NCBI GenBank assembly: GCA_943736015.1
Contig: OX031073.1
Span: forward strand, 24,703,210 to 24,767,209
DNA: 64,000 nucleotides
Source: Tridacna crocea
Lineage: Eukaryota; Mollusca; Bivalvia; Cardiida; Cardiidae
Direction of reading: 5' to 3'
How positions within the stretch are numbered: position 1 is the first letter of the stretch; every line of letters starts with the position of its first letter. The notes under the pieces were generated by a model. The model worked only from the letters and a program-made list of their open reading frames with translations, was not told the origin of the DNA and did no database searches. Of the stretch, positions 1 to 64,000 are shown piece by piece. The position numbers and the translations under genes are program-made.

Positions 1-73
1 TTTTCCTTCATCCACTATATTTGGAAAGGCTTCTTTCTCATGGTGGTTAAAAGTTCAGGTTTGTAGTAAATGG
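1..73 (-). mobile_element. Family A MITE, right end only (cut by window edge)
   Basis: The sequence runs from the end of the palindrome through AAGGCTTCTTTCTC to GTAAATGG and TTAA at 74-77. Confidence 0.6.
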
Positions 74-344
74 TTAAGATTTCTGTAATTAGCTTTGGTG
101 GCTATACCATTTAAAGGAATTCAACAATTCAAGCAATATGACAAAGATCAAGCATATTTGAACACTCTGCTTAGGTGAATTTCTGGCTCTATAGCAATTC
201 TATTTTGAGAGGGACCTTAAATAACAGCGAACAGACAATTCCTAACTCTTTACTAAATTGCACTCTGGTCGATATTGAAAGCTATGAAAGTCTAAGAAAA
301 ATCATCATTTGGCCTCAAATAATTACATCTGATTTTCAAAATCG

Positions 345-460
345 AAAAACCTCTGTAAGAAAGGATAAAATGACTGATACCAGCATTTTATCCTTTTCCG
401 ACGATGTTTTCAAAAGTTTCTCTATAAAGGTCAACAAAAACTCTGAGCTTTGGGTTGACA
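345..460 (-). mobile_element. Family A MITE, degraded core
   Basis: A decayed palindrome lies around GGATAAAATGACTG / CCAGCATTTTATCC with the right-flank TTTTCAAAAG block. The ends are not recognisable. Confidence 0.5.
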
Positions 461-824
461 AGTTCAGCTACCACAAATTTTGCAAGATATTTTTCTTCCA
501 TTTTAATGGTAAATGAACAATTACTATGTGCCTCATAAGTTTGGATGTAAATCATAAAGTGCTGTCCCTACCAATACTTTAATACCAACATAGGAAAGAG
601 TATAACAATGCTTAAACTTTATGCAGCCTGGCTGTAAAATGGTTTGATAAAATACAGCACATACCTTGCTACCTTAGCAAAAGGCTTTGTCTTCTGACAA
701 TTTCCCTGTTTCTAGGCAACCGTTCAGACTCAATTGCTTGATCAGCACAGCCAAACAATCTGTGTTGTCCTATACAAGGTTTATCGTTATCCACATGTCA
801 AATAACCTGTTGTTTTCACCTAGG

Positions 825-895
825 GAGGAAAACCACAAAAAATATGGGAAAAGGAGAAATGTTGGCTACCACTTTTCTCACAGTCTTTTGTAACC
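825..895. mobile_element. Family A MITE fragment
   Basis: Only a degenerate palindrome (GGGAAAAGGAGAAATGTTGG) is recognisable. Confidence 0.4.
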
Positions 896-979
896 CATTC
901 ATCCATCTTTTGTAGCCCCATCATTTGAAATTCATCTAATTTGTCCTATGCAAATGCTTTGCATTCTGGGAAATCCTAC

Positions 980-1183
980 ATTTTATCACACAATGACAAA
1001 TTTTAAAGACCCGAAGAAGAAGAAGTTGGAAAACATTGTGGCTGGTAACCAGAATTTTCTCCTTTTCCAACAATGTTTTCTACCCTTCACAAAACATATT
1101 TCAAGTTTTCACTCACTTTTATGATGTCATCTGCAAAAGCTTTTAATTTGGACCAATCTAAAATTATGTCGTTTGGTAAAAAG
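980..1183 (+). mobile_element. Family A MITE, diverged
   Basis: All blocks are present in order: the TCACACAAT end, a shortened left palindrome arm, the CTTCACAAAACA segment, the GTCATCTGCAAA segment, and TTTGGTAAAAAG next to TTAA (1184-1187). Confidence 0.75.
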
Positions 1184-1187
1184 TTAA

Positions 1188-1390
1188 CTCATTACCAAAC
1201 TGGTCTGAATTTAAAGCATTTGCAGGCCACATATTGAAAGTAGCTCATTGATGATTTTGTCTTTGTGATGATAGAATACATTGTGGGAAAAGGAGAAAAT
1301 TCTGTTACCAGCATTTTTTTCCTTTTCCAACAATGTTTTAAAAAGTTTCTTTTGCAGGGCTGTTGAAACTTGTGATTGCAATTTAGAATC
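1188..1390 (-). mobile_element. Family A MITE, diverged, sharing TTAA with its neighbour
   Basis: It begins CTCATTACCAAAC directly after TTAA 1184-1187. The palindrome is at 1280-1345. The right end has decayed. Confidence 0.7.
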
Positions 1391-1444
1391 TTACCTAGAA
1401 AAAAAATGTGGATTTCAAAAGAATTTTAAATCTAATGCTAAACA

Positions 1445-1585
1445 GCAATGTAATCTTCAGCTACATGTACATACAGGCTGCAACAATGTAATCTTCAGCT
1501 ACATGTACCTTTCTCTATGCTCAACCTTTATATTCAAAAAAAAACTAGACAGCAATGAGACTAACTAGACAGCAATGAGACTAAA
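1445..1585 (+). repeat. Two small tandem duplications
   Basis: A 27-bp segment ending CTACATGTAC is repeated around 1448-1508, and a 19-bp segment (ACTAGACAGCAATGAGACT) is repeated at 1548-1584. They are local slippage or short duplications with no wider element visible. Confidence 0.7.
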
Positions 1586-1589
1586 CAAT

Positions 1590-3500
1590 CTGAACAAAAA
1601 ATTAAATTCAAATTCTTGAACACTCAAATTCAATTCCTTATTTACACTTCCAAACAATGGTCCAAGTAAATGGAGCACGCAAAGTATAAAAGAAAGCTTC
1701 TGTGGTGAAAGTTGCTTCTGCCATATCCTGTAACTTGAAAATTTTAAAACTGAGTGTCAAACCCTCACAATCTACATGGATCAGGGTTTTCCCCTACTCC
1801 TTTTTTTATTTAATTGATACCCTCAAATTTTCTTTAATATATAGATCTATCCCCCAAAATTTAATCATTTTCCTTCCTTCAGTCATGTAAACTGAGGATA
1901 AAAGTCAAAGAAAGCCCCTGATGTATCTTACAGAAACCAAACAAAATTTAGTTTACTCACATTTACCATGTTACTCAATCTTGTATCTGCTTCAAATAGG
2001 GTCTCAAACCTCTTCATAACTGGTAGTAGGCTACTGGATTGTATCCATTTTCAGTATGAGCAACCATTGAAATTCAGCCATGATCTGTAAGATTTGATGT
2101 GAATCAGCATGTCATGCAGCCGATGAAAACTTCTGCTCTCACAACTAAACAGGGTCATTTTATCCCAAAGAAGCTATAAATGTACTGCAATACAGAAAAA
2201 TAAAATACCTTTTGATGAGGGCAATCCTAACGGTATTGAATTAAAAGCTTTTCCCAGATAACTTTACTATTTTTCACAAAGATTCATGATTGTTTGTTTA
2301 TGTTCGTGTGTCAAATTATGACCTCTGGCAGACATATTTTAGATGACGTCAAACATATGACATCATCTGACGTCATCAATATTATAGACAAAATCTATTT
2401 GCAGTAAGGCTAAATTTTACTATAAAACGATTTATTCCGTGTTGAAGGGAAACATATAACAATGAAATAAACACAAATTGCAAGACATTACTTTTTTTTC
2501 AATAATCTGACGTTGCATAGATCTATTCAGTAGCGTTGTACTTTATTATGCACACGCACTGAAGAAAGGCGCCTAAAAAAAATGCACTTTTCATTTAGTG
2601 GATCATCTGCATCCACTTTTTAAACATTCTCTTTTGACAATACTAGATCTTGTTTGTTGACAATGTCTTTACACCGTGTTCCTTGTGTAGACCCTATGCA
2701 TAATTAAGAAAAGGACTTTTTTTTTAAAAAAACTTACCCACATCTGTAGTGTATCTTTCGGCTTCAAAATGGCGGTTGTTGTTTCGCCCTGGGATAAAAC
2801 GCCCAATTCAAATTTCGGCCCATTACAAGTTCGCCCCATACAAAATAAACCCATAGTCTAAACACCATTATCAGTCATTTGTAGTGGGACTCTTGTTTGA
2901 TGCATAAATCGAAACTTTTAAATTTTCCTGTTTGATTCTATATTTAATGTCTATACAATTATCGTCTGAATCGTGAGCAAATGAAAGCGAACTCGGAGAT
3001 AGAATTTTCAATTATCCTACCAACGATAAAATGTGTCTTAATTATGTAATCAGATACAAATCGAACAATACATGTATAAAGAAAAAAAAAAAAACACACA
3101 CACACATTCAAAAAGCATATGTTCGTGCTTTCAATTCGGATGATGAACGTTGTAAGATAGGCCTATACAGCCGAGTGAAATTCTGGTAGACCTATCAACA
3201 GTCAATATAACGTTCTCAACTGTGAACATATGACTGTAAAGTGATTTTTCAAAAATGAAGAGAGTAGCATTGTGTCTGATAAAAAAGTTCCCCATTATTG
3301 CAAAAGTTAGATATAGACCTGTGCAAATGTTGTTTGTTTTTTTTCTCTCTAATGATTTAGATCTTTGACAAGATAGAACAATGACGATGAAGCATAGTCA
3401 TTTTCATTTCTAAGAAGTTTCTATTTACATAAATTTTAATCATAGAGTAATAGTAAATGATGTGTATCGAGTGCAGCTGAACGGAATTCCATGTCGCCCA
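1590..3500. other. Unassigned non-coding DNA
   Basis: No open frame with recognisable content and no intact repeat ends were found. It includes a poly(A)/CA run near 3080-3110 and a paired TGACGTCA site listed separately. A short cluster of CGCCC motifs occurs at 2785-2840. Confidence 0.5.
2342..2378. promoter_or_regulatory. Two CRE/ATF octamers in an inverted repeat
   Basis: TGACGTCA occurs at 2344-2351 and 2368-2375 inside a 36-bp symmetrical block. This octamer is the CREB/ATF consensus. No transcription unit is visible beside it, so activity is uncertain. Confidence 0.35.
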
Positions 3501-3579
3501 CACCAGAGGGTGGGAGAAAATAATTGACCTAAAAGGGCATCAAAACTCTTGATCGTCAATACGCATGAGCGGACGGTAA

Positions 3580-3976
3580 CTCTCGATTGAAACGGCTAAG
3601 TGTGCATAATTCGCCGGCAAGAGAACACCAGCGTTTCAGAATGAAACACCCCTTACACAGTTTTGTGTTTGAAGTCATCAGAACTCACTCGAAGCTATTT
3701 ATTACAATGACATTTCAATACAATTAATGAGAAATTAAGTTAGTGTGGTTTACTTCACATTTTTTAAACCTTAGCCCAAAACACTGGTGTTTAATATTTG
3801 CACGCCGGCGTTCTGAAATAAACACACGCGTTTCATTATGGAACACCTCCCTTTCAGTTTGAAACGACTGTTTAATTAGTGAACGTCATGTGTTTTGGTA
3901 TTGCACACCTCGAAACGGCAATCTTTCGCTATGGAACACTTTCGAAACGCGTCACGCGTTACCATTTTTTACAGTG
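3580..3976. repeat. Repeat-like block with GAAACR/TGGAACAC motifs ending in TTTTTACAGTG
   Basis: Motifs such as GCGTTTC and TATGGAACAC recur four or more times in both orientations. The right edge reads TTTTTTACAGTG, which resembles the terminus of hAT or CACTA elements (CACTGTAAAAA). The opposite end was not found. Confidence 0.35.
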
Positions 3977-4065
3977 CAGCATTTTCTCCTTTTTCCCATA
4001 ATGTTTTCAATAGGCCTAGAATTATCTCTGGGTCATAAAAAAACCAGGGATTGTTTGGTAAAGGG
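3972..4065 (-). mobile_element. Family A MITE, right half
   Basis: It starts at the palindrome midpoint (GCAGCATTTTCTCC) and ends TTTGGTAAAGGG next to TTAA 4066-4069. The left half is missing. Confidence 0.7.
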
Positions 4066-4193
4066 TTAAATATCACAACAGGAATTAACACATACTAATT
4101 TCTAGATTAGTGAACTCAAAATGAATCTCTAAGTCATTTACACGAAAAAGGGGATGCATAAACGTTTGCAGTTTTGTCTAAAGGTTGACTTAA

Positions 4194-4416
4194 TCCTTCA
4201 TCCCATAAGGCATTTCTATGGTATCTCTAATTGACCCTAACTAACAGTTAGGATGAAGCCATTTCTTATGCGTATATATGACATCTTTTGATAGCATAGA
4301 AAACATTGTGACAAAAGGTGAAATTGCTCGTGACGAGCAATTTCACCTTTTGCCACAATGTTTTCAAAAGGCTCCTACAAGTAATGCGTAGAAATGAGTA
4401 TCCATGTAGTAAAGGG
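4194..4416 (+). mobile_element. Family A2 MITE (TTGCTCGTGACGAGCAA core), 223 bp
   Basis: It is flanked by TTAA 4190-4193 and 4417-4420. Like family A it has an off-centre palindrome opening with AAAACATTGTG, but the inner arm reads ACAAAAGGTGAAATTGCTCG. Non-palindromic flanks also differ from A. It is nearly identical in layout to 15936-16156 and 61137-61361. Confidence 0.85.
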
Positions 4417-4432
4417 TTAATACATATGTAGA

Positions 4433-4572
4433 ATGGCCCTTTGACATACAGGAAATGCCCAAAAGTAAAAAATATTTCGACTTATGTCAGTCAGCGGGGA
4501 CTGCGCAGGCTGACATGAACCGATACTTTTTTGCAGGTGCATTTAGCCCCCTTTTCACAGAGCACGGTTCAA
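4433..4572 (+). repeat. Family D interspersed repeat
   Basis: Shared blocks GAATGGCCCTTTGACA, a CTGCGCAGGCTGACATG core and GATACTTTTTTGCAG recur at 7330-7470, 18028-18140 and partly 31585-31660. The core is a weak inverted repeat. The class is unknown. Confidence 0.6.
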
Positions 4573-4637
4573 TGTATTTTCGGTTTCTCTAAACATACAT
4601 GTATATGCACATACTGATTCCATCGTCAGACGAATGT

Positions 4638-5226
4638 TTTTTCTGCAGAAGTTGTGTTACTTACAAATGTAGAAACTGCTGGAGAAAAAGACAAAGAATG
4701 TTCTTAAGAATGATTGGTGAATACGGGCTCTGATCTCATAGGTACTGAGGATGCAACGATAAAAAAAGGACTGCTACAAAAAAATAAACAGTATACAGAC
4801 AAAAATGACGTTACCAAAGTATAACGCTGACTTTATGTTACAATGATATGCTATAATCTGGCACAGTCTTTTGGCTTGGATCCACGACCACCGGATTGCA
4901 GTGCAAGTACTACTGGGCTCGTATTCACCAACCATTCCTTTTTAGATAATTCGTCTTAATCTCTTAGGTTTTCTAAATCTGTAAATAACACAACTTCTGA
5001 TCGGCTGAACCGAATGGTTTAGCCAATCAGATGTTGTGTTACTTACAAATATAGAAAATGCTGGAGAATAAAACAAAGAGCGTTCTTAAAGAATAATTGG
5101 TGAATACGGGTCCTGCTGATCTCATAGGTAAAAAAGGGACTGCTACAGAAAAAAAACACTACAGACAGAAATGACGTTACCAAAGTATAACTCTGACTTT
5201 ATGTTAAAATAATATGCCATAATCAC
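4638..5226 (+). repeat. Imperfect direct duplication plus foldback element CCCGTATTCACC (family C)
   Basis: Segments 4638-4858 and about 5031-5224 are diverged copies sharing the ATGACGTTACCAAAGTATAA block. Between and over them lies a foldback at 4917-5113 whose arms begin with CGTATTCACCAACCATTC and fold at GGCTGAACCGAATGGTTTAGCC. A cleaner copy of the foldback is at 31666-31852. Confidence 0.75.
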
Positions 5227-5461
5227 CCACTAAAACGACAACAAAAGTCGTCGCTTTGATGACATAAACGGTTATTTGGGCTTAATCGGACATTATCGTT
5301 GTAATGATGGTATACGACACGCGCCATCCACTGCGCATGTCGAGACTGTATTCCTGGTTTTCAAATCTGATGGAGGCTATCTTCGTGACAGAAAAGACAA
5401 CAAGTCTATCTGAACGTTGCTTAAATGACAAGCCAAAGTCGATAGCCAGCTGGAATAGATC

Positions 5462-5535
5462 AGAGTGGTAAGGCCAGTGACTTGTGAACGACAAATCCAA
5501 GGACGTTTTAGGACGTGGGTTCGATCCCCATGGCT
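5462..5535 (+). repeat. tRNA-like promoter fragment (SINE head)
   Basis: An A-box-like GTGGTAAGGCCAG and a B box GGTTCGATCCC are spaced as in a tRNA, followed by an A-rich run. The stems do not pair well, so this is a tRNA-derived retroposon fragment and not a tRNA gene. Confidence 0.5.
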
Positions 5536-5561
5536 GGCTGATAAAAAAAAAAAATATAGAG

Positions 5562-5717
5562 GATATTTGTTTTTTTCGGTGAAAGATCGAAATTTATTTC
5601 ATCGAGTGGACACCATCGGTAATATTTTCACGAGTGGCGCAGCCACGAGTGAAAATATTACCGATGGTGTTCACGAGATGAAATAAATTTCGATCTTTCA
5701 CCGAAAAAAACAAATAT
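5562..5717. repeat. Long palindrome, arms about 75 bp
   Basis: The left arm from ATATTTGTTTTTTTCGG and its reverse complement on the right match except for a few bases, and meet at GTGGCGCAGCCAC. It directly abuts the TIR element at 5720-6008. Confidence 0.9.
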
Positions 5718-5719
5718 TC

Positions 5720-6008
5720 TATTTATTTCATGCTTTTAACCCTTTTTTGGAGGAGCTTTATCAAAATTCAGTACAGTTCTTTCCCCTTATTCCCCGTGGC
5801 GTACCCCTCCCGCATAGCAACGTAACGTCAAGCGCGAGAAATGTAAGGTATATGACGTCATATTTCCCATCTGGTTGTTAGGCACGCGCAATTTACCTAG
5901 GCAACAAGAATGTGAAAATCGGTATTTTCACTGGTGGAACCAGTGTAAGATCGAAAAATATTTTCACTGCTATTTCTCGATATCCTACCGGAAAGCATGA
6001 AATAAATA
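5720..6008. mobile_element. 289-bp TIR element (TATTTATTTCATGCTTT)
   Basis: The terminal inverted repeats TATTTATTTCATGCTTT (5720-5736) and the matching right end (5992-6008) are identical. The interior is non-coding and holds TGACGTCA near 5852. No target duplication is clear and the superfamily is unassigned. Confidence 0.7.
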
Positions 6009-6057
6009 ACAATCTTTTGGGCGAGACGTTAAACCTAGGTCCTGTAAATAAGATTTG

Positions 6058-6262
6058 GTTGAATGGTGTTTTACGCCGCTTTCAACGTTATTTCAGTCAT
6101 ATCACGGCGACAGTTCACATATTCATGTTTCCTGGGTTTCACCAGTACTAGGCTAGGCCCTAAAGTGTCTTGCCCAAGGACGCTCCTGTGAAAAAAAACC
6201 CAGGGGAGATAGTGAGGCTCGGACCCGGGAGCTCCAGATCACGAGTCCTGCACTTTACCATT
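6058..6262 (-). mobile_element. tRNA-derived SINE, antisense
   Basis: The conserved GGTGTTTTACGCCGCTTTCAACGTTATTTCAG-type body, shown by the ACGCCGCTTTCAAC block, is followed on the right by an inverted B box (CGGACCCGGGAGC) and inverted A box. Related copies lie at 13620, 26338 and 37201. Confidence 0.7.
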
Positions 6263-6299
6263 GAGCCCTGTAAATAAGAAATTATTTCGAACATATATC

Positions 6300-6518
6300 A
6301 CTTTCCCAAACAATCCCAGGTTTTTACGATGCTGGGAAAGGCTTTTGAAAACACTGTAGGAAAAGGAGAAAATGCTGGTAACCAGCATTTTCTCCATTTC
6401 CAACAATGTTTTATCTTCTCTTTCATAGACAAAAATCATTTTTTACATTACATTTGATTTGCTTTCTGCAAATGCTTACGATTCGGTCTTGTCCAAAATT
6501 TTGTGGTTTAGGAAAGGG
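6300..6518 (+). mobile_element. Family A MITE
   Basis: It begins CTTTCCCAAACAATCCCAG and ends TAGGAAAGGG with TTAA 6519-6522. The palindrome is at 6345-6415, with one arm slightly decayed. Confidence 0.8.
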
Positions 6519-6617
6519 TTAAATTACGAATAACAAAAGAGCTGATCTTTCTTACATTTTTTTCCCAGTTCTCATAATAATTAGAAATGAGCCCTACTCC
6601 GGTAAAATGGGGCTTAA

Positions 6618-6837
6618 CCCATTACCACACAATCCCTACTTTTGACGCCCCTGAGACAGAAGCCTCTAGAAAACACTGTGGGAAAAGGAGAAAATGCTGG
6701 TAACCAGCATTTTCTCCTTTTCCCACAGTGTTTTCTACCCTTTCCGGAACAAATTTCAATTTTTCAGTCACCTTTATTTTGTCGTCTGCAAATGCTTTCA
6801 ATTTGGACCAGTCTAAAATTTTCTCGTGTGGTAAAGA
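6618..6837 (+). mobile_element. Family A MITE, well preserved
   Basis: The left TTAA is 6614-6617; the right site has decayed to GTAA. The palindrome arms carry the paired CACTG/CAGTG change also seen in the copy at 51201. Confidence 0.88.
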
Positions 6838-6901
6838 GTAATGGCAATTCCGTGTGGCATTATATCATGGAAATCATCCAATAATGATGGATCCATTATA
6901 A

Positions 6902-7305
6902 TCTACACTAGGACGAAAAAGAAACGCAGGGTAACCATTTAAGGTAGGTTAAAGGTGTATAACTTGATTGGAAATTCTAAATTATGATTTTATGTTTACC
7001 ACTGATCAGTTTTGAATATTTTCACGAATTTTCATTTCAGTGTGGACAAAAGGAAATGAGAAAATGGCTTCTTATTGACATTAGCCCCATCCTCAGTGAA
7101 AACATAGGCAATGAGTTTGGTTTTTACACTTATTTATTTTTCGAATTTTGTTTCGAATTTTGGAATTTTGTTTCGAATTTTGGAATTTTCGTTAACTCTG
7201 TGGCGACAACCGCCACAAAAACGTAGTGACCGACTGCATATGGAGACTCAAAGCTTGTTCAATATCTCGTATGGTACACTGCGTTTCTTTTTCGTCCTAG
7301 TATAT
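6902..7305. mobile_element. 404-bp element with about 30-bp terminal inverted repeats
   Basis: CTAGGACGAAAAAGAAACGC at 6908-6927 recurs exactly inverted at the right end (22 identical bases, 6908-6929 versus 7279-7300), with weaker similarity extending outward and inward. The interior has a TTTCGAATTTTGGAA tandem patch at 7138-7190 and no coding content. A TA flank is possible. Confidence 0.7.
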
Positions 7306-7329
7306 TTTGCCTTATAACCAAATGATATC

Positions 7330-7470
7330 TGAGTTAAAATGGCATCTGAACAAACAGAGTTCAAAAATAGCAAAAAGTTTCGAATCAGGTCAGCCTGCGC
7401 AAATTGGGCATGCTTGCCTGATTCGATACTTTTTGCAGATACATTCAGCTCCTTTTTCATAGAATTTGAC
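7330..7470 (+). repeat. Family D interspersed repeat
   Basis: It shares the GTCAGCCTGCGCAAATTGGG core and the GATACTTTTTGCAG block with 4433-4572 and 18028-18140. Confidence 0.6.
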
Positions 7471-7497
7471 CCAAATATTTGTTTTGCAGTTATTTAA

Positions 7498-7718
7498 CTC
7501 ATTACCACACAACAATATTTTAGGCTCATCCAAATCGAAAGCATTTGCAGACGACAAAATAAAAGTGACTGAAAATTTGAAATTTGTTTTGTGAAGGATA
7601 GAAAACATTGTGGAAAAAGGAGAAAATGCTGGTAACCAGCATTTTCTCCTTTTCCCACGATGTTTTCAAAAGGCTTCTCTTTCAGGGCCGTAAAAACCAG
7701 GGATTGTTTGGTAAAGGA
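7498..7718 (-). mobile_element. Family A MITE, 221 bp
   Basis: TTAA lies at 7494-7497 and 7719-7722. The flanks are in reverse orientation, yet the central heptamer is GGTAACC, which in most reverse copies is GGTTACC. Confidence 0.92.
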
Positions 7719-8089
7719 TTAAAGAAGAAATCCGGGATTAAAATCTGCGAATACAGGGCGTTTACGTCGATCGTTTATGTCAAACGAAGTTATCTTCTCG
7801 TGAAATCTCGTCAGGGGCGTGACTGTCACGTAGTTTTTTGATGAACCCACTAAAGAACGTTATCGGCGGGCTATTGTCTCTACCGCGCTAGACAATTTAT
7901 AAATAAAACGCTACAAAAACCCATCAGTGTACGAAGCGTATTGGAGACGAAACGCCATTTAAAGATGGCTGCCCTCTCAACCATAACCAATTGCTGTATT
8001 AATTCGTTATTTCCTGAGAAATATTTGTTTAACAGCCGATTTTTTTTTAAAAATAAAAACATCCGTGTAAGAAAAAAATGTACAATGTG

Positions 8090-8200
8090 AATGACGGCGG
8101 GGTTAATATATTAATGTTAAAAACATGGTGAGAAAAGGAGAAATTCCTCGAAACGAGGAATTTCTCCTTTTCCCACCACGTTTTTAAAAGCGTTCAGTTG
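8090..8200. mobile_element. A-like palindrome with a different core (TTCCTCGAAACGAGGAA)
   Basis: GAGAAAAGGAGAAATTCCTCG and its inverse form a perfect arm pair at 8114-8177. The outer arms (AAAACATGGTG / CACCACGTTTTT) resemble family A. The ends are not defined, although TTAA motifs occur at 8083-8105. Confidence 0.6.
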
Positions 8201-8203
8201 CAT

Positions 8204-8216
8204 GGGGGGGGGGGGG
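8204..8216. repeat. Poly(G) run of 13
   Basis: This is an uninterrupted G homopolymer next to the palindrome at 8090-8200. A poly(A) run follows at 8346-8367. Confidence 0.9.
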
Positions 8217-8219
8217 AAA

Positions 8220-9720
8220 TAGTCTCCTTTGGGTGGTAATGTTTGCATCCTTATAATATCTGAATCTAATTAGGAAACTTTTTGCATAACTAAAGCTTAG
8301 GTCAAGATCAGACAACTTTTCTAAGAGTGCTTACTTACCCTTAATTGAAAAAAAAAAAAAAAAAAAATCTCGAAACCTTCTTTTCTTTCTTTTTCTGAAT
8401 AGAAATACGTCGGTTCCTTTTTAGTTATGCTGTCAAAAGAGGGTTTCATGGACCTTCGTGATGCATTATACTGAGTAAGTCATTATAAAACAAGAAAATT
8501 TTGATGCAGAACATCAATGACGCTGCAAATCAATTGCTTCTGAAATATACCACATTACAGCATTTCAAATTGTTCAAGGTAAATTTTTATGCAGAAATCG
8601 GTGAGGAATGAACTGAGAAGCCCTAAACAATCCTTAGAATCCAATTAAAAACTCAAAAAAGAAAGAGGCAATAATGGTAAGACACAGTTATACCCATTCT
8701 TCGGCGAATTTAACCAAAGTTCAATTGGAGCTTTATACAAAAGCAGTTGTAACTCGGCAATCATTACAAGAAAATAGTAATAAGACTAGATGCTACATTA
8801 CCAAATTGATATAAAAAAAAAAAAACTGGGAATGAAATAACCAAAGTTAACACTAAATGATCAAAGTAAGTACGGAATGACCAAGAAAAAATATATAACG
8901 GTGGGTACGAAATGACCAAACTTGCACGAAATGGCCTTGGTACGACATGATCTTATTACAAAATGACTAGAAGCTGAGTAAACAATATGGCTGTCTCCAT
9001 AGGTACTTTTCAAAAGCGAATAAAAATATAATGCCGCCACTCATACGGCGCCAAAGTAACAGGTTCATATGCAAATAATCAATGTTGTCTTGCGAATTAC
9101 TAAGTCTGGATATAGAATGGTCTTCTGACATGTGGAAATTTAAAAAAAAAAAATGCGAAAAGCAAAGTTATGTAATCACCATGTCTACTGTAACACCATA
9201 GGGAATAAATTAAACACTAAGTCTTATTTTCATGTTAACTCCTATAGATATTCAATATTTCGGCCAGAGTCCTTTTTCAAGAACAAAAAAGAAACTTTCA
9301 CTGCTACTACATTTTAACAGTCTTCGCGAGCCAAGTTTTACGATCACTACGTGGATCTTACCTTGGCTGATTAAGCCCGATTTCAGATTCCTTCGATGCG
9401 TCCTCTATTGGATGCTGGTTATAACCCCCCTTTACATCATATTTCTCAAAGCCAATGAAATATCGTTTTACAAACCGCTTACGAACACATATGAAGCAAT
9501 AAGCAGACATCCACGTGGGTTTCCATGTTTACCTTCTATTCGAAAGGCAGCTACCTTCTTCTATTTTTATCAACGATGAAATGCTACGAGCGATTTCATC
9601 CGTTGCAGTTAGAGCTGGCTGCATCCATTGAAAAAGCGTATCGGGGGAACGCAAAAATCAAGCTCGATCCGCCAAGGGTAGAGTAGCGTAGTGAATCGTC
9701 AGCCTTGGCTTGCGAAGATG
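8220..9720. other. Unassigned non-coding DNA
   Basis: No recognisable repeat ends are present. The motif AAATGACCAAA recurs at 8825-8930. A 115-codon open frame at 9232-9579 shows no known domain or splice context and is not called a gene. Confidence 0.5.
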
Positions 9721-9785
9721 CAGTCCCACCATGACAGTTTGTTAACAAACAAGCTGTCATATAAACAAACTGTCATGGTGGACTG
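9721..9785. repeat. Short palindrome, arms about 22 bp
   Basis: CAGTCCCACCATGACAGTTT and its inverse flank a 20-bp middle. It is probably the remains of a foldback element. Confidence 0.7.
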
Positions 9786-9789
9786 ATGA

Positions 9790-10310
9790 CGGAAGCCCCT
9801 GTCTCACCCAACCTGTTCTTGTAGAAAGTCTTACCCCGGTCAACAAAATCCCTGCTGCGGTCGAGAAGGGACGTTTCATTAAAATCTCTTTTGCCAGAAT
9901 GTGGCTGAGTAGTAGAAAAAGCGAAGATATTTAAAGAAATAGAGAGCATATATTGTCGTTGAACAAAGTGAAAAATCATCCAGGAAAATGGCACAAGGAG
10001 TTCAAACCCTCCCCTCCTCCCTCCCGTTTTTATTTTGAATGAGTTTTAGTGTAGACTAAAATAGCATTTAAACCACTAGTTTCAGAGATAAAAATAATGA
10101 CATAAGATAATAGATATAAATATATGAGAAATTAGGTAATCAAGATTTAATTCCCGACCTATTAAATGATAATTGGCATATTCATTGTATGGCATATAAA
10201 ACAACAAATCTTACCCTGTCGTATTTTTCAAAATTGTCGACGAAAATAAAATTAACTTTTGTTGCATTGTTTGACAATGGGTGGGTTTAAATATAGAGGG
10301 CTACTAAAGG
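9790..10310. other. Unassigned non-coding DNA
   Basis: AT-rich sequence with no repeat ends, hairpins or open frames that I can support. Confidence 0.4.
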
Positions 10311-10312
10311 AG

Positions 10313-10382
10313 CGACGGAGAGTGTAGAGCAAGATCAGACTGCACTTACGTGCAGTCTGATCTTGCTCTAAACTCTCCGAGA
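10313..10382. mobile_element. Family B hairpin, partial
   Basis: The family B hairpin (AGATCAGACTGCAC / GTGCAGTCTGATCT) has outer arms changed on both sides to GAGCAAG/CTTGCTC. The flanks are lost. Confidence 0.65.
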
Positions 10383-10703
10383 AATGAAGGTACGTTCGTG
10401 AAAGTCAGAATAAGAGTTAAAACAATAAAGACGTATCAGAGGCGATTAGTTGCACAATGATAAATTATTTTTGATTACGACAGAAGATTTTCCCGATTAA
10501 AAATACGCAGGGAGTCGTCTCGCCATCGTTTAAGGTAATTATACCCTGCAGACGTACAGTTTTTTGCCTTGCATTAAGTCATTTTGTCGCAATATTCTTC
10601 ACTTTCATTCAACCATAAACATTTTTGTCAATTTTTCCCAACACGCCTAATATTATATTTTTGCGACTAAATTTGATTTTCGAACGGCGCAGATGTAAGA
10701 TTA

Positions 10704-10895
10704 CAGAGCCCCAGTTACGGAGGGGAGGTGGTATTCTAAATCCGTTATTTCTCATCCAAACCCTATGTTGTGGGTACTCATTAGAATCGTCTCAATGAGA
10801 CGATTCTAATGAGTACCCATAACATAGGGTTAAGTGGAGAATAATTGATATTTTTAATTTTGAAACCAAAATTACACCCTCTATCTGGAGCCCTG
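10704..10895. mobile_element. 192-bp foldback element, CAGAGCCCCAG/CAGGGCTCCAG ends
   Basis: The ends start CAG and are roughly inverted. The middle (10765-10837) is a near-perfect hairpin with arms of about 33 bp around GTCTCAATGAGAC. CAGGG-type ends suggest a hAT-like MITE, but no 8-bp duplication is visible. Confidence 0.6.
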
Positions 10896-10984
10896 ATTTG
10901 ACTGCACATGCAGTGGTAAGTTTCAGCTTTTATCGCCCTTTTTCTCGAAAAGGTTTTTAGGCATCCTAGGACACGTACATGCCG

Positions 10985-11064
10985 TGGTGTCCGTGGTTGT
11001 GAGGAAGAGCTTTGGCCTCGTAACTATACGGTCCAAAGTTCGATTCCCGGAGGCAGATATCAAC
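10985..11064 (+). repeat. tRNA-derived SINE head
   Basis: GTGGTTGTGAGGAAGAGC (A box) and AAGTTCGATTCCCGG (B box) have tRNA-like spacing. A related copy is at 34012-34095. The stem pairing is too poor for a tRNA gene. Confidence 0.6.
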
Positions 11065-11068
11065 CTAA

Positions 11069-11284
11069 CCCTTTACCAAACGACAAAATTTTAGACTGGT
11101 CCAAATTGAAAGCACTTGCAGACGACAAAATAAACTCAAAAATTGAAATTTGTTGCCAGCTGAGTAGAAGACTTTGTGGGAAAAGGAGAAAATGCTGGTT
11201 ACCAGCATTTTCTCCTTTTCCCACAATGTTTTCAAAAGGCTTCTATCTCAGGGTCGTAAAAACCAGGGATTGTTTGGGAAAGGG
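11069..11284 (-). mobile_element. Family A MITE
   Basis: It begins CCCTTTACCAAACGAC and ends TTGTTTGGGAAAGGG with TTAA 11285-11288; the left site reads CTAA. The palindrome is nearly perfect. It abuts the SINE head to its left. Confidence 0.88.
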
Positions 11285-11344
11285 TTAAATCAATGAATCA
11301 CCCATCATTGGTCCACACATTCAGAGCGAGAACTGTTTTCAGTT

Positions 11345-11474
11345 TTGTCTCGGGGTGTAACAACTCCTTATCGGACAGTGTAGATCCAAGATCAGACTGC
11401 ACGTTCTGTGGAGTCTGATCTTGACCTACACTATCCGCAAAAAGTCAGTGAGTCGCGCTTTGGAGCCTAAGGGT
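11345..11474 (+). mobile_element. Family B MITE, partial
   Basis: The hairpin lies at 11375-11437, followed by the conserved GTCAGTGAGTCGCGCTT and GCCTAAGGGTTT end. The left third is missing. Confidence 0.75.
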
Positions 11475-11512
11475 TTGAATTTGTCTTGTTTTTCAGACAA
11501 AAATATCTTTAA

Positions 11513-11734
11513 TTCATTACCAAATGACAATATTTTGGCCTTGCCCTAGTCGAAAGTGTTTGCAGACGACAAAATAAAAGTGACTGAATATTTGAAATCT
11601 GTTTTGTGAAGGGTAAAAAAACATTGTGGGAAAAGGAGAAAATGCTAGTTACCAGCATTTTCACCTTTTCGCACAATGTTTTCTGAAGGCTTCTCTCTCA
11701 GGGTCGTCAAAAGTAGGGATTGTGTGGTAATGGA
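11513..11734 (-). mobile_element. Family A MITE, 222 bp
   Basis: TTAA lies at 11509-11512 and 11735-11738. The palindrome has several unpaired changes. Confidence 0.88.
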
Positions 11735-12284
11735 TTAACGAAAAGCAATACGCATTGACCAACAAGAAGCGAAAATAAAAGACAATGATTCACTGCTGTC
11801 AGTGTTGTAAGTTTTGATGGATGCCAAGTGAATTAAAATAGAGGCAAGGAAAAGGCCACAAAGAAGAGCTGTAAATCATAGAAATGGAACACAATCACGC
11901 TTTCCCACAATGTCAGACAAAGTCAACATTTGCTTTTCTGAGAAAATGCCATGTAACAAATAGTTTGATTGCAGACGGGTTCGCGAGGAAGAACTAATTC
12001 CTCACAAATCCGTCAGTGACCAGTCTGTATCGAATGTACCAGTCTAATAGATCGAAACGAGGTTCATTTCCGGTAGAGACATAATGGCGTCATAAAGAAA
12101 ACTGTGTATTTGGCAGGAGGCGCAAAAAGCATCTTAATATAATGTAATTTTGTTGTTCTCTGTTTGATACAATGACATCGGAGCGGGGGTTCAAATGTAG
12201 ACGATTTATTTGATTGTGAATTTCTAGATGGTATCCAAACCAGACCGTGCCAGCCCGAGTGTTCAATAAGTTAAAGTTTTACTT

Positions 12285-12818
12285 AATGAATGAATGAATG
12301 AATGAATGAATGAACGAATGAATGAATGGGTGAGTGAGTGAGTGAGTGAGTGAGTGAGTGAGTGAATAAATAAATGAGTGAGTGAGTGAGTAAGTGAGTG
12401 AGTAAGTGAGTGAGTGATGAGTGATCGAGTGCATGCATGCATGAATGAATGAATGAATGCATGCATGAATGAATGAGTGGATGAGTGAGTGAGTGAGTGA
12501 GTGAACTGATAAATGAATAAATAAATGAGTGAGTGAGTGAGTGAGTGAGTGGTGAATGAGCGAATGAATGAATGAATGAATGAATGAATGAATGAATGAA
12601 CGAATTAATGAATGGGTGAGTGAGTAAATGAATGAATGAATGAATGAATAAATGAATGATTGAATGAGAGAGAGAGTGAGTGAGTGAATAACTGAACAAA
12701 TTAGTGTGTGAGTGAGTGAGTGAGTGAGTGAGTGAGTGAGTGAGTGAGCGAGCGAGCGAGTGAGTGAGTGAGTCAGTGAGCGAGTCAGGGAGTGAGTGAG
12801 TCAGTGAATGAATGAGTC
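12285..12818. repeat. Tetranucleotide array (TGAA/TGAG)n
   Basis: Over 500 bp of interleaved TGAA and TGAG runs with ATGC interruptions. The long open frames on the minus strand are repeat artefacts rich in S, H, T and I/L. Confidence 0.95.
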
Positions 12819-12859
12819 TGCAAAGACTAAATTATCTTTTATATTCAGGTTTAGTTTAA

Positions 12860-12932
12860 ACTCTTTACTAAGCAACACTATTCTAGACTTGTCTAAACAA
12901 ATTTGCAGACAACAAACAATTATGGTAATGGG
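12860..12932 (-). mobile_element. Family A MITE with palindrome deleted
   Basis: ACTCTTTACTAAGCAACA at the left, an internal TTTGCAGAC block and GGTAATGG at the right edge, with TTAA at 12856-12859 and 12933-12936. The whole hairpin is gone, as expected from loss of a palindrome during replication. Confidence 0.65.
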
Positions 12933-13619
12933 TTAAGGGAAAAAATGATCGGGCTGGAGCCCGGGCGACTCTGGTGGTTGCAAAAAGGGCGATGACGCCG
13001 CCACAACATGACTGGGAAAGACCGCCCTCCATCCACACGGACCCCACCCACCGCAAGACGTAGATCTACTCGGTATTTGAACATTACTAAAGTATACATT
13101 ACACGTTATCATATAAGATACACTTTGTTTAATCCTCAACTAAGATTAATCTTTGCCTTCATAAGTACAAATTTGCTCATCTCCGAAATTAACTCCTCAA
13201 AAATTGATAACATAATATACAGTCAGACATAAGTTAAGCATCACCAAAACTGACCAGCAATAGTCCATGTACTTAGACCAGCATCACTCATGCCCACAAT
13301 TTGCTATTTCTGGGCTTCGGAAAGTTTTCTCGTAGATATCCTTTCATTTGGCTTATAAAACAACCTGTTACTTGTCTAGTGGGTCCGTGCATAGCTTGCA
13401 AATACATGTATACCAAATAAAAGGTTATCCATTAAAAAAGATTATGACTAAATTTGTTCGGGTGATCCGTAACTTATGTCTGACTCCATATCATGGGAAA
13501 AATTGATTTAAATGGTTACCTCCATTTTTTTTTATTGTTACAAAATTTTCTTTATTGTTACAAAATTTTCCGAGTTCATCTTCAAAATTGAGAACATTGT
13601 ATTCATTGATTGTCTTGAT

Positions 13620-13895
13620 TGTATGGTGTTTAACGCCGTTTCAACATTATTTCAATTATATCTCGGTGGCCAGTGCACCTATATATGCTTTCCTAGGGCC
13701 TCTTTTACCAGTACTCAGCATGATTTTCTTTCCAAACCACTGGCTGCTTTCCCACATAACCATCATCGAAACAATGGTCAGCAGTGAGAGAGGAATGAAT
13801 CCTGTCGCAATGACTATCATCAATCCTCGGAAAAAACTTGGCCAAGCCGGGCCAAGCCGGGGATCGAACTCACGAGCCCCATATTGTATCCAAAA
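13620..13895 (-). mobile_element. tRNA-derived SINE, antisense, about 275 bp
   Basis: The body begins GTATGGTGTTTAACGCCG. The right part carries an inverted B box (GGGATCGAACTCACGAG). The A-box end is degraded. Confidence 0.75.
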
Positions 13896-13921
13896 GGGAT
13901 TTATGCCTGTATTCTCTTTTC

Positions 13922-14092
13922 AACGTCTGACCATTCATTTCAACGACCATGAGGAAAGGGGCTTTTTGAAAACAATGCGGTAAAAGGAGAAAATGCTGGT
14001 GAACAGAAATATTCCTTAAATATTTCTTTTTTTACTTTTCCACAACAAATTCCATCATTTTAGCAAAAATTTAATCCGTCATCTGCAAATCT
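13922..14092 (+). mobile_element. Family A MITE, strongly degraded
   Basis: The left arm GGTAAAAGGAGAAAATGCTGG and a GTCATCTGCAAA segment remain. The right arm is disrupted. Confidence 0.5.
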
Positions 14093-14130
14093 GACAAATA
14101 CGGAGGGGTATGGAGGATTACTAAGTCATA

Positions 14131-14348
14131 AGCAGACGACAAATATTTTCGACTTTGTCCAAATTGAAAGCATTTGCAGACGACAAATTAAAATTGGCTG
14201 TAATGATCTTACCTACTCATAAAAGGGTAGAAAAAATTGTGGAAAAAGGAGAAAATGCTGGTTACCAGCATTTTCTCCTTTTCCCACAATGTTTTCAAAA
14301 GTCTTTTCTGTTAGGGTTGTTAACAACTCGGCACTGTGTGGTCAAGGA
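14131..14348 (-). mobile_element. Family A MITE
   Basis: The GCAGACGACAAAT and TTTGTCCAAATTGAAAGC blocks, a good palindrome at 14230-14295, and a CTGTGTGGTCAAGG end are present. The terminal TTAA has decayed. Confidence 0.8.
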
Positions 14349-14368
14349 TTGAGGAGTCATCTCGTTAA

Positions 14369-14591
14369 CCCTTTCTTTACCAGACGACAAAATTTTAGCT
14401 GTGCCCGAATTGAAAGCATTTGCAGACGACAATTTCAATGTGCCTCAAATGGTGTAAATTTTCTTTGATAGGGTAGAAAACACTGGGAAAAGAAGAAAAT
14501 GCTGGTAACCAGCATTTTCTTCTTTTCCCACAATGTTTTCAGAAAGCTTCTTTTCCAGGAGCGTCAAATGTCGGCATTGTGTGGTAAAGGG
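14369..14591 (-). mobile_element. Family A MITE with covarying arms, 223 bp
   Basis: TTAA lies at 14365-14368 and 14592-14595. The arms read AAAGAAGAAAATG and CATTTTCTTCTTT where the family has AAGGAG/CTCCTT, so both arms changed together. The central heptamer is GGTAACC in a reverse copy. Confidence 0.9.
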
Positions 14592-14889
14592 TTAAGCAAT
14601 ATGGGGGTATAGCACTTAAGATAGCGAATCAAAACAATCTTACGCAATATTTTCATTGAAGTTTTAATGAACCAAACTACAACGAAAATACCGACACGCG
14701 CGCCCTCTGTCCGCAATTGACCCGTCTTAATGAGCAAAAGTTAAATATTACTAAGAAATTTTATCAGCATTTATTTGGTTAATGTAAAACTCTCAATAAA
14801 ATTGCCCCACCCCTCCCCGCTGTTTCTTTTTGCTTCTCCAATCTCTCGCAGAATGATAAACCCTATCAATTTCAAATAATCCTAAACCG

Positions 14890-14990
14890 TTCTTTCTTTG
14901 GTTCTTTCGTTCGTTCGTTGGTTCGTTCGGTTGGTCGGTTGGTTTTTCGTTCACTCGCTAGTTCGTTCGTTTGTGTTTGTTCGTTCTTAG
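14890..14990. repeat. GTTC-rich microsatellite
   Basis: Imperfect GTTC/GGTT tetranucleotide repeats. Confidence 0.85.
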
Positions 14991-15045
14991 CTTACATCCC
15001 CTTTCGTCCCTTTTTCATTTTCATTGTCTGAATTATTCCTTCTAT

Positions 15046-15176
15046 CCTTCCTTTCCCTCCTTCACACTTTTCTCTTCTTTTCTGTTCTTTCTTTTCTTTC
15101 TTTCTTTCTTTCCCCTCTTTTCTTTCTTTCTTTCCCCTCTTTTCTTTCTTTCTTTCTTTCTTTCTTTCCCTCCCTC
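15046..15176. repeat. Pyrimidine tract, TTTC-rich
   Basis: A CTTT/CCCT run of about 130 bp lies entirely on one strand and could form triplex DNA. Open frames here are low-complexity artefacts. Confidence 0.85.
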
Positions 15177-15179
15177 TTG

Positions 15180-15930
15180 ACCGTCCCGCCCGTCCGTACT
15201 TTCGTCCATCTGTTCTTCGAGTTCGAGCATGAGGGAGTAAACTTTTAACGTAGAAAAGATTTCTCGTTTTAAAAAAGATCCACGATTTGTGGTTATTTTT
15301 GACATTATTTCTCCTTTCAATAAGTGGACATAATATAAATCTATATATGTAACAGTTAAAATCGAGATAAATCTGTAAAGAACAGGCGCTCTGGTATCAA
15401 AGACCACCGTCCGTTTTTTTCCGTTAAATATTCCTGCAATATCTTTCTCATCTAGCTAGTTCTCACAGAACAATCGGGGATCCGCCATAACGGGTATAGA
15501 GACGTGGTCCAAAGCTCTGTACATTCTTGGTCTAACTATACATTTAGAAAGTACCGCACTTTATGATTGGCTAAACCAAATGGTTTAGCCAATCAAAATT
15601 TTTCAAATTTAGATACTTTTTGGGAATAAGACCTAAATGTTTTCTAGACTGTTTGGTGTATACACACCAGCTGATGATCTCAAGTATCTTCAGTGTATTT
15701 CACTTTTGATAAGAAATAATCGTAATCTCCAAATTTACATCAATAATAAATCAAAATTCCATTTACATGATTGAAGTTGTAACAAAATTTATATAAGTAT
15801 GTAGACAAGTAAATTGTTTATCTCTGTAACAAGTCTCTTAACAAATCCTAATGATATACATGTACTTAGATAAAGACGGTCGTTTAGAAAAAATGTTGTT
15901 TTACAACGACGTAGTTAGAAATGAACAAAA
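15180..15930. other. Unassigned non-coding DNA with a family C-like hairpin
   Basis: At 15560-15600 the hairpin GATTGGCTAAACCAAATGG and its inverse match the fold point of the foldbacks at 4917 and 31666. The rest shows nothing I can name. Confidence 0.5.
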
Positions 15931-15935
15931 ATTAA

Positions 15936-16156
15936 CCCTTTACCCCATAAGGCATTTCTATGATATCTCTAATTGACCCTAAATAACAGTAAGGATGAAG
16001 CCGTTTTTTATGTGTATATGACACCTTTTGATAGCATAGAAAGCATTGTGGCAAAAGGTGAAATTGCTCGTGACGAGCAATTTCACCTTTTGCCACAATG
16101 TTTTCCAAAGGCTCCTTCAAGCAATGTGTAGAAATGAGTATCTATGGAGTAAAGGG
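15936..16156 (+). mobile_element. Family A2 MITE, 221 bp
   Basis: TTAA lies at 15932-15935 and 16157-16160. The perfect palindrome has the TTGCTCGTGACGAGCAA core. It has the same orientation and layout as 4194-4416. Confidence 0.92.
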
Positions 16157-16205
16157 TTAAAAGAAAACAGAGAAGTGAAACATAGCGCTACGGAGGTCTG
16201 CTTAA

Positions 16206-16409
16206 CCCATATCCTGCTAATTAAATAAAATGAAATTTTCAATTCGATATAAAAAACCCAGATATTGATATCAAAAAATTATGTTTTGAAGAATGATATC
16301 TCTTTATCGGTCAGTGTAGATCCAAGATCAGACTGCACGTTCTGTGCAGTCTGATCTTGATCTACACTGTCCGCAAAGGGTCAGTGAGTCGCGCTTGGCA
16401 GCCTAAGGG
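16206..16409 (+). mobile_element. Family B MITE, intact reference copy (204 bp)
   Basis: TTAA lies at 16202-16205 and 16410-16413. The ends are CCCATATCCTGCTAA and, inverted, CCCTTAGGCTGCCAA. The second half holds a hairpin (16312-16372) with arms of about 27 bp around CACGTTCTGTG. TTAA plus CCC ends again point to piggyBac-type mobilisation. The copy at 42325-42528 has the same length. Confidence 0.9.
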
Positions 16410-16592
16410 TTAATGAGAGTGGATAGGATATATTCCTCTCTCACTGCCGATCATTGTCTCGAAAAGGGTTCTGTGGAAAAATAACAAATGGCTTGGGAAG
16501 AAGACTGCAGGTGAACTCTCTAGTGAAACATGGATAGGTGCATTTGTCGCCGAGAAGTTACTGAAATGTTATTGGAAACGTTATCAAACGCC

Positions 16593-16995
16593 ATCCAATC
16601 AATCAATCAGTATATCAAACAATCAGAAAATCAACTAGTAAATAAATAAATAAATCAATCAATCAACCAGCCCTCAAACAAACAATTACCCAACCAGCCA
16701 ACAATTAACCAAGCAGCCATCAATTAATCAATCATTCAATCAATCAATCAATCAATCATTCATTCATTCATTCATTCAACCAATCGATTGATAAATCAAT
16801 CAATCAATCAATCAATCATTCATTCATTCATTCATTCATTCATTCATTCATTCAATCGATCGATGAATCGATGGATCGATCGATCAATAATCAATCAATC
16901 AATCAATCAATCATTCCATCCATCCATCCATCCACCCTTCCATCCACCCACCTTTCCATTCATCCATCCATCCATCCATCAATCAATCAATCTTG
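16593..16995. repeat. Tetranucleotide array (AATC/ATTC/ATCC)n
   Basis: About 400 bp of CAAT, CATT and CATC repeats that change unit along the array. Confidence 0.95.
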
Positions 16996-17270
16996 ATGTT
17001 GCCGTGTGAAATAACATCAACTCACACATACTTTGGACCACGATCTTGATCTATTCAGTCCGCACTAGTAGGGCACATTTTTTACCTAGTTGACAAGCTA
17101 GAAAAATGGGGAATGTTTTTTTTTAAATGTAAAGAAATGACAGGTGAATAAAAACCACCTCTGAAGTAAAAGACTAACTCTTCCCTTATAAAAAAAAACA
17201 TGATAGTTTGTGTTTCAAAGGAACAAATATCCTTCAAATAACGACAATTCTATTTAGTTGAGAATCAAGG

Positions 17271-17375
17271 CAGTGGACGGTGCAGATCAAAGATTAGACT
17301 GCACGTTCTGTGCAGTCTGATCTTGATCTACGCCGTCCACAGACGCCACTGTTACGTCGGCCCTGAACGGTAAAA
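17271..17375 (+). mobile_element. Family B MITE, partial
   Basis: A hairpin with arms GTGCAGATCAAAGATTAGAC and the paired inverse, followed by a decayed right end. Confidence 0.65.
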
Positions 17376-17379
17376 GGAT

Positions 17380-18025
17380 AAATTGAAATACCCACGGAGT
17401 GTTGTCTTTAATTAAAATCCCATTATCTCCCGTAAAATTAGTAACATATTTTGTAACTTTGAGGGGATATACGCGTATGAATACAATTAGACCCCTGAAC
17501 TTGGAACCTAACACTCACATAATAGGTCTCTTTTTAACCCGCGTTTTTCAATCTAATTTTTTTGTGCTTTAATATATAATTTGTTACAAAAAAAATATTG
17601 GAACTATTTAAAAAGGAATCTGTCACATTAGATTTATTTTCTTTCCTTCTTTTATTTTTTTTTTTGGGGGAAAACATTGAAGTTTATTCATGTTTCAAGA
17701 GAGAAGATTGATTTCGGCACGAAAACCAATTACTTTTTTTCGTTTATTTGAATAAAATAGTCATTTTTTTGTGAATTCCATTAATACTGTCACATCGTTT
17801 TTGTGACAAGAAAAATATTTGTTAATTGTCATTCACAAGTATATGTCGCTCTAGGATAGGGGGTTTAATTATTCTTCGTTATGTGATTAGACCAAGCAAG
17901 ACATCAAGGGAATTTGACATAACATAACATAACATTTATTCAGCATGAAACAGCATTTGCAGGCTTAAAGCTTACACCATATTAAACAAATTTATGTCAA
18001 AAAAAACCCCGACTAAATCATTAGC
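17380..18025. other. Unassigned AT-rich DNA
   Basis: Contains poly(T) runs and a short ATAACATAACATAACATT repeat near 17918. No element ends were recognised. Confidence 0.4.
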
Positions 18026-18027
18026 TA

Positions 18028-18140
18028 GAATGGTCCTTTGACACAAAGAAAAATGACCGATAGCAAAATGATTCGACTCTGGTCAGACTGCGAGGACTAC
18101 TTGGCTGACATGGCTGGATACTTTTAGAGGATGCAGTTAA
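18028..18140 (+). repeat. Family D interspersed repeat
   Basis: GAATGGTCCTTTGACAC, GGTCAGACTGCGAGG and GGATACTTTTAGAG match 4433-4572. Confidence 0.6.
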
Positions 18141-18150
18141 AACATCTTTC

Positions 18151-18546
18151 CAACCCTTAGGTTGCTAAGCCGGTGTAACGTTGTAAAGTGACCCCCATAG
18201 AATAATGACCCCCCGGTCATTATTTTATATAGAATATGGACCCCCCGGTCATTATTTTATAAAGAATATGGACCCCCCGGTCATTATTTTATAAAGAATA
18301 TGGACCCCCCGGTCCATATTCTATATAAAATAATGACCGGGGGTCATTATTCTATGGGGGTCACTTTACAACGTTACACCGGCGTGACTCAAGGACAAGA
18401 TCAGGCTCCACCGAGCGTGTACTCTTAGCTTGAATCTACACTGTACGATAATGAGATTTTCAGTTCCTTCAAAAATTACTTTGTTAATTTGAAATAGCAA
18501 AATTTGGGTTTTTGTACTATCTGTTTGAAAGTTTCATTTTGCTTAT
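18151..18546 (-). mobile_element. Family B MITE interrupted by a foldback
   Basis: The left part AACCCTTAGGTTGCTAAGC and, after the foldback, GCGTGACTCAAGG continue the family B end. The hairpin remnant and left-end segment follow to TTAA 18547-18550, shared with the next element. Confidence 0.75.
18170..18382. mobile_element. 213-bp foldback with 32-bp tandem repeats inside
   Basis: CCGGTGTAACGTTGTAAAGT at the left is exactly inverted at the right. Perfect inverted arms extend about 70 bp. Between them a 32-bp unit (starting CCCCGGTCATTATTTTATA) is repeated three times in the left part and occurs once inverted at the right. It lies inside a family B copy with GC possibly duplicated at the insertion point. 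Confidence 0.88.
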
Positions 18547-18550
18547 TTAA

Positions 18551-18771
18551 CCCATTATCAGACGACAATATTTGAGGCTGGTCCAAATTGAAAGCATTTG
18601 CAGACGACAAAATAAAAGTGATTGAAAATTAGGAATTTGTTTTGTGAAGGATAGAAAACATTGTGGAAAAAGGATAAAATGCTGGTTACCAGCATTTTCT
18701 CCTTTTCCCTCAATGTTTTCTAAAAGCTTCTTTCTCAGGGGCGTCAAAAGTAGGGATTGTGTGGTAATGGG
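18551..18771 (-). mobile_element. Family A MITE, 221 bp
   Basis: TTAA lies at 18547-18550 and 18772-18775. The palindrome is nearly perfect. Confidence 0.92.
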
Positions 18772-18785
18772 TTAAAAAGCTAAGG

Positions 18786-18974
18786 GTTGACTGTTTATCA
18801 CCAACAATATTTTGGACTGGTCCAAATTCGATGCGTTTGCAGGCAACGAATAACTTACTGGTTCAAAAAACAGAAACTATCTTCGACAGGATTTGAATCA
18901 GAAAGTTCTCCTTTTCCAACATTGTTTTCAAAAGACTTCTTCTAGTGGTCGTTAAAACTCGTTATTGTGTGGCA
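18786..18974 (-). mobile_element. Family A MITE, degraded
   Basis: The outer blocks remain (ATATTTTGGACTGGTCCAAA, GTTTTCAAAAGACTTC, TTGTGTGGCAAA), but the left palindrome arm is lost. Confidence 0.6.
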
Positions 18975-19158
18975 AACAGATTTATCAAAGTCTGAAAAAA
19001 GTTTTTTGAACGAAAAACAATGAAAACGAAAACATGTAAGCTGGCTATGTCATGTTTTCGTCTTAGCAAATAAGCCATTATATCATAAAATAGTGTTTTT
19101 CTACATAATAAGAGAAATTTTGACACGAGGCAAGACTTTAAAACCACACTTTATCTAT

Positions 19159-19895
19159 GGGGTACGGACAAACCCCCCCTAGGACAAACCCCCCCTAGGA
19201 CAAAACCCCCACGGACAAAACCCCCATGGACAAAACCCCCATACCCTTAACTGAAAAGTGGACAAAACTCCCATGGTTTTAAAATAATTTTTTTTGTACA
19301 ATCATGTTGAAGTTGAATAAAATTTACTGCTTTAAATACTTGTGGGGGTTGTAAAAAATAATGTTTTTGTAAAAGTTAAATTGATTTGATAACAATATTT
19401 TTTCTAAAAATTGTGCTTTATGACCAAAAATGTGTTGTTTCTGTATACATTCATGATAAATTCATTTAAATTTTTTATATTTCTTTTTTCTTGTTTGGTG
19501 CTTTTATATGTTCAAATCTACTAGATCTACTAAACATTAGTGAATATGACACGTGTAAACATGCAAATCAGGTGTCTTAATCTCTTCTCAACACCTGTCT
19601 TACCCAAGTCTGCATAGGTGTTAATATATCAATAACAAACTTGAGGTACAAATTAAAATAAGATAATATCTAAATCATTTTTTGCCTTTCATGTTAGATT
19701 TTTTTTCCTTAAATCAAAGAGACTTGTTTTTAACACTTTAAAACTGTTTGCAAATTATGTGTGTTTTCTCAAATTTGTATGCTTTTTAAATATTATGGGG
19801 GTTTTGTCCTAGGGGGCTTTTATCCTATGGGGGTTTTGTCCTAGGGGGGTTTTGTCCTGGGGGGTTTTGTCCTAGGGGGGTTTTGTCCTACACTC
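19159..19895. mobile_element. 737-bp foldback with ends made of inverted tandem repeats, 8-bp TSD
   Basis: Each end is an array of a 15-17-bp unit (TAGGACAAAACCCCCC), in opposite orientation at the two ends (about 19160-19250 and 19797-19891). TTATCTAT at 19151-19158 and 19896-19903 is an 8-bp direct repeat flanking the whole. An 8-bp duplication suggests a hAT- or P-type mobiliser. The AT-rich middle has no coding content. Confidence 0.82.
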
Positions 19896-20046
19896 TTATC
19901 TATTTCTTTAGGCATTTCAGCTTTTTTCTTCCGTGTGAATCCAGATTTCATCATCATTGCAAAAACTTTATCGATAATCGGATGGAATGGAAATCTGGCG
20001 CCAGAGAAAATACTATAAATATCTATCGTAACGAATGTATGAGACA

Positions 20047-20127
20047 TAACGAACGTTTTCTCCTTTTTCCCACAATGATTTCAAAGACCTTCTTCCTGAC
20101 GGTCGTTTAAAAGTCGTAAGTGTGTGA
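20047..20127 (-). mobile_element. Family A MITE, right half
   Basis: Starts at GTTTTCTCCTTTTTCCCACA and ends AGTGTGTGAAAG. Confidence 0.55.
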
Positions 20128-20152
20128 AAGAAAAAAAAAAAAGATTTATTAA

Positions 20153-20353
20153 CCCCTCTGCGAAATAACTTAACTGAAATTTTCAGTTCGACATTAAACA
20201 CCCAAAAATTTCTAGTTCAAAGTCATACTTTGGACAATTATATCTCCTTAGCGGAAAGTGTAGATCAAAGATCAGACTGCACGTTCTGTGCAGTCTGATC
20301 TTGATCTACACTCTCCGCAAAAGGTCAGCAAATCGGGCTTAGCAATCCTAAGG
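20153..20353 (+). mobile_element. Family B MITE, about 201 bp
   Basis: TTAA lies at 20149-20152; the right site reads CTAA (20354-20357). The hairpin at 20262-20320 is nearly perfect. Confidence 0.85.
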
Positions 20354-20357
20354 CTAA

Positions 20358-20695
20358 CGCACCACGAACCAAGAACATTTGAATAAGGGTCGTATATAGA
20401 TACAATATAAATGTGTGCCCTCTTGTTTCTATTTATTCTGATGTCGTAAAGTCAATGTTTACAAATTATCCCAGTGTCAAACTTGCCCGTAATTTATGTC
20501 AACTGGCAATTGACACTTTTGTTTACCCTCCATCTTAATCTGGAAAGTTAATAGGCATTATGGCATTGCGCCATAGCGAAAACAAGATTTCGTACTCAGA
20601 GTCATGCGCACTTAATTTTTGATGGAACAGAGACGAGTCCTCCGATTGGTTACTAAGTAAACTTCTTGACCAATCGAGAAGGTTCTCTTTTCAGC
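20358..20695. other. Unassigned non-coding DNA
   Basis: Contains a short AGTTGACATAAATT-like inverted pair near 20495-20515. Nothing else was identified. Confidence 0.4.
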
Positions 20696-20701
20696 TTTGA
20701 T

Positions 20702-21026
20702 CCATCACCACACAATCCCTACTTTTGACGACCCTGAGAAAGAGGCCTTTAGAAAGCATTGTGGGAAAAGGAGAAAATGCTGGTTCCCACACTGTTTTCT
20801 ACCCTTCACAAAACAAATTTCAAATTTTCAATCACCATTATTCTGTCGTCTGCAAATGCTTTCGACTTGGACAAACCTAAAATTTTCTCGTTTGGTAAAG
20901 TGCTGGTTCCCACAATGTTTTCTACCCTTCACAAAACAAAGTTCAAATTTTCAATCATTATTATTCTGTCGTCTGCAAATGCTTTCCACTTAGACAAACC
21001 TAAAATTTTGTCGTTTGGTAAACAGT
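20702..21026 (+). mobile_element. Family A MITE with hairpin lost and a 123-bp tandem duplication
   Basis: The left end CCATCACCACACAATCCC and left arm are followed directly by TGCTGGTTCCCACA, so most of the right arm is missing. The stretch 20778-20900 is repeated at 20901-21023. Confidence 0.8.
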
Positions 21027-21031
21027 AATAC

Positions 21032-21246
21032 GTTTTTCCAACAAACCTGAATTTAAGCACCCTGAAGAAGAATGCTTTTGAAAAGATTGTGGAAAAAGCA
21101 GAAAATGCTGATAACCAGCATTTTCTGCTTTTATCACAATATATTAATCCCATTAACTTCAAAAATCATCATTTAAGTTACCTTTATTCTGTCGTCTGCA
21201 AATCCTTTCAATTTTATTCGCGTCCATAATTTTGACGCTTAGTAAA
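21032..21246 (+). mobile_element. Family A MITE with covarying arms
   Basis: The arms read AAAGCAGAAAATGCTG and CAGCATTTTCTGCTTT, with GCAG/CTGC replacing GGAG/CTCC on both sides. The right end lies at TTAA 21247-21250. Confidence 0.75.
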
Positions 21247-21250
21247 TTAA

Positions 21251-21436
21251 CCCGTTTACCAAACGATGCAATTTTTTATTTATCCAAATCAAAAGCAATT
21301 GCAGACAAAATAATCATGGCTCAAATAGAGGAAATTGTCTTGAAACGGGCAGAAAATACTATTGGAAAAGGAGACAATTCTGGTTACCAGCATTTTCTCT
21401 TTTTCCCCACAAATTTGGGGCTGTGTAATAGAAGGT
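21251..21436 (-). mobile_element. Family A MITE, diverged
   Basis: Begins CCCGTTTACCAAACGATG after the shared TTAA. The right part is shortened. Confidence 0.7.
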
Positions 21437-21655
21437 AAATTCACCAAACGAGAAAGTTCTAGCCTAGACAAAATTGAAACATTTTGCAGACGACAAAAAA
21501 AAAACATGCTATAAAGATTGAGATTTATACTTGGTGGGGTAAAAGAACACTATGGAAAAAGATGAAAATGCCGGTTACTAGCATTTCTCCTTTTCACACA
21601 ATGTTTTGAAAAGCCCTGTTTCTCAAGGTAAAAATTAAAGCATTGAGGCCGCTGT
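21437..21655 (-). mobile_element. Family A MITE, diverged
   Basis: TTCACCAAACGAG, TTTTGCAGACGAC, a decayed palindrome and a TGTTTCTCAAGG end are present. Confidence 0.6.
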
Positions 21656-21683
21656 GTTTTGAAAATACACAGGGTAAAACTTA

Positions 21684-21759
21684 CCTCTCCTTTTCCCACA
21701 ATGTTTTCAATAGGTTTCTTTCACAGAGGCTTAAAAAGTCGGGATTGTGTGGTAAAGGG
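21684..21759 (-). mobile_element. Family A MITE, right half
   Basis: CTCTCCTTTTCCCACAATG through GTGTGGTAAAGGG to TTAA 21760-21763. Confidence 0.7.
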
Positions 21760-21974
21760 TTAAAAGGAAGGTTGGCTGGTGAACAGAATTATGAAAGTCT
21801 ATAGGTTTAGGGGTACGAGTAACCAACCACTCTGAATTATGCTTTGATTCAAATTTTCAACACAATTTAGACTCTGACAGTAACGCAATCTGATTGGCAT
21901 CATGTAACATGATCAATGAATTGCGTCGATTATACGAATAATTTATTGAATTCGTATTCAAAAAATGACGTCAT

Positions 21975-22245
21975 ATCACCATTAAATCAAAGCGTTGAGA
22001 ACGCTGAAGTGATATTTGTCAAGGAAGCCATTGTGTGGAATCAATAATTTGACGGAAAAAAAAGAGAAAAAATATTCAAATACTGGCTTGAAAGTCAACC
22101 TACTAATCAAATGAATACCCTTTAGGTTGTCGGGTGATTACTCAAGACAAAATTATTTTTATTCGTGTATTGGCGGCCTCCCTTTGATCATGAGGAGTCA
22201 GGAGTAACGTCCCGTGACAGTAGGATACATGATGGGTAGAGAGAG
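21975..22245 (+). repeat. Interspersed repeat shared with 36960-37512
   Basis: AATCAAAGCGTTGA, CAAGGAAGCCAT, GAATCAATAATTTGA and GTCAGGAGTAACGTCCC occur in the same order at 36964-37512, where a SINE interrupts them. The class is unknown. Confidence 0.7.
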
Positions 22246-22249
22246 AAAC

Positions 22250-23230
22250 CATGTAAGTATATTGAACAAAGTTAAGTTTATACCTGAAAACTATGATTTT
22301 GAAATATCTTTGGCCGTTCACATTAAATTTTCACCATTACAATCAATTATTTCGATCTATAAGTATTCATGCCCAATCAAATGGAGTAGTGCGCCATTGT
22401 GGTATGAACAAATCATCAAACGAACTGGTTTTTGAACGAAAACGTTTGGGACATAGCGATCGTTCGACGAATTTGGTATCAAGGCGCTAATAGAGTGCTA
22501 TGGGCGAGTGAATCTGTTTTCAATAAGAAAAAAAAAAAGTATTTCTACGATCGATGGTCTCATCAAGTGTATTTTAATATGCCATTTTCGATTTCATACC
22601 TTAGTGCTAACGAAAAACTCATTTGCCTGGAAAGAAAATGTTTAATTGGGTTTATTTCCTTCGACTTTGCACAAAATACGATGCATGGTCTTCAGAATTC
22701 AATATTAAACTCATAGTGGTATTGTCTTCGACAAATACCACAGAAATTACGGAGTTACCTATTTCAAAACGGCCCTCCCGGTATTAAACGCCCTAAATTG
22801 CATCTTTTTACTAAATGTAACTGTACAGTGTAACGTTATACGATCGCAAAGAACGGATATTGTGTTGTATTTATAGCTGGCAAAGATATTTCGATTTAGC
22901 ACATAAAAACTAAACAGGACCCTTTTTAAGAATATTTCTGTCCGTTGCATCAGTGCGCATAAAAGTATGTCGCAAATGACCGCAATAAACATATAAAACT
23001 TACCACGTGTTTATTTTGTGGGTGGTTACTGTCATCAAACACTTTAAAACTGAAATATACTATAAACTGAATTTGTTAGGGCGGTTGTCGATCTTGATTG
23101 ATTGATTTAAATCATCCAATAACCTATAGATCGATTGATGTCACGTTGTCCAATATTTTGTCTTTTCTATACAATCAGACGTCTTATAATGTTAAAGGGC
23201 CAGTAAAGGCCAAAATATCAAAACAGGTGT
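22250..23230. other. Unassigned non-coding DNA
   Basis: Several short open frames but no recognised domains. A short hairpin GTGGTATTGTCTTCGACAAATACCAC-type fold occurs around 22714-22741. Confidence 0.4.
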
Positions 23231-23235
23231 CTTAA

Positions 23236-23437
23236 CCCGTGGGCTGCTATGCGCGACTCACAGACCTTTTGCGGACAGTGTAGATTCAGATCAGACTGCA
23301 CAGAACGTGCAGTCTGATTTTTGATCTACACTGTCAGATAAGGAGATGTTATTCCCTAAAAGGTAACTTTGAAATAGCAATTGTTCAGTTTTAAATGTCA
23401 AAACGAAAATTTTATTTTGGTTATTTAGCAGGATAAA
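23236..23437 (-). mobile_element. Family B MITE, about 202 bp
   Basis: The left TTAA is 23232-23235, followed by CCCGTGGGCTGCTATGCGCG. The hairpin is at 23272-23333 and the distal end TTTAGCAGGATAAAG has decayed. Confidence 0.82.
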
Positions 23438-23895
23438 GTATAGAAAATATTTTGAAGATGACAGTCTGTTATTGTGTATATGCGTCATGTGTTAGTCGCT
23501 GGCAGAAAGTAGAATTTTAAAATCAGGCAAAAAGTAAACAAAAGACAAAGCTACACCTGGCAGGTTTTAACCCAGTTTTGAAATTAATTTCTCTGTCAGC
23601 ATCTAACACTTGGACCGACCGTAAAATAACAGATGGTCATCTTCACAATAATTTCCATACTTTTAAAATGATATGATATAAATACAAATGCATTTAAACA
23701 CCCGTTGTGTTACGTTTGGCCTTTATTGTTACTTTGACCTTGATCAGGCTTCAATTTGATTACATATTTTGCCATAGACAAAAATATCGATCGTCACATG
23801 ACTTTACCATCACCACGTGGTACCTTGCGCATGGCAGTGATTGGATATTGATCGTTGCAGATCAAAGTTCTAAAGTATCTAGATTTGTCGAAGTT

Positions 23896-24030
23896 TACCA
23901 AACGATCCCGAATTTTAATGGCCCTGGTGAAGAAGGCTTTTGAAAACATTGTTGAAAAAGGAGAAAATGCTGGTAACAGCATTTTCTCCATTTTCCACAA
24001 TGTTTTCTATAATTTAAAAGACACAAAAAT
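23896..24030 (+). mobile_element. Family A MITE, truncated right side
   Basis: TTTACCAAACGATCCCGAAT to the end of the palindrome, then TTTTCTATAATTT and loss of the right flank. Confidence 0.7.
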
Positions 24031-24039
24031 CCTGTGAGC

Positions 24040-24565
24040 TAGAGTAAATTTGTCGAATGAATATCCTTTTAATTTGCTCCAGTTCATGTTTTGTTGTTTG
24101 GTTTAGATTTAAAAGAATTTTTCGGCCCCCACCATCCTGTCGGCCTTCAGACGATATGTGCACATCCCTATAAATTATCAAGTTAAAGGCGTTATTGACA
24201 AAAAATCCCTTGTTTGTCAGAAAAAGGAGGTAATCGAGCGATATGGTTAAATATCAGCCCGTTCAAATTATTGAAAGTGTCGCATTCCAGTCTATTTGAT
24301 TACGAGAAGTCACGAACAATTACGAGTGGTCACGTACAATAACGAGTCGTTCCGGGTGTACCATTTCAATAGCTCAAATGCACAGTTCACCGCGTGTATC
24401 GCAGCGGTATGCCAATTGAAAAAAGCACACAAAAAGGACAACAATTATCTTTTTTCACTCTCAGCAATTGACAGAATAGCTCTCCAATATCGTCGATGTG
24501 CAGAGTTTTCCTTTTTACTCTCATTTTATTTTTTCCTTGCTAGATGGGCAAAGATAGTGTCTATA
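24040..24565. other. Unassigned non-coding DNA
   Basis: A 91-codon open frame at 24296-24571 has no recognisable domain and is not called. No repeat ends were seen. Confidence 0.4.
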
Positions 24566-24571
24566 GCTTAA

Positions 24572-24833
24572 CTCTTTACTGAACGACACAATGGTAGACT
24601 GATCCATATTCAAAGCATTTTGCAGACGAAAAATTAAAGCTGTAAATGGTAGACGGTCCATATTCAAAGCATTTTGCAAAACTGTATCAAGCAATGAAAT
24701 TTGTCTCTGAAAGGACAGAAAATCTTGTTGGAAAAGGAGAAAATGCTGGTTACCAGCATTTTCTCCTTTCTAACAAGTTTTCAAAAGCTTTCCTTAACAA
24801 GGTCGTGTAAAACAGGGCTTGTTTGGTAAAGAG
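24572..24833 (-). mobile_element. Family A MITE with internal 58-bp duplication
   Basis: TTAA lies at 24568-24571 and 24834-24837. The block containing GATCCATATTCAAAGCATTT is present twice (around 24590-24680), giving a length of 262 bp. Confidence 0.85.
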
Positions 24834-24867
24834 TTAATCAAAATTGCGTAAGAAAAACATTCGAAAA

Positions 24868-24998
24868 TGTTAGGACAAAAAGGAGAAACTCCTACAATTT
24901 AGCGTTTCCAAATATGGTTTAAATGTTTTTAATAAGTCTCTTTTGCAGTCTGCAAATGCACTGTTTTTGGACAATTCTATAATTTTGTCATCTGGGAA
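24868..24998 (+). mobile_element. Family A MITE, degraded
   Basis: ACAAAAAGGAGAAACTCC, GTCTGCAAATGC and TTTTGTCATCTGGG remain. Confidence 0.45.
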
Positions 24999-25132
24999 AA
25001 AAAAATGATAATCAATTTTCACCGTAACCATGTACTATTCACTATTGTTAATAACCCAGTCTTCCAGTTTATTTCATCCTCTCTCGCCTTAAAGATTAGC
25101 ATTTTTTTTTTCAATTGCAAAAAGCCAGTTTA

Positions 25133-25325
25133 GCACTAGGCTTGTGAGCTCGACTCAAGGGCCTTTACCGGACACTGTAGATCGAGATCAGACTGCACAG
25201 AACGTGCAGCCTAATTTTGAATCTACACTGTCCGATAAGGAGATATTTTCGCTGCAAAATTACCTTTGAAATAGCAAAATTTGAGGGTTCCAAGTTACAT
25301 TTCACTTATGTAACAGGATAAGGGT
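25133..25325 (-). mobile_element. Family B MITE
   Basis: GCTTGTGAGCTCGACTCAAGG, the hairpin at 25172-25232 and the AACAGGATAAGGG end with TTAA 25326-25329 are present. Confidence 0.75.
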
Positions 25326-25362
25326 TTAACTGCACCTGACGAGGTGTCTACCTAATCAAATA

Positions 25363-25430
25363 AGGACAGTATAGATATAAGATCAGACTGTACCTTCTAT
25401 GCAGTTTGATCTTGATCTATGCAAAAAAAT
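25363..25430 (+). mobile_element. Family B hairpin fragment
   Basis: AAGATCAGACTGTACCTTC and an imperfect inverse arm. Confidence 0.55.
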
Positions 25431-25603
25431 ACTTATAGTATTAAAATACAAACCGAACATATTGTATATTAGAAAAATTTCATTTACCAAACATAGTAAC
25501 AATGAAACCCAACAGATTCTGACAGTGGATGGACACTTGAAATAATCTTGATTTTTATCAATGTGCCCACTTTTACCATTTATTTGAGTTCAAACTTAGA
25601 CTG

Positions 25604-25700
25604 CCAAGCACGATTCAGGGAACGTAAGCGGATAGTGTATATCAAGATCGGAATGGACAGAATGTGCTGTTCGATCTTGATCTACATCGTCCGATGAGAA
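25604..25700 (-). mobile_element. Family B hairpin fragment, diverged
   Basis: ATATCAAGATCGGAATGGACAG and CTGTTCGATCTTGATCTACA keep pairing although both differ from the family sequence. It borders a poly(C) run at 25707-25719. Confidence 0.55.
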
Positions 25701-26115
25701 TTCATTCCCCCCCCCCCCACCCCCAACAACAACAGCAACAAAAAAAGAAATCATTTGAAAAGGCACTTTTTAGCCTATTGTTTGAAAGTCCCATTACACT
25801 TAAGAAGCAGTTGGGGTATAGAGTCGATTTTTAATGTCGACACAAACCAATCATTGTCGGTAAAAAGTCCAGCCGGCTTCCGGTTTATTTTATCTTCTTC
25901 CGCCTCCGAAGTAGATCTAACCTTTGGCAAATTTGTCATATACTAGATGGTTTGAAAAATTTGTCTACAAAATTCAATCAACTGCAAATGAAGAGGACGT
26001 TTGAAAATACTATAGGTGTGGTCTGATCTTAGATCTTAGCTCTCAGCAAGTGAAAACCACAAAGCATTTAAAAAAATGGATTTTTTTTTCGATGCCGAGA
26101 TGACCTCTTTATTAA

Positions 26116-26336
26116 CTCATTACCAAACGACAAAATTTTAGGTTTGTCTGAATCGAAGGTATTTGCAGAGAACAAAATAAAAGTGACCGAAAATTTGAAA
26201 TTTGTTTTGTGAAGGGTAGAAAGCATTGTAGGAAAAGGAGAAAATGCTGGTTACCAGCATTTTCTCCTTTTCCCACAATGTTTTCCAAAGGCTTCTTTCT
26301 CGGGGTCGTCAAAAGAAGGGATTGTGTAGTAATGGT
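26116..26336 (-). mobile_element. Family A MITE, 221 bp
   Basis: TTAA lies at 26112-26115 and 26337-26340. The right TTAA is also the first part of the conserved TTTAACGCCG block of the SINE that follows, suggesting insertion into that SINE. Confidence 0.92.
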
Positions 26337-26337
26337 T

Positions 26338-26636
26338 TAACGCCGTTTTTAACATTATTTCAGTTACATCGCAGCAGCCAGTGCACCTATCCATGCTTTC
26401 CTGGAGTTTCTTTCACCAGTACTCTGCACAATATTCTTTCCAAGCTATTGGCTGCTTTCCCACATTACCATGGTCGAAACAATGGTCAGCAATGAAAAAG
26501 GAATAAATCCTGCCGCAGACACTATCATCAATCTTCAGTAAGAAATTGGTTGTGCCGTTGATCGAACAAATAACCCCTCTTCCCCTGTTCACAAATCGTG
26601 CATGCTACCGACTAAGCCACCAGGGTCCGGTTGGGT
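26338..26636 (-). mobile_element. tRNA-derived SINE, antisense
   Basis: The body starts TTTAACGCCG. The right end carries an inverted, decayed B box (GTTGATCGAAC) and inverted A box with a GACTAAGCCACCAGGG end. Confidence 0.72.
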
Positions 26637-26639
26637 ACA

Positions 26640-27855
26640 GGGTAACATTATCAGACTGAAAACACCATGTCTTTATCCAGAGACATGTACAATTACTGAC
26701 GGACAGATAGGCGATGTTTAAGTGATAATTGTCGCTAATCGTGGCAGATTGGGACAACAGATAAATTCAATAAAACGCCCGATTTCCTTTCTTCTGAAAC
26801 ATTTTTTCGCCAATTTTCTCGGTGCAACGTCTTTGTCGCCTTATTTCCGCTGTCACCAGCCATAAGACTGTATGGGAAAATGGGTCTGGGTAAATATTTT
26901 ATTTACCCTGTTGTAAACGGTCCCTTCTCTTGTAAGCTGTGCTGTTTGCGTCCAGAGTTTCATCATTTAGTAAGATTAAAAGAAATAAACGTGAGAAGTC
27001 TTGAAACTTTTGTAGATATATATCGAATGTAGTAACATAACACTTTTTTCATTATTCTAATGTCAGTTGGGTCCCTGCATGGAGCAAATTTCTGCTTCAG
27101 AAAAATATTGTTAAAATTAATTTGCCAATTCTCACAATGTTTTCAAAGGACTATCAATTCTGTGAAGCTATTAAGACTTGTATGTAGCGGAATTTCTTTT
27201 TTTCCACACAATATCAGTGACTGAATTTTACTACATTTATATTGCTTTCACTCTTAAAGGGACATGAAGAATTTTTGCTCTAAACATAGACAAGAATATT
27301 GCTTTTCCTTCATTTAACAAAGTCTTGAAACCTGACTTTACTTTTAACACTAGATAAAAACCGATGCAATTGGAGAAAAATAATTGAAAAATTGAGATGA
27401 AAACATTGTGGCAGATAGATATTGTTGACTGAGGGCAGTATCATATTTGGTCACAATATTTTCAAAAGCAGTCTGTTGCAATGCTGTTTTAATTTAGTGG
27501 CATTTCGTGGTTAGGATTTAAATACCCTTTTAACTAATACAGATTTTGAAAAGTACCAGTAAATATTAGCATGAACTTCTTTGCAGTTCAAAGATGGTAA
27601 ACACAGAACATTAATACTAGCACTTCTTTTTTTCTTTAATGAAATGTTTAATTGACTGCATGTCCAATGGTATATGAGACCACCTTTGCACAAGTTGTAA
27701 CATGTGGTCCCTGTGAGGTGTAGTTGTCTTGCAGTCATGGTTCCTTTTTATTGTCATTCTTCTAGCAGGAGAAAGCGCTGAAAGTATATAGAGATATTTG
27801 TAAATATAGTATCTCAAGAAATACAAGTTTTTAGCTCACCAGAGCAAAAAGTGCT
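26640..27855. other. Unassigned non-coding DNA with possible A-like traces
   Basis: TCTCACAATGTTTTCAAAGG at 27131-27150 and AAAACATTGTGG near 27402 may be old family A remnants. No gene is supported. Confidence 0.35.
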
Positions 27856-27858
27856 TAA

Positions 27859-28076
27859 CTCTTTACCACAAGACAGATCCTAGACTTGTCCAAATGAAAA
27901 CATTTGGAAACAATAATTCAAATGTGGCTGGAAGGATGGAATTTGTCTTTGAATGAGAAGAAAATATTGTGGAAAAAGGAGAAAATGCTGGTTACCAGCG
28001 TTTTCTCCTTTTCCCACAATGTTATCAAAATACTTCTTTGTTAGGATCATAAAACTCGGAATTGTGTGGTAAAGGA
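27859..28076 (-). mobile_element. Family A MITE
   Basis: TTAA lies at 27855-27858 and 28077-28080. The palindrome has one unpaired change. Confidence 0.9.
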
Positions 28077-28084
28077 TTAAAGAA

Positions 28085-28710
28085 AGCTTTATTTTTTGTC
28101 TCATTCATTTACATGTATCTACATGTATCTCTTTGTTATTTTGTTGACAGTTTCTTTGAAACCATCTGGAATTGAGTTTGAAACTGCTTTTAACAGAATT
28201 TCTATCAAATCACAGCTGGTAAAATTTAATGCTAAAAAAAAAAAACTTGATTCAATCAACAATTAATCACACCTGAAAGTTCACCTTCCCAGGAGTTTCT
28301 TGTCTCTCCCTTAAAGGTACCCCCCCACACATACACAGGATTCTTCCTCAGCAACTGGCTGTTTTTCAGCCAGCAAATTTCTTAACCAAACTGGCTGAAA
28401 TTGCATTGATCTTCATCCAATTGATGGATCACAGCTCAAATATACTGTATGGACAAGTGTATTACTGGTGCGAGGTGTTCAGAAACATAGGGATAAGTGA
28501 AGTGACTGCAATGATAATACCAGAATACTCTTGAAATTTTGTTATATACTCTTCAAAAATGGTAACAAAAATTTCATCATAATATTAAACTGTGATATAT
28601 TTAGTAAATTTAGTAAGTCTATCCTAGCGGGTCATTTTTTCCCCATCAAAAAGGAGGTAATTCTTGAAATTCTCTCTGAAGTAAAGATTTAGAATTGGTC
28701 TCTTAACTTG
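28085..28710. other. Unassigned non-coding DNA
   Basis: AT-rich, with an ACATGTATCT duplicate at 28111-28132. No element ends or coding content. Confidence 0.4.
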
Positions 28711-28716
28711 AATTAA

Positions 28717-29061
28717 GGTAGTAGACCCCTAATACCTCTAGTGCTGCATTGCGTAAAGTTTTCTTGATAGTTGATAAATACGGATTTTTTGCACATTCTT
28801 AACGGACCAGAAATTTCTTTATGCCCATCCTGAAATTATTTGTAGATACTTTTGTTAGTTTTCTAAAAAGGGAGGTAATTACTATCTCTCTTTGTAATGA
28901 AAATATAGTGGTTTTAGATTCATAAATGATAATTCTAGACAAGACAAAAAGGGAAAATGGCTAGGTTAAAGCAGTACAATAATACTCTTTTATAATCATA
29001 GCAAATTTTGTAGTATAATATTATTGTGGACATAGCTGTTTTGTATTAGGGGTCTACTACG
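28717..29061. mobile_element. 345-bp TIR element with TTAA flanks
   Basis: GGTAGTAGACCCCTAATAC at the left is inverted at the right end with a single difference at the outermost base. TTAA lies at 28713-28716 and 29062-29065. A diverged partial relative is at 55440-55660. The ends do not start with CCC, so it may be a third TTAA group. Confidence 0.85.
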
Positions 29062-29370
29062 TTAAATATGCCATATTATGCTTGTACATGTATGAAATAA
29101 CTTTTAATTAAATAATTACAGAATACCTTGAAAGTCTTTGTATTGTCTCAATAGCTGTTGTGAATTATTATCCTTTGTTGGATTATACAGGGCATAATAT
29201 CCTTCCGATGACGATTTACTGGTGAAATTTACTGATAATTCTTCTTCCACAAACCCACCATTCTATACCTGCAATAAACGACGAGAGAGCCATTGTTATA
29301 ACCACTGACATAAGCCTTTCCATCTTGTGCCTGATAGTCTGTATGTATAACCACAGGCCTTTGAAGCTCT

Positions 29371-29613
29371 ATTGGTCTATCACAGAACACTAAAATTGTC
29401 CTAAGTCGATCATCAAACATTTATAGCACATTGGTGTATCGCCTGTGTATCACTGAATATATTTACAACCTTTCACTAACACTGTACCTATAAAAAGTAC
29501 ATTTGGGATTCCCTCTGTATTGTATTATTATACAATAGAGAGGGAATCCCCAGTGTGCTATTTATAGTAACAGTTTCCGATAATGAAAATTTCTTGATCC
29601 CTTTACAGACCAA
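29371..29613. mobile_element. Family E inverted-repeat element
   Basis: Arms of about 60 bp (ATTGGTCTATCACAG ... TAGCACATTGG and the inverse) flank a middle containing a GGGATTCCCTCT hairpin. A sister copy is at 36183-36418. Confidence 0.65.
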
Positions 29614-29689
29614 AGGAATGCAAATTGCATGTTAGATTTAAATGTGTATAGTCTATATCAAAGGTGTGGGTAAGCTGTTACAAAAAAAG

Positions 29690-29884
29690 CAGGTTATAAA
29701 TTGAAAGCACTATCGGACAAAAATGTAAAAGTGGCTGAACAACTGAAATTCATTTATAGAAGGGTTGAAAATACCTTGGGAAAAGGAAGACGTGCTGGTT
29801 ACCAGCATTTTCTCCTTTTCCAACAATGTTTTCTAAAGGCTTCTTTCCCAGGATCGTCAAAAGTAGGGGTTGTGTGGTAATGGG
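29690..29884 (-). mobile_element. Family A MITE, left end lost
   Basis: AAATTGAAAGCAC through the palindrome to GTGTGGTAATGGG and TTAA 29885-29888. Confidence 0.78.
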
Positions 29885-29923
29885 TTAAATGACCTTTGAT
29901 CTGTGAACTTGTGAAGCACAATT

Positions 29924-30133
29924 TATCTTTTACCACACAATCCTGAATTTCATGAACTCAGAGGAAAAAGCCTTATGAAAACATTGCAGGAAAAGGATTA
30001 CATGCTGGTAACCAGCACTTCCTCCTTTTTAAATAATATTTTCTACCCTCTCGAATACTATACGCTATCGATTGTCATCTGCAAATCCTTTCAATTTGGA
30101 CCAGTCAAAGATTCTGTCTTGTGGTAAAAAGAT
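29924..30133 (+). mobile_element. Family A MITE, diverged
   Basis: TTTTACCACACAATCCTGAA, a partly decayed palindrome, GTCATCTGCAAATCC and CTTGTGGTAAAAAG. Confidence 0.75.
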
Positions 30134-30151
30134 AAATATACTTTTCAGCAA

Positions 30152-30215
30152 AGTGTCGGTCAAGATCAGACTGTACCGAACATGCAGTCTGATCTTGAAT
30201 AAGAACTGTCTAATA
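30152..30215. mobile_element. Family B hairpin fragment
   Basis: GTCAAGATCAGACTGTACC and GCAGTCTGATCTTGA form the hairpin; the flanks are lost. Confidence 0.6.
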
Positions 30216-30349
30216 TGGTTTGATTTTTGAAAACATAATACTGGAGTCGCTGTCTTTGAAATACTTGAATATTACAAAAGGCTGAATTTAAAAGCGTAAA
30301 CGTAGAACTATCATCGCGATCGCCCTCGGCAAATTGAGAATTACAAGCA

Positions 30350-31260
30350 TAAATGTTTGCACAGATAACTGTCCCCAAAGGTGATGTTACTTTTAGGCTG
30401 TTCGCTTCTGGGTACAGAGACGATCAAGACAATTTCAGTTGAAAGCTCCACAAAGATTTTGTGCGCAAGTTTGAAATTTCATAATTTCGCAAATAGAGCA
30501 CAAAACTAGGATTAAACGTACCTGTTTCTTGTGCATTTAATAAATCTTCGTTTGAAATACAAATATTTTCAATTTAAACGCTAAATATAAGAGAAAACCA
30601 TGCATTTCATGTGTTACTTGAGTTATTTACATTCACGAAAATGGCCGCCACGCAAGATAAATTCCGTCACCGTTTTTTCCAAAATTTACGTTATAAACGA
30701 TATCTACAAGCTTTATATGTAATGAAAGGTTTAACAATTTGTCTTTGGTTATTTGAGTTACTTAGATTTAATTACATTCCGCTGAAGTACAGATTAAACC
30801 GACAAACAGAAGGGCAGAATAACGCTTTATCTTTGCTACTGGAAAATCTACGATGGACTTGAGATGGTACGGTGCACAATAAATGTCCAAATATGAAAAA
30901 TATCACCGTAGCATCTCATTCATTATTGAGACTAATAAAAAAATGTCTGCTTCGTACTTATGCATCCATTTCACACAGCTCTGAGCTTTAGTTTTGTGAG
31001 AAAAAAAGCGAGTCACCTATTTTGATGTAACTCTGCAAAAAAAAAAAAATGATTCTATTGAATACGAAATCGAAAGTAGGTTCAACCATATGAGACGCTA
31101 CGGTGATTTTTTTTGTCATATCTGGACATTTAGTGTGCACCGTACCGACTCAAGTACATCGTAGACGTTCAACTGGTTTTGTCTTGATCGTCTCTGTACC
31201 CGAAGGCGACCAGTCAAAAAGTAACATCGCCTTTGGGCACAGTTATCTGTATAGTTCAAC
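30350..31260. repeat. Large inverted repeat, arms about 160 bp, left arm interrupted
   Basis: 30358-30445 (ACTGTCCCCAAAGGTGATGTT ...) and 30847-30920 (CTACGATGGACTTGAG ...) match the inverse of one continuous arm at 31095-31260. The left arm is therefore split by about 400 bp (30446-30846), which has no match on the right. The interruption holds an 83-codon open frame. Confidence 0.8.
30611..30862 (+). CDS. Unrecognised 83-aa open frame, possibly not a gene
   Basis: The frame lies mostly in the 400-bp block that interrupts the large inverted repeat. An internal ATG (ATGGCCGCCACGC context) opens MAATQDKFRHRFFQNLRYKRY, a basic stretch followed by a short hydrophobic patch (GLTICLWLFELL). I recognise no domain. 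The last codons read into the inverted-repeat arm, which argues against a conserved host gene. Low confidence. Confidence 0.15.
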   Translation: MLLELFTFTKMAATQDKFRHRFFQNLRYKRYLQALYVMKGLTICLWLFELLRFNYIPLKYRLNRQTEGQNNALSLLLENLRWT

Positions 31261-31584
31261 CATCAACCTGTTTACCTGCTATATATATGATCTTTTCTTT
31301 ACTGTGGTGTATTCATAGTCACATATTGTTCTCTGGTCGATTACCCGAAAATCAAATCGCTCGAACGTTTAAAATCTGACCAAATCTTTCGTAATTGCTT
31401 CGTGTATCTCTCCACAAACTGAGATGAAAAGGCAATAAATTTACGGTAGATCCCGGACGTAAAGAACTCCGCGGTCACGAGACGAGACTCACAGACCCTA
31501 TCATGTCGTAGAAATCGTGACTAAATTAGGTTTTGACTGTTTCAAAATACCATTTATAGAAAAATCCAGATTTATGATCTGTAA

Positions 31585-31852
31585 AAAGGAGGCTTAATGC
31601 ATCTGCAAAAAACTATTCACCCTGGCCTGCCTGTGCAGTCCGCGCAAGCTAACCAGGGCCCGTATTCACCAACCATTCTTAAGAACGTTCTTTGTCTAAT
31701 TCTCCAGAATTTACATTTGTAAGTAACACAACTTCTGATTGGCTAAACCGAATGGTTTAGCCAATCGGAAGTTGTGTTACTTACAAATTTAGAAAATATA
31801 GGAGAATAGACTGAGAATAGTCTCAAGAATGGTTGGTGAAAACGGGCTCTGG
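31585..31852. repeat. Family D fragment followed by family C foldback
   Basis: 31585-31660 carries a family D-like CTGTGCAGTCCGCGCAAGC core. 31666-31852 is a foldback whose arms start with CCCGTATTCACCAACCATTC and meet at GGCTAAACCGAATGGTTTAGCC. Confidence 0.75.
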
Positions 31853-32042
31853 TCAAAACTCTTTGCTAGATCTATTTTCAATTTCTTGCATGTCAGAGGA
31901 CCAGAATGCATGCCATTTGATTCATTCAGTTATATGAATGTATAATTATGTGATGTATAATTATGTGATGACTTGCTTGGTATCATGCATCACGGAGATG
32001 ATCAAGCCCTCTCTTACCCAAACATAGCTCAAACATACTTAA

Positions 32043-32265
32043 CCCTTTACCAAACAAACCCTGGGTTATTATGATCCAGAGGAAGAAGCCTTCTGAAAAC
32101 ATTATGGGAAAAGGAGAAAATGCTGGTAACCAGCATTTTCTCCTTTTCCCATATTGTTTTTTACTCTTCTACAGTCAAATTTCAATTTTTGAGTTAAGTT
32201 TATTTTGTCGTCTGCAAATGCTTTCAATTTGGACAAGTCTAAAAATTCTGTCGTTTAGTAAAGAG
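32043..32265 (+). mobile_element. Family A MITE, 223 bp
   Basis: TTAA lies at 32039-32042 and 32266-32269. The palindrome has CATTATGGG against CCCATATTG, one imperfect pair. Confidence 0.9.
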
Positions 32266-32514
32266 TTAATTGTTACGCAAGCTTGTTGATAGTCTACTTA
32301 GGTCATTTAAGTGGGTCTACAAAAAGATGGCAACCCCATCACGTGTAACAAACTTTGTAACACAACTCACGAGTAACTAGTTAACATCAACTATTTAAAC
32401 TTACCCGATTATCTTCAAAATTTTGTGATACATCTACACCCATTCACTCTCAAAACATGACGAATTCTTCTAGGTAATGTTTGATATAATGTTTTTATAT
32501 AGACTGGAGTAGAT

Positions 32515-33422
32515 CTAGATCTTAAATGATGTCCATAAATTAAAGATATTGTCATTGAGGTCTTGCCTGGAATTAATCATGCACGCCCTTCTATTTAGCT
32601 GTACTTTAAGTTCAAGGGTTCTCCACACATTTTCTATAATATCAATATCTGGGCTCTGTGCAGGCAATGAAATTGTTGGAATTTGGTTATCCTGTTTCCA
32701 CTGTGTAGTAGATCTATATCTAGATGTGTGTGGGAGTGGGTGGGGGTGCATTGTCATCTTGGAAATACCAAGGACTCTAAAGAAAAAACTTTAGAATCAA
32801 ATGACCATAAGTTTCTTTCGAAATTGTCTACAAAATTTTAATACTTTATTTAACGAAAACTAATGTTCCCACACCATTGTTGGTAATTCAACCCCAAAAC
32901 ATGACACTGACTTTTGAATTCGGATTTGGATCTGCATTCATGGCCATTTCTCCTGATCCCGACCCAAAATACAAACTTGCCCTTTCCTTCCATAACACAA
33001 ACTGAGTCTCATCAGAAAAAACAACAATCCTTTTCCAATAATTTTCCACAGTACAATTTTGTTCTACACCATGCCCTTCTCCTTATTGGAGACTTTAAAC
33101 GCCTTTTGACTGTCTCCATTGATATTTTTGTAGGTGTATGGGCATAAAAAATGCATGTATTGTCTTTCAAAATCTTCCTACCATGACTTGTAACAATCCT
33201 CAAGAGTTGCCAATCAGCTATGGCGACGCCGTTGGTCTTCTTCAGCATTCCACTTCGTTGTTTGTTTTCTATGCTGCCGGACGTTCTGTATCTTTCCAAA
33301 AACTTGGCGACGGTAAAACGATTCGGTTCCGACATTTGTGCAATTTTTTGAGGCTCTGATGTTCTGTTTTGACAATTTTACAATCATTTCTTAATGGTCA
33401 GTGCTCATTTCCAGCGATCCAT
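32515..33422 (-). pseudogene. Tc1/mariner transposase gene, decayed
   Basis: On the minus strand, a start near 33422 (MDRWK) is followed by a helix-turn-helix region (SEPNRFTVAKFLERYRTSGS), the linker RIVTSHGRKILKDNT, FSDETQFVLW with the first catalytic aspartate, and SLPAQSPDIDIIENVW, whose SPD..IEN pattern marks the last catalytic acid. Spacing is close to a full Tc1-type transposase (about 300 of 340 residues). Several stops and frame changes lie between the blocks, so it cannot be active. Terminal repeats were not found. The enzyme would cut and paste at TA dinucleotides. Confidence 0.85.
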
Positions 33423-33429
33423 TTTGACA

Positions 33430-34005
33430 GCAGACGAAACATAAACAAAAGGGAGATAATTGACCCCTTTTGACCTTAGCATGCGGTGCACCCCGTGAGG
33501 ATTACACACGTGTATTGATTGTATTGTTTACCGAAATTGGTATGTATTCCGGATGGATTAATTAACAGGTACGAAAAAACAATGACGTTTGCCATTTTTT
33601 CGGGAATCACTTATGACCCAAGTCTGTAGATCTAAAAGTTTGACTTTTTTTATTTACTGTAAGTTGGATATCTATCCGATAACTCTTCAAGTTTCATTCC
33701 TAGGATTGATGATGGATCTAAGTCTACATGAAGTCACTGTGACAGAAGTCATCCCTTTACTTACACTGATCACTGTTTCAATGATGGTCGTGAAGGTGGT
33801 ATGAGAAAGGAAAGCTACATAATTATATTCTGATTTTCTGATCAACGCACTCTGATTTCAAAAAAAAAATTCATATTATCTCTATTATTGTGGAAACAAT
33901 TTGCTTCAAACTTTGACAAATTCTTAACTTTCGAAAGGGGAACCCATGCATCAAAGGTACGTAACCATACAAGTATTTTCGACAAACTTATGCCCCTTTT
34001 CCGAC
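33430..34005. other. Unassigned non-coding DNA
   Basis: No repeat ends or recognised coding sequence apart from the possible outer parts of the Tc1 element. Confidence 0.4.
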
Positions 34006-34011
34006 TTAAAA

Positions 34012-34095
34012 GTAGTGTCCATGGCTGTGAGGTAGAGCGTCGGCCTCGTAACCGTGCAAGGTCCCGAGTTCGATACCCGGAAGCTGGTGTCAACT
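34012..34095 (+). repeat. tRNA-derived SINE head
   Basis: GGCTGTGAGGTAGAGCGTC (A box) and GAGTTCGATACCCGG (B box) are both good internal promoter matches. The acceptor stem does not pair, so this is not a tRNA gene. It is related to 10985-11064. Confidence 0.65.
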
Positions 34096-34202
34096 TTGGA
34101 TTTTTCATTGGCCGTTCGGCAGGTGTACTGGTGTAGTTACCAGGAAGCAGAAACGAGAGAGATCAGCTTGTTTCTCAACCGATGTAAAATAAATATGTTT
34201 AA

Positions 34203-34966
34203 CCCATTATCACATGGCAAAATTTTAGACCCATTAAAACTGAAAACATCAACAGATGACATCTTATACTGGCTTAAATGGTGAAATTGTTCTTTAAAGG
34301 TGGGTATTTAGAATTTTCATATCACACCAAATCAAAAAATATATATATCACTGAAATTTATATGAAAAAACAATACAAATCATCAATAATTAAGAATCAT
34401 AAAATTACCCAAAAAAAATTTTTTGATGGTATTCCCTTAAAAGGCTACGTAGCCTCTTAAGCTATTTTTAGATTTTGCGCCAAAAATTTAAAAAATGCAT
34501 TGTGGGAATGTTAAGTGACTGGCACGTGACTAATGACGCTTTAATTCCATTACATAACAAACATGTAATTATTTTTCATAATATCTTCTTCGGACGCTAT
34601 GTTTGAAGCTGCGTCTGTGTATTTCCGGTATGTAAATGAGCGAGTTGTTCATGTAAAAATAGAACGTGTTTCCCGTCGATGTCGACCTTGGCCGTAGTAA
34701 ATCTCCAATTTCTCGTGTTGTTGGATGGTTTTCGACTACTGGGGTTTTATGAATGACCATTATAAGGCTTTGGGAGTATTAGGATGATATTTTTGTATTT
34801 TTGTAAAATTTTCGTCCCAAATTCTGAAGGGCCACCTTTAATAGGCTAGAAAGCTTTGTGGGAAAAGGAGAAAATGCTGGTTACCAGTATTTTCTCCTTT
34901 TCCTACAATGACTTTTAAAAAGGCATCTTCCTCAGGGTCGTTAAAGGTCGTCACTGTGTGGTAAAA
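34203..34966 (-). mobile_element. Family A MITE split by a mariner-like MITE
   Basis: Host parts are 34203-34296 and 34839-34966; TTAA is at 34199-34202. The host reads TTGTTCTTTA then ATAGGCTAGAAAGC across the insertion, matching the usual CTTTGATAGGGTAGAAAAC. Confidence 0.85.
34297..34838 (+). mobile_element. Family T mariner-like MITE, 542 bp, TA flanks
   Basis: Ends AAGGTGG ... CCACCTT lie between TA 34295-34296 and TA 34839-34840. The terminal repeat continues imperfectly to about 22 bp (the TAGAATTTT / CAGAATTTG blocks). The interior is non-coding. The second copy, 58182-58721, is inverted and also sits in a family A element. TA duplication suggests Tc1/mariner mobilisation. Confidence 0.88.
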
Positions 34967-35032
34967 AAATCAACAGTAGACACTCGCACGCGTCGTTTTT
35001 GTATATACGGTCATGATTGCAAAGGCATTTGA

Positions 35033-35121
35033 AACTCTTTACCACACAATCCCGACTTTTAACGACTCTGAGAAAGAAGGCTATAGAAATCATTGTGGGA
35101 AAAGGAGAAAATGCTGGAAAT
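35033..35121 (+). mobile_element. Family A MITE, left half ending at the palindrome midpoint
   Basis: CTCTTTACCACACAATCCCG to GAGAAAATGCTGG, then unrelated sequence. Breakage at the hairpin tip is typical of palindrome-driven deletion. Confidence 0.75.
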
Positions 35122-35483
35122 CAGCTGCTAACATTGAATCTGGGGCTTCAAGGCACCCGACGGGCTACTTGGCAGGCAACATTATGGTTAGGTGTCCGTA
35201 CATTTTCATGACTCATTTTAATTGACAAAAACCATAAATACAATATCCGACAGTAATCCGAAAGAGACCGCTGAGTCGACACTTTCTTTTCGACTGCTAA
35301 ATAAACTAAGTTTTACTCTTCATACTAAAAAGTAAATAAACCTCCATAGAACTGACGTTACTGCTTGAAAAGGCGTTTACGTCATTACATTTATAGATAA
35401 ATAGATATCTAAATGAACAGCGGACAATGTAGACCATCATCAGGCCGCGCAGTCTGGTTTAGCCACTTCACTGGTAAAAAAAA

Positions 35484-35577
35484 AAAGCATATCGTCGTTT
35501 ACTTCAAAAACCTCGTAACTACAGCTTGTTACAAGCTGTAGTTACGAGGCTTTTGAAGTAAACCGACGATATAGCTT
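35484..35577. repeat. Near-perfect palindrome, arms about 45 bp
   Basis: AGCATATCGTCGTTTACTTC and its inverse meet at ACAGCTTGTTACAAGCTGT, with about two mismatches. Confidence 0.88.
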
Positions 35578-35639
35578 TTCCTAAACCGTGCGCTGCTTCA
35601 CTTACGTGAACCGTTACTGTGTAAATGTACCAGATTTAA

Positions 35640-35818
35640 GTTTTTCACCAGACGACAAATTTTCTGATATGTCCAAATTCAAAGCACATACAGACGACAA
35701 TTTAAATAAAGCTCAAATTATAAAGATTGTCCATGGAATCATAGAAAACACTGTGGGAAAAAAGGAGAAAATGCTCGATACAAACAAGCCTTCTTTTTCA
35801 GGGTCGTTTAGTGAAGGA
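35640..35818 (-). mobile_element. Family A MITE with right arm deleted
   Basis: TTTTTCACCAGACGACAAAT to AGGAGAAAATGCTCG, then directly the ACAAGCCTTCTTTTTCAGGG flank; TTAA is at 35819-35822. Confidence 0.75.
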
Positions 35819-36182
35819 TTAATCCGAAGACCAGGTAGGCCGCCCTTTGCGGTTAGAAAACGCTCTTGGTTTTGTAAATATAGGTTAGCCACAAGGCAAC
35901 ATAAAAGAAAACCACAGCTTCGAATCTGCTTAAACAGAAACCGGACCATTACAAATCATGTTATCCGTCTATTTTGATTATATTTCAATCTATTCACGTA
36001 AAAAAATATTTGGATGATTTCCCCGACTTCGGAAGATTTTTTTTTAATTCGTCTCTGCCAATTTGTTTCACACGACAACCGAATTCAGTCTTAATGACCA
36101 GCTTTCGCTTATTAATATCTAACAACAGCCCATTCGAAATGGCCATTAGTATACCAACAGCAAAATATAGCATTTGAATCTC

Positions 36183-36418
36183 TATCAGTCTATCATGAAA
36201 AAACCAAAACTTTCCTTTGTTGAACATCGTGCACTAATAGCAGCACAGGGAGTATACTTAAATTTTCATTAAACACCGTTTATCAAAAAATAACACACAC
36301 ATCGGCGACTCACTTTATATCGTCTTACTATAAGCGATACAGAGGGAATCGCCAATGTGCTATTTATAGTATCGGTGTCCAATAATGAAAATTTCGTCAT
36401 TCCTTTGGTAGACCAATG
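36183..36418. mobile_element. Family E inverted-repeat element
   Basis: A diverged sister of 29371-29613, ending ATTCCTTTGGTAGACCAAT. Confidence 0.6.
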
Positions 36419-36419
36419 G

Positions 36420-36955
36420 GATCTCAGAGGCCTATGTATAAGTAAGTAGGTGACGAGACAAAGCTGTATAAGGTATTCAAACTGTAAAAGTTAAACTGGT
36501 CATTATTGAACATGTACATGTATACTGTGCAACATCAGAAAAGAATGCTTCTGGGTCGGAGTTTCCATAAGTATTTCTTTTTGAAAATTTATGATAAGCG
36601 CGTCTGTCACACTGTTTGTCACGACAGACGACAGATCTTAATTGTATTTATAAAGTCGATTGAATTATTTCTTCATAAAATAAATGCATTTCTCAAAGGA
36701 ATATTTTCTATGTGTGACATGGCAAAGAGGCATGGTATATAACCAGTGAGGGCCTAGACTCTGCGATTTTCTGCGACATTTTGTGGACTATATCCGACAT
36801 GCATTCAATCGGAAAACAAAAACTTGCTAAACTTCCACTGAGTCTTGGAATCCGCCAGTCGAAGATACCGAGCCAAAAAGTTAATGGTGGGGCCTATACG
36901 GCACTCATCGACTAAAATGTAATAGATGCTCGCTAAAGCTCGCGTCATACGATTT
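36420..36955. other. Unassigned non-coding DNA
   Basis: No repeat ends or coding content recognised. Confidence 0.4.
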
Positions 36956-36959
36956 TCGT

Positions 36960-37512
36960 CAACTCGTTTGATAATCAAAGCGTTGAAAACACTAGAGTGG
37001 TATAAATTTATCAAGGAAGCCATAGTGCGGAATTAATAATTTGAAAGAGAAAGACAAATATTTCTCTAAGTTAAAAAAATTGAAAGTCACCCTACTAAGA
37101 AAATTAAAACCTTTTTGTTGAAGAGAAAGAGAGAGAGTAATTATGACAAAGTAAAGATTATTTTTGTATTGGTGGTCTCCCATCATTAGGAAGAATCAGG
37201 TTGTATTGGTTGGTTGTATTGGTGTTTAACGCCACTTTAACAGCTAAGGCCATATCGTGGCGGTCGGTGACGCACATGTGTTTCCTGGCTTTCTCACACC
37301 GGCACTTACACTACTTTCTTTCCAAAGCCACCGACTACTTTTCTCACATGCTTCAGCAGAGGTGAGAGGCGAAGATACGCCGGAAAGAAAGTTCGCCTCA
37401 ACCGGGTATCGAACTCACAACCACCAGGTCATGAGTCCGACACGCTCACCACTGAGCCACCCGGGCGGGCAGAAGAGTCAGGAGTAAGGTCCCTTGACAG
37501 TAGGATGCATGA
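36960..37512 (+). repeat. Interspersed repeat shared with 21975-22245, split by a SINE
   Basis: The same block order as 21975-22245 is broken at GAAGAATCAGG and resumes after the SINE with GAGTCAGGAGTAAGGTCCC. Confidence 0.7.
37201..37471 (-). mobile_element. tRNA-derived SINE, complete, with 11-bp TSD
   Basis: GAAGAATCAGG (37190-37200) and GAAGAGTCAGG (37472-37482) flank it and differ at one base. On the minus strand the head gives A box TGGCTCAGTGG and B box GAGTTCGATACCC. The body holds the GTGTTTAACGCC block and the 3' tail is a short ACCAATACA repeat. Confidence 0.88.
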
Positions 37513-37691
37513 TAGAAGCCTTTTGAAACACTGTGGGAAGAGGAGAACAATTATGCTGGTAATCAGGATTTTCTCCTATTCCCACTTTGTTTTCCACCCT
37601 GCTTAAAACAAATTTCAATTTTTGACTTACAATTACTTTGTCGTCTGCAAATGCTCTCGATTTTAACAGGTATAGGTCGTGTGGTAAAGAG
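37513..37691 (+). mobile_element. Family A MITE, left end missing
   Basis: GAAGCCTTTTGAAACACTGTG, a decayed palindrome and GTCGTGTGGTAAAGAG, with TTAA 37692-37695. It directly abuts the interspersed repeat at 36960-37512. Confidence 0.7.
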
Positions 37692-37699
37692 TTAAGCTA

Positions 37700-38460
37700 C
37701 TACATTGATAGATATACATACATGTTCATGTATGTAGTTTCTGTAAAATTCTGTTTTGCTCTGCTCTGTTTAAAACTACACATAGAACCATCGTAGACTA
37801 ACAAATACAACCCCGTTATTTTTCACTACAGCAGGAAAGAAATTCAAAGGGTTGTATACCCTGTAGTTCTCATGGTGGACCAAGCATCACGAAAATAAGA
37901 GGAACGCAAGTTCCCATATAGTAGGACGGATTTCGCTAAAATTTCTGTGAAACTGATAGAAGGCAGTGGCAGTTGTAGAGGACAGACAGACAACATGATT
38001 AAGACTATTCTAATTTTCGTTGGGAAAAGGGTAATCATTTTAATTTATTGCCATATAGAAATGCCTAACATTATCTCATTTTTCTGTTACTTTCAGTAAG
38101 CCAGGGATACTAGCACAAAAACAACAACAAGCACTGAAAAACAGTAACTGAACAACGACTTCGACATCTAATTTCAAGTTTGTTTTTTTTAATTTATTCA
38201 TCATTCATACAATCATCAACATAAGAAAAGAATAATAATCTGTGATATTATGTCAAAATATTTCAAATCACATAGATCTTAACATTTATTTGTGACTAAA
38301 ATCAAAAGGCACAAAAATATATCATTACATTGAAGACACATTACTTGTAGTAAAAAAAAAGCACAGATACGTGTATATAATTATTGTTATGTTCAGATGA
38401 CATAATTACAGACTTGGCCAAATTTATCAAGTCCTAACTTCTCTACAAAGAATGCTGTGT
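37700..38460. other. Unassigned non-coding DNA
   Basis: AT-rich, with no element ends identified. Confidence 0.4.
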
Positions 38461-38465
38461 TAAAA

Positions 38466-39060
38466 TTAAAAACGCTACCTCAGAAACAAAGGAAAAAAAC
38501 CTGAAAACAATAGAAGTTTTAGCATGAGTCTGTCTCATCTTATCATAAACATAATTTTGTTTTTAGTGTAATAGATCTACATTGAATATTACAAGGAAAA
38601 ACAATTAATGTTACAATGGTTCTCATCTTGTACACATTCGAAATATGCAAAGTGTGGCAAGCCCTTGTTTTTATGTGTCTGCAGTTCAAGTCTTTAGAAA
38701 ACACTGTGGGTAAAGGAGAATTGCTCGTAACGAGCAATTTCTCCTTTTCCCAGTGTTTTCTAGCCTATCGGAAAACTTTCTGCCATTCTCATCAAATTCA
38801 AAATTGTCATCTGCAAACACTTGGAGTTTGGGACAGTCAAAAATTTGTCATTTGGGAAAGGGTTAAAAACACTATCTTAGAAACAAAGAAGAAAAAAAAC
38901 ATTCTGAAAATGATAGAACTTTTAGCATGAGTCCATCTCATCTTATCATATAAATAATTTTCTTTTTAGTGTAATATATCTATACTAAACATTACAAAGA
39001 AATATAATTAATGTTACAATGGTTCTCATCTTGTACACATTTGAAATATGCAAAGTGTGA
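38466..39060 (+). repeat. Direct duplication of about 195 bp flanking a MITE
   Basis: 38466-38659 and 38867-39060 match closely (AGAAACAAAG, TTTTAGCATGAGTC, ATGTTACAATGGTTCTCATC). An A-like MITE occupies the space between them. Confidence 0.85.
38655..38862 (+). mobile_element. A-like MITE with TTGCTCGTAACGAGCAA core
   Basis: Family A-type outer parts (CTTTAGAAAACACTGTGG, GTCATCTGCAAACAC, TTTGGGAAAGGG) surround an A2-like core. The right TTAA is 38863-38866. It looks like an intermediate between A and A2. Confidence 0.75.
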
Positions 39061-39064
39061 CATC

Positions 39065-39805
39065 ATTGGCCAATACGTCTGTATCCATACACATGCTCTC
39101 ACAAACACAGAAGGGCCTAAAGTTAATTGTTAATATAAAAATCTCAAAATCACTGATCTTGACAAAGCTAAAATATGTTTTATCTTTATTCTAATATAGA
39201 ATCAAAAATCTATAATCTTCTTTGGAACTATTTTTTCGGTCTAAATGTGAACCATTGTCAAACAAGTGAGTTGATTTCCTGCATGCAAGTTTCTACAAAC
39301 ATCTGTCAGAAAAAGCCTTTGGTTCTGAAAATTATCAAACCTAAATCACTTTTCAAAACTTCAGATGACACAGTGGCCAGTGTAAATCATTATCAGACTG
39401 CATAAAATGCGCATCTTATCTTTGATCTGCACTGTCCACATTATTGAGACATTCTGGTCCATGGCAACCTTGGAATTCCTCTTATTTGGGTCTGATTTCT
39501 GGACTGAAAGCATTTGATGGGTATTCTATTTGGTAGTCTTCAGGTCAATTTTTTCATCTCAATATAGATCTGATACAGTAATGTGATAAAAAGATCTGAT
39601 ATTTGTTGCTTACCATTTTTTAGGCAAAGATCATTTGGAGCAATTTCTTCTTTAGCTATGACATTCTCAAAAGTGGTTTGAGGCAAGCAAAAGAATCCAT
39701 CTGCAGATAACCGATAATTTCTTCAGAAAATTGTTACTTCTTCTTCACAGAGATGAGGGAGACATAGACAAAATAACCCAGAGAAATTTCACCGCAATAC
39801 TCTAT
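39065..39805. other. Unassigned DNA with a family B fragment
   Basis: 39368-39438 holds a decayed family B hairpin (CAGTGTAAATCATTATCAGAC ... GATCTGCACTGTCC). The rest is unassigned. Confidence 0.45.
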
Positions 39806-39810
39806 CACTG

Positions 39811-40023
39811 ACTCTTTACCAAACGACAAAATTCTAGACTTGTCTAAATTGACACCATTTGCAAGCTACCAGTTGAATGTGACTCAAATAATAGAGTTTT
39901 GTCGTTTTTAGGGTTGAAAACATTTTGGAAAAAAGAGAAAATGCTCTTTATTGGCATTTTCTCCTTTTTCCAAAATGTTTTCAAAAAGCTTCTTCCTCAG
40001 GGTTGTGACTGAGTGGTAAAGGG
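39811..40023 (-). mobile_element. Family A MITE with covarying arms
   Basis: ACTCTTTACCAAACGAC at the left; TTAA 40024-40027 at the right. The arms read CATTTTGGAAAAA and TTTTTCCAAAATG, both departing from the family sequence in matching positions. Confidence 0.82.
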
Positions 40024-40397
40024 TTAAATGGCAACTTTAAAATCTATCACAAAAATATAGCATATTTTGAGACATTATGGTTAAACATATTGATATGTGA
40101 ATACAATAAAAGACAATTAAATAAATAAATTATGTAACTAAGTGTTAATGTATACAACATACTGATATGTTCTATGCCTGGACGGAAATACACAAGTTAC
40201 AGTACATGTGAAACACTTCTTTTTCACAAAGACATTTTTCTTGCACATAACTTTTTTCCACAGAATAAATTTGTTTTAAATACAGTTTTTCAAAATAATA
40301 CTTTTAAACAAAGGATTTTCTTCTGGACAAGAAAAAACATAAACAATGATAAATTCTGGTAGACTGTTTCTAGATGAAATTGACGTTTTATTTGATA

Positions 40398-40552
40398 AGA
40401 TAAATTTTAAACTCATCCAAACTGAAAACATTTGTAGAGTTATGCAAGTTATCTTTCAAAGAGGAAAAAAAAAAAAACATTAGGGAAAAGAGGAAAAAGT
40501 TAACCAGATTTTTTCCTTTTTCTAAAATCTTTTTCAAATGCCTTCCTTACTT
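40398..40552 (-). mobile_element. Family A MITE, very degraded
   Basis: CTCATCCAAACTGAAAAC, GGGAAAAGAGGAAAAAG and CTTTTTCAAATGCCTTCC remain in the expected order. Confidence 0.45.
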
Positions 40553-40758
40553 GCAAAAAAACCCAATAGGACAGCTTGGTACAAAGTTTCTAAATTTGAA
40601 AAGGAGATTCAGCAGAACATACAGGAAAGATAGTAACAGTTTAAAAAAAATATCATTGTGAACAATAAGATTTCTGGTATACATTACATTTTGACAGATG
40701 TCTCAATCTGTAACAATGTTTTATCAAGGATGCCAACAACGGAATCACCAAGCTTTTT

Positions 40759-40976
40759 CAACTCTTTACAGAACAATCGCTGGTTTTTATGACCCCAAGA
40801 TAGAAGCCTTCTGGAAAAATTGTAGGAAAAGGAGAAAATGTTGGTAACCAGCATTTGCTCCTTTTCCATGATGTTGTCTATTCTACTGGAAAAAATTTCA
40901 ATTTTTGAGTAACGTTTATTTTGTCTGCAAGTGCTTTCAACTTGGACCAGTATAAAGTTTTTCCGTTTGGTAAAGA
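40759..40976 (+). mobile_element. Family A MITE, diverged
   Basis: CTCTTTACAGAACAATCGC, a palindrome with a few mismatches, and CCGTTTGGTAAAGAG. Confidence 0.8.
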
Positions 40977-40980
40977 GTAA

Positions 40981-41206
40981 AACCTTTGATCAAACAATTC
41001 CTAGCTTTAATGACCCAAAAGAAGACGACTTATAACAATACTGTTGAATAAGGATTGATGCAGGTTACAAGCATTTTCTCCTTATTCAACAATATTTTTT
41101 CTACCCTTCCAAACACAAACTTTGGTTTTTGAGTTGCTTAATAATTTTGTCATCTGAAAATGCTCTCAATTTGGACAAGTCAAAAGTTTTATCATTTGGT
41201 AAAAAG
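40981..41206 (+). mobile_element. Family A MITE with strongly covarying arms
   Basis: The arms TTGTTGAATAAGGA and TCCTTATTCAACAA pair perfectly, although both differ from the usual GTGGGAAAAGGA / TCCTTTTCCCAC. TTAA is at 41207-41210. Confidence 0.8.
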
Positions 41207-41210
41207 TTAA

Positions 41211-42255
41211 AGTAAAAATGATTTACATCAATGGTAATTTAGCAAGCAACACAACCGTATTTTAACTTAAGACTTTTACCAAGCATTGAAATCTTAAATA
41301 TGTGCAAATTGTAAGCATCTGTGCTCCATGATGTAAATGTTGTAGAAATCAAAATTGACAAGGTACCAAACATTATGGAAACACTAGAAACTTGGCAACC
41401 ATCATTTTATCCTTTTTTTCCCCCATAATATTTCCTACACTTTTAAAGATGAATGTCTATGTTATATAAAATTTTTGTGCTTGAATAAACTTGGTGTCTG
41501 CAAATTCTTGCAGTGCAGATGAGTGTAAATGTTTTTTGCCCATCACAGAGCTGATTTAGATGGCATGATTAACTTAAAATCACCTTCCATTACCAGATCT
41601 AACATAAAACGGTTAATATTCCATGTAAAGACTCTCAATTATGACAAATTCAACTATTCCTTATAAATGAATAGAGCTATAACACTAAGAAAAAAATCTC
41701 TTACAAATATACTGTCAATTGCATCAGGATAAGTAGTAATATAAATTACTTACATGAACAGGCTGAAGTCCCTAATTGCCAATCAATCTTACCAATTTAG
41801 ATTTTGAAACAATTCATCTATTTCACAGTAAGATTTAACAAAAAAATAACAGTGGGTGACATTTCATGTAAAGCACACAATGTCATATTGGTAGCAAAAT
41901 AATGAGTCTATGAAATAACAAAGAAAGCACATAACATAATTTTAACACCTTGTGAACCACACAGTCCTTGGAATAGCACAGCTGTCTCTGGAAAAGCTTG
42001 TTTGGGCAATCTATGAAAGAGCTAGGCCATCACGGTGTTCCTGCAATGAAAAATAAAGACTTCATCATGTCATGTTGATAAATCAATTAGAAACTCTGTA
42101 CCAATTTTCATCAGGATTGCACTTATAATTCGGCCTCCAGAATATACACGAGGTTTCATTAACCCATAGAGTGCCAAATATACACAACAGATACATGTAT
42201 TATAAATCTAAAAATAGGACCCAAATATGTGCTATATCATCACTGATTTTGTCTA
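41211..42255. other. Unassigned non-coding DNA with a possible old A-like copy
   Basis: TTTACCAAGCATTGAAATC near 41275 to GGTGTCTGCAAATTC near 41490 resembles a very old family A element. The remainder shows nothing identifiable. Confidence 0.35.
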
Positions 42256-42261
42256 GAATGT

Positions 42262-42560
42262 TGCATAAAGGCAGAAAGTATAGATCAAAGATCAGACTGA
42301 ATGCTATTTGCAGTCTGATCTTAACCCTTATCCTGCTAAATAACTAAAATGAAGTTTTCAATTCGATATTAAAAACCCAAAAATTGTTATTCCAAAGGTA
42401 TGTTTTAGGGAATAAAATCTCCAGATCGGACAGCGTAGATCCAAGATCAGACTGCACGTTCTGTGCAGTCTGATCTTGATCTACGCTGTCCCCAAAAGGT
42501 CAGTGAGTCGCGATAAGCAGCCAAAGGGTTAATCTATGTTAGATGCAAAGGCAATCACAG
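42262..42560 (+). mobile_element. Family B MITE split by a younger family B MITE
   Basis: Host parts GTATAGATCAAAGATCAGAC ... GCAGTCTGATC and TTAATCTATG are separated exactly at TTAA 42321-42324 / 42529-42532. The host hairpin sequence GATCTTGATCTA had become GATCTTAATCTA, creating the target. Confidence 0.8.
42325..42528 (+). mobile_element. Family B MITE, intact (204 bp)
   Basis: TTAA on both sides, ends CCCTTATCCTGCTAA and CCCTTTGGCTGCTTA (inverted). The same length as 16206-16409. Confidence 0.92.
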
Positions 42561-42805
42561 TAGTGAACATTTAAGATTTGATAAATATAGTGACCTCCCT
42601 TTTAAAATTGGAGAAATCAGTTTTCAAGATCATTCATTGATATCATCTTGAAAAACAAAGATACTTCCCAAGTTTTAGGAGTATCAGATTGAAAATGTGG
42701 CCTCTAAAGTGCAATAATATATTTCCAAAGATTTGGTTCATATGAATCATCATTGGCATAGGCGTAACTTCTATTACGCACACAACGCCATGCGTAATGT
42801 AAAGA

Positions 42806-44107
42806 AAACAAGAGGGCCATGATGGCCTTGTATGGCTCCACAGTCTAATAAGTAAAAACACTACAGGCCAAATATTACAATATTTGGCCAATTGGTTTCA
42901 AACTTGAGGACATACAAAATTTTTTCTACAAAATCCTACAAGAAAGTTGTGACACCCCCCCCCCCCACCCCAAGCCAATTTTGACTGCAAAGCTATAATT
43001 ACTTGAATCCTGGTGGAAGTCCAAAAGATAAAAGCCCATACCAAATAATACAGGTCTAGAATGTGTGATTATAAACAAGAAGATTTTCACAGTTTTCTCA
43101 ATAAAAGTCCCTGTAAAACATGAAACCCATGAGACAGGGCTAAATTTAGTAGCCCTACTCTTTATTATGGTTAGTGACAAGATGATGTCTTAGAATGTTT
43201 TCACCACAAAAGCCCATGTAAAACTTGTGACCCCTGGTTTGGGGACAAACTTGACCCCAAGGCTATGATTTGGACTCTCCTGGTAGAGGCCCACTAGATA
43301 AAGCTAGACGCAAAATTTCTAAGCCCTAGGCCTTATGGCTAGGTACAAGTAGATTTTTAAAATTTTCCCAATATGAGCCCATGTAAAACTCGCAATCCCC
43401 AGGACAGGGCCAAATTTAATCCCAGGGCTATAATTTGGGCACCTTTGGTAGACAACCACTTGATAAAGCTACATGCAAAATTGAGTAGCCCTAGGCCTTA
43501 TGGCTTGGTACAAGAAGATTTCTGAAGTTTTCCCTATATAAGCCAATATAAAACTTGTGACCCCCAGGGCCCAGCCAAATTTGACCCCTGGGCTATCATT
43601 TGGGAACTCTTGGTAGACAATCACTTGATAAAGATACATGCCAAATTTGGTAGCCTTAGGCCCTATAGCTATGTACCAGAAGGGTTTTAAAGTTTTCCCT
43701 ATATAAGCCCATATAAAACTTGTGACCCCCGTGGCGGGGCTAATTTTGACCCCAGGGCTATTATTTGAAGGAACTTTGTAGAGGTAAAGTTACATGCCAA
43801 ATATGGTAGCCCTAGACCTTATGGTTTCAGAGAAGAAGATTTTTAAAATTTTCAATATTTTTCAGTTTTGTTGCCATAGCAACCAGAGTTTTTGAAGGAA
43901 TCCAATTCTTTCAAGGAATTCTTAAGAGGACCATGTCAGGATCATTTCTGTGAAGTTTCATCATCAAAATTGGGTGGGTAGTTTCAGAGAAGATGTTTGA
44001 AATAAAAGTTAACACACGCACAGATGCACGCACACATGGATGGACACTTGTACGACAGACACCGGGCCATGACATAAGCCTGCTGGCCATAGGCCAGTGG
44101 AGCTAAA
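42806..44107 (+). mobile_element. Pearl/Helentron-associated-like element with 167-bp tandem repeats
   Basis: It opens AACAAGAGGGCCATGATGGCC and closes GGCCAGTGGAGCTAAAA. Between them the unit marked by TAAAACTTGTGACCCC recurs at about 43214, 43382, 43549 and 43714 (165-168 bp apart), with older units before. The tail contains GTTGCCATAGCAACCAGAG. Such interspersed satellites in bivalves are linked to Helentrons; that assignment is from general knowledge. Confidence 0.7.
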
Positions 44108-44109
44108 AT

Positions 44110-44570
44110 TCCAGAATAGGTTGTAGGTTGCCTCTTTTCGTTTTGGCCAAATTTCTACCTTCGTAGAGGCTCGAAATAGTTTTACAGCCATCTTGAATAT
44201 CGAAATTTTCATGGGGAGGCCCCCTCTTTTGCTCCCCCCTCACTCGCCTATGGCATTCATGCACACCTTCAGTGTGCATATAATTTATTTTTTCTTGGTT
44301 ACGCCCCTGATTGGTGTGACTGTCTGAGGTACAATTAATATTTTGTCCCAGTACAGACTGTCCTAGGAGCAAATTTTGTCTGGCTACTAATTGTCCTAAA
44401 TTCAAATTGTCCTTGGTACCACTTGTGGTAAGTGCCTATAGTTATTGCTAACTTTTGTCTTTGGGACCAATTGTCCCTGGAATATGTCTTGCAGTAAGTC
44501 CCAATTGTCCAAGTTACCATTTGTCCTTTAAGTCAGGTACCAACTGTCCTGGTACCAATTATTCTAGATG
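44110..44570. other. Unassigned DNA with short TTGTCC repeats
   Basis: From 44345 to 44570 the motif ATTGTCC preceded by short variable spacers recurs about ten times (minisatellite-like). No gene. Confidence 0.5.
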
Positions 44571-44575
44571 CCAAT

Positions 44576-44740
44576 TTGGTTTGGGAAGGGTAGAAAACAT
44601 TGTAGGAAAAGGAGAAAATGCTGGTAACATTGTAGTTAAAGGAGAAAATGCTGGTTACCAGCATTTTCTCCTTTTCTCACAATGTTTTCTACAGGCTTCT
44701 TTCTTACAGTCATTAAACTTTGGGATTGTGTGGTATAGAG
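44576..44740 (-). mobile_element. Family A MITE with duplicated left arm
   Basis: The arm ACATTGTAG...GGAGAAAATGCTGG occurs twice in a row, 30 bp apart, before the single right arm. TTAA is at 44741-44744. Confidence 0.8.
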
Positions 44741-44758
44741 TTAAACTGCAATCTGCAT

Positions 44759-44915
44759 ATGCTGGCAATTTCAGGCTGTTTTCAACATTATTTTTGTTAT
44801 GCCATGGCGGCCAGGTAACCTATCTATGCTCTCCTGGAGTTTTTATTCCCAGCACATTGCACAATATTCTTCCCAAGCTGGCTGCTTTCCCACGTTACCA
44901 TTATCGAAAATGTTA
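44759..44915 (-). mobile_element. SINE fragment, antisense
   Basis: TTTTCAACATTATTTTTGTT and TGCCATGGCGGCCAGG match the SINE body. The tRNA head is missing. Confidence 0.6.
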
Positions 44916-44991
44916 AAGAATTTATGAGAATATTCCATGCAGAATGATCTACACTTAGAAAAGGCAAGCGAAAATGTAATAGGCATCTTAA

Positions 44992-45221
44992 CCCATTTGC
45001 ACGCAATCCCTACTTTTGACATCCCTGTAAAAGAAGCCTCTATAAAACATTGTGTGAAAAGGAGAAAATGCTAGTAACCAGCATTTTCTCCTTTTCACAC
45101 AATGTTTTCCACTCTTCACAAAATAAATTTCAAATTTTCAGTCACTTTTATTTTGTTGTCTGCAAAATTTTTAATGCTTTCGATATGGACAAGCCTAAAA
45201 ATATTGTTGTTTGGAAATGAG
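44992..45221 (+). mobile_element. Family A MITE with covarying arms, 230 bp
   Basis: TTAA lies at 44988-44991 and 45222-45225. The arms carry TGTGTGAAAAGG and CCTTTTCACACA in place of TGTGGG/CCCACA. Confidence 0.9.
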
Positions 45222-45229
45222 TTAATTGT

Positions 45230-45925
45230 TTCCAATTAGTGTTAGTTTCGTCAAAGTATATTTTTTGAATGCTTAAAATTCTAAATATTTCTCAGGCAGA
45301 TTTTCAAAATTTATCAGATTTCATAGACACACACAAAAGAAAGAGGAAAGCCAAAAGCTATTTAAACTGTAACAAAAAACTTGAAACATTATTTTTTTGT
45401 CAAAAAAGGAGACAAATTTGTTCAATACAAAAAAAAAGACCAGATTTTTAAGTACAAACACATAATCTTCATTTCTTTCTACATCATAATTTTACCCCCA
45501 GTGAATGATCAATGAAACTAGAAATGCACTTATCATTTCGAAAATAGTTCGAATTCATTGCTAACAAAATCATCCCGATTATCTGATAATCTTTCAAAAG
45601 CTCACATAAAACTGTTAAAGGAGGAGCCAATTTTCGACTTCCACCATATAATTATACAGGCTTGTGAACAAAAGCTTTCTATGTTATTTATGGTAATAGG
45701 TCTCGAAAAACATTTTAACAGTGACTATCTGGAGACATACAAATGTTATCACTTTTCCCTTCTCTAAATGGTTGACAATAAAATGCTGTGAATATTCAAT
45801 GTTTACCACTTCTGCACTGAAACAAACCAAAGGAGAGAATTTTCTGATACTTCAAAAGAAGTTCAAAGTGTACAAATGTCATGCAAATTATGTATTACAT
45901 AATTCTATTTGCATTCTTAGGTACC
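45230..45925. other. Unassigned AT-rich DNA
   Basis: No element ends or recognised coding content. Confidence 0.4.
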
Positions 45926-45931
45926 TCTTAA

Positions 45932-46115
45932 CTCTTCACCAAATAACAAAATTTTAAACTTGTCCAAACTGAAAATTTTTTTCTGAAAAGAAATCAATCA
46001 TGACCTAACTGATGGATTTGTCATGGAAATGATAGAAAACATTGTAGGAAAAGGAGAAAATGGTGGGAACAAGCACATTATCTTCAAAAGTCTATTACCT
46101 AGAGGATCAAGACAG
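45932..46115 (-). mobile_element. Family A MITE, right arm lost
   Basis: TTAA lies at 45928-45931 and 46116-46119. The left arm is intact up to AAAATGGTGGG, then the palindrome is missing. Confidence 0.7.
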
Positions 46116-46160
46116 TTAATCATATAGAGCGTTACCCTAAACATAGCATTTACTTATTAA

Positions 46161-46517
46161 CCCATTACCACACAATCCCTACTTTTGACGCTCCTTAGAA
46201 AGAAGCCTTTAGAAAACATTGTAGGAAAAGGAGAAAATGCTGGTAACCAGCATTTTCTCCTTTTCCCACAATGTTTTCGACCCTTCACAAAACAAATTTC
46301 AAATTTTAAGTCCGACAAGCCCCTCAGAATGCATGAAGCCTTTAGAGAAGATTGTGGGAAAAGGAGAAAATGCTGGTTACACCAGCATTTTCTCCTTTTC
46401 CCACAATGTTTTCTACCCTACACAAAACAAATTTCAAATTTTCAGTCACTTTTATTTTGTCCTCTGCAAATGCTTTGAATTTGGACCTGTCTAAAATTTT
46501 GTTGTATGGTAAAAGAG
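46161..46517 (+). mobile_element. Family A MITE dimer with two hairpins, 357 bp
   Basis: One pair of ends (TTAA 46157-46160 and 46518-46521) encloses two complete palindromes, at about 46209-46275 and 46345-46412. The second centre reads GGTTACACC. It lies 27 bp upstream of the LINE. Confidence 0.88.
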
Positions 46518-46544
46518 TTAAGGATTGTTGATGCAAAGGACTGA

Positions 46545-47140
46545 TAAGTAAAAGCCTGAGATTATTCCTTTGTTTCTGCGCATGCGTGGAGTATGGACGC
46601 TTTTTTCTTGAAAATTTTGAATAAACAATAAAAACTGGATTATTAATTCTATTTAGAGCTTGATATCAGTGAATTGCATCTTAACTGTCATATGGACGTA
46701 CAATGTATGGAATTGAGTGGTTATTATGAAATTTTGGACTTATTATGGGAAGAAAACGGCCACGGAGTAAGATAACACCAGAGAACAATGGAAATGAGAA
46801 AAGGCGGGCTTCAGTGAGTACTAAAGACAATTCATTGAATAATGCCAAATATGAACATAAGTCTGCAACAATGAACAACCAACACCAGTTTCAATCACCT
46901 GTTAATGGAAATTTTGTACAATATGGGCAAAATTTTGCGTCACCGCAACTACCTACAGCACAGACCCAGGTTGCACAAGCACAGAGTCATGGATCACCGT
47001 GTATTACCCCTAGCTATAATACACCACCGACATTCTTAAATCTAACGGGGACTGATCAGTTTTCAGCTATCCTGAACAGGCTTGAATTAATAGATAATAA
47101 GCTATGTCAGTTAGAAGACATTCAAAAATCGGTCAGGTTT
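46545..47140 (+). repeat. Upstream copy of a 596-bp tandem duplication in the LINE 5' region
   Basis: This block repeats at 47141-47736 with an offset of exactly 596 bp; the two ORF1 start codons are at 46745 and 47341. I count about four single-base differences, so the duplication is recent. It covers the whole 5' UTR and the first 130 or so codons of ORF1. The join at 47138-47141 replaces the ORF1 continuation and gives a stop soon after. Confidence 0.95.
46577..46589 (+). promoter_or_regulatory. NRF1-like palindromic site in the LINE 5' UTR (duplicated at 47173-47185)
   Basis: The bases TGCGCATGCGTGG closely match the alternating pyrimidine/purine NRF1 consensus (YGCGCAYGCGCR). The site sits about 30 bp from the 5' end of each 596-bp copy, where a LINE internal promoter is expected. 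The function is inferred from motif and position only. Confidence 0.4.
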
Positions 47141-47143
47141 TAA
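46745..47143 (+). pseudogene. Truncated ORF1 start in the upstream LINE duplicate
   Basis: This 132-codon frame matches the first 131 residues of the full ORF1 at 47341-48384 except for about one residue. It ends at the duplication junction, so it holds only the low-complexity basic N-terminus and the beginning of the coiled coil. It lacks the RNA-binding region and is probably not functional by itself. If transcription begins in the upstream copy, this short frame would lie ahead of the true ORF1 and could act as an upstream ORF. Confidence 0.9.
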
Positions 47144-47340
47144 GTAAAAGCCTGAGATTATTCCTTTGTTTCTGCGCATGCGTGGAGTATGGACGCTTTT
47201 TTCTTGAAAATTTTGAATAAACAATAAAAACTCGATTATTAATTCTATTTAGAGCTTGATATCAGTGAATTGCATCTTAACTGTCGTATGGACGTACAAT
47301 GTATGGAATTGAGTGGTTATTATGAAATTTTGGACTTATT

Positions 47341-48384
47341 ATGGGAAGAAAACGGCCACGGAGTAAGATAACACCAGAGAACAATGGAAACGAGAAAAGG
47401 CGGGCTTCAGTGAGTACTAAAGACAATTCATTGAATAATGCCAAATATGAACATAAGTCTGCAACAATGAACAACCAACACCAGTTTCAATCACCTGTTA
47501 ATGGAAATTTTGTACAATATGGGCAAAATTTTGCGTCACCGCAACTACCTACAGCACAGACCCAGGTTGCACAAGCACAGAGTCATGGATCACCGGGTAT
47601 TACCCCTAGCTATAATACACCACCGACATTCTTAAATCTAACGGGGACTGATCAGTTTTCAGCTATCCTGAACAGGCTTGAATTAATAGATAATAAGCTA
47701 TGTCAGTTAGAAGACATTCAAAAATCGGTCAGGTCCATAAACAGCAGATTAGACAAGTTGGATTCGAAAGTGGCCAATCTTGAAACTAAAATGAGTGATG
47801 TAGAGAAAAGTAGAGATTTTGACTCTTCAGCAATAGAATCTATAAAAGCTAAGCAAAAAGAACTAGATACTATGCTAGCAGGAATAAAGAATCTTGAACA
47901 GCAGCAGCAGCAACAAACAGAGGCAGTGAGGAAGGAGCTGATAGATCTAAAGGCGCGCAGTATGCGAGACAATCTATTGTTTTTTGGCATTCCGGAGCAA
48001 AAGGGTGAACGTGATAGTGATTGTGTTAATAAAGTACTTACAATGATAGAGGAAAAATGCAAAATAGAAGACGCTAAAGCTAACATCAAGTTACACCGTG
48101 CACATAGGATCGGACGATTTCATAAGGACAAAACCCGACCCATTGTGGCTAAATTTGCTTACTATCCGGACCGGGAGAAGGTACGTCACAGTGCAGATCA
48201 GCTCACTAGACCTGAGGGCATCGCACAGCAATTTCCTCAGGAGGTAGTAAATACTAGAAAAAGACTGTATCCTGTTTTGAAAAGGGCCAGAGACAGTGGG
48301 AAAGAGGCTTATTTGGTGATGGACCGGTTGTACATCGATGGTGCTCTGTACAGGGAACCTACAACACAGGGAGGGAATCAATAG
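47341..48384 (+). CDS. LINE ORF1 protein: coiled coil plus L1-type RNA-binding domain, 347 aa
   Basis: This is the probable nucleic-acid chaperone of the retrotransposon particle. Residues 1-100 are basic and rich in Q, N and S. A heptad-rich coiled coil runs from about residue 105 to 205 and includes a glutamine run near residue 188. The segment from about 204 to 290 opens with RSMRDNLLFFGIPE and contains LHRAHRIG, which is the pattern of the L1 ORF1 RRM-like (Transposase_22) domain. A basic C-terminal domain follows (ARDSGKEAYLVMDRLYIDG). The start codon is shared with the upstream duplicate. The frame ends in TAG at 48382-48384, and ORF2 begins in the same frame directly after it. Confidence 0.92.
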   Translation: MGRKRPRSKITPENNGNEKRRASVSTKDNSLNNAKYEHKSATMNNQHQFQSPVNGNFVQYGQNFASPQLPTAQTQVAQAQSHGSPGITPSYNTPPTFLNLTGTDQFSAILNRLELIDNKLCQLEDIQKSVRSINSRLDKLDSKVANLETKMSDVEKSRDFDSSAIESIKAKQKELDTMLAGIKNLEQQQQQQTEAVRKELIDLKARSMRDNLLFFGIPEQKGERDSDCVNKVLTMIEEKCKIEDAKANIKLHRAHRIGRFHKDKTRPIVAKFAYYPDREKVRHSADQLTRPEGIAQQFPQEVVNTRKRLYPVLKRARDSGKEAYLVMDRLYIDGALYREPTTQGGNQ

Positions 48385-48439
48385 GACAATAGCGGGAATA
48401 TTGTGAAGTGTTTACAATGGAATATTGAGGGTCTTACAC

Positions 48440-49020
48440 CACTCTCTTGCACTCCGGATCATTACATTTACCTCTGTAGTGGGCTCAGAAAGTAGACCGT
48501 CATTACGTCATATTTTTGTCACATGACCATAACTCAAAATAGCTACACAAACGCCGGTGAAAGAAAGACCAATACCGATTGTTTCGTGTGCTGTTTAAAC
48601 AGCATGGGACCAATCAGACTTAAACGATAGTTAATGAACACAAGAGGGACTTTCTGAAAAGCCTAAATATCTTTATAGGACGATAACTTGATTTTTAATC
48701 GAACAAACTTAGATCCAGCGGTGTGTCAAATCAGTTGTCATCATTGATGGGCGCATCTATTTTTGTTACAATCGGCGTAAGATTCTTAAAAGTGAAGAGG
48801 CTAAAAGAAAAATAGTTCCATTTAATACAGGCAAATTCATCAGTTTCAACGCACCTATAATGTACCCAGAATCATATTTCCTTTGTCTAACTTACAATTT
48901 TACATATGAAACAGTTAAACAGTAACAAAACATCTTTTCCTCGGTTTGACAAGATTCTTGTCATTTAGCCCATCGCAGAGATGTATGTGAGGTAACGAAC
49001 GACAACTCTGCTCGGAGATT
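48440..49020. mobile_element. 581-bp insertion in the LINE endonuclease with 11-bp direct repeats
   Basis: Identical 11-mers GGGTCTTACAC lie at 48429-48439 and 49021-49031. Removing one repeat and this block rejoins the endonuclease frame exactly (IEGLT followed by RDKLNDNEF). The two ends show weak inverted similarity around GTGGGCT. No coding region is visible. It is probably a non-autonomous DNA transposon with a target duplication of 8-11 bp; a MULE-like or hAT-like origin is possible but unproven. Confidence 0.75.
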
Positions 49021-49133
49021 GGGTCTTACACGTGATAAACTGAATGACAATGAATTTTCAACTTTGATTAACAAATATGATCTAATAATTTTATCTGAAA
49101 CATGGACTAATAAGAATTCAAAAATATCTTTAA

Positions 49134-49354
49134 CCCATTACCACTCAATCCCTACTTTTGACGCCCCTGAGAAAGAAGCCTTTTGAAAACATTGTGGGAA
49201 AAGGAGAAAATGCTGGTAACCAGCATTTTCTCCTTTTCCCACAATGTTTTCTACCCTTTGAAAAACAAATTTCAAATTTTCAGTCACTTTTATTTTGTCG
49301 TCTGCAAATGCTTTGGATTTGGACAAGCCTAAAATACTGTCGTTTGGGAAAGGG
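49134..49354 (+). mobile_element. Family A TTAA-flanked palindromic MITE, intact reference copy (221 bp)
   Basis: TTAA lies at 49130-49133 and again at 49355-49358. Removing one TTAA and the 221 bp restores LINE codons KIS-LN-GYK, so the ends are certain. They begin CCCATTACCA and, on the other strand, CCCTTTCCCAAAC. TTAA target sites with CCC-starting ends are the mark of piggyBac-type transposons. A palindrome of about 70 bp (49183-49253), with almost no loop, sits 26 bp left of centre. Plus orientation is defined here as the short flank first. Confidence 0.93.
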
Positions 49355-49358
49355 TTAA

Positions 49359-51200
49359 ATGGTTATAAACTGTTCCATTCATATAGAAAAGTCCAAAATA
49401 AAAGAGCAAAGAGAAGCAGCGGAGGAATTTTACTCTATGTTAGAAATAGCTTATCGCATGGGGTAAAATTGGTCCGTAATAGTGTAGACTGTATTCAATG
49501 GTTTAAGCTTGACAAAGCCTTTTTCAACTTAACAGAAAATATTTATATTTGTTCTACTTATATAGCCCCTGAAGGCTCACCTATTTATGAAATTTTAGAT
49601 TTCGATTTATTTGAAAAACTTGAATCAGAAATTAGATATTTTCAGAGTTTAGGGGGTAAAGTGTTTGTTTTGGGGGATCTCAATGCACGAACTGGGTGTA
49701 AATCGGATTATATTGCGGACGATTTGCCGTTATTGGGGCACGAACAAAATTACGGCCACCAGACCGGTTTGATACCTCGCATTTCATGCGACAGGGGATC
49801 AAACAGGTTTGGTGACTGTCTGTTAGAGTTATGTAAGGCAGTTGATCTACAGATTGTAAACAGACGAATAGGAAACACTTCTAATGAAGGAAAATTTACT
49901 TGTTTTACCCATAATGGAGAAAGTACAGTTGATTATTTATTGACTCATTTTCAAAATTTTGATACGATAAAAGATTTTATTGTACATGATTTTAATGTTT
50001 ATTCAAATCACGCTCCCCTTACATTCAACATCGTTGTTAATAATCAACGAACTGATTCAGTTGAAAATGATGTAAAGACAGTTTATAGATGGAATAGTTC
50101 ATACAAAGAGCTATTTAATAATGATATTGCATCCTCTATTGAATATTTAAATAAAGAAATAGAATATGGCATTTCACGTGATTTTGAACCTGATGGATTA
50201 GTCCAAATATTTTCAGATTATCTTAGCTCAGTTGGTAACAAATATTTTGAAAAGCAAATTAAGGTTTCAAAAAGGACAAACTTTAGTAATCAAAGTGAAT
50301 ACCCAAGGCAAAACTGGTTCGATGATACCTGCCAACAGAAAAAACTAGTGTATGAAAATGCATTAAAAAAATATAATTCTTTAAAAAATGATGAAAATAG
50401 ACAATATTTTATTTCTAGTAAAAAAGATTACAAATATCATTGTAGATTAACTAAACGTAAATATAATAGAAAATTTGCTAGTGATTTAGAAAATATGAGA
50501 AATAAAAAACCTAAAGAATTTTGGAAATTATTTAAACAAAAGAAAGATCAAAATTATGGCTCAGATATAGATATTGCGACATTTTTTGAACACTTTAAAA
50601 ACCTTTCATCAGATATAGAAATACAAGAAGATGTCGAATGTGAAGAATTTTTGAGTAATTTTGATGAAAATATTCATTGTATATATGAAGAGCTAGATTC
50701 ACCCTTCACTAAAGCTGAAATCAGGAAATATGTCCAAAAGTTAGGTACAAATAAAGCATGTTCAACTGATAATATCATATATGAATATTTTAAAGAATGT
50801 ATAGACTACCTTGATAAGCCACTTGTTCATTTATTCAATTACATACTGGATAAGAAAATATTTCCTAATTCATGGTCTAAGGGTGTTATTATACCTGTAC
50901 ATAAAAAGGGAGACCATTCCGATCCCACTAATTACCGAGGTATTACCTTAACTAGCTGTTTTTCTAAACTCTTTACTTCATTATTGAATGAACGACTGAA
51001 GTCATGGTCGGTAAAATACGATGTCTTAAGCGACGCACAGTTTGGTTTTAAGGCTAAATATAGTACGGTCGATGCAATCTTTATCTTAAATTCTTTTATT
51101 CAAAGACAATTTGCCAGTAAGAAAAAGTTATACTGTTGTTTTGTTGATCTACAAAAATGTTTTGATTCTATTTATCGAAATGGCCTATGGTTTAAATTAA
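49359..51200 (+). CDS. ORF2 middle segment: most of the endonuclease and N-terminal RT blocks
   Basis: This is the open part of ORF2 between the two family A insertions. It resumes at NGYK directly after the first insertion and runs to NGLWFKL at the second. It contains the GDLNARTG metal-binding motif, the SNHAPL catalytic-histidine motif, a lysine-rich linker and RT motifs 1 to A, ending just after FVDLQKCFD. Reading on into the second insertion adds about 14 foreign residues before a stop. Confidence 0.9.
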
Positions 51201-51421
51201 CTCATTACCACACGAGACAATTTTGGACTGGTCCAAATTGAGAGCATTTGCAGACTACAAAATAAAGGTGACTGAAAAATAGAAATTTGTTCTGGAAAGG
51301 GTAGAAAACACTGTGGGAAAAGGAGAAAATGCTGGTTACCAGCATTTTCTCCTTTTCCCACAGTGTTTTCAAAAGGCTTCTTTCTCAGGGGCGTCAAAAG
51401 TAGGGATTGAGTGGTAATGGG
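51201..51421 (-). mobile_element. Family A MITE, intact, in LINE RT domain (221 bp)
   Basis: TTAA lies at 51197-51200 and 51422-51425. Excision restores NGLWFKLIKNN in ORF2. The length is exactly that of the copy at 49134, but in reverse orientation. Its palindrome arms carry CACTG/CAGTG instead of the usual CATTG/CAATG, so the substitution is matched on both arms. Confidence 0.93.
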
Positions 51422-52867
51422 TTAATCAAGAATAATATTACAGGGAAACTGTTTAGCGTTATTCGTTCACTTTATAGTGATGTAAAATTGTGTGTTAAAC
51501 ATATGAATTCTGTTTCAGATCTATTTGAATATAATGTAGGATTGTTACAAGGCGAATCCCTCTCGCCGATCTTATTCTCACTTTTCGTTAACGACATCGA
51601 GTTGTTTTTACAGCAGAATACAAACGAATGCTTTACGTTAGGACAATTATCGATTTATTTATTACTATTTGCAGATGACTCGGTCCTTATTTCCGATACC
51701 GCTACAGGCTTACAGCAATTACTGACAGAAATTGAAAAATATTGTGAAAAGTGGAACCTTAAAGTAAATGTTCAAAAAACCAAAATAGTTGTCTTTCGTA
51801 GAGGCAGGACTTTGACCGAAGAAATTAATTTTACATATTCAGGTAGAATAATCGAAAAAGTCAACACTTTCAGTTACCTAGGTCTAGTTTTTACTAGCAA
51901 TGGAAGTTTTCAAAATGCCCTTAAGACTTTAACAGGGAAAGCGACGCGTGCGATGAGCAATTTACTACAAATCACTAGACATAAAGAAATTCCTTTGAAA
52001 ATCATGATTAACTTATTTGACTCCTTCGTGGCATCGATTTTATACTATTCTAGCGAGGTCTGGGGCTTTATGACAAGTGAACTTGTAGAAAGACTTCACA
52101 GAAAATTTCTTCGGAAATTGTTAAATGTCAAGAGCACAACTACTAATTCAGCTATTTACGGAGAATTTGGAAGATATCCTTTACATATTAATATAAAAAC
52201 CAGAATAATTAAATATTTCATAAAGCTTTTCACAGATAAAAGATCTAATTGTATTTTACAAACCGTCCTGGTAGAATTAGATAACATGAATAACTCTAAC
52301 CTATGGACCTACAAAGTAAAAGAACTTTTACAAAGGACGGGCTTTTACGACGTATGGTTATTTCCCGCTTCAGTGAACTTAAATATATTTATGCCTATTT
52401 TCCGTAATCGACTGATTGACATATATGTGAGTGAGTGGGCTCAAGATATTAACAACAGACCTTCACTGTTTGTTTACAAGCATCTGAAAGAAGATTTTAG
52501 TTTTTCAAACTATCTTTGTAAAATGCAAATAACATCCTATAGAAACGCTGTTACCAAACTACGTCTGTCCGCACATAACCTTTTTATTGAAACAGGTCGA
52601 CATAGAAACATTGTTAGAAATGAAAGAATATGTTCACTATGCACTCTAAATGAAGTTGAGGATGAATATCATTTTTTATTAATTTGTCCAGCTTATAATG
52701 AATTGAGGCATTTGTATTTTAAAAAGTATTATTATAATAAACCAAGTATGTTAAAATTAATCCAGCTTTTAAACTGTGAAAATGTTAAAGTATTAAATGC
52801 AGTTGGAATTTACTATATTAAGGCAAGTGAGAAAAGAAAAACCGAATTGAGTAATGTCAGTGATTGA
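51422..52867 (+). CDS. ORF2 C-terminal segment: RT palm and thumb, CCHC motif
   Basis: The segment resumes with LIKNN after the second insertion. RT motif B (LLQGESLSPILF), motif C (FADD), the NVQKTKIVVF block and the SYLGLVFTSNGSF block follow in order. A C-terminal domain carries ICSLCTLNEVEDEYHFLLIC, the cysteine-histidine motif common at the end of L1/Jockey/CR1-type ORF2. Any ATG inside the preceding insertion is adventitious, since the true N-terminus lies upstream. Confidence 0.9.
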   Translation, partial: LIKNNITGKLFSVIRSLYSDVKLCVKHMNSVSDLFEYNVGLLQGESLSPILFSLFVNDIELFLQQNTNECFTLGQLSIYLLLFADDSVLISDTATGLQQLLTEIEKYCEKWNLKVNVQKTKIVVFRRGRTLTEEINFTYSGRIIEKVNTFSYLGLVFTSNGSFQNALKTLTGKATRAMSNLLQITRHKEIPLKIMINLFDSFVASILYYSSEVWGFMTSELVERLHRKFLRKLLNVKSTTTNSAIYGEFGRYPLHINIKTRIIKYFIKLFTDKRSNCILQTVLVELDNMNNSNLWTYKVKELLQRTGFYDVWLFPASVNLNIFMPIFRNRLIDIYVSEWAQDINNRPSLFVYKHLKEDFSFSNYLCKMQITSYRNAVTKLRLSAHNLFIETGRHRNIVRNERICSLCTLNEVEDEYHFLLICPAYNELRHLYFKKYYYNKPSMLKLIQLLNCENVKVLNAVGIYYIKASEKRKTELSNVSD

Positions 52868-53659
52868 TTGTTGGACATTTCCCAAAATATAATTATATGT
52901 AGTCTTCTTTCTACAGTATTGACTTTATAGGTTTACATATGGCTCATCTGAAGGACGTGGTGGTTAAAGGAGTACTTGCTTCAATAAGCAATTGCTTCTT
53001 TTACCGAAGCCATTTATTGAACTGTTTTCCCGTTTGTTTTCCTTTGTTTAAAGGACCGTTTAGTCTAAATACACAATTAGCAGTATACTCACTGCTTGAG
53101 GGAGGCCGTTTTGGGCGGAGCGTTCGTTTTTAAAAAGTGAATAGCTTCACCCAAGGCGACTTCCACGTTCAACGGTAAAATTTTCAACGGTAAAATTTTG
53201 AGTGTGAAATATACTATACTGCTTCCCATATTATATCATGCTGTTTACTTGTATTAACATTCTTTGTATATATCGGAGGTCGTTTTGGACGAAGCATTCG
53301 CTTTTAACAAGCGACTCCTTTTCCCAAAACGAGTTCCATATTTGTAGAATCTAACTCCCTCGTAATTTATCTCCTTTGTAATGATTTTCACTTTTAAAGT
53401 TTGACATCTTACTCATCTGATATTATTCTTTCTCTTATGTGCTATGTTCGTTCATGTTTCACTTTTATCATTCATTATTTCCGCATTCGCTTATTCATTT
53501 CAACATATCCATTTGATATCATTTGATTTTTGTTTTATTTTTGGTTGTTTAGTCCATACCCATGTATGTATTTATAATTTATGTGTTCGGCGATGAACCT
53601 TATGTGTTCAAGCTGATATTATGAATAAAGTTTCTGTTCTGTTCTGTTCTGTTCTGTTC
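52868..53659 (+). other. LINE 3' UTR with AATAAA and TTCTG microsatellite tail
   Basis: This non-coding stretch follows the ORF2 stop and ends with AATAAAG at 53624-53630 and about five TTCTG repeats at 53632-53659. Simple-repeat tails instead of poly(A) are known for CR1- and L2-type LINEs. The repeat end is taken as the element's 3' terminus. Confidence 0.75.
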
Positions 53660-55198
53660 ATAAAAAATAAACCTATTTAAGAGTGCTACACTATTGAAAA
53701 ATGTGCAGTTCCCATCTGTGGAAAACAAGCAATTATTACATAATCAAAAGCTCTTTTAATCAGATCATGTAAATGAACTTATATCAGCATAAGACAATCT
53801 GAAATTATAACAAGAGATGTTTGTAAAACATGTATGCCCCCCTAATGGCATTTAATTCTAAATATAACATGTGATTATAAACTGTTAAGTTCAAAGTGTA
53901 AAAAGGAACAAAGGTTAATTACTGAAAAATTATTAATGATAAATTAACAATTCTTGGGCACTGCACTTCCCATTTATGTGAACTATCAACTTTTAAAGTT
54001 TCATGATTTTACTTCACAAACTTTTTGAGTTATGCTTGGGAAAAAAATTCAGTATGAAAAGGCAATAACTGCAAAAATATAATGGGCAGAGTTATGATTC
54101 TTGTGCAATGCACTTCTCCTGAATAAGATCTATCCACATATAAAGTTTCAAGATGATACCTGAAAAACCTTTTGAGTTATGATCTGGACAAAAATTAAGT
54201 ATGAAAATCAACAAAGAGCAATAACTCCAAAAATATGATGGGCAGAGTTATGGTTCTTGTGCACTGCACTTCTCCTAAATGAGATCTATCCACATATAAA
54301 GTTTCAAGATAATACCTGAAATACTTTTAGAGTTATGCTCCGGACAAAAATTAAGTATGAAAATCAACAAAGAGCAATAACTCCAAAAATATGATGGGCA
54401 GAGTTATGGTACTTGTGCACTGCACATCTCCTTAATGAGATCTATCCACCTATGTAGTTTCAAGATGATACCTGAAATACTTTTTGAGTTATGCTGCGGA
54501 CAAAAATTAAGTATGAAAATCAACAAAGCGTTATAACTCCAAAAATATGATGGGCAGAGTTATGGTACTTGTGCACTGCACTTCTCCTTAATGAGATCTA
54601 TCCACCTATGAGGTTTCAAGAGGATACCTGAAATACTTTTAGAGTTATGCTCCGGACAAAAATTAAGTATGAAAATCAACAAAGAGCAATAACTCCAAAA
54701 ATATGATGGGCAGAGTTATGGTTCTTGTGCACTGCACTTCTCCTTAATGAGATCTATCCACCTATGTACAGTGTTCTCAATAAGGGACCATTTCAGGAAT
54801 TTTTGTAATTCCATGTTCAAATTTTAGGAAATTTTTTTAAAAAATCAGGATTTTTTTTTTCCACAACGGTCAATGTTGTCTTGAGCTTAGATTTATTTTG
54901 ATTGTGTTGCGGAATGACCAACCTTATGTTGTGGTTACACTAAAGTTTTATCCAGGAAGACATGTCCTTAGAATAACCATATAATGGGGGTAAAAATGCA
55001 TATACATGTATATCTATAACAAAACTGATCATGACATGTGACTGATTGGCTGGCAATGTTTGTCCATGGTAACTTAAGGTTTGTCTATGGAAAACAGCTT
55101 TCCACTATAATATAATCCTAAAAAAAGTTGCTACAATTGAAAATGAGTATTATTGTACTACTTTGACCGAGCCACTTTTTCCATTTTTTTCCTTTTAA

Positions 55199-55420
55199 CC
55201 CATTACCACACAATCCCTTCTTTTAACGCCCCTGAGAAAGAAGCCTTTAGAAAACATTGTAGGAAAAGGGAGAAAATGCTGGTAACCAGCATTTTCTCCT
55301 TTTCCCAAAGTGTTTTCTACCCTTCACAAAACAAATTTCAAATTTTCAGTCACTTTTATTTTGTCGTCTGTAAATGTTTTCAATTTTGACAAGCCTAAAA
55401 TGTTCTCGTTTGGTAATGAG
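55199..55420 (+). mobile_element. Family A MITE, 222 bp
   Basis: TTAA lies at 55195-55198 and 55421-55424. It is nested in the TIR element 54769-56497. Confidence 0.9.
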
Positions 55421-55439
55421 TTAAGAATTAAGAATTATC

Positions 55440-55660
55440 ATTTATAAATCTAGGGGCACTCTATTCTCATTACAAAAGGAAATTGAATTACCTCCCTTTT
55501 CTGAAAAAAGAACAAAATATCAACAAATATCTTCAAGATGGACATCAAATAAATTTCTGGTCCATTAGAAATGTGCAAAAATATTATACCAGTATAAATC
55601 CTTATTTATCAATTAATAAGAAATTTCATTCCATTTTGCGCTAGAAGTGTTAGGATGGTA
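55440..55660. mobile_element. Fragment related to the TIR element at 28717-29061
   Basis: In inverted orientation it shares GGTCCATTAGAAATGTGCAAA and CCTTATTTATCAATTAATAAG-type blocks. The terminal repeat has decayed to GCTAGAAGTGTTAGGA. Confidence 0.6.
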
Positions 55661-57045
55661 ATAACTGAAGAATTATAACCATATCCATGTTTCATAATTG
55701 TTAAAATGACGTGTTGCACAAAAGCCTGTTTCTTTCTTCATTTGTTTCAAACCAAGTGAACATGCGAAACCATCCATCTTGTATTTTGATGTGCATGAAT
55801 TTCTTTCAGTTTCCTAATGGATTATGGAAGAGAGACGTGAATTCCTTCGTAACGACGGTCACGTCGCACAATGATTCTTTTAAAAAAAAAAACTCCTTAA
55901 GTACGCTGCATAATTCCCGAAAGAAATGCGTAACGAAACTATAAGCTGCTGATTTTTTAAAGAGTCGGACAAATAATAAGTAGATCTATTAGATCTACTC
56001 GATTATTTGAATTTCTTTCATGTAGCATTTTTGCAAACAAACAACATTCCCCGATCTTCGATTGCATGCCTCTATTAATTGCATTTATCCATTAATTTCT
56101 ATTGCTGCAGTCAAATTAAAGACGATTGATTACTAAGCGATCTTAAATTGATGGACCAGTTAAACACGTACCATAATCCGGTCATAAATTGGATAAACAA
56201 TCGCATAATGTGTAATTGTCCACTGTACATCGTAATCTGGATCACCAAAACGCTTTTACATGGCTATAGAGGCTCTTTGTAAAGCGCCTTCCTTACATTG
56301 AATGGACGTTATCTAAGTTTTCCACACGCGTCAAAGCCTTTGTGCATTAAAAAAAAAAAAAAAACGTCCATGTTGAAATTCTCAGACGTTTTTGTCATAA
56401 TATGGACGTTAAAAAAACGTCTGACTTGGAAAATGCCGACATTTTTTCTAAAAATTTGGACGTAATACACGTCGACGTCCGCTTATTGAGAGCACTGTAT
56501 GTAGTTTCAAGATGATACCTGAAATACTTTTAGAGTTATGCTCCGGACAAAAATTAAGTATGAAAATCAACAAAGGGCAATAACTCCAAAAATATGATGG
56601 GCAGAGTTATGGTACTTGTGCAATGCACTTCTCCTTAATGAGATCTATCCACCTATGAAGTTTCAAGATGATACCTGAAATACTTTTTGAGTTATGCTCC
56701 GGACAAAAATGTGGTCCATGGACCGACCGACAGACCGACGGACTGACCGACAAGTGCAAAGCAATATACCCCCATTTCTTCGAAGGGGGGCATAATAATG
56801 CAGATAAATAAGCAAAAATATGCCTTGAAATTGCACCATTTCCATCTTTTTAACTCTTTACCACACAAGAAAAATTTAGAGTGGTCCAAGTTGAAAGCAT
56901 TTTCATAGGACAATATAAAAGTGACTGAAAATTTGAAGTGATTTGTGAAGGGTAGAAAAAATGGTGGGAAAAGGAGAAAATGCTGGTTACCAGCAATTTC
57001 TCCTTTTCCCTCAATGTTTTCTAAAAGGCTTCTTAGGGTCGTTAA

Positions 57046-57177
57046 CCCATTACCACACAATGTCGACTTTTGACGACCTGAGAAAGAAACTTTTTTAAAC
57101 CATTGTAGGTAAAGGAGAAAATGCTGGTAACCAGAATTTCCTCCTTTTCCCACATTTTCTCTCCTTTTCGATTCAAA
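57046..57177 (+). mobile_element. Family A MITE, right flank deleted, nested
   Basis: It starts CCCATTACCACACAATG after TTAA 57042-57045 and ends soon after the palindrome at TTAA 57178-57181. Confidence 0.8.
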
Positions 57178-57181
57178 TTAA

Positions 57182-57393
57182 CCCACTGCCAAACAATCCT
57201 GACTTTTAACAACCCTGTTTAAGAAGCTTTTTGAAAACATTGTGGGAAAAGGATAAAATGCTTTTCTCTTTTTCCCAAAATGTTTTCTACCCTCCCCAAT
57301 ACAAATTTCAGATTTTTAGTCACTTCTATTTTGTCGTCTGCAATTATGCTTTCAATTTGGACCAGTCTAAAATTCTGGTTTTTTGGCAATGAA
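57182..57393 (+). mobile_element. Family A MITE, palindrome shortened, nested
   Basis: Begins CCCACTGCCAAACAATCC. The centre of the palindrome is deleted (ATAAAATGCTTTTCTCTTTT). The right TTAA is 57394-57397. Confidence 0.82.
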
Positions 57394-57424
57394 TTAAAGC
57401 CGGGATTGTGTGGTAATGTGTTAA

Positions 57425-57608
57425 ATAAACTAAATAACTAAATTGAAATTTTCAATTTGATAGTAAAAACCCTAAATATTGCTGTTTCAATTAGTTATGC
57501 TTTGGGGAATAATATCTCCTATCGAACAGTGCAGATCCAAGATCAGACTGCATGTTCTGTGCTGTCTGATTTTGTTCTTCAATATCCGCAAAAGGTCAGT
57601 GAGTCGCT
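57425..57608 (+). mobile_element. Family B MITE, left end lost
   Basis: AACTAAATTGAAATTTTCAA through the hairpin (57525-57580) to GTCAGTGAGTCGCTCTTAGC. Confidence 0.75.
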
Positions 57609-57611
57609 CTT

Positions 57612-57811
57612 AGCAGCTAAAGGACAAAATCTTACACTGGTCCAAATTGAAAGCATTTCCACATGGCTTATCAAACGCTGCTATAGTGATAGAATTTGTT
57701 TCTAGAGGAATCGAAAATATTGTTACCAGTATTTTCTCCCTTTCTCTCAATTATAGTTTCGAAAGACTTCTTCGGCAAGGTTGTTAAAACTTGTGATTGC
57801 ATGGTTAAGGG
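57612..57811 (-). mobile_element. Family A MITE, diverged
   Basis: GGACAAAATCTTACACTGG, a broken palindrome, ATGGTTAAGGG and TTAA 57812-57815. Confidence 0.65.
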
Positions 57812-57815
57812 TTAA

Positions 57816-58047
57816 CTCATTACCATTTTAACGACAAAATCTTTGGTTTGTCAGAATCGAAAGCATTTGCAGACGACAAAATAAAACTAAAAAGTGACTG
57901 AAAATTTGAAATTTGTTTTGTGAAGGGTAAAAAACTTTGTGGGAAAAGGAGAAAATGCTGGTAACCAGCATTTTCTCCTTTTCCCACAATGTTTTCTACA
58001 GGCTTCTTTCTCAGGGGTGTCAAAAGAAGGGATTGTGTGGTAATGGG
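57816..58047 (-). mobile_element. Family A MITE, 232 bp
   Basis: TTAA lies at 57812-57815 and 58048-58051. The palindrome is perfect, with centre GGTAACC in a reverse copy. A short AACTAAAA insertion accounts for the extra length. Confidence 0.9.
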
Positions 58048-58051
58048 TTAA

Positions 58052-58133
58052 CCCTCCTTTTCCCATAATCTTCTCAGAAGGCTTCTTTCACAGGATCATT
58101 AAAAGTGGGCAAATTGTGTGGTGAAGACTTGAG
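58052..58133 (-). mobile_element. Family A MITE, right half
   Basis: CCCTCCTTTTCCCATAATC to GTGTGGTGAAGAC. Confidence 0.65.
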
Positions 58134-58174
58134 TCTCCGGTCCATAGTGATTGCATTTACAGGAAACAAATTAA

Positions 58175-58933
58175 CTCTGTAAAGGTGGTCTTTCAGAATT
58201 TGGGGCAAAAATTTTACAAAAATATCATCCTAATATACTCCAAAACCCTTATAATTATCATTCATAAAACCCCAGTATTCGAAAACCATCTGACAACAAG
58301 AGAAATAAGAGATTTACTACGGCCCAGGTCGACATCAACGGAAAACACATTCTATTTTTACATGAGCAACTCGCTCATTTACATACCCGAAATACACAGA
58401 CGAAGCTTTAAACATTACGTCTGAGGAAGATATTATGAAAAGTAATATTACATTTTGTTATGTAATGAAATTTAAGCGTCATTAGTGACGTGCCAGTCAC
58501 TTAACATTCCTACAATGCTTTTTTTATTTTTGGTGCAAAATCTAAAAATAGCTTAAGAGGCTATGTAGCCTTTTAAGGGAATACCATAAAAAAAATTTCT
58601 TTTGTAATTCTATGATTCTTAATTATTGATGATTTGTATTGTTTTTTCATATGAATTTCAGTTATATATATATATATATTTTTTGATTTGGTGTGATGTG
58701 AAAATTCTAAATGCCCACCTTTAACAGATGACAAAATTTTAGCCTTGTCCAAATGAAAGCATTTGCAGACGACAAAGTAAATGTGAATCAAAAATTGAAT
58801 TTTGAATTGGAAAGGTTAGAAAACATTGTGGGAAAGGTAGAAAAAGCTGGTTACCGTCATTTTCTCTTTTCCCACAATGTATTCAAAGGCTTTCTTTCTC
58901 AGGGCCGTTGAAAGTCGGGATTGTGTGGTAAGG
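58175..58933 (-). mobile_element. Family A MITE split by family T
   Basis: Host parts 58175-58181 and 58722-58933; TTAA is at 58171-58174. The host reads CTCTGTA then ACAGATGACAAAATTTTAG, matching the normal CTCTTTACCAGACGACAAAATTTTAG. Confidence 0.82.
58182..58721 (-). mobile_element. Family T mariner-like MITE, 540 bp, TA flanks
   Basis: An inverted copy of 34297-34838 with the same AAGGTGG / CCACCTT ends. TA lies at 58180-58181 and 58722-58723. The two copies are still similar along their full length. Confidence 0.88.
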
Positions 58934-58935
58934 AG

Positions 58936-59150
58936 TTTACAGATGACAAAATTTTAGCCCTGTCCAAATTGAAAGCATTTACAGAGGACATTTCAATGGG
59001 GCTCAGATGGTGCAATTTTGCTTTGATAGGGTAAAAAACTTCATAGGAAAAGGAGAAAATGCTGGTTATCAGCATTTTCTTCTTTTCCCACAATGTTTTC
59101 AAAAGGCTTCTTCCTCAGGGTGTTAAAAGTTGTCATTATGTGGTAAAGGG
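58936..59150 (-). mobile_element. Family A MITE
   Basis: TTTACAGATGACAAAATTT, palindrome at 59040-59105, TGTGGTAAAGGG with TTAA 59151-59154. Confidence 0.8.
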
Positions 59151-59304
59151 TTAATCAAATAAATGAGAAAGGTTAACAGAAAATGACTTCTCCAGATTTG
59201 TAAGTCTCTTTCCAACACAACCAAATTGAGACCATCTATAGTTAAACCATTACCAGATAATAGAGTAGAACATGTTTCGTATCATGTGATATTTCTATTT
59301 CTGG

Positions 59305-59376
59305 TTGCACATTTTCTCCTTTTACCACAATGTTTTCAAAAGGGATCATTACAACACGTAAATATTTTGTTAAGGG
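59305..59376 (-). mobile_element. Family A MITE, right half
   Basis: CACATTTTCTCCTTTTACCA to GTTAAGGG and TTAA 59377-59380. Confidence 0.65.
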
Positions 59377-59380
59377 TTAA

Positions 59381-59769
59381 CAGACACTAATTACTCTATT
59401 TATTATGTTTTCAAGCATGTCCAATCTGTCAATGATAAAAGTTATGTGGTCCACATTTTGATGCATTTTACAGGATGGCATGCTCCAAAGATATAATGTG
59501 TCAGTAAATAGGTTAAAGAACTAATCGAATGACACTATAATACCTTTTCATATGTTTGCAAGTGCAGATCATTCTTGTTCTACACATTTTCTGACTAATT
59601 ACCAACCTACTCTTTGGAGGCACATTCCCGGAAAAGGAAGAAAATGGTGGAAATCGGGCTCTGCAGTCTGTATAATAATTCATTACTTTTGTTTTCTTTT
59701 GATGTCCTAAAACCCTCAGCAGTTTTACTCAAAGGGTCAAAAGATAAACTTTAGTTCCAAACCAACATG
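59381..59769. other. Unassigned non-coding DNA
   Basis: Only a GGAAAAGGAAGAAAATGGTGG trace at 59631-59651 recalls family A. Confidence 0.4.
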
Positions 59770-59773
59770 TTAA

Positions 59774-59992
59774 CCCATTACCACACAATCTCTACGTTTG
59801 ACGACCCAGAGAAAGAAGCCTTTAGAAAACATTGTGGGAAAGGAGAAAATGCTGGTAACCAGCATTTCTTCCTTTTCTCACAATGTTTTCTATCCTTCAC
59901 AAAACAATTTTCAAATTTTCAGTCACTTATATTTTGTTGTCTGAAATTGCTTTCCATTTGGACAAGCCAAAAATTTTGGTGTTTGGTAAATT
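59774..59992 (+). mobile_element. Family A MITE
   Basis: The left TTAA is 59770-59773. The palindrome has a few mismatches; the right end TTTGGTAAATTG has decayed. Confidence 0.85.
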
Positions 59993-60009
59993 GAGTAGAG
60001 TCTGTAAAA

Positions 60010-60068
60010 CACACTGTGGACAATGCTTTGCAGTCTGATCTTGATCTACACTCAGTACTGTCCAAAAA
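60010..60068. mobile_element. Family B hairpin fragment
   Basis: The right arm GCAGTCTGATCTTGATCTACAC is followed by ACTGTCC; the left arm is mostly missing. Confidence 0.55.
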
Positions 60069-60069
60069 G

Positions 60070-60439
60070 GCACACACAAGGTCCATTAAATCTGGTGTTC
60101 TTAGTTTTTACTGTTAGAAATTTATAAAAGCACAGAAATAGTTTTGAATATGTAATGATTAAATGCAGTCATGGGTTTATAGATAATGAAGACGTAAATC
60201 AGTGCTAAAAAAAAAATGGGTTTCGGTTTTTTCAAACAAATATGTTATTATACGGCGGGTGTCAGGCTTCCGTGCTCTATTGTGAGCCTTTTAACTGGCG
60301 TAAAATGTCTTTGATTGTCATACGATAGCTACAGTAATGGCTTTTTGCATATTTTTATCCTCTGCCATGAATAGATAGAGCAATTATAAAATTCAATCTT
60401 TTCATTTTTTGAAACCTTCATAAATCTTTTTGCTTGTTC
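60070..60439. other. Unassigned non-coding DNA
   Basis: No repeats or coding content recognised. Confidence 0.4.
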
Positions 60440-60443
60440 TTAA

Positions 60444-60668
60444 CTCTTTACCACACAATTTCGACTTTCAATGACCCAGAGAAAGAAGCTGATGGAAATC
60501 ATTGTGGGGAAAGGAGAAAATGCTGGTAACCAGCATTTTCTCCTTTTCCCGCAATATTTTCTACCCTACCAAAGTCAGGAATCATCATACGTATTAACAA
60601 GATTTATTTTTTTGTCTGCAGATGCTTTAACTTTGGTTCAGTCCAAAAACTTGTCGTTTGGTAAAGAG
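60444..60668 (+). mobile_element. Family A MITE
   Basis: TTAA at 60440-60443; CTCTTTACCACACAATTTCG to GTCGTTTGGTAAAGAG. The right TTAA reads CTTA. Confidence 0.85.
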
Positions 60669-60692
60669 CTTATATGTAAGATGGACAGATTA

Positions 60693-60910
60693 TTTTTACC
60701 AAATGGCAAAATTTTGGGCCCGGCCAAATTGAAAGCATTTGCAGATGACAATTTGAATTTGGCTGATATGATGAAATTTGCCTTTTGTAAGGATTAAAAC
60801 AATGTGGGAAAAGGGGAAATGCTGGTTGCAGTATTTTCTCCTTCTCCTACGATGTTTTAAAAGGTTTCTTTGTCACTGGATGTTAAAAACCAGGACTGAG
60901 TGGCAAAGGA
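60693..60910 (-). mobile_element. Family A MITE, diverged
   Basis: TTTTTACCAAATGGCAAAAT, a decayed palindrome, GTGGCAAAGGA and TTAA 60911-60914. Confidence 0.75.
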
Positions 60911-60943
60911 TTAAAGTATCTAGGATAGGATAAAAAGATTTTA

Positions 60944-61132
60944 ACCAAACAACGAAATTAAAAAATTCTGCAGACTACAAAGTGAATCTAACTCAAATGA
61001 TGATTTCATGGTGAAAAACATTGTAGGGAAAGGAGATAATACTGGTTACCAGCATTTTCCCCTTTTTCCACAATGTTTGCAAAAGGCTTTCTTTCTCTGG
61101 GAGGCTGAAACTCAGGATTGTGTGGTAAAGTT
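60944..61132 (-). mobile_element. Family A MITE, left end short
   Basis: AACCAAACAACGAAATT, palindrome at 61010-61075, GTGTGGTAAAGT at TTAA 61133-61136, shared with the next element. Confidence 0.75.
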
Positions 61133-61136
61133 TTAA

Positions 61137-61361
61137 CCCTTTACTCCATAAATACTCATTTCTACGCATTGCTTGTAGGTGCCTAAAATAGGAAAACATT
61201 GTGGCAAAAGGTGAAATTGCTCGTGACGAGCAATTTCACCTTTTGTCACAATGTTTTCAATGCTATCAAAAGGTGTAATATACATATAAGAAACTGCTTC
61301 ATCCTTGCTGTTATTTAGTGTCAATTAGAGATACCATAGAAATGCCTTATGGGGTAAAGGG
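61137..61361 (-). mobile_element. Family A2 MITE, 225 bp
   Basis: TTAA lies at 61133-61136 and 61362-61365. The flanks are reverse to those of 4194 and 15936, yet the centre still reads GCTCGTGACGAGC. Confidence 0.92.
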
Positions 61362-61396
61362 TTAATACCCTCAAGTCTTAAATTTTGGAGATAACT

Positions 61397-61580
61397 ATTT
61401 ACCAGACGACAAAATGTTAGACTTGTACATTTTGAAAGCATTTGCAGACGACAAATTTGATGCTTTTCAAATTATTGGATTTTTGTCTTTGGGAGACAAA
61501 AATTACTACGGGAAAAGGAAAACCAGGCTAGTAACCAGCATTTTCTCCTTTTACCACAGTTCTTTCAAAGGCTGGCTGTT
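61397..61580 (-). mobile_element. Family A MITE, diverged
   Basis: TATTTACCAGACGACAAAAT, a half-decayed palindrome, then a poly(T) run. Confidence 0.65.
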
Positions 61581-61609
61581 TTTTTTTTCCTCAAGTCCTG
61601 ACTTAAAAG

Positions 61610-61793
61610 AAGAAGATACACCCTTTGAAAACATTCAAAGAAAAGGAAAAGATGCTGTAACCAGCATTTTCTCCTTTTCCCGCAATGAATTCTGCTAAAT
61701 GAAGACAAAGTTGTGTCATTTTTATCACATTTTATTCGTCGTCTGCAATTGCTTTGAATTTGGAAAGCCCAAAATTTTGCATTTGGTAACAAG
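61610..61793 (+). mobile_element. Family A MITE, left end missing
   Basis: CCTTTGAAAACATTC, CAGCATTTTCTCCTTTTCCC, TTCGTCGTCTGCAATTGC and GGTAACAAG, with TTAA 61794-61797. Confidence 0.65.
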
Positions 61794-61824
61794 TTAAACA
61801 TTATAGTAATTGCTTGGGAAAGGG

Positions 61825-62033
61825 TAAAACATTTAACCCTGAGAATGAGGCAATTTGAAAACATTGTGGAGAAAGGATAAAATGTTAATGACAAGCATCT
61901 TCTCCTTTACCAATAATGTTTTCTTCTCTTGTTTATGGACAGCTTTCATCATTTTATTCAATTTAATTTCTTGTCTGCAAACCCTTTCAATTGAATAAAT
62001 TTAATGGACAATTTTGTTGTTTGGTAAGGCGAA
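61825..62033 (+). mobile_element. Family A MITE, diverged
   Basis: AACCCTGAGAATGAGGC, a decayed palindrome, TTCTTGTCTGCAAACC and GTTTGGTAAGGC. Confidence 0.6.
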
Positions 62034-62035
62034 TA

Positions 62036-62112
62036 ACCCATTACCACACAATCCTGAGTTTTCACGACTCTCAGGGATAGAAGCCTTATTGAAATAATTG
62101 TGGGAAAAGAAA
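62036..62112 (+). mobile_element. Family A MITE, left half cut by the next element
   Basis: CCCATTACCACACAATCCTG to GTGGGAAAAGAAAA, where the pearl-like element starts. Confidence 0.75.
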
Positions 62113-63832
62113 AACAAGAGGACCATGATGGTCCTATATCGCTCACCTGAGTATATTTGTAACTTATATGGTTTATCAAGGGCAGGCTATTAATTCTTTT
62201 CAAATAAGGCATACCCTGGGGTTTGTCACAAAAATATGTCTGCAGATTTTCTTCTTTGTCTTTGGCCAGTGGAGCTAAAAGCTGCTACTTATCATCAATT
62301 TTTCTCTTCACAGTGTCTTGTTCCCTTTTTGACTTGTAGTTTAGCCATGACCAGACGACAAAATTCCAAATTGAAACAAATTGCAGACGACATTTTAAAA
62401 TGTATCTAAAATGAAAAATAAGTGATCTATATGGTAGAAAAGATTGTGAGGAAGGAGAAATTGCTTGTTACAAACAATTTCTCCTTTTTAGATGGAATTG
62501 ATTTTAAAAATTTCCTTCTATGATTCCATGTGAAATAGTGTGCACCAGGGCACAGAGCCAAAATATGACCCCAAGGGGATAATTTTAATTATTTCTATAA
62601 AGGGTCACTAGATGATGCTACATGCAAAATATGAATGCTCTAGCCCTTATTGTTTGTCACAAGTAGATTTTTAAAAGATTTCCTTCTTTGTTTCTATGTA
62701 AAATAGGATGCGCCCGGGCAGAGCCCAAATATGACCACAGAGGGATAATTCTAGCAATTTTGGTAGAAGATTATCAGATTTTGCTACATAGCAAATATGA
62801 ATGCTCTAGCCATTACGGTTTGTCAGAAAAAGATTTATTAAAGGTTTCCTTCTTTGTTTCTATGTAAAATAGGGTGTGCCCGGGCAAAGCCCAAATATGA
62901 CCCAAGGGGAATAATTTTAACAATTTTGGTAAGGGGTCACCCAATAATGCTTCAAACAAAATATGAACGCCCTCCGCCTTATGGTTTGTCACAAGTAGAT
63001 TTTTAAAGATTGTAAAATAGGGTGCGCCCGGGCAGAGCCCAAATATGACCGCAGAAGGATAATTTCAACAATTTTGGTAGAAGATCATCAGTTAATGCTA
63101 CACACTAAATAGGAATGTTCTAGCCATTATGATTTGTCACCAGAAGAAGTTTTAAAGATTTCCTTCTTTGTTCCTATGTAAAATAGAGTGTGCCCGGGCA
63201 AAGCCCAAATATGACCCCATGGGAATGATTTTAACAACTTTGGTAAGGGGTCACCCAATGATGTTTCAAACAAAATATGAATGCTCCCAACCTTATGTTT
63301 TGTCACAAGAAGATTTTTAAAGATTTTAAAATAGGGTGCGCCCGGGCAGAGCCAAAATATGACAGCAGAGGAATAATTTTAACAATTTTGGTAGAGGATC
63401 ATCAGATAATGCTACATACCAAATATGAATGCTCTAGCCATTATGGTTTGTCAGAAGAAGATTTTTTAAAGCTTTCCTTCTTTGTTTCTATGTAAAATAG
63501 GGTGCGCCCGGGCAAAGCCCAAATATGACCCCAGGGGAATAATTTTAACAATTTTGGTAAAGGGTCACCCAATGATGCTTCATACAAAATATGAAGGCTC
63601 CCGGCCTTATGGTTTGTCACAAGAAGATTTTTAAAGATTTTTTCCATTTTCAGCCATTTTGTTGCCATGGCAACCAGAGTTTTTGTTGGAATTAAATTCT
63701 TTTAACAATTTTTGTAGAGCTTCACCCAAGGAACATTCCTGCCAAGTTTTATCAAAATTGGCCTTCTGGTTTTGGAGGAGAAGATTTTTAAAGAAATTGT
63801 TAACGGAAGGACAGATGGACGGCTAGACGAAT
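62112..63832 (+). mobile_element. Pearl/Helentron-associated-like element with alternating repeat units
   Basis: It opens ACAAGAGGACCATGATGGTCC. The GCGCCCGGGCA marker recurs near 62711, 62880, 63025, 63190, 63339 and 63505, so unit lengths alternate between about 167 and 147 bp, a dimer of about 314 bp. The tail has GTTGCCATGGCAACCAGAG and ends in GGAAGGACAGATGGACGG. A family A fragment (62348-62510) lies between head and array. Confidence 0.72.
62348..62510 (-). mobile_element. A-like MITE, degraded, variant core
   Basis: CCAGACGACAAAATTCC, GAGGAAGGAGAAATTGCTTG and CAAACAATTTCTCC show an A2-like core. Confidence 0.55.
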
Positions 63833-64000
63833 AAAGCCCAATTACGTGACTTACTTTTATGTGGCTGAAAATGTTATGTGACTATTCAATTATGTGTCTT
63901 ACAATTTTGTGAACTCATTAACTAGGGTTTATGTGGTTTTTACTTGGCCATTTTGAGTGCCTTAATTTAGTCTCGTAAACAACTACCGTAAATTTATGTA
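63833..64000. other. Unassigned window end
   Basis: Short repeats of ATTATGTG-type motifs; no ends or genes recognised. Confidence 0.35.

Follow-up and report, generated by a model that had tools for sequence, protein, structure and literature searches.

Miniature inverted-repeat elements of the piggyBac type are short, carry no recognized protein, duplicate a TTAA target, and have ends of the form TTAACCC...GRGTTAA. Foldback elements fold back strongly as single strands and have long inverted repeats that reach the termini. Compensatory change is commonly taken as proof of a functional structure. Template switching between the arms of an inverted repeat is reported to homogenize the arms and to invert the spacer, and a yeast study describes ten genes in which spacers of 2 to 5 bp are inverted among strains (PMC8604942). 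Template switching has likewise been described as creating and maintaining RNA hairpins, with several paired changes per tract (PMC8794818).

The window analyzed here is a 64,000-nucleotide stretch of the Tridacna crocea genome (contig OX031073.1, positions 24,703,210 to 24,767,209, forward strand), part of a 1.05-Gb assembly of eukaryotic content. It contains copies of family A, a TTAA-flanked miniature transposon of about 230 bp with an internal palindrome of 33+1+33 bp that occupies columns 59 to 125 of the 233 columns in the family alignment. The consensus ends are TTAACCC.. and ..GAGTTAA, and TTAA was found near both ends in 155 of the 217 copies checked (from 220 full-length copies), against a chance of 16.5% per end. 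One copy is inserted in a LINE, where TTAA is duplicated and the empty site restores the reading frame. This is the precise target site duplication characteristic of the piggyBac superfamily. The computed fold of the copy starting at 49128 showed a strong single-strand foldback; outside the palindrome only the short ends paired, giving the terminal inverted repeats expected of a miniature inverted-repeat element. The family also has the shortness and very high copy number of such elements, with 229 matches making up 20.4% of 200 kb sampled at 20 spaced loci, or about one fragment per kilobase. The same 200 kb held 43 exact 33-base inner palindromes, which extrapolates to 225,000 genome-wide.

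Family A thus resembles piggyBac-type miniature elements in its TTAA duplication, ends, shortness, and lack of a recognized protein but differs in its long internal palindrome. It shares strong single-strand foldback with foldback elements, whereas its long inverted repeat is internal and its termini carry only short inverted repeats. We take family A to be a nonautonomous miniature transposon of the TTAA type whose 67-bp hairpin lies inside the element, and we infer that it is piggyBac-like. As in the yeast report, the repeats are perfect with a very short spacer, and spacer flips recur, usually with the arms unchanged, alongside what may be occasional homogenization; unlike the yeast case, the spacer is 1 bp and the comparison is among copies of an abundant mobile element within one genome (PMC8604942). 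Paired changes, several in one tract in copy 40981 to 41210, recall the RNA hairpins (PMC8794818), but family A has no known functional RNA, and a scan of the 64-kb window against Rfam gave no family at its gathering score. A bacterial-code scan of the window found no tRNA, and the exact palindrome patterns had no matches among IMG/VR contigs and GTDB genomes.

The copies in the window to which we refer below are as follows.

49128..49358, + strand: family A, closest to the consensus, with a perfect 33+1+33 palindrome and TTAA at both ends
51197..51427, − strand: family A, CACTG/CAGTG subfamily (idx7 T>C), inserted in a LINE reverse-transcriptase open reading frame with TTAA duplicated
51304..51370, − strand: palindrome of copy 51197..51427, with the inherited idx7 pair
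6611..6841, + strand: family A, CACTG/CAGTG subfamily (idx7 T>C)
6669..6735, + strand: palindrome of copy 6611..6841
14374..14597, − strand: family A, paired idx19 G>A (AAGAAG/CTTCTT), center flipped (T)
21039..21246, + strand: family A, paired idx19 G>C (GCAG/CTGC), arms 82% matched
39809..40028, − strand: family A, two paired changes, idx9 G>T and idx13 G>A
40981..41210, + strand: family A, four paired changes (idx5, 11, 13, and 15) within a single outer tract plus eight unpaired changes, center T
44987..45225, + strand: family A, paired idx12 G>T (TGTGTGAAAAGG/CCTTTTCACACA)
7494..7723, − strand: family A, center flipped (T), arms 94% matched
57812..58053, − strand: family A, center flipped (T), arms 94% matched
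16027..16161, − strand: family B (left end and palindrome), differing from A by four paired changes, center C
61132..61270, + strand: family B (left end and palindrome), center G, flipped relative to 16027..16161
4286..4421, − strand: family B (left end and palindrome), center C
38658..38866, + strand: intermediate A', carrying two of the four pairs that define B (idx25 A>T and idx30 G>C) together with a paired idx7 T>C

An earlier note had named six paired changes in seven of these copies, all of which are present in the sequence, and had proposed that arms match each other better than either matches the family sequence while the flanks drift freely. For a wider comparison we started from 481 matches, dropped one that repeated a window copy, and kept the 336 of 480 rows that had at least 25 aligned pairs and at least 50 flank columns. 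Removal of 5 identical rows left 331, and 20 with family B-type pairs were set apart, leaving 311 copies, 118 of which came from loci chosen by similarity to copy 49128..49358.

Flanks had indeed diverged more than arms (0.186 versus 0.081). Lower arm divergence could mean correction, but flanks also hold differences between sources, and we therefore did not use it as evidence. The general claim about the arms does not hold. In the window, arm-to-arm identity exceeded both arm-to-consensus identities in only 3 of 47 copies and fell below both in 26; for all 311 copies the corresponding counts were 10 and 156. Mean identities across the 311 copies were 0.864 between arms, 0.920 for left arm to consensus, and 0.916 for right arm to consensus, with an independent product of 0.847. 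Among the seven named copies, three (6611..6841, 51197..51427, and 39809..40028) had arms closer to each other than to the consensus, and in copy 14374..14597 arm-to-arm identity equaled that of the better arm. Since 301 of 311 copies lacked an advantage over both values, resident arms mostly drift independently.

Some paired changes proved to be inherited, so that the outcome named in the earlier note as its refutation, old subfamilies descending in blocks, applies to some pairs and not to others. The CACTG/CAGTG pair, one of those listed in the note, was carried by 28 of 311 copies. We placed carriers on a tree built from the flanks of 200 copies, each with divergence below 0.25 there and at least 120 flank columns. 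The pair's 26 carriers there needed only 6 changes, against 24.8 in shuffles, and its nearest-neighbor share was 0.84 to 0.97, marking a subfamily passed down as a unit. A sister family, B, is set apart by four paired changes, and the A, A', and B palindromes are likely inherited family-level states. The idx19 pair of copy 14374..14597 may also mark a subfamily, the same 33-base inner palindrome occurring at 2140 places genome-wide, compared with 12,667 places where the change is in a single arm. The family-level palindromes stayed paired while their flanks diverged, so foldback may be required for spread of the element, as the earlier note had suggested as an alternative.

Other paired changes were mostly private and in modest excess. 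Across 46 window copies, 17 same-letter complementary doubles were found at the true register, compared with 0 to 6 at 16 slid registers. When site rates were allowed for and the idx7 pair masked (cells holding C were masked in pair counts), 47 window copies gave 14 complementary doubles versus 8.3 simulated. Noncomplementary doubles were also in excess in the same simulation (17 versus 9.6), so the window by itself argues only weakly for paired change. In the 311 copies, complementary paired changes numbered 78 versus 56.8 simulated (P = 0.0025), a modest excess that was uneven with age, and noncomplementary doubles showed none (62 versus 65.5). Copies with at least two paired changes numbered 17, compared with 10.1 in simulations.

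The excess lay in the less diverged copies. The 224 with flank divergence below 0.25 had 32 paired changes versus 15.4, a value reached in none of 400 simulations; at 0.25 and above there were 46 versus 41.4 (P = 0.21). The least diverged class had 0 versus 0.3 expected, its 38 copies being too few to inform. Matching copies for their exact number of arm changes gave 15 versus 8.0 (2 to 8 changes) and 11 versus 3.5 (2 to 5 changes). On the flank tree, pairs other than idx7 needed 20 changes for 24 carriers, against 23.0 in shuffles (P = 0.015), and were thus slightly clustered. Eight other pair types present in at least three copies were never shared with a nearest neighbor, although with so few carriers chance also gives about 0. 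Correction of one arm by the other, by conversion or template switching, as had been proposed, is therefore supported as a minor effect and not as the rule in resident copies.

The unpaired center base, which the earlier note had not considered, gave better evidence for template switching than the paired changes. It had changed from A to T in 36 of 305 family A copies (the 311 less 6 gaps), compared with an A>T share of 2.2% over the remaining A/T positions of the palindrome (P = 6e-16). Among the least diverged copies it was T in 12 of 128, versus 1.0% at other such positions (P = 6e-9), and where 5 bp were intact on each side it was T in 16 of 173, versus 1.2% (P = 6e-10). The excess appeared separately in spaced loci (19 of 143), in the window (7 of 46), and in loci fetched by similarity (10 of 116). 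It was weaker (P = 0.00065) when set against the A>T rate of the flanks, 6.6%, but frequent flank changes cluster by descent. A recheck of orientation on the flanks of the 311 copies was clear for 284 and unsure for 13, with 14 lacking an anchor; no copy proved to be reversed, and the center was T in 31 of the 280 lettered centers of clear copies. We rejected the idea that a more mutable hairpin loop explains the center changes: the letters other than A were T in 36 copies, G in 13, and C in 1, and in the least diverged copies the neighboring bases were not raised (−1 changed in 1 of 128 and +1 in 4 of 128).

The flips were also private. On the flank tree, 19 carriers represented 19 origins, sister pairs were A/A in 48 cases, A/T in 12, and T/T in none, and nearest neighbors shared a center T only at its overall frequency. 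Recurrent, private inversion of the spacer is a mark of template switching at inverted repeats. By quartile of terminal branch length the flipped share was 3 of 47, 6 of 48, 6 of 48, and 4 of 48, showing no clear rise with age, which counts against a process running during residence, since that would require a rise. Flips had no clear association with private pairs: carriers of a pair were flipped in 3 of 23 cases versus 20 of 191 for others at flank divergence below 0.25 (P = 0.72) and in 11 of 54 versus 25 of 237 in all copies (P = 0.065).

We consider it fairly probable that three processes jointly make the covariation. Source lineages would have remained palindromic during their evolution, so that the CACTG/CAGTG, A, A', and B pairs were inherited in blocks; after insertion, arms drift mostly independently; and DNA synthesis at the hairpin would occasionally, at a low rate, switch template between the arms. 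Copying one arm from the other would convert a change in a single arm into a pair private to that copy, and copying the center from the opposite strand would invert the central base. The private pairs and the flips may have one origin, which would be template switching rather than another route of inversion. Since the center base pairs with no other and its flips can be seen directly, the effects of inheritance, of independent drift, and of template switching can be distinguished in family A within a single genome, and its extrapolated palindromes could act as a natural counter of the frequency of hairpin inversion and correction.

Inheritance alone, with every pair marking a source lineage, the hairpin selected for transposition, and no copying between arms, is unlikely to be the whole explanation. 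It is true of CACTG/CAGTG, is likely for A, A', and B, and agrees with the lower divergence of arms, the many places that hold the idx19 pair, and the slight clustering of the other pairs. Those other pairs are nevertheless still mostly scattered on the tree, and the center flips, which are neutral for pairing, are recurrent and private. Somewhat more doubtful is the idea that flips and arm copying happen when a copy is born, its transposition passing through an intermediate of folded-back single strand or of gap repair, with residents stable afterwards. The flat flipped share and the near-independent drift of resident arms would fit, but the numbers are small, copies with 0 or 1 arm change being flipped in 5 of 75 cases versus 20 of 151 with at least 2, which could be a rise; and to our knowledge cut-and-paste transposition offers no obvious single-strand step. 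We give as little credence to fold-back synthesis that copies the hairpin at each multiplication, with arm repair and center flipping as by-products of amplification; if true, it would explain the palindromic sources, the roughly one in ten copies flipped with little dependence on age, and the later decay of residents.

Exchange between copies in inverted orientation, by ectopic conversion or crossover within the palindrome, might flip the center and spread pairs, and the density of copies and a palindrome that aligns both ways would favor it. Crossover was rejected as the main cause: of 359 palindromes examined, 245 allowed both sides to be classified, and just 1 of these was a product with two left or two right flanks, a count that bears on crossover and not on non-crossover conversion, and we hold exchange as a whole to be very unlikely. 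Equally improbable in our view is an artifact of assembly or polishing, in which reads from copies in the opposite orientation set the wrong center base. A perfect palindrome reads alike in both orientations except at its center, as such an error would need, but flips also occurred in copies with private arm mismatches, which would anchor reads (8 of 44 copies having two arm changes and 5 of 27 having five to seven). The centers of family B were also split, being G in 8 of 11 copies and C in 3 of 11, and never A or T.

Family A is a miniature transposon of about 230 bp, flanked by TTAA, with short inverted repeats as termini and an interior palindrome of two 33-bp arms around a single centre base. 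A profile made from six copies and then rebuilt from 57 hits found 78 matches in the window. We also sampled the assembly, of 1.049 Gb in 31 contigs and probably eukaryotic judging by its size and content, at 30 loci fetched by similarity and in 20 spaced 10-kb stretches on four contigs, which together with the window gave 481 matches at an E value of 1e-4 or better. The spaced stretches (200 kb) contained 229 matches covering 20.4% of their sequence, at a very uneven density of 0 to 26 matches each. Of 217 copies checked, 155 had a TTAA close to each end; chance gives 16.5% per end. For the copy at 49128-49360, the calculated single-strand folding energy was -53.8 kcal/mol, where shuffled sequences averaged -22.6 (z -9.3). 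Elements also lie end to end, several with a common or adjoining TTAA (window 14122-14597, 57038-58132 and 60952-61270; sampled loci L008 and L019), as if new copies inserted at the target site of older ones.

The earlier note held that the two arms change together in separate copies and match each other better than they match the family. Every paired change that it named (complementary changes at matching places of both arms) is present in the window sequence, and the covariation is real but was over-generalised: the arms resemble each other more than the family sequence in just 3 of the 47 copies from the window and 10 of the full 311, and 7 of these 10 belong to the subfamily carrying CACTG/CAGTG, the paired change at arm position idx7. 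Mean arm-to-arm identity in the 311 copies, 0.864, is near the 0.847 predicted if both arms drift independently. Divergence from the consensus was 8.1% in the arms (family A columns 59-125) and 18.6% in the flanks, with an arm-to-flank ratio of 0.39-0.53 among nearest-neighbour pairs; source differences within the flanks may be the reason for their higher value. Covariation comes from inheritance and, to a minor extent, from an excess of private pairs.

Inheritance is seen in CACTG/CAGTG, carried by 28 of the 311 copies; the count was 31 of 336 when family-B types and identical rows were still included. It was common to 84% of its carriers' five nearest copies by flanks, against 8% by chance, and its 26 carriers on the flank tree required 6 changes, compared with 24.8 in shuffles. 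Four paired changes separate the sister family, B, from A, along with roughly one unpaired change per window copy, and where the flanks can be aligned they diverge by 38-41%; two of the four pairs are present in an intermediate, A'. Because B keeps its pairing despite diverged flanks and A' stands between, source lineages appear to have passed from one paired state to another. For CACTG/CAGTG and the A/A'/B pairs, then, we found the block inheritance that the note had set against its own reading; a private excess of other pairs persists.

With CACTG/CAGTG and family-B-type pairs masked or set apart, the 311 copies contained 78 complementary double changes, compared with 56.8 simulated (P = 0.0025), and 62 noncomplementary ones, compared with 65.5 (P = 0.70). 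The 400 simulation runs kept the changes per arm of each copy and the rate and type of change at each site. Among the 224 copies with flank divergence below 0.25 there were 32 complementary pairs against 15.4 simulated, a number reached in none of the 400 runs, and the 87 more diverged copies had 46 against 41.4. In the window alone, complementary pairs numbered 14 versus 8.3 simulated, with noncomplementary ones likewise high (17 versus 9.6). When copies were matched for the exact number of changes in their arms, the counts were 15 versus 8.0 (2-8 changes) and 11 versus 3.5 (2-5 changes). Private pairs are spread over the flank tree, yet slightly clustered, since 24 carriers required 20 changes where shuffles required 23.0 (P = 0.015). 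Genome-wide, 2140 exact inner palindromes contain the pair at arm position idx19; a further 12,667 have the idx19 change on a single arm only. About 180 such pairs would be expected under independence, a figure derived from 225,000 exact consensus palindromes extrapolated from 43 in 200 kb, among copies that differ in age; the surplus could be a subfamily.

The result most worth following is a flip of the centre base from A to T. This base pairs with nothing, and therefore selection on pairing cannot set it. In 305 copies it was A in 255, T in 36, G in 13 and C in 1, while the A-to-T rate at other A/T positions of the palindrome was 2.2%. In the least diverged copies the corresponding values were 12 of 128 at the centre and 1.0% elsewhere in the palindrome, with no raised change at positions -1 and +1. 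Each of the three sets of copies (window, spaced loci and similarity-fetched loci) had the excess when taken separately; it persisted with 5 bp intact on each side, and T stood at 31 of 280 copies when orientation was rechecked from the flanks alone. Carriers of T are unrelated to one another: 19 carriers on the flank tree represented 19 origins, and sister pairs were A/A in 48 cases, A/T in 12 and T/T in none. Thirteen of the 14 flank columns richest in A/T changes clustered 1.4- to 4.3-fold among neighbours, compared with 1.2-fold for the fourteenth, at the host boundary, and 1.0-fold for the centre, although these fourteen columns helped define the neighbours and the comparison is biased toward their clustering. 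The idx7 change clustered strongly though it was not used in that definition. In 11 family B copies the centre was G (8) or C (3), never A or T. A recurrent single-base complement at the middle of a palindrome in unrelated copies is what spacer inversion gives, and of our observations the flip points most clearly to fold-back copying.

Template switching between the arms would copy one arm onto the other and invert the centre, and on our analysis it is the likeliest cause of the private pairs and flips. A yeast study reports both arm homogenisation and spacer inversion from template switching at inverted repeats, the inversions usually with perfect, unchanged arms and in some genes recurrent in both directions (PMC8604942); the centre flips of family A resemble the second outcome, and its modest private paired excess may reflect the first. 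Template switching has also been proposed to create and maintain RNA hairpins (PMC8794818). Among the open papers listed in literature searches, no title or abstract opening described a miniature transposon with flips or corrected arms.

In its simple version, template switching meets difficulties. Pairs and flips showed no clear association: flips were found in 3 of 23 copies with pairs and 20 of 191 others when less diverged copies were compared (P = 0.72), and in 11 of 54 and 25 of 237 when all were (P = 0.065). The flipped share also had no clear dependence on age; the flip may arise when a copy is made. Crossover with inverted neighbouring copies is unlikely, as a chimeric product was seen in 1 of 245 palindromes; conversion between inverted copies without crossover may be a cause, and assembly artefact may be a source of the flips. 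At L050:7348-7401, in a spaced stretch, one palindrome is bordered on each side by right-flank sequence and may be a product of inverted-copy exchange.

Other features of the window include a LINE, a four-base repeat array and tandem arrays distinct from family A:
49295-52867, LINE interrupted by family A at TTAA, from domain matches
51197-51427, family A copy in the LINE reverse-transcriptase ORF
12287-12817, long degenerate four-base (TGAG) repeat array, about 133 copies
43165-43767, tandem array, 165-base unit
53951-54765, tandem array, 156-base unit
62502-63641, tandem array, 148-, 166- and 314-base units

The LINE reverse-transcriptase domain scored above the Pfam cut-off and the endonuclease just below it. 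Leaving out the inserted copy and one TTAA, as in an empty site, restored the reading frame. Upstream of the LINE enzyme ORF lies another ORF whose beginning recurs about 600 bases further upstream (46745-47143 and 47341-48384); the protein is nearly identical, and the upstream copy is cut short.
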